Positions 1 through 29,011 of a stretch of DNA of 29,011 bases are shown here, one piece after another. This DNA is from a virus, in IMG/VR virus record IMGVR_UViG_3300042923_001240, positions 1-29,011 of that record; one strand, written 5' to 3'. How positions within the stretch are numbered: position 1 is the first letter of the stretch; every line of letters starts with the position of its first letter. The translations under genes and the position numbers were made by a program. The notes below the pieces were generated by a model. That model saw nothing but the letters and a program-made list of their open reading frames with translations. It did no database searches and had not been told where the DNA came from.

Positions 1-593
1 ACTTTATTAGAACCGGAAACTGCTAATATAACTTTCTTTGGCAACCCACTAACTTCATCTATATTATGCATATAGTTTAGTAGAAAGATATATTTACCAC
101 CCATGTTCTTATATTGTACAACTTGTTCCACATATTTTAGAAATAAACAATTGTAGGTAGTCATATCAGTTTCATTTATTACAGCTACGATAGAACTATC
201 TAAATCATTAATATACTGTTTTTGCATTTGATTTTTACAACTAATAAAGTTCCTAATAATACCATCAGAAGATTCTAAAGTTTTTGCAAATTTTAGAATA
301 TCATTTGGTTTACAGTGAGTTAAAATTTCTTCCATATGTTTAGCTTCCAGGTCTTTTAACATATCATCTGCACTACTGATATATTCTCCCTTGAGTAATA
401 TTGTAATAGGATTGGCTAATTTTCTAGCCAGCAACAAATTCCTTTTTACATTTTCACTACTAGCATTAACTACGAACTGATTGAAGTATACTGATTTCTT
501 GTATTTTGAAATCATATAATTTATAATACCAAGATCAATATCTACAACAGATTCAAAAGTTAATAAGTTTGAGAAAGAATACTCCCTTTCCAT
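1..593 (-). CDS. Unknown phage protein, C-terminus beyond the window
   Basis: An open frame of about 197 codons runs from an ATG at 591-593 off the left edge without a stop, so the protein is incomplete. A GGGGG ribosome binding site at 600-604 supports the start. The visible part is mostly helical in appearance, begins MEREYSFSNLLTFESVVDID, and has no signal peptide, membrane segment or motif that I recognise. It lies downstream of the possible ssDNA-binding protein gene, separated from it by a hairpin terminator at 658-688, so it probably has its own promoter. I could not find either of the two promoter motifs of this window in its leader. Function unknown. Confidence 0.8.
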   Translation of the reverse strand, partial: MEREYSFSNLLTFESVVDIDLGIINYMISKYKKSVYFNQFVVNASSENVKRNLLLARKLANPITILLKGEYISSADDMLKDLEAKHMEEILTHCKPNDILKFAKTLESSDGIIRNFISCKNQMQKQYINDLDSSIVAVINETDMTTYNCLFLKYVEQVVQYKNMGGKYIFLLNYMHNIDEVSGLPKKVILAVSGSNK

Positions 594-657
594 TTTTATC
601 CCCCTTAAATATCTAATTTTTACTTACAATATTTTCCATTAGGAAACTAATTAAAAA

Positions 658-688
658 TACAGACGTATCTTTTTTAGATACGTCTGTA
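658..688 (-). terminator. Rho-independent terminator after the 701-1477 gene
   Basis: A 13-bp perfect inverted repeat (TACAGACGTATCT and its complement) with a 5-base loop is followed on the minus strand by a U-rich tract (TATTTTTAATT). It lies 13 bases after the stop codon at 701-703. Confidence 0.85.
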
Positions 689-700
689 TAATTTGATTTA

Positions 701-1477
701 TTAATCCTCGTCCATGATTTCACTAATAGTACTGGAAGAAGATTTGTTAGCTCCTGCGCCTTTATTGGCGAAATAACTAGAACCGCCACTTTTCGATGAT
801 TTTTGAGCATACAGTTCAACACCAACACCTGATGCTATTTTAGCCAAGCTTTCATTTGTACGATTTTGCGAAAATGACAAATTATCAACAACACTGAATG
901 CCACAGCTCCAGTCATTGCATTATAGTAATTTTCAAGCATCGTGATTACTTGTAAAATTTCTAAATTTTGGAACGAATCATAGTCGCTAGAAAAATCACC
1001 AGTTTTTTCATCAAATTTTTCAATAGCGCAATGATAATTACGCTTAAATTCATAAGCATAAGAACTTTCTACTTGACCACTTTCACCAATTTTTCTAATA
1101 ATTAGACATGGGGCGGTTTTACCAAACTCTTCTCCTGTAGAAACAGTAATAAGACCTTGTCCAGCCCATGTTCCGCGTTGATTGAATGCTTCTGGATCTT
1201 TAACAAAACCTTTAAGAGTTTCGGCAAAGATACGTGCCTTTGAATGGTTTAAGTAAATTGTTGCCGCTGCTTTTGTATCCCATTTGATATTTTCATCTTT
1301 ATTAGCTGTTTCAATTTTAGGAGAGATAGCAAGTTTAAGAGTACCTTTCCACATTGAATGAGATAAATTTGTTACATCGATCTCACTTTCAGTATTACTC
1401 ATTGAATACCCATATACTGTTGGACGGTATTGATCCTTTTCTTTTTCACCATTATTATTGTAGCTTCCTAATGCCAT
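701..1477 (-). CDS. Possible single-stranded DNA-binding protein (258 aa)
   Basis: The start ATG (1475-1477) has an AGGAGG box at 1486-1491. The protein has a compact, beta-rich central part (about residues 40-180). The C-terminal region is rich in Ser, Gly, Lys and Asn (about 225-250) and ends in an acidic tip, SEIMDED. A disordered linker with an acidic tip is the layout of SSB-type proteins such as bacterial SSB and T7 gp2.5, which use the tip to contact replication partners. The central part also recalls, from memory, proteins of large phages annotated as Whirly/PUR-like ssDNA-binding. A structural role cannot be excluded, because the gene sits among virion genes and has a late-type motif (AACA-N6-TT) at 1529-1540. 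It forms a single-gene unit with terminators on both sides. Confidence 0.42.
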   Translation of the reverse strand: MALGSYNNNGEKEKDQYRPTVYGYSMSNTESEIDVTNLSHSMWKGTLKLAISPKIETANKDENIKWDTKAAATIYLNHSKARIFAETLKGFVKDPEAFNQRGTWAGQGLITVSTGEEFGKTAPCLIIRKIGESGQVESSYAYEFKRNYHCAIEKFDEKTGDFSSDYDSFQNLEILQVITMLENYYNAMTGAVAFSVVDNLSFSQNRTNESLAKIASGVGVELYAQKSSKSGGSSYFANKGAGANKSSSSTISEIMDED

Positions 1478-1528
1478 TATGACATCCTCCTTTAAATTAA
1501 ATAAATTTAATATACTATTGATTATAAA

Positions 1529-1540
1529 AATGTATGTGTT
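1529..1540 (-). promoter_or_regulatory. Candidate late promoter AACA-N6-TT for the 701-1477 gene
   Basis: The minus strand reads AACACATACATT, which fits AACA-N6-TW. If the W is the first transcribed base, the leader is about 50 bases and includes the AGGAGG box. It lies between the preceding terminator (1554-1587) and the gene. Confidence 0.5.
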
Positions 1541-1553
1541 GTAATCAAAAGCT

Positions 1554-1587
1554 AATAAGGGACATAGCCTTAGCTATGTCCCTTATT
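1554..1587 (-). terminator. Terminator after the metallopeptidase gene
   Basis: A 14-bp perfect stem (AATAAGGGACATAG and complement) with a 6-base loop lies three bases beyond the stop codon at 1590-1592. A short T-rich stretch (AGCTTTTGA) follows on the minus strand. Confidence 0.8.
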
Positions 1588-1589
1588 GA

Positions 1590-2738
1590 TTAATTATCAA
1601 ACCCATAATTTACATAAAGTCTTGTTTTATTCTGATAGATTTTGTTTTTTGATATAGTACTACGCAAATTATTATATTTATTATACAAATCCATCCACCG
1701 TTTGTAAGCTACTCTATCTAATTCTTCTGAAGTTAAGAAATCATCAATTACTGCCATACGGGAATTAATCTGATGGAGTAATAATACTGCATCATCCTGT
1801 GTTTCCATATTGTTTACATTGAATTCGATTTCATAAAAATCATCTTCATAGCTTTTAATACCATTAAGTTTCATCTTATTTACATTGCGTTTAAATACCT
1901 GTGCAATATCATCAATAAAACTTTCCGATATTAGAACATCATCGTCTATTCTTTCTAACCGACGAATTATATTACTCATTTCTTTGTGCTCTAATTTAGA
2001 TGCAGTAATTTCCATTCCTTTTTTGAGAGTGTGAATAGCAGCAATACGGTTATGTAATACGTCTTTATATAGTCGCATTACCCAAGATAATACAACGATC
2101 TTATTATCAATAGGGCTATTTACATTGTACCCATTACATGATATTTTACTCATAGCACTTTTCAAAAGTTCGGAATTTCCACAATCTATATCAAACTGAT
2201 CTATGATTTCGTTCTCTTCAGCTTCGAATATAGATGTTACTTTACGCAATGCATCTCTAATACCATAAGAAAGGATTTCTATATAGTGTATAGAATCTGT
2301 GAGTTTAATAGTTTCATTGCGCTGTAAAAGATAATTATCAATATTATTTTTTACTAACTCCATTGGAGTTGAATCTGTAACTAGATGTGAAACCTCATGC
2401 AATATGATAGCAGATATTTCATCATACGATAGAGCCATCCCAGAATCGAATAATTTAGAATCTAATTCCAAATAATATTCAGAAATAATATATTTATCAT
2501 CATTTTGAATGATATTAATTATATTCTTAGCTGGTATTATAGGCATTACACAAACACCAAAAAACATTTTATCATGATTTTCAGTATAAATTACTTGCTT
2601 GCATCCATCAAGACCAAATAGACGATTTAACGAATTTTTAATTTCATTAAGTATATATGAATCTTGTTTCGATAAGAGAGCACGGATACATCCTTTAAAA
2701 TCATAAATATCATTACGCAACTTTTCACTGATAGCCAT
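1590..2738 (-). CDS. HExxH zinc metallopeptidase (382 aa) next to the capsid gene
   Basis: The sequence LHEVSHLV at about residues 113-120 holds the HExxH signature of zinc metallopeptidases (His114, Glu115, His118). A Glu-rich helix, FEAEENEIID, about 55 residues further on could provide the third zinc ligand, as in gluzincins. There is no signal peptide, so it acts in the cytoplasm or inside the particle. I place the start at ATG 2736-2738, with AAGGAGG directly upstream; an upstream in-frame GTG would fall on that site and is rejected. The gene follows the probable capsid gene, with a terminator between and no clear promoter of its own, which suggests read-through expression from the capsid transcript. 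The rest of the protein is unfamiliar. A capsid-maturation role is only inferred from position. Confidence 0.75.
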   Translation of the reverse strand: MAISEKLRNDIYDFKGCIRALLSKQDSYILNEIKNSLNRLFGLDGCKQVIYTENHDKMFFGVCVMPIIPAKNIINIIQNDDKYIISEYYLELDSKLFDSGMALSYDEISAIILHEVSHLVTDSTPMELVKNNIDNYLLQRNETIKLTDSIHYIEILSYGIRDALRKVTSIFEAEENEIIDQFDIDCGNSELLKSAMSKISCNGYNVNSPIDNKIVVLSWVMRLYKDVLHNRIAAIHTLKKGMEITASKLEHKEMSNIIRRLERIDDDVLISESFIDDIAQVFKRNVNKMKLNGIKSYEDDFYEIEFNVNNMETQDDAVLLLHQINSRMAVIDDFLTSEELDRVAYKRWMDLYNKYNNLRSTISKNKIYQNKTRLYVNYGFDN

Positions 2739-2763
2739 TAAATACACCTCCTTATTTACTAAA

Positions 2764-2799
2764 AAATATAGACCTACAGATATCTGTAGGTCTATATTT
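2764..2799 (-). terminator. Terminator after the probable capsid gene
   Basis: A 36-base perfect palindrome (arms AAATATAGACCTACAGAT) is followed on the minus strand by TTTTTTAGT. It sits 9 bases after the stop at 2809-2811. Confidence 0.85.
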
Positions 2800-2808
2800 A
2801 AATTTTAA

Positions 2809-4638
2809 TTATGGTTTGATCGCACCATTAATCGCGCTGGCATATGTTACACCGTTTGCAGTGTAGTCATTTGCAGCATTAACACCAATTGGATCTGCAT
2901 TATTAATATCTTCACGAAGACCAGTTGGGTTCATGATTTGAATACGTCCTTGTACAGGTTGGTATTCCAAGAACATCCAGCGTTCGAAGCAAGTAATACC
3001 AGGCAACTGATAGTTGGTAGTATCACGAATTTCGTTTGAGATGTATAATTGATAATCAACAATTTTGTACATTACTCTTTGGCTGTTGCGAGGAGTAAGA
3101 ATAACAATTAAATTGTTGTTATTACGCATCTTTTGACTAGAGATGAATTGATATACACGTTTCTCGCCAGTAACAATGGTCTTTTTGTAATCAAGCTCAA
3201 TTGGACCAATGCTAGATGGGCTAGAGTAGCTATAATCACGAGGGGTGATTTTCTTAATCAACTCTGGACGACCGAATACAGTTACTGACATGTTTTCATC
3301 GTTAAGAACATTTAACATGTAAGTTACTTGAGTATCCAAATAATCCATAAAGGTTTCTTGTCTCCATGATACATGAGAACCCATGTAAGAACCTTGAGGA
3401 GGAATGAAGTCAAATGCTCCACTAATTTTCTGAGTTGAAGGTAATTTTAAGAAAGATTTATCAAGCTCATCATGAATAGTGTCATCTTTATAATGCATCA
3501 AACCTAAACGCATTTGGCTCATGATTTTAGTAATTTGATTTACGTTATAAAGTGCAGTGACATCCTTTACTTCTTCAGGAGATACTGTGGTTGTCATGTG
3601 CGGTGCTTCTGGAACTTCGAAGATATCAGTGCGTGCACTCCATTTTGTTCTGCAAGTTGGGAATGCAGCAGACGATACATCAACTACAGCATTAAGACGA
3701 ACAGCTTTAACATCAGCCGTATTCATGCAAGTAATCATAAATTTATTTTTCTTCACATAGCCGCTAATGATACCTTTAACAATTTTTGTGTTAGTAGCAT
3801 CGGTTTTTGCAACTACTGTAAAAGAAGCCATAATAGAACGATCGAATTCGCCATAAGATGGAACGAATTTCAAGTCCCCTACATTAAACAATACTGGTTT
3901 TACACCGGCTCCACCGGTTTCTACAGTATCAATAGTTTTGGTGGTTGTATTGTAATACTTCTCACCGACTGCGACGTAGCTATCAATAAGAACTGCGTTG
4001 ATACAAGTTTTAATACTTAAATTAGCATTACTAACGCCGAATTCATCTTTTAAAATATCAAGAGATTCGTTTTCTGGAAGAGTAATGATAATATCTTTTG
4101 TTGGAACGCTATTTTTAATAGCATCTTTGATTTTGTACTGTTCCAAGAACATATCAATTTCTTCTCCGTCTGGAGTGACAAGGGTTCTTGTTTCCATAGT
4201 TAAAGTAAACTTAGGAGATTTAGTGATATCTTTTGGCATCGATTGATCGAAAACAGCATTCATCAAAAGATTTTTATGCATAGGGAAAGTAATACCAATA
4301 ACAGGATTGAATGCCCCTAAAGGTGCATTTTCAGAAATTGCCTTACGGTCATTAAGATATAATTCCCCAAGATCTGCTTCAAGTTGAGCAATGTCTTCTG
4401 CATCTTGATACCTAGGATCTTTAGGATCATAAGCCTCTTTAATGAAAAGTTTCCTCATCTCATCGTTTGTTGCATTTTTTTGAAAGAACATTGAAGGTTG
4501 TTCGTATAAACTAACACCCGATTCGCTTATAGCGCTTTTTGCAATGTCTAAGAACTGCTCGGCTAATTTATACATTGAATCTTTTCTATAACCTTTTGAC
4601 GCTGCCAAAGGGTTTTCGCGTTCACCTACAGCTGGCAT
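2809..4638 (-). CDS. Probable major capsid protein (609 aa)
   Basis: The ATG (4636-4638) has a perfect AAGGAGG at 4648-4654. The protein is soluble with mixed alpha/beta composition. Its N-terminal ~100 residues look helical and scaffold-like. The C-terminal part (about 470-570) is rich in beta strands and has the feel of an HK97-fold P domain and E loop. Codon use differs from most neighbours: arginine is often CGT/CGA and glycine GGT, and third positions are less AT-extreme, as expected for a very abundant product. It is a single-gene unit with its own leader, candidate late promoter and strong terminator, placed between virion genes. AISE-N at residues 100-104 would be a plausible prohead-protease cut that releases the N-terminal domain. 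Another abundant virion protein, such as a tail sheath, is the main alternative. Confidence 0.6.
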   Translation of the reverse strand: MPAVGERENPLAASKGYRKDSMYKLAEQFLDIAKSAISESGVSLYEQPSMFFQKNATNDEMRKLFIKEAYDPKDPRYQDAEDIAQLEADLGELYLNDRKAISENAPLGAFNPVIGITFPMHKNLLMNAVFDQSMPKDITKSPKFTLTMETRTLVTPDGEEIDMFLEQYKIKDAIKNSVPTKDIIITLPENESLDILKDEFGVSNANLSIKTCINAVLIDSYVAVGEKYYNTTTKTIDTVETGGAGVKPVLFNVGDLKFVPSYGEFDRSIMASFTVVAKTDATNTKIVKGIISGYVKKNKFMITCMNTADVKAVRLNAVVDVSSAAFPTCRTKWSARTDIFEVPEAPHMTTTVSPEEVKDVTALYNVNQITKIMSQMRLGLMHYKDDTIHDELDKSFLKLPSTQKISGAFDFIPPQGSYMGSHVSWRQETFMDYLDTQVTYMLNVLNDENMSVTVFGRPELIKKITPRDYSYSSPSSIGPIELDYKKTIVTGEKRVYQFISSQKMRNNNNLIVILTPRNSQRVMYKIVDYQLYISNEIRDTTNYQLPGITCFERWMFLEYQPVQGRIQIMNPTGLREDINNADPIGVNAANDYTANGVTYASAINGAIKP

Positions 4639-4716
4639 AATATATTTCCTCCTTAATGAAAATTATAATTTTTATTTTTGGTTTATTATATTTTAACCTA
4701 ATCAGGTTTAAATATT

Positions 4717-4728
4717 TACTATATTGTT
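4717..4728 (-). promoter_or_regulatory. Candidate late promoter AACA-N6-TA for the capsid gene
   Basis: The minus strand reads AACAATATAGTA. The predicted leader to the ATG at 4638 is about 79 bases. It holds a small inverted repeat (TTAAACCT-GATT-AGGTTAA region, 4692-4712) and an A/T-rich stretch before the ribosome binding site. Confidence 0.5.
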
Positions 4729-4757
4729 ATATTTAGCAGATACTATTCAATTAAAAT

Positions 4758-5924
4758 TCATTTCTTATTTTTGCCCAATTCTTCTAAAATATTGGTAAGA
4801 GTTGAGAAGATTGCCATGTGCCGTTGTAGTATTATTTGATTCTCTACGTAGCTTCTGGTGTCATAAGACTGAATTAGAGAGTCCCTTACAAGGTCTTTTA
4901 ACTCTAAAAGCTTCCTTGTAACAAATTCGATGGGTCTGATATTGTCTTCGACTCTGTTTACTTTAGAGAGACGATCTATGCATTTCTCTATATTTACATA
5001 GAGAGAAACAAACTGAGTTTTCAATTCTGTTTGTTTAATTTCTATTTGCTCTGGAGACATATTGGAGAACAATTCAGTCTCCATTTGTTTTATCTCGTCA
5101 TCTCCTTCACCTCCACCTTGAGTATCGTCTCCAGTACCAGTTCCGTCTCCTTCCCCATCCTGCTCATCGCCATAGTTAGGAGTCGAATCATCGTCTTCAC
5201 CAGTTCCTCCATCTAAATTTGTGTCATCTCCGCCACCGGTGCCATCGACAGTATCTGTAGCTCCATCATCTCCACCTGGGTTGTCATCTCCATAGTTGGG
5301 AGTAGCATCATCTTCTTCTCCAGTTCCTCCAGCATTTGGATCATCGTTATTATCTAATCCAGAATCCAAATTTCCTTCAGGATTATTATCGTCTCCTATA
5401 GCATTATCTTCAGGATTTCCAGTGTCTACTGTAGCCCCATCATCCCCACCTGGATTGTCATCTCCATAATTTGGGGTTATGTCGTCTTCGTCTTCGCCTC
5501 CTGCACTATTATCATCGGGATTAGGAGTAGCATTATCATCTACATCGTCTGCATCTGGATTGTCTGTAGTATAATTGGGAGTTGTATCATCTTGGTTGTC
5601 TTCTCCACCATCTGTAGGCTCTGTACCTGTAGGAGCAGGAGTATTTTGGCTGTCTATATTATCATTTGCATCATCTTGATTATCATCAGTATAGTTAGCT
5701 GTGTCCTTTTTATCGTCTTCTGTATCTAGCGATTTACCATTAGCAATGATTTCTTCATTCACACTGCTTCTATATTCTGGATCTATTCGCATTCTTTCTT
5801 TAATGGAGTGGAGTTTAATTAACCATCTTTTATCATTCTGCTGCTCGGCTATAGCAATATATTTATTCAATAGTGTATCTTTACTATAATCTTCATTCAG
5901 TACGAATTTATTAAAATCAAACAC
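4758..5924 (-). CDS. Acidic, repeat-rich virion-type protein (388 aa)
   Basis: The start is a GTG at 5922-5924, with AAGGAGGT at 5931-5938. There are three parts. Residues 1-65 contain KYIAIAEQQNDKRWLIKLHS, a motif shared with the C-terminus of the gene upstream. Residues about 76-275 are a disordered, extremely acidic region built from imperfect units around TPNYGDDNPGGDDGAT. Residues about 280-388 are a helical, coiled-coil-like domain with many Leu, Glu and Lys. The gene starts 14 bases after the stop of the 759-aa gene and is surely co-transcribed with it. A structural or scaffold role is inferred from its place beside the capsid gene. The acidic tract could be a spacer, a cation-binding segment or a DNA mimic. 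I do not recognise the family. Confidence 0.8.
   Translation of the reverse strand: MFDFNKFVLNEDYSKDTLLNKYIAIAEQQNDKRWLIKLHSIKERMRIDPEYRSSVNEEIIANGKSLDTEDDKKDTANYTDDNQDDANDNIDSQNTPAPTGTEPTDGGEDNQDDTTPNYTTDNPDADDVDDNATPNPDDNSAGGEDEDDITPNYGDDNPGGDDGATVDTGNPEDNAIGDDNNPEGNLDSGLDNNDDPNAGGTGEEDDATPNYGDDNPGGDDGATDTVDGTGGGDDTNLDGGTGEDDDSTPNYGDEQDGEGDGTGTGDDTQGGGEGDDEIKQMETELFSNMSPEQIEIKQTELKTQFVSLYVNIEKCIDRLSKVNRVEDNIRPIEFVTRKLLELKDLVRDSLIQSYDTRSYVENQIILQRHMAIFSTLTNILEELGKNKK
5100..5699 (-). repeat. Imperfect in-frame repeats coding for TPNY-type acidic units
   Basis: About six degenerate units encode [T/A]-P/A-N-Y/P-x-D-D-N-type segments. Two units, near 5253-5300 and 5430-5477, are almost identical at protein level (TPNYGDDNPGGDDGAT) and very similar in DNA, which points to recent duplication within the gene. 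Confidence 0.8.
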
Positions 5925-5938
5925 ACTTATACCTCCTT

Positions 5939-8218
5939 CTAATCGTTTTCTTTTGCTCCTAGTGGCTTAACATTATTATCATCCCACTCGAGTTTAATTT
6001 TATATCTTAATCTTGCATCTTGAGCTTGTAATTTTTTCTTAAGAAGAAGAAGTTCCCTAAGGCGTTTCATATTTTTACTATCTTCTGCCATGGCAATATA
6101 TTTATCCACCATAGTAAGCTCAACGTCTAGTTCATCTAATACTAATTGCCGTTCTTTAGTTCTTATTCTAGAATTCATTGCAAATCTACCAAGAAGTAAA
6201 ATAAGAGCAGCCGCAGGATGAATGAGCCAAGCAGCTCCAGCTGTAACAATAGCCATTTTAATAACTTTAGAAGCTTGAGGTAGAATGTCTCCACGTATAA
6301 CAGCCTCTCTATTTTCCATAGTCATAGCCTTTTCCACACTTCTAGAAACCATAGCACACGCAGAGTCTACGCTTCTAGACATTATTTTTTCTTTATCGGA
6401 AAGATTGCTTACAACTTTAGATAACTTTTGAACTGCTAATTTTAAATTGCTAGTTAAACTTAATTCATTTATAGACTGAACGTATGAATTTATAGAATTG
6501 GTATATTCATACAACTCATTTAGTTGAGAAAATAAATTTTCTTCAACTTCTGTATCTATAGAGAATATATTATCGAACGAATCAAAACTATTCATATTAC
6601 TAATATCTTCCACATCGCTAGACATAAGTTTAGAAATATTTTCAGCATAACAATTAATCTTATTATAATTAATAATACCATTTCTTGAAGCTTGCTTATC
6701 TGCAAATTGCAATGCTTCTATAAACTTATCTTTGTTTAGCATGTGTGGATATTTAACACAAAATTCTGTAAGAAAATCTACATCCTCTAACTGCATTTCT
6801 ACAATATTATTACTTGAGAATAAAACTTTCTCATTTTCTTTTTGATCCCATTTGATAGAACTTACGGCAGATTCAATAACTACTATATTTGTAGCTACAG
6901 TTTTGGCATCCTCGTCAAAATTGATATTGAAGTCAAAATCTCCACCTTTGTCAGGTTTTGTTTCCCAACTTTTCTTTTCATCATCTCCTCTAAGAGAATC
7001 AGAATATCCTTCTAATGAATCGATGCTTTTATCTAACTGCTTTAGATATTCTTCTAATCTAGCTTTTTTCTTCTCGTCTTTACATTTATCTATCTTTCTG
7101 GCTACAGAATCTCTATTCCTATACCATACTTTGAGTATATCTGTCATATACTTTCTTTCAGTTATAAAGTTTATTGTCTTTGCCACAATAGCAGCAAAGA
7201 TTCCAGCATATACACTAATAGACATAGCACCGACAACACATAAAAAATAAAAAGCTATAGATAAAAGATTCTTTGTACCATCTACTATATTATTATCTTT
7301 ATTAACTACTAAAATATTTATAAGCATTAATTTTAATGCTTCTGGTGTTTTAGATGGAAGTGTTTTGAATTTATCTATAATATCTTTTGTTTTATCTTTT
7401 AAAGAAGACTCTAATAGAGAATCTAGCGTATTCTCTTCTACTGTTTCTATTATAGATTTTTGTAATCTTTCAATATAGCAAGCATCTTCATTTGTAAAGA
7501 ATCTATTTTGCGCAACTGTTTCGCCAAGAATATGTAATAGCTCTCTAGAAGAATCCTCTTCATTCATATGAGTACTTAAAAAATAATCAGTTACTGCTTC
7601 TAATATTGATACTGAATCTGCTTTTACATTATTCTTATAAAAAGTAAATAATACCTCTTCTAATGCGATGCTATATTTAGAATTTACGCCCATATTATAT
7701 GTATCGATAAAAGAACAAAGTTCATGAATCGTATCATTAATATTATCGCCATATGCATTCTCTCTCACATAAGAATCAATATTAAATCTTTTCGAAATCA
7801 TTAAATGATTTTTTATAAGTCTATCACAATGAATACTTTCATTTATTCTATCTAAAATAGACTCTAAACAAGATTTTCTTACATCACTAGATTCTTTAAT
7901 TTTTGTAGATATGACCGGTCTAAGCAATGATGGATCTTCTAATGAAAAAATAATATTCTCATTAATTCTGTCTGTAATAGCATCTAGCTGTTTGTTAGTT
8001 CCCTTTGATGAAACAATATCAAATAGCTCCAATACTTTATCTAGAGATTCCCCCATATTTTCAGAATATGATGCCCATCTTTCTACAGAATTTTTAATAT
8101 TATCAAAATTATAATTTTCTTTATAAGATTGATATAAAGGATATGGTATAGACCCTCTGAATGGTTTTGTTCGATAGTATCGCTTGTTCAAAACTAATGT
8201 AGAAATACTTTCCTTCAT
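5939..8218 (-). CDS. Large virion-type protein with hydrophobic segments (759 aa)
   Basis: The ATG is at 8216-8218 with a GGGAGAGG box upstream. The protein is mostly helical. One hydrophobic stretch lies near residues 315-352 (SIAFYFLCVVGAMSISVYAG) and a second near 650-685 (AIVTAGAAWLIHPAAALILL). A Lys/Glu-rich charged segment lies between them (about 365-425). The C-terminal ~55 residues start with KYIAMAEDSKNMKRLRELL and match the N-terminal region of the next protein. Co-transcription with the acidic repeat gene and closeness to the capsid gene suggest a virion or ejected inner protein; membrane segments would fit a protein that acts during DNA entry. I do not recognise a named family, so the role is inferred from context. 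Confidence 0.8.
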   Translation of the reverse strand: MKESISTLVLNKRYYRTKPFRGSIPYPLYQSYKENYNFDNIKNSVERWASYSENMGESLDKVLELFDIVSSKGTNKQLDAITDRINENIIFSLEDPSLLRPVISTKIKESSDVRKSCLESILDRINESIHCDRLIKNHLMISKRFNIDSYVRENAYGDNINDTIHELCSFIDTYNMGVNSKYSIALEEVLFTFYKNNVKADSVSILEAVTDYFLSTHMNEEDSSRELLHILGETVAQNRFFTNEDACYIERLQKSIIETVEENTLDSLLESSLKDKTKDIIDKFKTLPSKTPEALKLMLINILVVNKDNNIVDGTKNLLSIAFYFLCVVGAMSISVYAGIFAAIVAKTINFITERKYMTDILKVWYRNRDSVARKIDKCKDEKKKARLEEYLKQLDKSIDSLEGYSDSLRGDDEKKSWETKPDKGGDFDFNINFDEDAKTVATNIVVIESAVSSIKWDQKENEKVLFSSNNIVEMQLEDVDFLTEFCVKYPHMLNKDKFIEALQFADKQASRNGIINYNKINCYAENISKLMSSDVEDISNMNSFDSFDNIFSIDTEVEENLFSQLNELYEYTNSINSYVQSINELSLTSNLKLAVQKLSKVVSNLSDKEKIMSRSVDSACAMVSRSVEKAMTMENREAVIRGDILPQASKVIKMAIVTAGAAWLIHPAAALILLLGRFAMNSRIRTKERQLVLDELDVELTMVDKYIAMAEDSKNMKRLRELLLLKKKLQAQDARLRYKIKLEWDDNNVKPLGAKEND

Positions 8219-8271
8219 TATACATCCTCTCCCTTTTAAATTCGTTTAATATAAAGTTTGATATTTCTTTA

Positions 8272-8283
8272 TTCTATTATGTT
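8272..8283 (-). promoter_or_regulatory. Imperfect late-promoter-like site before the 759-aa gene
   Basis: The minus strand reads AACATAATAGAA: AACA is present but the TW is replaced by AA. It is the only such site in the leader, between terminator 8295-8322 and the gene. TATATTAAAC at 8244-8253 is an alternative AT-rich element. Confidence 0.25.
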
Positions 8284-8294
8284 AGATACAAAAA

Positions 8295-8322
8295 ATAAAG
8301 CATCTCATATGAGATGCTTTAT
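8295..8322 (-). terminator. Terminator after the 8329-8958 gene
   Basis: A 28-base perfect palindrome (ATAAAGCATCTCAT and complement) is followed on the minus strand by TTTTTTTGT, 6 bases beyond the stop codon. Confidence 0.85.
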
Positions 8323-8328
8323 ATGTTT

Positions 8329-8958
8329 TTAATCTTTAGACGAATATATTTCTCGCATTTTTAATACAAGAGATTTTTCTTCCTCAGTTAAAATTAATTC
8401 TATTTTTTGGTCAAATGCTTGCACTATACGAGTAGAATGCATATTAAACTTATAATTTTTAGATAAAACTCTTCTAGGTATTATTTCTTGATCGAAATCA
8501 TTTACCACTCTAAGTCCAAATGGAACAGATCCATCAATAATGGACTGCAAGTGCTCTTCTACCCTTTTAGTGCGGCACACTTCGCTGTCTAGCATTCTCT
8601 TAGCTTCTTTTTGCAACCATTCCCAAACACTTTCAGGAATAGAAGCAAATCTATTTTCGAATTGAGGATATAAAAGATCGCTGAATTTGGTTACTTCGAA
8701 TGGTTCTTGTAGTCCATTCCACCGTTTAACAAATTCTGAAGAGACTAATTTGCCTTGTACTCCTGTCATACCCCCGCGAGAACATCCATCTATTGCATTT
8801 GCAGCAGCAATTGCTGCTGCTGTAGATGCATGGTGAATAGAAATATTGCGATTATCTACCAATTTATTGCAAAATTCCAATAAAGTTTCTACTTTTTGTT
8901 TCTTAGCCTCGGTATACAATTCTTCATATATGCCATCATTAATTTGTTTATCAAACAT
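8329..8958 (-). CDS. Unknown phage protein (209 aa)
   Basis: The start is the ATG at 8956-8958. The GGAGG at 8967-8971 overlaps an earlier in-frame ATG, so that longer start is unlikely. The protein is helical, with an alanine-rich stretch, STAAAIAAANAIDGCSRGG (about residues 45-65), a Trp-rich middle (WNGLQEP, SVWEWL) and a charged C-terminus ending LTEEEKSLVLKMREIY. No membrane segment, zinc motif or catalytic signature is visible. It is a single-gene unit between a candidate late promoter (9042-9053) and a strong terminator, next to virion genes, so a late role is likely. Function unknown. Confidence 0.8.
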   Translation of the reverse strand: MFDKQINDGIYEELYTEAKKQKVETLLEFCNKLVDNRNISIHHASTAAAIAAANAIDGCSRGGMTGVQGKLVSSEFVKRWNGLQEPFEVTKFSDLLYPQFENRFASIPESVWEWLQKEAKRMLDSEVCRTKRVEEHLQSIIDGSVPFGLRVVNDFDQEIIPRRVLSKNYKFNMHSTRIVQAFDQKIELILTEEEKSLVLKMREIYSSKD

Positions 8959-9091
8959 AATTTTAGCCTCCATTTAATTTTTATTATTTCCTTGCCTTAA
9001 AGCATTCTTTAGAAACACGCGCACTTTTTTTAAGTGATGTCAATGGAACTGTTTTTCAACAATACTATTGAATTTTATAGTAGCAGTATTA
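8959..9091 (-). other. Leader region of the 209-aa gene with weak hairpins
   Basis: This gene-free stretch holds a candidate late promoter (9042-9053), a small CACTT-T5-AAGTG hairpin and a longer inverted repeat, AATACT...AGTATT, around 9060-9092. The latter may be a weak terminator for the small-gene unit to its right. No tRNA or coding signal seen, apart from a possible frameshifted continuation of the 37-aa frame down to 9040. Confidence 0.5.
9042..9053 (-). promoter_or_regulatory. Candidate late promoter AACA-N6-TT for the 209-aa gene
   Basis: The minus strand reads AACAGTTCCATT. The predicted leader is about 84 bases long and contains the GGAGG site. Confidence 0.42.
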
Positions 9092-9205
9092 TTAAAAATA
9101 TACATAACGCAAACTTTCACTGGAGGGGGGTAACGCAGAAGACTTATCGTCAGACCAATCATATATTGCTATATCGCCAGGTAAAATATCATCAATATTT
9201 TTCAT
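9092..9205 (-). CDS. Small protein, possibly frameshifted (37 aa)
   Basis: The ATG at 9203-9205 has a GGAGG at 9214-9218 with good spacing and begins one base after the stop of the 110-aa gene, so it looks like the third gene of a unit started at 9702-9714. The product begins MKNIDDILPGDIAIYDWSDD and ends at a TAA at 9092. A run of six C on the coding strand (9125-9130) lies mid-gene. Removing one C would join it to a frame running on to a TGA at 9040-9042 (about 54 residues in total, with a plausible VKVCVMYIFNN tail). It could be a real 37-aa protein, a decayed gene or a homopolymer error. Function unknown. Confidence 0.5.
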   Translation of the reverse strand: MKNIDDILPGDIAIYDWSDDKSSALPPSSESLRYVYF

Positions 9206-9206
9206 T

Positions 9207-9539
9207 TTAAAATCCTCCATTAGTTATATCTATTTTTCCATCCATACTCATAAGCTTTTGTTGTTCCTTTAAGGATAGGAACATAGGTCTAAACCATGCT
9301 TGCGGGCAATTATCGTCTATATATTTTAGTGCAATTGGTCTAGCCGATAGTATAATAATTTTTATCATTGGAGCTGAACCGTAATCCTCTTGGGTGTCGT
9401 TCCATCTCCCTTTCATCTCTTTCATAGACTCGTCTTCTATTACTAATTTAACTACGTCTTCTACTTGATTTTCGAACATTCCCTTATTGTGCAAATAATC
9501 CTTTAGCTCGTCTAATAGAGTAGGTAATTTTTTATCCAT
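9207..9539 (-). CDS. Unknown small early-type protein (110 aa)
   Basis: GGGGG at 9549-9553 sits nine bases before the ATG at 9537-9539; an in-frame ATG at 9546-9548 touches that site and is less likely. The sequence starts MDKKLPTLLDELKDYLHNKG, is acidic and helical at first, and has a hydrophobic strand, MIKIIILSARPIALKYI, in the middle. There is no recognisable motif. It is the second gene of a three-gene unit (39, 110 and 37 aa) driven by the early-type box at 9702-9714. The upstream stop codon overlaps its ribosome binding site, suggesting translational coupling. Confidence 0.75.
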   Translation of the reverse strand: MDKKLPTLLDELKDYLHNKGMFENQVEDVVKLVIEDESMKEMKGRWNDTQEDYGSAPMIKIIILSARPIALKYIDDNCPQAWFRPMFLSLKEQQKLMSMDGKIDITNGGF

Positions 9540-9552
9540 TATAATCATCCCC

Positions 9553-9672
9553 CTATAAATTAAATTGCCAGTTTTTCATCATTTCAATTTGTTCGCTAGT
9601 AAATGAGTCGATATTATTATCGCTCAAACATACTTCTAGCATTAATCTAATTAGCTCCTCATTTTCACACAT
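9553..9672 (-). CDS. Small acidic protein (39 aa), first gene of an early-type unit
   Basis: The ATG at 9670-9672 is preceded by GGGGG at 9681-9685 (eight-base spacing). The product is MCENEELIRLMLEVCLSDNN followed by a short helix ending MMKNWQFNL. The TAG stop (9553-9555) overlaps the ribosome binding site of the next gene. It is 30 bases from the early-type promoter box. The ATG at 9677-9679 is out because its frame closes after four codons. Small, acidic and first in an early unit is typical of phage host-takeover proteins, but nothing in the sequence shows its target. Confidence 0.7.
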   Translation of the reverse strand: MCENEELIRLMLEVCLSDNNIDSFTSEQIEMMKNWQFNL

Positions 9673-9701
9673 TATTCATACCCCCTTATCATTCTCACTT
9701 T

Positions 9702-9714
9702 TATAATATATAAC
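9702..9714 (-). promoter_or_regulatory. Early-type promoter box GTTATATATTATA (unit 9672-9092)
   Basis: An exact 13-base box on the minus strand is followed by AAAGTGAGAAT, giving the extended consensus GTTATATATTATANNNRTGA. It lies 13 bases after the glucosaminidase terminator and 30 bases before the first ATG. Confidence 0.8.
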
Positions 9715-9726
9715 CAAAAAGAAATA

Positions 9727-9762
9727 AATATGCAGTATAGCATTTTTGCTATACTGCATATT
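9727..9762 (-). terminator. Terminator after the glucosaminidase gene
   Basis: A 15-bp perfect stem (AATATGCAGTATAGC) with a six-base loop is followed on the minus strand by TTATTTCTTTTT. The stop codon ends three bases before it. Confidence 0.88.
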
Positions 9763-9764
9763 AT

Positions 9765-10187
9765 TCATTCACCAAAACAATCAGTGTATATTTCTCTACA
9801 ACGTCTGATATAAGTTTCTAAGGAATCGCTAAAATATTTACCTTTCTTTAGAGCAATAATATACTCTTCTAGTGTTGTAGCTTGGTCTATCCCATCTGAT
9901 ACATAATATCCTAGATACCTACCAAAATAATCTCCATATTCTTCAAATGTATTAAAATTCATATAATAGTAAGGACCATCTGGTTGTGGTGTATCGTTTT
10001 CTTCTTCTTGAGTTAGACCGCCAAGATTATGGTTAGATGCCTGAAGCTCTGAAGTGAACAAACCGGTTTCATGTGCAAATTGACAATAAATCCATCTCCA
10101 ATTTATATTGCATAGACCTTTCTTTTTAGAAGCAGATTCTGCTGCAATACATGCTATACCAGCGAAATATTCGTTAATAGTTTCCAT
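9765..10187 (-). CDS. Glucosaminidase-type peptidoglycan hydrolase (140 aa)
   Basis: The protein fits the GH73/FlgJ-like glucosaminidase fold in reduced size. RWIYCQFAHETGLFTSEL (about 31-48) holds the catalytic Glu40 in the HETG motif. NHNLGGLTQ (52-60) corresponds to the NNLFGIK-type loop, and FEEYGDYFGRYLGYY to the F-x-S/T-x-E-E-Y-x-x-Y/H region, followed by a closing helix (ETYIRRCREIY). It cleaves beta-1,4 links at GlcNAc in peptidoglycan. There is no signal peptide and no cell-wall binding domain, so it needs a holin or works as a virion-associated or cytoplasmic-pool lysin. The start ATG has AGGTG eight bases upstream. It is a single-gene unit bounded by terminators on both sides. Confidence 0.72.
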   Translation of the reverse strand: METINEYFAGIACIAAESASKKKGLCNINWRWIYCQFAHETGLFTSELQASNHNLGGLTQEEENDTPQPDGPYYYMNFNTFEEYGDYFGRYLGYYVSDGIDQATTLEEYIIALKKGKYFSDSLETYIRRCREIYTDCFGE

Positions 10188-10248
10188 ATCTATTCACCTA
10201 CTTTAATATATTAAGGCTTATTTACCTTATACTAAAGTTATAAAAAAT

Positions 10249-10269
10249 AAAGGAGAATCACTCCCCTTT
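10249..10269 (-). terminator. Terminator enclosing the ankyrin-gene stop codon
   Basis: On the minus strand AAAGGGGAG pairs with CTCCTTT (two-base bulge) around a loop that contains the TGA stop (10258-10260). It is followed by ATTTTTTATAA. Confidence 0.65.
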
Positions 10270-10956
10270 ATTTTCCTTTAATTTAGAATCCAATTTAATT
10301 ATTAGATCTGCAAGTATATCTGTAAAGATTTGAGTATATTGATTTGACATCGTTCTTATAACAGAATAATCATTTACAGATATATCTGCACCTAAATCTA
10401 TTATAATCTTTGTCAATTCATCATCGCATTCAGACTCACAAAGATATACTACTCTTTCAATCAAATATTTTTTCTTACTTTCAATAAAATAATTCACATC
10501 GATTATTTTGTTTTCAAGTAAGAATTTTATACTTTCTATATCTCTTCCAGATCCGAAACCTGTTTCTAATAATTTTACAATTTCTTCTTTTGGAAGTTCC
10601 ACATTTCTTTCTTGTACTAAGTAAGTTGCTATATCAATTTTACCATTACGTATAGCATGATATAGCATTAATTCTTTTGTTATAGGAGTTTTATTAAGTC
10701 TATCTATGAACTTATAATCTACAAATCTTTTAAAGAAATCCAAAGTGCAATTATCACCACTCATAGCCTCTGCAAGACCTCTAGAATCGGAAACATATTT
10801 AATGACTTTCTCTACATCATCTAGCCTATTGTCATTCAAAAAAACGGCTATAGTATTATAAAATGTATAAATATTTTCTCCACTAATACTAAGCTTATTT
10901 GTTAATATTTTCTTAGATATAACTTCATAATCTGCTTTTGGTGCTAATGCAAACAT
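10258..10956 (-). CDS. Ankyrin-repeat-like protein (232 aa)
   Basis: Several segments fit the ankyrin pattern of paired helices and an LL/LGAD turn: LMLYHAIRNGKIDIATYLVQ, ESIKFLLENKIIDVNYF and ELTKIIIDLGADISVNDYS. The N-terminal ~70 residues look helical and repeat-like too but are more diverged. Such proteins bind other proteins; the target here is unknown. The ATG (10954-10956) has AAGGAG upstream and lies 20 bases after the stop of the 182-aa paralogue, so both form one early-type unit starting at 11563-11575. The stop codon is inside the terminator loop. Ankyrin proteins are uncommon in phages and may point to host-factor interference. Confidence 0.65.
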   Translation of the reverse strand: MFALAPKADYEVISKKILTNKLSISGENIYTFYNTIAVFLNDNRLDDVEKVIKYVSDSRGLAEAMSGDNCTLDFFKRFVDYKFIDRLNKTPITKELMLYHAIRNGKIDIATYLVQERNVELPKEEIVKLLETGFGSGRDIESIKFLLENKIIDVNYFIESKKKYLIERVVYLCESECDDELTKIIIDLGADISVNDYSVIRTMSNQYTQIFTDILADLIIKLDSKLKENKGE

Positions 10957-10975
10957 ATCTAGAACTCCTTTGTTT

Positions 10976-11524
10976 TTATTTAAACCCTATGATTGTGTCG
11001 TTTAATTTAAGTTCAGTTAACCTCTCGAAAGATGGAGTATTGATAACAACTTCGGCATTCCAAATAGAAATGCCACGTTCAGTTTTAGGTTTAACAAAGA
11101 AATTTTTATCTATATAGACATCACCTTCTTTAGTTAATAACATTCTATCTCCATCTATAAATTTAAGTCTGAACTCTGATCCTTTTTCATAGCTGCTATA
11201 TGTCACTTTAGATTTATCCCCATCAATAGTAACAAATTCAAATTCTTTTAAAATAGTTTCACAAGACCAAAAATACAAAACAGCGTCGATTTCCATTCTA
11301 GAGCCATCATTATTTATTCCTGTTTCTGTATTATAAATTGAAATGGCTTCTTTTATATCCTTTACATCAATAATTTCTATACTGCCTTTTATGCCTCTCG
11401 TTTCTTGTTCTGCTTGAAATTTTGTAAGGAATAAACATGGAATATTTCTTTCTTTATTGTATGCAAAAGATACAATTTTATTTCCATCCTTATCAGCATT
11501 AATTATTTTTACAATATATAACAT
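10976..11524 (-). CDS. Paralogue A of a four-gene phage family, with extra N-terminal domain (182 aa)
   Basis: The start ATG (11522-11524) has AGGAGG at 11532-11537. A longer open frame upstream runs through the promoter and is not coding. Residues 1-76 form an extra domain (MLYIVKIINADKDGNKIVSF). Residues 77-182 match paralogue B almost end to end: MEIDAVLYF versus MKIEATLYF, KEGDVYIDKNFFVKP versus KEGDVYIDQPFIVKP, and VVINTPSFERL versus VVINTPSIERI. No start signal precedes Met77, so it is one polypeptide and not two genes. The family is unknown to me and no catalytic motif is visible. The first gene of an early-type unit with the ankyrin gene. Confidence 0.8.
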   Translation of the reverse strand: MLYIVKIINADKDGNKIVSFAYNKERNIPCLFLTKFQAEQETRGIKGSIEIIDVKDIKEAISIYNTETGINNDGSRMEIDAVLYFWSCETILKEFEFVTIDGDKSKVTYSSYEKGSEFRLKFIDGDRMLLTKEGDVYIDKNFFVKPKTERGISIWNAEVVINTPSFERLTELKLNDTIIGFK

Positions 11525-11562
11525 TTTAATTCCTCCTAAATTATTTCTTTTGTTCTCACTTT

Positions 11563-11575
11563 TATAATATATAAC
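11563..11575 (-). promoter_or_regulatory. Early-type promoter box (unit 11524-10258)
   Basis: An exact GTTATATATTATA on the minus strand is followed by AAAGTGAGAAC. It is 39 bases before the ATG and 28 bases after the preceding terminator. The leader is nearly the same as that at 16084-16135. Confidence 0.82.
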
Positions 11576-11602
11576 TAAATATCTCTTAGAATGCAAAAAA
11601 GA

Positions 11603-11629
11603 AAAAGGTAAGCGTAATGCTTACCTTTT
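11603..11629 (-). terminator. Terminator after paralogue B
   Basis: An 11-bp stem (AAAAGGTAAGC) with a GTAAT loop is followed on the minus strand by TCTTTTTTGC. The stop codon (11628-11630) overlaps the base of the stem. The same stem sequence recurs at 12411-12435. Confidence 0.85.
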
Positions 11630-11978
11630 ATATTTTATTAGGAATTCCATCTATCTTATTAATAGTAATAGCTACCGATTTGTTTAAAATAGCATGTACT
11701 ATTCTTTCTATAGATGGAGTATTAATAACAACATCGGCTCTCCATTTAAAATTTCCCTGACTGGCTTCTGGTTTTACAATAAATGGTTGATCAATATATA
11801 CATCGCCCTCTTTTGCCAAATGTATTAGATCCCCTTCTGTAAATGAGATTCCAAATTCGGATTCCTTTTTGTAGTCTTTATATACTATTTTAGGTTTGTT
11901 GCCATTTGGTGTGATAAAATCAAATTCATTAAAAATATCCTTATCAGATTTAAAATATAGCGTAGCTTCAATTTTCAT
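11628..11978 (-). CDS. Paralogue B of the four-gene family (116 aa)
   Basis: The ATG at 11976-11978 has AGGAGG nine bases upstream. This is the minimal form of the family: a strand MKIEATLYFKSDKDIFNEFD, a middle KEGDVYIDQPFIVKP, and the hallmark RADVVINTPSIERI followed by a last helix and strand. It is clearly homologous to residues 77-182 of paralogue A and shares the hallmark with C and D. It lies 25 bases after paralogue C, so C and B form one unit. The small alpha/beta size suggests a binding protein; no function can be read from the sequence. Confidence 0.8.
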   Translation of the reverse strand: MKIEATLYFKSDKDIFNEFDFITPNGNKPKIVYKDYKKESEFGISFTEGDLIHLAKEGDVYIDQPFIVKPEASQGNFKWRADVVINTPSIERIVHAILNKSVAITINKIDGIPNKI

Positions 11979-12003
11979 TATAAATTCCTCCTAAATTATT
12001 CAA

Positions 12004-12345
12004 TTAAACCAACTCTAATTTATTGATGACTACATTTGAGATCCCATGCTGAGTTGATATAAACTCGCGCAATTCTTCTATTGATGGAGTGCTAACACTG
12101 AGAGTTCCAATCCATTGTTCACTTTGCTCATCATAAAAGAATTGAATTGGTGTGTCGCAATAGATAGTATCCGTTAATACTAATCGACTAGTATTACGGA
12201 AGTAAACATTACAAAGTTCTTCCGAATAATTATCTAGATGAAGACCAACTGTTGTAGAAAGAATATCACCATTGGCATTCTTGAGTGGATATACATCAAA
12301 TACTAAAGATGGGTTTGGTGTTTTAACGTGGCATAAAATATTCAT
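12004..12345 (-). CDS. Paralogue C of the four-gene family (113 aa)
   Basis: The start ATG at 12343-12345 has AAGGAGG at 12355-12361. The open frame continues upstream through the promoter and is not used. The hallmark here is LSVSTPSIEELREFI, aligned with VVINTPSIERI of B and IVINAPSIEKLKEFI of D. The upstream DTIYCDTPIQFFYD corresponds to the GDVYIDQPFIVKP region. The N-terminus (MNILCHVKTPNPSLVFDVYP) is more diverged. It is the first gene of a unit with B, driven by the early-type box at 12388-12400. Function unknown. Confidence 0.78.
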   Translation of the reverse strand: MNILCHVKTPNPSLVFDVYPLKNANGDILSTTVGLHLDNYSEELCNVYFRNTSRLVLTDTIYCDTPIQFFYDEQSEQWIGTLSVSTPSIEELREFISTQHGISNVVINKLELV

Positions 12346-12387
12346 AATTAAATTCCTCCTTATGATGCAATTTATATTGCTCATATT

Positions 12388-12400
12388 TATAATATATAAC
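12388..12400 (-). promoter_or_regulatory. Early-type promoter box (unit 12345-11628)
   Basis: An exact GTTATATATTATA on the minus strand is followed by AATATGAGCAA. It lies 11 bases downstream of terminator 12411-12435 and 43 bases before the ATG. Confidence 0.82.
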
Positions 12401-12410
12401 TCAAAAAATA

Positions 12411-12435
12411 AAAGGTAAGCATTATGCTTACCTTT
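12411..12435 (-). terminator. Terminator after paralogue D
   Basis: An 11-bp stem AAAGGTAAGCA with a three-base loop is followed on the minus strand by TATTTTTTG. It shares the stem core with the terminator of paralogue B. Confidence 0.85.
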
Positions 12436-12440
12436 GTAAT

Positions 12441-12770
12441 TTATATAGTTGGCAAATTTGGATATGGGGCTAGCCAAATCTCAATATCTGTTTCTATGAT
12501 AAATTCTTTTAATTTTTCAATTGATGGAGCATTTATAACAATAGTACCACTGAAACAAAGTCTAGTATAATCATAATTTAAAACAAAATCTTCATCGACA
12601 AATATATCATCTCTAAAATTAAGTTTGGAGCGCTTCTCAATTATCACGCTTATAAAATGACATCCAGTTTCTAAAGTATAATCTTGATCTAATATAGTTA
12701 TACCTTCAGTATTCAAAGTTTTTAATAGTATTTCTGGATCTTCTTCCATTAATATACATTTAATCTTCAT
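12441..12770 (-). CDS. Paralogue D of the four-gene family (109 aa)
   Basis: The ATG at 12768-12770 has GGAGG at 12779-12783; an upstream in-frame TTG lies on that site and is rejected. Hallmark: GTIVINAPSIEKLKEFI near residues 77-93, preceded by DDIFVDEDFVLNY, the counterpart of GDVYIDQPFIVKP in B. The N-terminus MKIKCILMEEDPEILLKTLN is close in pattern to the start of B. It lies 18 bases after the HNH endonuclease gene and is probably co-transcribed with it. Function unknown. Confidence 0.78.
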   Translation of the reverse strand: MKIKCILMEEDPEILLKTLNTEGITILDQDYTLETGCHFISVIIEKRSKLNFRDDIFVDEDFVLNYDYTRLCFSGTIVINAPSIEKLKEFIIETDIEIWLAPYPNLPTI

Positions 12771-12788
12771 TATTAATTCCTCCAAAAT

Positions 12789-13613
12789 TTATTTAGCAAC
12801 ATAAATCCTTTCCACAATCTGTATTGTATTGCCGTCTTTAAATAAAGCCTGTTCAATTGGGTAATTCCATTTAAACAATCTAGAGTGTAATTTTGCAAAT
12901 GACATATCGGTTAATCTAGCCCATTGCGCAATTGTGAGATTTATATCATTATATTCAATAAATACATTATTGCTACGATTATTCTGTTGAGTAAAATCGT
13001 CTGCCCATCTGCAATTATCAGGACAATAATTTCCATTGACATCTTTGCGGTCTATAGTTAGACCTTCAGGAGGAAACCCCATATCTCTAGCAAATGTAGT
13101 AACGTCATGCCACTCTTTACATACTGATATGCCTCTTGCTCCGTAATACTTATAAGATTTAGAAGTTTCTATATAACATCTTTCCATCATTTTACCCCAT
13201 ATATTATAAATAGAAGTTCCAGCTAATCCATGCTTTGTATTAATCTCTTTATTCAGGCATGTACAAGATGCAGTTCTTCCATTCTTCAAAGATCCTCCTA
13301 ATACAGATACTGTCTCTCCGCAATCGCACTGACAAATCCATTTGCGATTACATGTTGTTTTATTTAGATCTTCTTTAATAACAACTAACCTACCAAATCT
13401 TAATCCTTTTAAATTATCTTTCTTCTCGTGACCACATGATATAGATTTTCCTCTTCTTAAACTATTAGAAGATACTGTTCTTTTTTCTCCACATTCACAT
13501 TGACAAATCCACTTAGACGCTATTCCATTTCCAGATGGAGCAGTTTTATCTAGTTCTATAACAGTCCATTCGCCGAATATTTGCCCGCTTAAATCAATAC
13601 TTTTATTACCCAT
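12789..13613 (-). CDS. HNH homing endonuclease with two zinc-finger repeats (274 aa)
   Basis: Two Cys-rich repeats, KWICQCECGEKRTVSSNSLRR (35-55, with Cys60 and His62) and KWICQCDCGETVSVLGGSLK (91-110, with Cys117 and Cys119), are DNA-binding zinc modules. They are followed by YNIWGKMMERCY and the HNH core: LTIDRKDVNGNYCPDNCRWA (185-204), then QQNNRSNN. This is the layout of phage HNH homing endonucleases, which make a site-specific break and spread by repair. A C-terminal helical segment (228-260, TIAQWARLTDMSFAKLHSRL) may be an additional DNA-reading helix. It directly follows the RNA polymerase gene, a usual target region. The start ATG (13611-13613) has a GGAGG upstream. No promoter of its own is clear, so read-through from the RNA polymerase unit is likely. 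Confidence 0.9.
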   Translation of the reverse strand: MGNKSIDLSGQIFGEWTVIELDKTAPSGNGIASKWICQCECGEKRTVSSNSLRRGKSISCGHEKKDNLKGLRFGRLVVIKEDLNKTTCNRKWICQCDCGETVSVLGGSLKNGRTASCTCLNKEINTKHGLAGTSIYNIWGKMMERCYIETSKSYKYYGARGISVCKEWHDVTTFARDMGFPPEGLTIDRKDVNGNYCPDNCRWADDFTQQNNRSNNVFIEYNDINLTIAQWARLTDMSFAKLHSRLFKWNYPIEQALFKDGNTIQIVERIYVAK

Positions 13614-13640
13614 TTATAAAATCCTCCATAATAATAAAAT

Positions 13641-13667
13641 AAAGAGAAGAGCATTGCTCTTCTCTTT
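13641..13667 (-). terminator. Terminator between RNA polymerase and HNH genes
   Basis: A 12-bp stem (AAAGAGAAGAGC) with a three-base loop is followed on the minus strand by ATTTTATTATTAT. It is about 40 bases after the RNA polymerase stop. Confidence 0.8.
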
Positions 13668-13706
13668 TATAACTTCATTATTATGATATATGCTTAAAAA
13701 TTATAA

Positions 13707-15344
13707 TTAAAATACAGGCTTAGTCAATCGTTTTTCGTCTTCTGGTAATATCATAGTAAGATTATACATGGCTTGCATACCTTCATTAGTGGTTTCCATA
13801 ATATTTTGTCCACCTAGAGATATATAATGAGCCTTAGAATTTAGCTGTTTTTTAAGTTCCTCGTTTGCTTCTATACTAAAAACAGACTTACAGCTTACTT
13901 GGTCTCCGTCATAATCTCCGCCTATAGAACCTAAATAAGCATTACATATTTGAGCAGTATCTATAAATAAATTACTTGTATTCTTTCCTATATCTTCTTG
14001 CCTAATCTTAGGATAATGTGGATAATAAACATTATTTATAACCATAGGTTCAGTTAATTTAGTAGAGCTTACTCGTATTTTTGTTGGGAATTGATTATAG
14101 TAACTATCTATAGGATATCTGGTGATAAGAACTGTTTTATCTTTAGTAACCTCTACAGCTGCTATATAAATAAGATCGCACCAAGTTAAATCTCTATCCA
14201 TTATAGGAAATTTAAGAATATCATTTCCATCCTGATACTGTTTATCTGTAATTCCTCTACCTTTAAACCTTAAAGAAACCTTTTTCTTTTCATCTTCTAA
14301 TGGAAGAATAATTGGGCGAAATCTATTAGAATACCCATGCATAAATCTATCTAGCTCTTCTTTTAATACCGTATCGGAAAAAGCTATTTGATAATCTTTC
14401 ATTTTATATTGTTTTACTGTTCCATCTAAAGTAGTTACAGTTCTTATAGGATCGTTTGCAAATTCGTTTTCAAAGAATCTTCTTAAATAGAATATGATAT
14501 ACGGGAAAAAGTTAGCTACAATAGATGCTAATGGTACCGCTGTGTGATCAAGATCTGTAAGCATATCTTCCATATGCTCAACTTTAAGGTTAGGTGCAGA
14601 TAGTACCAAGCGAGATGAATAATCTGTTGTTTTACTAAGATTAGATCTTCTAAGTGTACCTCTCTTGCCTGGTATATTAGGTTCTGATGTAAACCAATCA
14701 TATATGCTAACCAAAATTTCTTGGATTCTCCCTCTTACAGAATTTGCAAGAGTTAATCCATATTCAGAAGATTCTTTTAAAGATCTAGTTGCAATAATAA
14801 GAGAGTTGTATAATTTGTTTACATCTCCTATTCCAACATATCCACCATCACTATTAATATCTCTATAATACGCTGGAATAACGATCATGTTTTCTATAAA
14901 AATATAATCTTTATATTTTTCTAAAAATTTAATATTAGTATCTCGTCTAGAAGATCCTGTTGATTTGATTTTAATTTTGTCTATATTCTTTTTTAAGAAC
15001 GACAAACCAGTTTCCCCATCTTCATCTTCTACCAATTCTCCGGCAGAATTTATCTTGAAATAACTAGTACCATAAACACATGCTTTAATTTTATTATCCA
15101 TCTTAGACCATACTTTATAAAACAATGGGTGCATAAATGGATCTTTTCCTAAAGCTATGTATGCAAACGTATTTGCTCTATCATCTTTAGATATACCAAA
15201 GATTTCATTAGACAATAAACCATCTGTAGTAGGTGAGTTATTCTTAGAAAAAAAGATAGGATTTGTTATTTCCGAAAGTCTATTTACTTTAATAAAATTA
15301 TTTATTTTTAACGGTTTTAATGAAAAATATCGTTGAGGTGCCAT
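13707..15344 (-). CDS. Phage RNA polymerase beta-prime subunit, N-terminal half with the catalytic motif (545 aa)
   Basis: GGDYDGDQV at about residues 475-483 is the catalytic Mg-binding loop of beta-prime (NADFDGDQM in bacteria), with all three Asp residues (477, 479, 481). GKRGTLRRSNLSKTTDYSSR (226-245) with LVLSAPNL matches the conserved KQGRFRQNLLGKRVDYSGR segment. The N-terminus (GLLSNEIFG, HPLFYKVW) matches the start of beta-prime, without its zinc cysteines. The protein stops 62 residues after the catalytic loop, so bridge helix and trigger loop must be in another gene, as in phiKZ- and AR9-type phages. The ATG 15342-15344 follows an AAGGAG box. A candidate late promoter at 15364-15375 and the surrounding virion genes favour the packaged (virion) enzyme over the non-virion one. 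Confidence 0.93.
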   Translation of the reverse strand: MAPQRYFSLKPLKINNFIKVNRLSEITNPIFFSKNNSPTTDGLLSNEIFGISKDDRANTFAYIALGKDPFMHPLFYKVWSKMDNKIKACVYGTSYFKINSAGELVEDEDGETGLSFLKKNIDKIKIKSTGSSRRDTNIKFLEKYKDYIFIENMIVIPAYYRDINSDGGYVGIGDVNKLYNSLIIATRSLKESSEYGLTLANSVRGRIQEILVSIYDWFTSEPNIPGKRGTLRRSNLSKTTDYSSRLVLSAPNLKVEHMEDMLTDLDHTAVPLASIVANFFPYIIFYLRRFFENEFANDPIRTVTTLDGTVKQYKMKDYQIAFSDTVLKEELDRFMHGYSNRFRPIILPLEDEKKKVSLRFKGRGITDKQYQDGNDILKFPIMDRDLTWCDLIYIAAVEVTKDKTVLITRYPIDSYYNQFPTKIRVSSTKLTEPMVINNVYYPHYPKIRQEDIGKNTSNLFIDTAQICNAYLGSIGGDYDGDQVSCKSVFSIEANEELKKQLNSKAHYISLGGQNIMETTNEGMQAMYNLTMILPEDEKRLTKPVF

Positions 15345-15363
15345 TTGTATCTCTCCTTTCAAT

Positions 15364-15375
15364 TATCTCAATGTT
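15364..15375 (-). promoter_or_regulatory. Candidate late promoter AACA-N6-TA for the RNA polymerase gene
   Basis: The minus strand reads AACATTGAGATA. The predicted leader is only about 20 bases but still contains the GAAAGGAG box. Confidence 0.5.
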
Positions 15376-15387
15376 TTCTTAGAAAAA

Positions 15388-15411
15388 ATAAAAGAGGTTA
15401 CTCTCTTTTAT
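15388..15411 (-). terminator. Terminator enclosing the stop of the 228-aa gene
   Basis: A nine-bp stem (ATAAAAGAG and complement) has a six-base loop that contains the TAA stop (15398-15400). It is followed on the minus strand by TTTTTTCT. Confidence 0.8.
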
Positions 15412-16084
15412 TTTTCATAAACTTTTTAAATTGTTTTTTAGGCAAAAGAATTTCATATATATGCTCTTCATGACTGACATGCAATCCAAAATCAATCATA
15501 GTATCAATAACTAGACTAACTGGCTGATTTTTATATGGTGTAGTAAAATAATCAGCATTTTCAGTAATTAGATCATGTAGCTTCATATTCTCTATTTTTT
15601 CAATAGATAGATCTTCTCCAAATACTCCTTTATAAAATTTAACAGGAATGTCATCGTCCCATTTTATCATTTTATCTGTTATCATTTTCGTTAAACATTT
15701 TGCTACATCTTTGTCTATATACTCACACCAAGTAGTGATTGGTCTAGAAGCCCATGTCCCTATACCTTCTTTAATATCAGATATAGTTGATAGGTATTGG
15801 ACTGCTTCGTAAAATCCAAAATAAATAGATTGTGCTATTAATAGATCATGTTTTTTTATCCTAGAAATATATTTCTTTAAAATTTCCAAAGACTTATATT
15901 CTAAAATACGCATACCAAATATTTCATCATGTATATCGCAAAGAATATCAAGAATATCGATACGTTCCTCTTCTATTGATTTCTTAATTTCTTCAATATA
16001 TTCGTCAAAAAATTCACACTCCCCAGTCCACCTGATAGTATCTCTTTCATTAATTATAAAAGTTTTAAATTCATTCAATTCCAT
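15398..16084 (-). CDS. Unknown early-type protein (228 aa)
   Basis: The ATG (16082-16084) has AGGAGG at 16092-16097. The protein is helical and rich in Ile, Lys, Asp and Glu, starts MELNEFKTFIINERDTIRWT, and ends in a basic tail (KKQFKKFMKNKRE). Repeated helix pairs suggest an all-alpha, possibly repeat-type fold, but I see no clear ankyrin pattern or catalytic residues. It is a one-gene cassette: early-type promoter box at 16123-16135, stop codon in the terminator loop, inserted between the baseplate genes and the RNA polymerase gene. Its leader is nearly the same as that of paralogue A. Function unknown. Confidence 0.78.
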   Translation of the reverse strand: MELNEFKTFIINERDTIRWTGECEFFDEYIEEIKKSIEEERIDILDILCDIHDEIFGMRILEYKSLEILKKYISRIKKHDLLIAQSIYFGFYEAVQYLSTISDIKEGIGTWASRPITTWCEYIDKDVAKCLTKMITDKMIKWDDDIPVKFYKGVFGEDLSIEKIENMKLHDLITENADYFTTPYKNQPVSLVIDTMIDFGLHVSHEEHIYEILLPKKQFKKFMKNKRE

Positions 16085-16122
16085 TTTAATTCCTCCTAAA
16101 GATTTTTATATATTCTCACGTA

Positions 16123-16135
16123 TATAATATATAAC
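16123..16135 (-). promoter_or_regulatory. Early-type promoter box for the 228-aa gene
   Basis: An exact GTTATATATTATA on the minus strand is followed by TACGTGAGAAT. It is 39 bases before the ATG and 26 bases after terminator 16161-16190. Confidence 0.82.
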
Positions 16136-16160
16136 TATACATCTTTAGAATTACAAAAAT

Positions 16161-16190
16161 AAAGAGGTATGGCTTAAGCCATACCTCTTT
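16161..16190 (-). terminator. Terminator enclosing the stop of the 105-aa gene
   Basis: A 30-base perfect palindrome (AAAGAGGTATGGCTT and complement) has the TAA stop (16174-16176) at its centre. It is followed on the minus strand by ATTTTTGTAA. Confidence 0.85.
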
Positions 16191-16491
16191 TATCTATAAA
16201 CCGTATAACTATATTATTATCATTACATATCGTAACCTCAACAACAAATTTATGCGCGAAGAAATCGACTCTAATGTTATTATACAGCGATTCCATATAT
16301 GATATATCGCAATTCTTACTTGGACGTAGCAGGTAAAAACACCCATCTTCATCTTCTTTCAGATCTATATTAATATCACTGAAATTTGTAGATAATAGAC
16401 TATGCAGTACCAGATGCTCGTCGAAATATTTATGCATTTCTTTTTCTTGATCTTTATGTTTTATCAATTGCGAAAACTGTTCTAGATCCAT
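16174..16491 (-). CDS. Unknown small protein, last gene of the baseplate unit (105 aa)
   Basis: The ATG at 16489-16491 has GGGGGTG at 16501-16507, which overlaps the end of the -1 frame extension of the gene before it. The protein starts MDLEQFSQLIKHKDQEKEMH and ends in a beta-rich half (FVVEVTICNDNNIVIRFIDK). No known motif. Its tight packing behind the gp26-like gene and the terminator at its end make it the last gene of the late baseplate unit; it may be a baseplate chaperone or minor part, but this is only positional inference. Confidence 0.75.
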   Translation of the reverse strand: MDLEQFSQLIKHKDQEKEMHKYFDEHLVLHSLLSTNFSDINIDLKEDEDGCFYLLRPSKNCDISYMESLYNNIRVDFFAHKFVVEVTICNDNNIVIRFIDKRGMA

Positions 16492-16497
16492 TTTACA

Positions 16498-16707
16498 TTA
16501 CACCCCCATAGCATCTGCTACTGCATTGTTTTGTTGCTCGGCTTTCCCAGCATCAGTTTTGGCTTCTTGCACCGCCGAATAGTATAAATAATGCAAGAAG
16601 CCCATCGGTTGTCTTAGGGCTTCTACAAAACTAAGTCTATTTCTATAGTACCTAGTTAGCATATTTACTCTATCGAGGAATTGCCTATAGCTACCAATTG
16701 ATGCCGT
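16498..16707 (-). CDS. -1 frame extension of the gp26-like baseplate gene
   Basis: In the -1 frame relative to the baseplate gene an open stretch continues from the slippery heptamer T_TTT_TTA (16707-16713) to a TAA at 16498. It adds 69 residues after Leu530: TASIGSYRQFLDRVNMLTRY, then a segment with FVEALRQPMGFLHYLYYSAV and a polar Ala/Gln tail. The frame is open upstream of the heptamer as well, as needed for slippage. An ATG just past the zero-frame stop (in VNMLTRY) could start a separate 54-aa protein, but it has no ribosome binding site, which favours frameshifting. A one-base sequencing error in the run of seven T would give the same picture. Confidence 0.62.
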   Translation of the reverse strand, partial: TASIGSYRQFLDRVNMLTRYYRNRLSFVEALRQPMGFLHYLYYSAVQEAKTDAGKAEQQNNAVADAMGV

Positions 16708-18296
16708 AAAAAAAGCAAGTCTAATGGAAGCATAGCTTCTGGTTCGAAATGATGCGTACATTTTACATTCGCTTTTGTTGTACCAGTACAATCAGTTTCT
16801 GGAATCTGATATATTATATCGTTTTTGAGCAGCTGATTGATTTCATTGACTTCAGAACCAATTAATCCATATTGGTCAGAGGTTAGTTGTTTGATTATAT
16901 TATAATATGCTACCACTTTATTCTTAACAGTTTTTGTGACGTTATCTGGATCTGGTTTTGTATCGATTGGAATAAGATTTTTAGTTTGTGTATCAATAAG
17001 ATATACGCATTCGATATAAGAAAGAACGCTAAGAATATCAGCATATTTCGTAGTGAATTCTTCATTTAATGCGCTAGTTTCGAAAATTATTCCATATACA
17101 TGTGGCGCACGCATAGCAAATACATAATTTTCAGAAACTTGTACAAGTTTAGGTTCTAACGCAGAAGGTGTTGTGTCTTCACCTGTAGCCAAAAGATGCT
17201 GGAATTCTGCTTTAACTTTTTCGTTTGGATATCGAACCATATCATCAATATCAGAAGTTTTTAATTCTAAATTGGCACAAATAGGGCAATTATACGTTAA
17301 ATGATTATTGTGCATAAAAGTTGCTCTATACAGCGCAAAGTATAAATGATTGATATCAAATCCACAAATAGTCTTTAACCATACATCCATATTTTTTGGT
17401 TTATTTGGATCTACAAGATGGTTAAACATGATAGAATATGCCGTTCTGAATGCATGCATTCTGTTTTTAAAATTTTCTGGGTTTAGATTAGTAATCTCTT
17501 CGCCACTTAATTCAGAAAATGTAACAAGACGTTTTGAATTAGGAAGAGCCCATTGCGCAGTATTTATTTGTTTTGTAGCAGCGCCAAGAGCCTTTGTAAT
17601 AGAAACTGGTTTGGTGGATATTCTAAATTCTTTCAAATCTATAGCATTAGAAACAACTTTTACAGTGGATTTAATTTGAGATTGATATTCTTTATAGATT
17701 TGTTTTTGACGCTCATGTTCTTCGGCATCTTCTTTTTCTTTCTTTTTTTCTTCTTCCTCATCTTCTTTAGCCTGCTTTTCTAAATCGGCATCATCTTCTT
17801 CATCTAATAGATCTTTAAGATCTTCGTCATCAATAGAGAATCTGCTCATATCTTCTAATACACTAAGATCTTGGGCTTCCATGATTTTACTTTCAGCAGA
17901 TTGTATATGCTCTTGTCTTGGAGCGACACTAATTTTATCAGATTCTGATGTTTCATTAGCTTCTGCTTCAAGTTTTGCTGCAATCATATTGTCCTTCATT
18001 GGTCCGATGACGTTCTCTTGCAAATCTTTTTTAACTCTTTCTATATTTTCATCAATTAGTTTTAAAGAATTTTCTTCAAATACTTTTCCTGGTTCTGCTC
18101 TTGGAGCGAATGCTGCTATCTCACCGATATCTACTTTTTCTCCATCTCCTACTCCACCTACAGCATTTGGAGTGATAACCCCACTTGTTGCTTCTGGCGC
18201 GGCTGCCTCATTTTTTTGAGCCGCAGTATCAGGTATATTGACTCCTAGTTCTGCCAATGTAATTGTTTTTACGTTTCCTTCGTTTTCTGTACTCAT
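16665..18296 (-). CDS. T4 gp26-like baseplate protein, zero-frame product (543 aa)
   Basis: The N-terminal third is low-complexity: Ala/Pro-rich (25-70) and then a long Glu/Asp/Lys stretch (155-205) that is likely helical. From about residue 215 a folded domain follows, with ICGFDINHLYFALYRATFMHN and a zinc ribbon split in two: Cys337 and Cys340 in YNCPICANLE, Cys503 and Cys513 near the end in DCTGTTKANVKCTHHFE. This order (DxxxLxxALxxATF, then CPxC) is the pattern of the T4 gp26/gp51 baseplate hub family as I remember it. Start ATG 18294-18296 with a GGGA box. It lies 14 bases after the gp25-like gene, as expected in a baseplate operon. The stop is followed by a likely -1 frameshift extension. 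Confidence 0.65.
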   Translation of the reverse strand: MSTENEGNVKTITLAELGVNIPDTAAQKNEAAAPEATSGVITPNAVGGVGDGEKVDIGEIAAFAPRAEPGKVFEENSLKLIDENIERVKKDLQENVIGPMKDNMIAAKLEAEANETSESDKISVAPRQEHIQSAESKIMEAQDLSVLEDMSRFSIDDEDLKDLLDEEDDADLEKQAKEDEEEEKKKEKEDAEEHERQKQIYKEYQSQIKSTVKVVSNAIDLKEFRISTKPVSITKALGAATKQINTAQWALPNSKRLVTFSELSGEEITNLNPENFKNRMHAFRTAYSIMFNHLVDPNKPKNMDVWLKTICGFDINHLYFALYRATFMHNNHLTYNCPICANLELKTSDIDDMVRYPNEKVKAEFQHLLATGEDTTPSALEPKLVQVSENYVFAMRAPHVYGIIFETSALNEEFTTKYADILSVLSYIECVYLIDTQTKNLIPIDTKPDPDNVTKTVKNKVVAYYNIIKQLTSDQYGLIGSEVNEINQLLKNDIIYQIPETDCTGTTKANVKCTHHFEPEAMLPLDLLFLRHQLVAIGNSSIE

Positions 18297-18310
18297 TTAA
18301 TTTCCCTCCA

Positions 18311-18682
18311 TTATAATGATTCTAACGTTGTTGTTTCTTTATTAAAGGTTAATCTATATACGACATCGTCTATTACAATAGATATTCTAATAGTTTTATC
18401 CGATTCAGATACACTAACCTCAGCCGCTATTAATTCTGGTAGATATGTGGCTATTTGATCTTCATAGTCACTTTTAAGTTGTTCCAGATCATCACTAGAT
18501 GAATAGCGGTATCTAGATATAATTCCAAGACCCATATCTGGTCTTGTTGGTATTGTCCCCTTTTCTAATAATGCTAACTCTATAAGCTTAATACAAGTAG
18601 CATCTTGATCTTCGAAGACTTTAGGTCTATTGAATTCGTTTAGTGACATACTGTACTCTCTTAAAGTGACATTATCACTCAT
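18311..18682 (-). CDS. gp25-like baseplate wedge protein (123 aa)
   Basis: The size and sequence pattern fit the gp25/GpW lysozyme-like family (Pfam GPW_gp25). A helix IKLIELALLEKGTIPTRPDM is followed by GLGIISRYRYSSSDDLEQL, then helix YEDQIATYLPELIAAEVSV and alternating strands ending IVIDDVVYRLTFN. In T4 this protein nucleates sheath assembly on the baseplate wedge, so the phage has a contractile tail. The ATG (18680-18682) is preceded by AAAGGGAGA. It is the first gene of the late minus-strand unit, with a candidate late promoter at 18712-18723. Confidence 0.82.
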   Translation of the reverse strand: MSDNVTLREYSMSLNEFNRPKVFEDQDATCIKLIELALLEKGTIPTRPDMGLGIISRYRYSSSDDLEQLKSDYEDQIATYLPELIAAEVSVSESDKTIRISIVIDDVVYRLTFNKETTTLESL

Positions 18683-18711
18683 TTAACCACATCTCCCTTT
18701 ATAAATTTTAC

Positions 18712-18723
18712 TATTAAGTTGTT
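18712..18723 (-). promoter_or_regulatory. Candidate late promoter AACA-N6-TA, leftward
   Basis: The minus strand reads AACAACTTAATA. The leader to the gp25-like ATG is about 30 bases. It is paired with a rightward copy at 18759-18770 in the divergent region. Confidence 0.5.
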
Positions 18724-18758
18724 AGATTTAGGTATTTACACGCTTTAAATATAATGAA

Positions 18759-18770
18759 AACATATCAGTA
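18759..18770 (+). promoter_or_regulatory. Candidate late promoter AACA-N6-TA, rightward
   Basis: The plus strand reads AACATATCAGTA. The predicted leader is about 23 bases and contains AAAAGGAGG. A TATAAT hexamer at 18750-18755 lacks a convincing -35 partner. Confidence 0.5.
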
Positions 18771-18792
18771 AGTTAAAAGGAGGACGGTCATT

Positions 18793-20997
18793 ATGAAAAC
18801 ATACAAATGCCCTTATTGTAATTATAGAGGTTCTAAGGAAGATTTGATATCTCATATAGAAGAAGAGCACGATGAAATGATACCAGAAAATTTTACTGCG
18901 TCTAGAGTAGTATTTAATTTAGTAAATAAAAAGGATCATGGAGTATGTGTTGTTTGTAAAAGAGAAACAGAATGGAACGAGAATGCCACTAAATATAATA
19001 GACTGTGTGGTAGAAAAGCTTGTGCTGATGCTTTGAGAGAAGCCTATAAAAAGAACATGCTCAAAGTATATAATAAAACTACACTTCTTGACGATGCAGA
19101 ACATCAGGAGAAGATGCTAGCTAATAGGGGAATATCTGGAAAATATAAGTTTGATGATGGAGGATATCATATTTTCACAGGAAGCTACGAAAAAAAGGCT
19201 TTAGAGTTTATAGATAAAATATTAGGATTCAAAGCAACTGATTTGCTTTGCCCTGGTCCTGTATTCGAGTATGAGTATGAAGGAAAAAAACTTAAATGGA
19301 TTACAGATATGCTGCTTATCCCATTTAATCTAATTATTGAAGTAAAAGATGGTGGGAGTAATCCTAATAATCGTACTATGACTTCATATAGAGAAAAGCA
19401 AGTAGCTAAAGAGCAAATGATTACATCTCTTGGCAAATTTAATTATCTTAGATTGACTGACAATAACTTTGCGCAGCTATTGGGAACAATTGCAGAGCTC
19501 AAAGCTCAAATGATTGACGATAGCGAAGATAATAAGAAAGTAGTTATCAATATAAATGAAGAAGTGGAAGCTTTGAACGAGGAGTCTTCAAAAGATATAA
19601 CAAAGTTTAAAGCTATGATTCTAAAAAAAGTTCATGCTAATTCTAAATTTAAAAATTTTATAAAAGGCAAATCAAAGGATGATATAAAAAAAATAAACGA
19701 TAAGATATACAACTCATCTGCTAAAATATTACGAGAAGTTATTAGATTGACATTTAATACAAAACATCTTTCGGAAAAATTATTCTGGGCTGTTGCCATA
19801 GGATATGTATTATCAATGTTTGGTATAATAGCTTCGTCTGCCATAATGTTTGGGACCGCTATTGGGGTAGATTATGCGGTAGATGCTCGTCATAATAGAA
19901 AGAAAAATGAATCTACTGAATTAGAATCGGAAATCGTAGATGAAATGTCTATAAGTGTTCCATTAAATAAAGATCATATCCAAAAAGGAAATAAGTCTTT
20001 ACCTTCTTTTAAAAAAGTTTCTATAACTGATAGTGAGATTAATAAATATAAACAAGATATGAAATCATTATCTCATATAAGAACAGAAGACGGATATAAA
20101 GGAACTATATTCTTAGATAAAAACAATCCAGTTTGCTATGTAAATGTAAACTCTAATAATGGAATGATACAGGCACTGGAGATATCTAAAGACTATCAAG
20201 GATATGGATTATCATCACAATTATTGAAATATGCTGTATCTACACTAAAAGCAACATCATTAACAGTAAATAAAAAAAATGAAGTTGCGATAAACGTGTA
20301 TAAAAAGCAAGGCTTTAAACAAGTTAAATCTACCGATAATATGATAACTATGTCTATAGATGAAAGTATGGGTCTAGCTGGAATTGGCGGAATGCCCGCA
20401 CCATCTAATCAGTTCATTACTCAATTTGGTCCTAGATCTACTTTTTCAGACGATACAGTAGAAGGCTATGCCATTCATAACGATATCATTACAGATAAGA
20501 TACTATTAGTAGATAAGAATGGTAATCTTGCAGTTAAAGAATCTTCCTTCTTAGAGGGAAGAAAAATAAGAATATTTAAATATATTGGAGAAAATATAGA
20601 TGGATATCACAAGATATTAAAATCTGCAAAGAAAAATAAAAAAGCTCATAGAGAATATTTATATGAAGCACTAACTGGAAAAAGGTTATTATCAGACGAT
20701 CAGATAATCTGCGACGAATACTTTGAAGAAGTCTCTCCTGTTAAAATCTTTTCCGAATATAATTCCACTGCTCAAACAATTGTTGATCAGTATAAAGAGA
20801 TAATTGGGGAAGATGTGATTAGATTTCCATTAATGAATAAGCATTCTATATTAGAAGCTTCTAGGATTACAAGGGGTAATATTCATATTAATATATTTGA
20901 AAATATGAATGGATACTTTGCAGAAAATGCTATAACTCGCCAAAGGACTGCATATTATAATAATATAAAAGATATTCAAATTGAGGTGATATTGTAA
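18793..20997 (+). CDS. Zinc finger / PD-(D/E)XK nuclease / membrane / GNAT multidomain protein (734 aa)
   Basis: Domains in order. A C2H2 finger (Cys6, Cys9, His21, His26). A four-Cys module (Cys52, Cys55, Cys72, Cys77). A PD-(D/E)XK nuclease core with Glu133 in TGSYEKKALEFID, Asp172 in LKWITDMLLIP and the Glu183-x-Lys185 pair in NLIIEVKDGG. A hydrophobic segment at about 330-362. A GNAT acetyltransferase domain at about 425-515 with the acetyl-CoA loop DYQGYGLSSQLL and the final motif AINVYKKQGF. A C-terminal region of about 200 residues without known motifs. ALNEES at about 260-265 recurs in the next protein. AAGGAGG supports the start. The size, late-type promoter and overlap with the next virion-like gene suggest a particle protein, perhaps ejected into the cell. 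Confidence 0.75.
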   Translation: MKTYKCPYCNYRGSKEDLISHIEEEHDEMIPENFTASRVVFNLVNKKDHGVCVVCKRETEWNENATKYNRLCGRKACADALREAYKKNMLKVYNKTTLLDDAEHQEKMLANRGISGKYKFDDGGYHIFTGSYEKKALEFIDKILGFKATDLLCPGPVFEYEYEGKKLKWITDMLLIPFNLIIEVKDGGSNPNNRTMTSYREKQVAKEQMITSLGKFNYLRLTDNNFAQLLGTIAELKAQMIDDSEDNKKVVININEEVEALNEESSKDITKFKAMILKKVHANSKFKNFIKGKSKDDIKKINDKIYNSSAKILREVIRLTFNTKHLSEKLFWAVAIGYVLSMFGIIASSAIMFGTAIGVDYAVDARHNRKKNESTELESEIVDEMSISVPLNKDHIQKGNKSLPSFKKVSITDSEINKYKQDMKSLSHIRTEDGYKGTIFLDKNNPVCYVNVNSNNGMIQALEISKDYQGYGLSSQLLKYAVSTLKATSLTVNKKNEVAINVYKKQGFKQVKSTDNMITMSIDESMGLAGIGGMPAPSNQFITQFGPRSTFSDDTVEGYAIHNDIITDKILLVDKNGNLAVKESSFLEGRKIRIFKYIGENIDGYHKILKSAKKNKKAHREYLYEALTGKRLLSDDQIICDEYFEEVSPVKIFSEYNSTAQTIVDQYKEIIGEDVIRFPLMNKHSILEASRITRGNIHINIFENMNGYFAENAITRQRTAYYNNIKDIQIEVIL

Positions 20998-23225
20998 TGA
21001 TAGGTATCGACGATGAGGTCATAACGACTGGATTGGATGATAGAGAAATAAAAGATTGGAGATTGTCTCATAATATGATTCTTCTCCATAGCAGCTATCC
21101 AACTGAAAAAAAATTAAGAGACGATTGGGAAAAATTTAATAATATGACCATTCAAGATAGGATTGAAAGTGATTGGAAATCTATAGATTTATTTGGATTT
21201 AGTAATATTGATAGATATGAAACAATGTTATCCGAATTCCTTAAAAACGATATTCCAGATGAATTATATGATAATTTGTATGTTCCTATGAAGGAGTCAT
21301 ATGATCAAGCCGATGAATGGAATAAGAATAATTTAAATAAAGTTATATCTAAAGCAAGCTCTTTAAAAGATCTTGAGAAGCAATGGGGTGCATACAACAG
21401 CATCCCAGTTTCTGATAGGTATGAAGTTGATGATGCGTCTATCGAATTATTTGATATGGACAACACGCAACATTATTTAGCTCAAAGAAAAGAATTCCTT
21501 AAAAACGATATAAACCATTCAGAGCCAGCTATACAATATATTCCATCTAGAGAAGAAGCTCTACGTCTATATGCATCTAAAATAGATATTGTAGGAGCAG
21601 CAAAAACTTGCGCTAGAATTAAAGAATCTACTTCAAATAATATTTCTGATATTATATTCGAAAGTGCCGAAAAGAATATTAGTGATAAAATAAATATGGA
21701 TAATATGATGGCTCTATCTATTACACCATTCTATTCTCCATATGAAATGGAAAAATTGGGCATATCTACTATAGATACTGGGATATATAGCGACGAGCCA
21801 GATACGTCTCTTATAGGATCTATTACAACCAAACAATGGTTTCAAGAATATAAGAATAGGTTTAATGGATTTAATGATGAATCTTATGTGTCTAAATCCA
21901 CATGGGTAGAAACTGTAGAAAAGCTGTATTCTGATTATGATGAAATAAAAGAATCTGGAGACATGGTTGTTATAAATAGTAGAAAACAATCCATATTAGA
22001 CCTTGGGTGGAATCCAGAAATAGAGTTTAATGAAGCAACAAAAACGTATGCTAATAATCGTATAAATTCTATAGTAGAAGATATGTATTCTAGGTATAGA
22101 ATTATAGATGTAGAAGAAAGTGTCGCTCTTAATGAAGAAAGTGCTAATAGTGATTATGTTGGAGCGTTAAGAGAGGTAGCAGTTCGCCCGCTTTACATAG
22201 TATTTTTTAATTCAAAAACTGTGTTTAATAAAGTTATAAGAACGGTTACTAATAGCGTATATAGCCACGTTTCTATATCTTTTGATCCATCTCTAAAAAC
22301 AATGTATAGTTTTGATGCAAAGAATGGTGGCTTCTCCCCAGAATATATGAAAGATTATATCAACAGTGGAGAAGTAAAAGCTATTCAAGTATTTTGCACT
22401 TTTATAGATGCAGCAAAATATGATGTGTTGCAATCTAAGATAAAAGAATATAGTAAAAATAAAAAGAACCTGGGATATTCTTTTATCAATCTAGTAACAA
22501 TACCATTCAAAATAAACTATATAGATAAAACTAAAATGGTTTGCTCCCAATTTGTAGATAGTATGCTTAAATTAGCAGATTTGGATATTACTAGTATTGG
22601 ATCTAATATGATATCTCCTGGTAAGCTTAATAAAAGTATTAAAAAATATAAGGGAGATATATATAAAATATATACTGGCTCTCCAGATAAATATAGTGCA
22701 GACAAGATAGCTAATTTTATAGATAAACTTGCTAGCTCTACAGTCGAAGTAGAATCAAATATACTAAAACCATTTTTATCTATTTCTAGCATAAAAGAAG
22801 CTAAGGAGTTTCCGGTTCAATTTACTGATGATGGAGATCTTCTTATATCTAAAGGTAAAGATATAGATTTTGAAGGAGAATATTCTAGATGTCATATAGC
22901 ATTAGAGCAATACGATAAAGTGAATAATATAGAAGCTATGAAGTATTGTATTTATAAGCTGTGGTATATGAATATTGTCTTGGAAGAAAGAATCCATGAA
23001 GATAAATCTGATAGGGATAAAATAAAGGAATACCATAAAGCTAGAGCTAAAATAATTAATGATATTAAAACTTATATGCATAAGATACAAAAAGTAGATA
23101 AGAAATTTGATATTATTAAAGAATATAATGAAAGTCCATTTAGTAGCGATTCTATTAAAATACGAAGATCAACTCTCCTTTATAGTATAGACTTATTTAA
23201 AAGAATTATTGGTATTAAGAAATAG
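20997..23225 (+). CDS. Large protein with permuted papain-like (NlpC/P60-type) hydrolase domain (742 aa)
   Basis: The ATG overlaps the previous stop by one base, so the two genes are translationally coupled. Residues 36-86 and 122-172 are a diverged tandem repeat (each ending EFLKNDI or the like). A central domain (about 385-565) has the YiiX-like permuted papain order: His424 in VYSHVSISFD, then Cys516 in KMVCSQFVDSML. Such enzymes cut amide bonds in peptidoglycan or lipids. The C-terminus (about 620-742) is a helical bundle rich in Lys and Glu. LNEES at 379-383 is shared with the previous protein and might be a maturation cut. Most likely a virion-associated, cell-wall-acting protein; the hydrolase call is by motif order only. 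Confidence 0.68.
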   Translation: MIGIDDEVITTGLDDREIKDWRLSHNMILLHSSYPTEKKLRDDWEKFNNMTIQDRIESDWKSIDLFGFSNIDRYETMLSEFLKNDIPDELYDNLYVPMKESYDQADEWNKNNLNKVISKASSLKDLEKQWGAYNSIPVSDRYEVDDASIELFDMDNTQHYLAQRKEFLKNDINHSEPAIQYIPSREEALRLYASKIDIVGAAKTCARIKESTSNNISDIIFESAEKNISDKINMDNMMALSITPFYSPYEMEKLGISTIDTGIYSDEPDTSLIGSITTKQWFQEYKNRFNGFNDESYVSKSTWVETVEKLYSDYDEIKESGDMVVINSRKQSILDLGWNPEIEFNEATKTYANNRINSIVEDMYSRYRIIDVEESVALNEESANSDYVGALREVAVRPLYIVFFNSKTVFNKVIRTVTNSVYSHVSISFDPSLKTMYSFDAKNGGFSPEYMKDYINSGEVKAIQVFCTFIDAAKYDVLQSKIKEYSKNKKNLGYSFINLVTIPFKINYIDKTKMVCSQFVDSMLKLADLDITSIGSNMISPGKLNKSIKKYKGDIYKIYTGSPDKYSADKIANFIDKLASSTVEVESNILKPFLSISSIKEAKEFPVQFTDDGDLLISKGKDIDFEGEYSRCHIALEQYDKVNNIEAMKYCIYKLWYMNIVLEERIHEDKSDRDKIKEYHKARAKIINDIKTYMHKIQKVDKKFDIIKEYNESPFSSDSIKIRRSTLLYSIDLFKRIIGIKK

Positions 23226-23227
23226 AT

Positions 23228-23255
23228 AGATGGGATAGCACATGCTATCCCATCT
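23228..23255 (+). terminator. Terminator after the papain-like protein gene
   Basis: A 13-bp stem (AGATGGGATAGCA and complement) separated by two bases is followed by TATTTGTT. It starts two bases after the stop codon. Confidence 0.8.
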
Positions 23256-23264
23256 TATTTGTTG

Positions 23265-23277
23265 GTTATATATTATA
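23265..23277 (+). promoter_or_regulatory. Early-type promoter box for the 126-aa gene
   Basis: An exact GTTATATATTATA on the plus strand is followed by ATAATGATATT. It is ten bases after the preceding terminator and 30 bases before the GTG start. Confidence 0.82.
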
Positions 23278-23306
23278 ATAATGATATTATATGGGGAGTT
23301 GTTAGT

Positions 23307-23687
23307 GTGAAGAAAATTATTATAACTCGAGAAAATGTAGACAATGTTATGGGTTATATCAATAGCGCGTTTGAAGGGAAGGGATTTAAAATCCATCTTG
23401 GGTACATATCAGATATAGATAATCCGACAGAAACATTTTTTACTACTATTCCGTATTATGACAATGACTCTATGTATCCTCCGCAAAAAGTTCAACTTAA
23501 GAAATCTACATGTAAATACGGCATCGTAGATTTCAGAACATATGGAGATTGCTTTCCTGTAGAAGAGGATAAAAATATTATTGTTATAGCTGATAATGGA
23601 AATGTATATTTTGTAACTTTAAACGATGAATTAAGACGGAAAGAAAATATCCAAAGCACATATGAATTTAAACTAATGAAGACTTAA
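23307..23687 (+). CDS. Unknown early-type protein (126 aa)
   Basis: I place the start at GTG 23307, with GGGGAG at 23293-23298 eight bases upstream. The frame is open further upstream to a TTG, but that part is the promoter. The product begins with M(V)KKIIITRENVDNVMGYIN, is alpha/beta, and has a beta-rich second half ending VYFVTLNDELRRKENIQ. No motif that I know. It is a one-gene cassette with its own early box and terminator, like the small cassettes of the minus-strand block. Confidence 0.75.
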   Translation: MKKIIITRENVDNVMGYINSAFEGKGFKIHLGYISDIDNPTETFFTTIPYYDNDSMYPPQKVQLKKSTCKYGIVDFRTYGDCFPVEEDKNIIVIADNGNVYFVTLNDELRRKENIQSTYEFKLMKT

Positions 23688-23689
23688 CA

Positions 23690-23711
23690 AAGGGGCACAA
23701 GTGCCCCTTTA
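23690..23711 (+). terminator. Hairpin after the 126-aa gene
   Basis: A ten-bp GC-rich stem (AAAGGGGCAC and complement) lies directly after the stop. The following TAGATTACT is poor in T, so termination may be partial, allowing read-through into the 301-aa gene. Confidence 0.65.
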
Positions 23712-23764
23712 GATTACTAAAAGATTTAAGACAATAAAATAAACAAAAAATAGGGGGATTTATA

Positions 23765-24670
23765 ATGAGTGCTAAAATTGATATATTTGTAGGGGCAAAA
23801 TTCTATAAATATAAAGAAGATGGAAGCCTGGAAACGATTAGAATTGTTAGGGCTAAAAGTGAAAATAATTTTATTGTAATTAAAGACGATGATTTTAGTA
23901 TAAAGTACACTAAAACGTCAGAGCAGTTACATGAGTATACTTTACTACGTTCCGACGCTTTGTATACTTTCAATATTGTAATAAATGCCAAAGATGATGC
24001 AATACTTTACGATATACTTGTAACCATGAGCAGGAAGCAAGATAAAAATAAACCATATGCAGTGTGTCGTCAAATGATGCAAAATTTATTTTCACAAATG
24101 ATCAAAGCTGATGTTACAGTACTTGGAAATTGCGTATCTCAAGATAGCTGCCCTCCAGATGTAGAGTTTAAAATAAATCTTATGTGCAATAAATTAGTAA
24201 GAACATTTTCAGTAAACGGATATCTAAATGATACTCCTGAAGTTATTATGAAATTGGCTTCGAAGATTATAACTCAATCTGATAAAATTCTCGAGGCTCA
24301 ATATAATGAATTACATAAAAGATACAATGGGTTATGCACTTCTGTTAAACAATTATTAGAAGAAAACTCATTTTGGGATGAAGTAAATAAAGGTTTAAAA
24401 GTAATGAAACTAAATGATAAAATAGAAAATTGCTCACTTAATATCGAGCAGCTAACTTATCTACAACAAGAAATTTCATATCTGATGGATAAAGTTCATG
24501 TAATAGAATATGACCATGATATTGATTTCAGTCAAATAAAGTCAGATTACATGCTTATTCGAGATATAGAAAATAAACTCTATATGATAAGTTATTTGCG
24601 TGGTAGTTTTATAAAACAAGAACATTTGAGTGAAGAAGAATTGGCGAAATTTGACTCTATAAAAATATAA
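23765..24670 (+). CDS. Unknown phage protein (301 aa)
   Basis: The ATG has GGGGG at 23754-23758. The first ~60 residues are beta-rich (KIDIFVGAKFYKYKEDGSLE), and the rest is mainly helical with coiled-coil-like segments (about 165-280) ending SEEELAKFDSIKI. There are five Cys in the middle but no regular zinc pattern. No clear promoter of either type lies in the 50-base gap before it; expression may come by read-through of the weak hairpin at 23690-23711. Function unknown. Confidence 0.75.
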   Translation: MSAKIDIFVGAKFYKYKEDGSLETIRIVRAKSENNFIVIKDDDFSIKYTKTSEQLHEYTLLRSDALYTFNIVINAKDDAILYDILVTMSRKQDKNKPYAVCRQMMQNLFSQMIKADVTVLGNCVSQDSCPPDVEFKINLMCNKLVRTFSVNGYLNDTPEVIMKLASKIITQSDKILEAQYNELHKRYNGLCTSVKQLLEENSFWDEVNKGLKVMKLNDKIENCSLNIEQLTYLQQEISYLMDKVHVIEYDHDIDFSQIKSDYMLIRDIENKLYMISYLRGSFIKQEHLSEEELAKFDSIKI

Positions 24671-24673
24671 TTA

Positions 24674-24686
24674 GTTATATATTATA
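24674..24686 (+). promoter_or_regulatory. Early-type promoter box for the 259-aa gene
   Basis: An exact GTTATATATTATA on the plus strand is followed by GAGATGAATTA. It is three bases after the stop of the 301-aa gene and 71 bases before the next ATG, the longest leader of this class. Confidence 0.82.
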
Positions 24687-24702
24687 GAGATGAATTAATA
24701 TA

Positions 24703-24731
24703 GCCGGTGACTGCAATGCGCGGGTGACGGC
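24703..24731 (+). promoter_or_regulatory. GC-rich structured leader element
   Basis: In the leader of the 259-aa gene 21 of 29 bases are G or C, in a region that is otherwise strongly AT-rich. It contains the direct repeat GGTGAC (24706-24711 and 24723-24728), with outer GCCG/CGGC and inner GC/GC pairing. Likely a folded RNA element or a protein-binding site; no known riboswitch is recognised. Confidence 0.5.
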
Positions 24732-24757
24732 AAATAAAATTAAAAGGGGTAATCAGA

Positions 24758-25537
24758 ATGAACTACGAAGAAAGAAATTTAAGAAAGAACGAACAACAGG
24801 ATGCGGCAAATCCAACTTCAGAAAATGAAAAAAGAGTACCAGCTCGCATCAAAATCAGTCCAGTCGAAATGGAAGGCACTTACAAATCAAAGCTTATCAC
24901 TTCAGTGAGACTATGCGCAATGGTTAACAAAATTATGCGTGGAGTAAGTCCTGACTTTGATGGATCACGGCTACAAGTAGTGGGATCAAATATTGTGGGT
25001 GAATTATTCTTTACCGAAAATCCGCATACCCAACTACGCGATGGTCAAATTAAAGTAATTGAACGCCGCGATGCAAGTAAAGCAAGAGATGTTGCTGGCG
25101 TGATCGAACGGTATAATCGTCGCAATCGTTCTGCGACTCAGTATGAATTAACGCAAGAAGGAAAAGAAGCTTTTGCAGAATTTGTTCCTCATTACTTTGT
25201 CACAAATCGCGATAAAGGTACTGTTGATTGGGGTAGAGCTACAACCGAAGATGCTGAAATGGGTTTCAATGGTCGTAACAAAATTTATGTAAAAATGCAA
25301 TTTGACTTGCACAAATTCTTACGTAAAGTGTATGGTGGTAAAGCTGCCGATCAATCCAATTACATTTATGAAATTGGAGTATTGCGTCCGCTTGATGGTA
25401 TTAAGTTGGAAAATGGTAATATCGTTTCTACGAAATGGTTACTTAATATTCTTCAAGTTGATGAAGCAAGCGTTCGGGAAACATATGAAGAAAGCGGCTT
25501 CAGCCCACTTCAAAATACATTGAATATCGTTCGCTAA
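24758..25537 (+). CDS. Highly expressed early-type protein, function unknown (259 aa)
   Basis: The ATG follows an AAAAGGGG box. Codon use differs from its neighbours: arginine is mostly CGT/CGC and glycine GGT, as in the capsid gene, which suggests a very abundant product. The first 30 residues are polar and disordered (MNYEERNLRKNEQQDAANPT). Next come a basic, beta-rich region (AGVIERYNRRNRSATQYEL) and a final half with FVPHYFVTNRDKGTVDWGRA. No family recognised. An abundant protein from an early-type promoter with a structured leader fits a nucleic-acid-binding or shell-type protein rather than an enzyme; this is inference. It ends at a very strong terminator. Confidence 0.8.
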   Translation: MNYEERNLRKNEQQDAANPTSENEKRVPARIKISPVEMEGTYKSKLITSVRLCAMVNKIMRGVSPDFDGSRLQVVGSNIVGELFFTENPHTQLRDGQIKVIERRDASKARDVAGVIERYNRRNRSATQYELTQEGKEAFAEFVPHYFVTNRDKGTVDWGRATTEDAEMGFNGRNKIYVKMQFDLHKFLRKVYGGKAADQSNYIYEIGVLRPLDGIKLENGNIVSTKWLLNILQVDEASVRETYEESGFSPLQNTLNIVR

Positions 25538-25544
25538 AACTACA

Positions 25545-25580
25545 TATATACAGGAGTAGATAATTCTACTCCTGTATATA
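25545..25580 (+). terminator. Strong terminator after the 259-aa gene
   Basis: A 16-bp perfect stem (TATATACAGGAGTAGA and complement) with a TAAT loop is followed by TTATTTTTTATTT. Its right arm with the following bases reads GTATATATTATTTT, close to the early-type box, so it may also serve as the promoter of the next unit. Confidence 0.9.
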
Positions 25581-25606
25581 TTATTTTTTATTTGGAGGTT
25601 ATACAA

Positions 25607-25993
25607 ATGGCAATAGCTTTTGACTATCATGTAAATGAAGAAGTCGATGAAGTCATCGATGAAAAAGGTAATACTGTAATCATGTTTAGAAAACTAGCAT
25701 GGGGTGCAGGTGAAGAAAAACTAGAGCTTAGAAAGTGGTATGTGGATATTAATAAAGAAACACCATCAAAAGGCGTTACATTCTTAACTGAAGATGGTCC
25801 ACATAATTTAGTTAATATTTTAGTCAAGAAGGGGTTCGGAGATACTGAAAAGGTTTTAGAAGAATTAAAATCTAGAGAAGATTTTGAAGAGGCTCTTTCT
25901 AATGTAATAGGGAAAAAGAAAGTAAAAGATATCAAAAATCAAGATGCTGCAAATGAAGCATCTTACTATGATCCTAAAGAAATGCTGGGGTGA
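25607..25993 (+). CDS. PC4/YdbC-like single-stranded nucleic-acid-binding protein (128 aa)
   Basis: The start ATG 25607 has GGAGG at 25594-25598; an in-frame upstream start lies on that box. Residues about 20-70 follow the PC4/YdbC pattern (Pfam PC4): strands in NTVIMFRKLAWGAGEEKLEL, a W-Y-V-D turn, then ETPSKGVTFLTEDGPHNLVN, matching the family's SKGITLT-type strand and final helix. Such domains bind ssDNA or melted DNA and act in transcription or replication. A C-terminal acidic/basic helix and a disordered tail (NQDAANEASYYDPKEMLG) are extra. It is the first gene of a tightly packed run to 28444. Confidence 0.72.
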   Translation: MAIAFDYHVNEEVDEVIDEKGNTVIMFRKLAWGAGEEKLELRKWYVDINKETPSKGVTFLTEDGPHNLVNILVKKGFGDTEKVLEELKSREDFEEALSNVIGKKKVKDIKNQDAANEASYYDPKEMLG

Positions 25994-25998
25994 TATCG

Positions 25999-26295
25999 AT
26001 GTATATTGAAATATTTGCTATCTTTATTGCTATTCTTATAACAAATTATCGTATAAATCATATGGCTAAAAGAGAAATAAGAATAGAAACTGTAATAAAA
26101 TATGAACCATGCGAGGTGCTTTATCTATGCCTAGAGTGCGGAAGAGCGCTCAAAGAAAATGATCTTAAAGATGCAACTGTAAAAATGACTGATCAAGAAG
26201 GTGATAGAATATATGGCACAAAAACTATAAAAGTATGTAAATGTGGAAAAGATAGATTAAAAAAGATCAAGGTGATAAAAGATGAGGTGATTTGA
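25999..26295 (+). CDS. Membrane-anchored zinc-ribbon protein (98 aa)
   Basis: I choose ATG 25999, with GGGG at 25987-25990; a GTG at 25990 overlapping the previous stop is also possible. An N-terminal hydrophobic helix, MYIEIFAIFIAILITNYRIN, should insert in the membrane with the rest in the cytoplasm. A ribbon with Cys44-x2-Cys47 (CLECGRAL) and Cys80-x-Cys82 (VCKCGK) follows, then a basic tail. Coupled to the PC4-like gene before it and the Cys-rich gene after it. The function is unknown; membrane anchoring with zinc binding suggests host interaction or takeover. Confidence 0.68.
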   Translation: MYIEIFAIFIAILITNYRINHMAKREIRIETVIKYEPCEVLYLCLECGRALKENDLKDATVKMTDQEGDRIYGTKTIKVCKCGKDRLKKIKVIKDEVI

Positions 26296-26697
26296 ATGGC
26301 TGTAGATAATGAGGTTAATGGAAATACAGAAGGACCATTCGAACAATTTGAAATATGCACATATGATACAAATTGCAAATTCAAAGATGTTAATGGTAGA
26401 TGTATTTTTGAAATATGCATTATTCAGCATACCGTTCCGCCTCTTACACTACTATGGTATTTTGAGTGTGTTATATGCAAGACAGTAGATTGTATTAGAC
26501 CAAACGATATGAAAATGCATGTTTGTTCTAGCTGCATCAGTAGAATGCATGCAGCTGAAGCGCTGCCAATAAATTGTAGATGGTGTGGACGTAAAATAAC
26601 CAAACCACCATCTTGGATGTTTTCTGGTCTGTGCCCCGTTTGTTTAGATAGACTATATCAAGCTGCATGGGTGGAGGATTTTAATGATACACGATGA
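26296..26697 (+). CDS. Cysteine-rich zinc-finger protein (133 aa)
   Basis: Thirteen Cys residues form CxxC pairs: FECVICKTV (58, 61), VCSSC (77, 80), NCRWCGRK (94, 97) and LCPVC (113, 116), plus single Cys at 21, 27, 36, 41 and 66. The last four pairs can make two zinc sites in series. The ATG directly follows the previous stop, with GAGGTG just upstream, and the end overlaps the next gene by 14 bases. It may bind nucleic acid or another protein; no specific family recognised. Confidence 0.72.
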   Translation: MAVDNEVNGNTEGPFEQFEICTYDTNCKFKDVNGRCIFEICIIQHTVPPLTLLWYFECVICKTVDCIRPNDMKMHVCSSCISRMHAAEALPINCRWCGRKITKPPSWMFSGLCPVCLDRLYQAAWVEDFNDTR

Positions 26698-27739
26698 AAA
26701 AACTCCTATAGAATATGTGCTATATGGTCAGTTTATAAAATATAGCGCATTAAGAAATTTAGTAGCATTAGAGTTTGCAAACTCTAATGCTGATGAGGTT
26801 AAGATATTTATAGATCTTAACCAAATGCTATTACCTGCATTTAGGTATCTAAAAATTCAAGACTATAACGTTATTAGTTCTACAATCATAAACTATTGTG
26901 CGCATTTGAGATCATATTTTAGAACCAGGCACAATGTTCAATCTACTATTATTTTAGTATTTAGTCGTAATATGTCTAGTAATAATACAAGATTCTGCGC
27001 AGAATACAATAGTCATTATAGGCTGAGAATGCAGTCTAACGAAAAAATTATGGAAGCAGTAGATTATAACTTAGACTTGCTAAAAGTTTTATGTCCATAC
27101 TTACCAGATATATATTTGAAGATTGGGACTGTAGAGCCGTCTGTTATAATACACGACCTTATAGCTAATGAATTTAATAACAATTTCCCAAATATAGTTA
27201 TATCGTCATCTCAGTATGCATATCAATTACCAGTGGTTACTCCAAATACTGTTGTATTTAAAAAGAAAGTTACAGACAAGGTTGACACATCGTATTCGTA
27301 TAATTTTGTTAATGCTATAAATGCATTTGTATACGATACAAGAGATTTAGTAGTAGACGAAGTTTTTAATAATAAATTCATTAGTTTACTCATGGTATTA
27401 AGTGGACTGCCAAAGCGCAATATAAAAAGTATGTTTAGTATTAGACATTCTCTAGAGATTATTCAAAACATTCCAGATAGTTGTATTGGAGATATAGATG
27501 CTATATATAAATATATGGAAGCATATATAAGATCTAAGAAAACTAAAACATTTTTACACTATGATGAGATTGTAAATAGATTCAAAGCTATAGATTTATT
27601 ATATCAGCATAAATTATATCAAACACTTCCAGAGTCTAAAGAAAAGTCTTATCTACAAAGGTTCTCAGACCCAACTACTGTCAGAGATATAAACGATAGA
27701 TATTTCAAAAATGTTCCTTTAGATTTAGAAAGGCTGTGA
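26684..27739 (+). CDS. Possible PIN/FEN-nuclease-fold protein with degraded active site (351 aa)
   Basis: The ATG (26684-26686) has GGAGG at 26673-26677 and overlaps the previous gene. The pattern recalls phage 5'-3' exonuclease/FEN-type folds: FIDLNQMLLPAFR near residue 42 (first Asp, at position 44), YNSHYRLRM (substrate helix), LCPYLPDIYLKIGTVEPSVI (usual ExDD region), and NIVISSSQYAYQL, where active enzymes have SxDxDxxQL. The second and third acidic clusters are largely replaced (EPSVIIHDL, SSSQYAYQL), so catalysis may be lost or changed. The C-terminal 130 residues are helical. This is pattern reading only; function otherwise unknown. Confidence 0.4.
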   Translation: MIHDEKTPIEYVLYGQFIKYSALRNLVALEFANSNADEVKIFIDLNQMLLPAFRYLKIQDYNVISSTIINYCAHLRSYFRTRHNVQSTIILVFSRNMSSNNTRFCAEYNSHYRLRMQSNEKIMEAVDYNLDLLKVLCPYLPDIYLKIGTVEPSVIIHDLIANEFNNNFPNIVISSSQYAYQLPVVTPNTVVFKKKVTDKVDTSYSYNFVNAINAFVYDTRDLVVDEVFNNKFISLLMVLSGLPKRNIKSMFSIRHSLEIIQNIPDSCIGDIDAIYKYMEAYIRSKKTKTFLHYDEIVNRFKAIDLLYQHKLYQTLPESKEKSYLQRFSDPTTVRDINDRYFKNVPLDLERL

Positions 27740-27744
27740 TAAAT

Positions 27745-28008
27745 ATGTCTAAAGAGCACAATAATATGGAAGCTCTATACGAAATCAATAAGTGGATGAG
27801 AGAACATTGTCATAGATACGACTTTAATAAAATGGAAAATCCAGAAAATATTAAAGCTCTAGTTAATTCATTGCTTAATAAATATGGATATAATAATTTA
27901 GAAGTTGGGAAGATTTCTATTGATAATAGTATAGCTAATATTACAATAGTCCCAAAGGTAATAAGTATTATAATAGAGACTAAATTGGGGAATTGTAATG
28001 AATTTTAA
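27745..28008 (+). CDS. Unknown small protein before the metallopeptidase (87 aa)
   Basis: ATG 27745 is chosen, with a weak GAAAGG box; a GTG at 27736 overlapping the previous stop is the alternative. The N-terminal half is helical and His/Met-rich (NKWMREHCHRYDFNKMENPE); the second half is beta-rich (NITIVPKVISIIIETKLG). The end overlaps the HELSH gene by 11 bases, so the pair is translationally coupled and may work as partners. Function unknown. Confidence 0.68.
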   Translation: MSKEHNNMEALYEINKWMREHCHRYDFNKMENPENIKALVNSLLNKYGYNNLEVGKISIDNSIANITIVPKVISIIIETKLGNCNEF

Positions 28009-28444
28009 TTATGAAGAATTTACTAGAACTGCATTTAAAGTAATATTAAAGAGCGATAAATACAATAAACTAAAATATATTAGGTTAAAAATTAATAATG
28101 AGATGCACGATCGACACCCTCACGGTGTAGTGTATAAGTGCACCATTACGATATTTTTAGACAAAATACTATTTGATAAAGCTTGGCATTCTATCAGATG
28201 GATAAAAGGGTATATTGTATTTGTAATTACTCATGAGTTATCACATCTACTTCAAGGTATAGATGGAATAAAGTATATAGAAGATATAAAATATCGCTAC
28301 TTTATAGAAGCTTCAGCTGATATCACTGCTGTAGAATATATAAAAGAGCAATATAATATTTTTAAAAAGAGTATAGGCAATTTCTCATTAGAGCCGATAG
28401 AAACTATTGAACTTTATGCTATAGAATATCTAAATAAAAGATAA
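27998..28444 (+). CDS. Small HExxH zinc metallopeptidase (148 aa)
   Basis: VITHELSHLLQG at about residues 77-88 carries HExxH (His79, Glu80, His83). FIEASADITAVEYI follows 20 residues later and gives Glu104 as the likely third zinc ligand, in the EAxAD context of compact gluzincins (SprT- or ImmA/IrrE-like). There is no signal peptide, so it is cytoplasmic. GGGG upstream supports the ATG. It is the last gene of the early-type run 25607-28444 and is followed by a strong terminator. It is unrelated in length and surroundings to the HEVSH protein at 1590-2738. It may cut a host repressor or defence protein, or a phage partner; the substrate is unknown. Confidence 0.78.
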   Translation: MNFNYEEFTRTAFKVILKSDKYNKLKYIRLKINNEMHDRHPHGVVYKCTITIFLDKILFDKAWHSIRWIKGYIVFVITHELSHLLQGIDGIKYIEDIKYRYFIEASADITAVEYIKEQYNIFKKSIGNFSLEPIETIELYAIEYLNKR

Positions 28445-28456
28445 AGCTCAACATAT

Positions 28457-28482
28457 AAGGTAATGGGGAAACCCATTACCTT
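28457..28482 (+). terminator. Terminator after the metallopeptidase unit
   Basis: An 11-bp stem (AAGGTAATGGG and complement) with a GAAA tetraloop is followed by TATTTTTTATAA. Confidence 0.88.
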
Positions 28483-28507
28483 TATTTTTTATAAGGAGGA
28501 GATTATT

Positions 28508-29011
28508 TTGGCTCAATACAAATATTATCTAGAAATGAATTATATAAATGGAGAAACTAATCTAGAGATAAAACCAGAAAATATAAAACAGTTTTTTATT
28601 GATAGTAACTATGAGCAAAATCATATGTCAATGATGTATGCAGTATTGCATATAGATAAAAACTTTTATGATGAAATTATAACTAATGCTAAGACTGCAA
28701 CAATTATCACTAATATATATAAAATTTTAGCCGATGATGAAACTGAAACAAAGATCCTGACTGACTATAATGGCGAATGTTCTTATTTCATATCTGGAGA
28801 TATCAACTACAATAAAGAGATTGATTATGCTACAACTAGCGACGATAGTACAAAAAGAGAAGACATATATAAGCAAGTTCATATGGGTCTTATCTACAAA
28901 GAATGTATAGAAAATAACAAGCAAACAAATAATACAACTATTAAAAATACTACCATGATAAATGCTGTTGCTTCATATACATCCACTGTTCCTCTTCTAA
29001 TAGAGAATTTT
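28508..29011 (+). CDS. Unknown protein, cut by the right window edge (168+ aa)
   Basis: An open frame from a TTG at 28508-28510, with a perfect AAGGAGG at 28493-28499 (eight-base spacing), runs to the last base without a stop. The sequence begins (M)AQYKYYLEMNYINGETNLE and continues with an alpha/beta pattern, then a polar stretch with many Asn, Thr and Asp (about 95-155). No motif recognised. It lies outside the early unit (behind its terminator). A near match to the late motif, AACATATAAGGT at 28450-28461, lacks the final TW. The spacing and size hint at a virion gene but nothing proves it. Confidence 0.75.
   Translation, partial: MAQYKYYLEMNYINGETNLEIKPENIKQFFIDSNYEQNHMSMMYAVLHIDKNFYDEIITNAKTATIITNIYKILADDETETKILTDYNGECSYFISGDINYNKEIDYATTSDDSTKREDIYKQVHMGLIYKECIENNKQTNNTTIKNTTMINAVASYTSTVPLLIENF

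Follow-up and report, generated by a model that had tools for sequence, protein, structure and literature searches.

The window, which comprises the whole 29,011-nucleotide IMG/VR virus record IMGVR_UViG_3300042923_001240, is a genome fragment containing one recognised polymerase subunit gene (virion-type beta'), a major head protein gene, six copies of a conserved box predicted to be an early promoter, and several candidate late promoters:

9695..9714, minus strand: predicted early promoter box 1; predicted start at G 9696; 39-codon ORF with start codon at 9672
11556..11575, minus strand: predicted early promoter box 2; predicted start 11557; gene 10976-11524
12381..12400, minus strand: predicted early promoter box 3; predicted start 12382; gene 12004-12345
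16116..16135, minus strand: predicted early promoter box 4; predicted start 16117; gene 15398-16084
23265..23284, plus strand: predicted early promoter box 5; predicted start 23283; gene 23307-23687
24674..24693, plus strand: predicted early promoter box 6; predicted start 24692; gene 24758-25537
9727..9762, minus strand: intrinsic terminator before box 1
11603..11629, minus strand: intrinsic terminator before box 2
12411..12435, minus strand: intrinsic terminator before box 3
16161..16190, minus strand: intrinsic terminator before box 4
23228..23255, plus strand: intrinsic terminator before box 5
13707..15344, minus strand: RNA polymerase beta' N-terminal subunit, virion type (PHROG 2986, E 9e-84; best AR9 match g145)
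2809..4638, minus strand: major head protein (PHROG 20655, E 2e-17)
15364..15375, minus strand: candidate late promoter AACATTGAGATA of the virion beta' gene, beginning 31 bases before the start codon; same in the relative G001
4717..4728, minus strand: candidate late promoter AACAATATAGTA of the major head gene, beginning 90 bases upstream
18712..18723, minus strand: candidate late promoter AACAACTTAATA of gene 18311-18682, beginning 41 bases upstream
18759..18770, plus strand: candidate late promoter AACATATCAGTA of gene 18793-20997, beginning 34 bases upstream

A scan of the whole record found exactly six copies of GTTATATATTATA-N3-RTGA and no other exact copy of the 13-mer, confirming the original prediction on position, strand and the downstream RTGA for all six; the bases after the 13-mer read NNNRTGA in every copy. 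According to the window ORF calls, each box is intergenic and in the sense direction to the next gene, as had been claimed, at 29-71 bases from the start codon (30-72 in the earlier count, a one-base difference in counting). Boxes 1 to 5 lie 12, 27, 10, 25 and 9 bases past a terminator stem, respectively (a range of 9-27, previously given as 10-28), and box 6 (24674) starts 3 bases past the preceding stop codon. The first genes behind boxes 1 to 6 have 39, 182, 113, 228, 126 and 259 codons, and their earlier description as small genes is loose. Gene calls in these tests came from a simple ORF caller, which missed the 39-codon ORF (9553-9672) as well as some sequence near 16.5 kb. In the box 1 ortholog of G001, all 15 of 15 box positions are kept; for gene 24758-25537, behind box 6, a relative was found in G001 only, by a scan sensitive to close relatives only.

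The pattern TTATATATTATANNNRTGA was observed six times in the window, compared with a mean of 0.00-0.02 in sequences simulated from the window intergenic composition (Markov orders 1-3, 300 simulations each), none of which contained more than one copy, and the reversed pattern, used as a control, did not occur. The bare 13-mer with up to two mismatches was not enriched (12 occurrences versus 9.0 expected; 21 of 100 shuffles reached 12), and thus the signal consists of the exact box together with the fixed downstream TGA. The expectation that the box would not be equally frequent within coding regions or in the antisense direction was borne out in the window (6/6 intergenic and sense) and in G001 (13 of 13 TTATATATTATA sites); in the more distant relative G003 it held in part, one of two TATATATTATN5TGA sites lying within a called gene and one TTATATATTATA being coding-antisense. 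A seventh TATATATTAT, at 25575-25584, has no TGA and overlaps a terminator stem, and was not counted among the boxes. No RNA family reached the gathering score in the window, and the stem in the leader of box 6 was not significant (z -1.4).

The early promoters mapped in Bacillus phage AR9, which are recognised by the virion RNA polymerase (vRNAP), have the reported consensus AAATATATATTAT-N6-G(+1) (PMC5312081). The window boxes share with them the core TATATATTAT, T(-1), G(+1) and A(+2) at an equal distance from it, and an intergenic, sense location before non-virion genes. They differ in the three bases preceding the core, AAA in AR9 versus AGT or GGT in the window, where the base following the core is A in all six boxes, and in that AR9 early promoters vary in sequence whereas the six window copies are uniform. 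Among 34 annotated AR9 promoters that we aligned, the positions matching the window TGA are T in 25, G in 31 and A in 24. Because RTGA aligns on the AR9 T(-1) G(+1) A(+2), it is the predicted start site; the start base, six nucleotides past the core, is G in 6/6 boxes (a sequence criterion only), and an RNA starting there would read GAGA or GAGC in four of the six. When the window was scored with a matrix built from the 34 AR9 promoters only, the six boxes were within the top seven sites. Their scores (11.7-18.2) are not above those of the top site in shuffled sequences (mean 13.5, highest 21.4; 100 shuffles), and it is therefore exact recurrence, spacing and position that carry the case. The seventh matrix site, at 13675-13695 (AAGCATATATCATAATAATGA, also present in G001), is doubtful because an intrinsic terminator (13641-13667) directly follows it.

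The original prediction had likened the box to the phiKZ early promoter, TATATTAC, which ends in C. Its early-promoter reading passed the sequence tests, and on the comparison AR9 proved a better match than phiKZ. The latter does resemble the boxes in having, near -10, an AT-rich motif that a virion polymerase reads, and its late promoter, described as TATG, is unlike the AACA-N6-T[A/G] element found here (PMC7598289). For RNA polymerase-encoding jumbo phages, the same source describes the early promoter as a highly conserved AT-rich motif of about 10 bases, centred near -10 and repeated before presumed early operons (PMC7598289), and the window boxes agree with this description for an AR9-type vRNAP early promoter.

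In agreement with this assignment, the window beta' subunit is closest to the AR9 virion subunit, g145 being annotated as virion RNAP. Its gene is the one recognised polymerase subunit gene in the window, a genome fragment; homologs of both virion and non-virion RNAP (nvRNAP) subunits are present in G001 and G003 (E-values from a search with a four-protein set). The major head protein yielded no match bridging to named phages. We conclude from the sequence data that the six boxes very probably serve a jumbo phage related to AR9/PBS1 as early promoters, read by its vRNAP. Binding by this polymerase, the transcription start site and the timing are predicted as follows. The multisubunit vRNAP would be packaged in the virion, injected together with the DNA, and recognise TTATATATTATA centred near -12, with the G of RTGA as the first base of the RNA. 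The transcribed units would be small islands of early genes among the late structural genes, most of them with an insulating terminator immediately before. Among the early products, relatives have the nvRNAP together with its sigma-like subunit; these products would next switch on the late genes, transcribed from AACA-N6-T[A/G], those for head protein and for the virion polymerase of the next particle being among them.

The TATTAT within the box is similar to TATAAT and its spacing to the G suits a -10 element, so the boxes could be read as sigma-70/sigma-A promoters used by the host polymerase. We rejected this very unlikely reading given that there is no -35 element: in 14 boxes (six from the window and eight further ones from G001), the best TTGACA at 16-18 spacing averages 2.7/6 versus 2.6 at random positions, and none reaches 5. 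Moreover, the extended -10 TG is found in 0/14 boxes, conservation spans 12-13 bases when sigma-A needs a shorter stretch, generic sigma-70-like sites between 9000 and 26000 are as numerous as expected (100 versus 103), and the phage lineage encodes its own polymerases. That many copies are near-identical would also fit operators or other protein-binding sites (for a repressor, replication or partition) located before genes by chance, but the window copies all have the same orientation to the next gene and are not palindromic, the downstream TG sits at a fixed spacing equal to the AR9 start site, and the box is missing from virion-class genes (0/73); we give this explanation still less weight. 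Finally, the boxes lie shortly upstream of ribosome-binding sites, as would 5' leader RNA elements affecting translation or stability of read-through transcripts rather than promoters. This seems hardly credible, considering that 5/6 boxes follow an intrinsic terminator and that the AR9 counterpart has been mapped as a promoter.

The early promoter signal extends to relatives of the window phage. In 10 of the 11 genomes scanned, TATATTAT-Nk-TG before called genes peaks at k=5, with sense counts of 19 in AR9, 30 in S6, 34 in phiR1-37, 17 in LPJP1, 12 in G001, 5 in G003, 6 in the window, 27 in G005, 24 in G011 and 8 in G022. In those ten genomes, no other k exceeds 7 and antisense counts at k=5 are 0-8, sense and antisense counts sharing divergent regions. 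The exception is G002, which has no TATATATTAT, no k=5 peak (one sense, two antisense) and only a few weak matrix matches. In phiR1-37, TATATTAT-N5-TGA occurs 31 times versus 2 for the reversed pattern; 56 copies of the A-dU-rich promoter of this Yersinia phage are reported as confirmed by RNA-seq (PMC4848604), and its genome is described as containing uracil (PMC7598289). TATATTATN5TGA is present in 48 of 50 IMG/VR relatives and exceeds the reversed control in 46, with 504 sites in total versus 58; not all of these sites are independent, as equal scores suggest that several of the 50 contigs are near-duplicates, and the window has a very close relative in G001. In two Fusobacterium phages whose beta' is related, 1 and 0 sites were counted, and the control gave 1 in each.

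Across the window and six relatives, the early motif precedes 13/43 non-virion and 0/73 virion-class genes (Fisher p 7e-7), the classes being assigned by homology to AR9 classes typed from the AR9 annotation, not by expression. The set is limited to genes that had a match at E 1e-6 and were preceded by at least 30 noncoding bases; several of the genomes are related, and one of the 73 virion-class genes is from the window. Two G011 rows (987-1604 and 137131-138033) that match an AR9 homing endonuclease located in the intron of g270 were dropped, changing the non-virion counts from 13/45 to 13/43 for the early motif and from 15/45 to 14/43 for the late element. Some of the 30/43 non-virion genes lacking the early motif may sit inside operons. 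In the same genomes, the motif is found ahead of 8/12 nvRNAP-subunit homologs, with 4/12 lacking it. It also precedes the gene for the sigma-like subunit in 6/8 genomes; in LPJP1 the pattern is absent before this gene, and the AR9 gene has an annotated early promoter, which departs from the pattern (no TG).

The AACA-N6-T[A/G] element precedes the head and virion beta' genes in the window, and the portal, sheath, protease and other virion genes in relatives. In element and spacing, it is identical to the AR9 late promoter used by the nvRNAP. The late spacing peak is found in 11/11 genomes scanned, including phiR1-37, for which the transcriptome study reports no late motif (PMC4848604), and AACA at k=6 ranks 1-5 among 3,328 in all 10 genomes ranked (the window being outside this ranking). 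Across the window and six relatives, the element is ahead of 41/73 virion versus 14/43 non-virion genes (p 0.02), which is the enrichment before virion genes characteristic of an AR9-type late promoter; the window counts, 6 sense versus 3 antisense, are weak by themselves.

In AR9, the late promoter is described as requiring template-strand uracil at -11/-10 (PMC9209446). A match to the AR9 glycosylase inhibitor was found in 1/20 records (AR9 itself) and a match to the thymidylate-synthase family in 3/20, several records being fragments; phiR1-37 and S6 have no match to the inhibitor either. The residue of the sigma-like subunit aligned to AR9 V206 (V in G001, I in G002; V, I or T among relatives) is not decisive. 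Tentatively, and short of a preferred interpretation, the two-polymerase code of AR9 (early TATATTAT-N5-TG, late AACA-N6-T[A/G]) could be ancestral to a large clade of uncultured jumbo phages that includes the phage of the window, instead of being a quirk of phages with uracil-containing DNA. On this reading, the late code would be kept even in G011 and G022, which have a thymidylate-synthase-family gene, and either uracil or another modified base would be present there too or the late polymerase would have been retuned to template thymine.

This type of signal is already known; here it occurs in an uncultured phage lineage, together with a matching late signal. The analysis yields predictions at the level of start sites for this lineage and allows likely early genes to be told from likely late ones by sequence alone, a help in finding, among unknown ORFs, those for early host takeover. 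With the late motif present across relatives, it also becomes testable whether uracil-dependent promoter reading on the template strand is ancient and common or limited to a small number of cultured phages. Two more AACA-N6-T[A/G] matches in the window lie near 16.5 kb, in the stretch missed by the ORF caller.

Six exact copies of the 13-mer GTTATATATTATA lie at the originally predicted positions in the 29,011-base virus contig, with none elsewhere in the record, and each is directly followed by NNNRTGA (6/6). The form TTATATATTATANNNRTGA was observed six times, against 0.00-0.02 copies in simulated sequence of intergenic composition, and its reversed form does not occur in the window. All six boxes are intergenic and aimed at the next gene, so the sense-direction claim stands; the positions upstream of a start codon and, for five of the six, behind a terminator stem were also recovered, although recomputing changed the distances from 30-72 to 29-71 bases and from 10-28 to 9-27 bases, respectively. 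The box is a new member, of unusually uniform sequence, of a known kind of element, to which this analysis adds the breadth of its occurrence, a start-site alignment, and a matching late element. The original prediction of an early promoter read by the packaged polymerase holds up; we infer which polymerase acts at the boxes, when it does so, and where transcripts begin.

In the Bacillus jumbo phage AR9, the accessible text of a differential RNA-seq study (PMC5312081) gives early promoters as AAATATATATTAT-(6N)-G+1 and late promoters as AACA-(6N)-T[A/G]. Across the 34 early promoters that the AR9 record annotates, bases 6, 7, and 8 past TATATATTAT are T in 25/34, G in 31/34, and A in 24/34. 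The window boxes read TATATATTAT, A, NNN, R, T, G, A, and thus the G of the box falls on the AR9 +1.

Predicted start sites, by alignment with the AR9 +1
9696, minus strand, box 1
11557, minus strand, box 2
12382, minus strand, box 3
16117, minus strand, box 4
23283, plus strand, box 5
24692, plus strand, box 6

A seventh match to the AR9 matrix, AAGCATATATCATAATAATGA at 13675-13695 (-), is probably no working promoter, with a terminator directly downstream. For the gene at 24758-25537, the predicted 5' leader (24692-24757, +) contains a G+C-rich stem that is nearly identical in G001, a very close IMG/VR relative; the folding z-score is only -1.4.

In G001 (87,773 bases; beta' 96% identical to that of the window), all 13 sites of TTATATATTATA are intergenic and in sense orientation, and of the three remaining TATATATTAT sites, two are coding and one lies within the counterpart of the window's terminator. 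Five window boxes have G001 orthologues, each retaining 15/15 box positions and 2/4 or 4/4 spacer positions, which says little alone because the flanks are also much alike (upstream 24-38/39). The relative G003 is less clean, with 5/6 TTATATATTATA sites intergenic and sense, one coding-antisense, and one of two TATATATTATN5TGA sites inside a called gene. In spacing scans upstream of called genes, TATATTAT-Nk-TG peaks at k=5 in 10/11 genomes (AR9, S6, phiR1-37, LPJP1, G001, G003, the window, G005, G011, and G022), the exception being G002. Six aligned beta' proteins, used together as a query, picked up 315 relatives; 80 were retained, and 50 of those were searched whole. TATATTATN5TGA was present in 48/50, totaling 504 sites versus 58 for the reversed form, and 46/50 exceeded their own control. 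The motif does not stand out in two Fusobacterium phages with related beta' (1 and 0 sites versus controls of 1 and 1).

With genes of the window and six relatives classed by AR9 homologue, and two misclassed endonuclease rows removed from the non-virion set, the early motif precedes 13/43 non-virion versus 0/73 virion genes (p 7e-7). It precedes 8/12 homologues of subunits of the non-virion RNA polymerase (nvRNAP), the proposed late reader (g154, 3/4; g226, 2/2; g270, 3/4; g089, 0/2). Among eight genomes inspected for the sigma-like subunit gene (AR9 gp226), six carry the motif (G001, G002, G005, G022, S6, and phiR1-37) and LPJP1 lacks it; the promoter of AR9 gp226 itself is annotated as early, yet deviates from the pattern. 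The G001 gene is assigned as a gp226 homologue by gene order shared with AR9, a phiR1-37 match (E 2e-11), and 41% identity to the G005 gene, which matches AR9 (E 7e-12). In the relative G011 (C1:25-2421), the gp226-like gene is split (25-777 and 1873-2421), perhaps by an intron; between the pieces, 987-1604 is a homologue of the AR9 HNH homing endonuclease g271.

According to the accessible text of PMC9209446, the AR9 nvRNAP depends on template-strand uracil, and V206 of gp226 is central to this requirement. At the position aligned with V206, G001 and G011 have V, G002 and G022 have I, and G005 has T; the G001 and G002 proteins are about 18-19% identical to that of AR9. A thymidylate-synthase-family gene was found in 3/20 records (G011, G014, and G022).

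The late element, AACA-N6-T[A/G], precedes 41/73 virion versus 14/43 non-virion genes in the same seven-genome set (p 0.02). Upstream of genes, the k=6 spacing is the peak in 11/11 genomes scanned, though the window by itself gives a weak one (6 sense and 3 antisense, against 4 for the runner-up). Ranked among 3,328 tetramer-and-spacing combinations in ten genomes, AACA at six bases came first in AR9, phiR1-37, LPJP1, G002, and G011, second in S6 and G005, third in G022, fourth in G001, and fifth in G003; some combinations outranking it had very few counts and others were its overlapping forms (ACAT at five). The AR9 late spacing peak also occurs in phiR1-37 (AJ972879.2), though the accessible text of its RNA-seq paper (PMC4848604) describes no novel conserved motifs ahead of the new start sites. 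The accessible text of PMC5312081 states that this phiR1-37 study gave no late consensus, and no later report of one appears among the titles listed by searches of an open-access library.

In the window, candidate late elements stand ahead of the genes for the major head protein and the virion beta' subunit and ahead of a divergent gene pair at 18.7 kb. The beta' subunit, of the jumbo-phage RNA polymerase type (PHROG 2986), matches 281 records in the phage collection, with top matches in Listeria, Bacillus, and Staphylococcus phages (33-36% identity), and its AR9 counterpart is g145, annotated as the virion RNAP beta' N-terminus. Box 4 is followed by a 228-codon gene and then the beta' gene, whose own candidate late element is expected of a virion subunit. 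Directly after beta' lies an HNH endonuclease (12789-13613, -; PHROG 374, E 9e-78); the matching stretch of G001 is too short for this gene and its small neighbour, and homing endonucleases sit within the AR9 beta' gene.

Four adjacent small genes (10976-12770, -) share a C-terminal pattern resembling N/S-T/A-P-S-I/F-E (e.g., VVINTPSIER) and, judged by eye, form a local paralogue family of unassigned function. In the 734-codon protein encoded at 18793-20997 (+), a GNAT acetyltransferase domain is fused to an endonuclease part resembling AR9 g233 (PHROG 15137).
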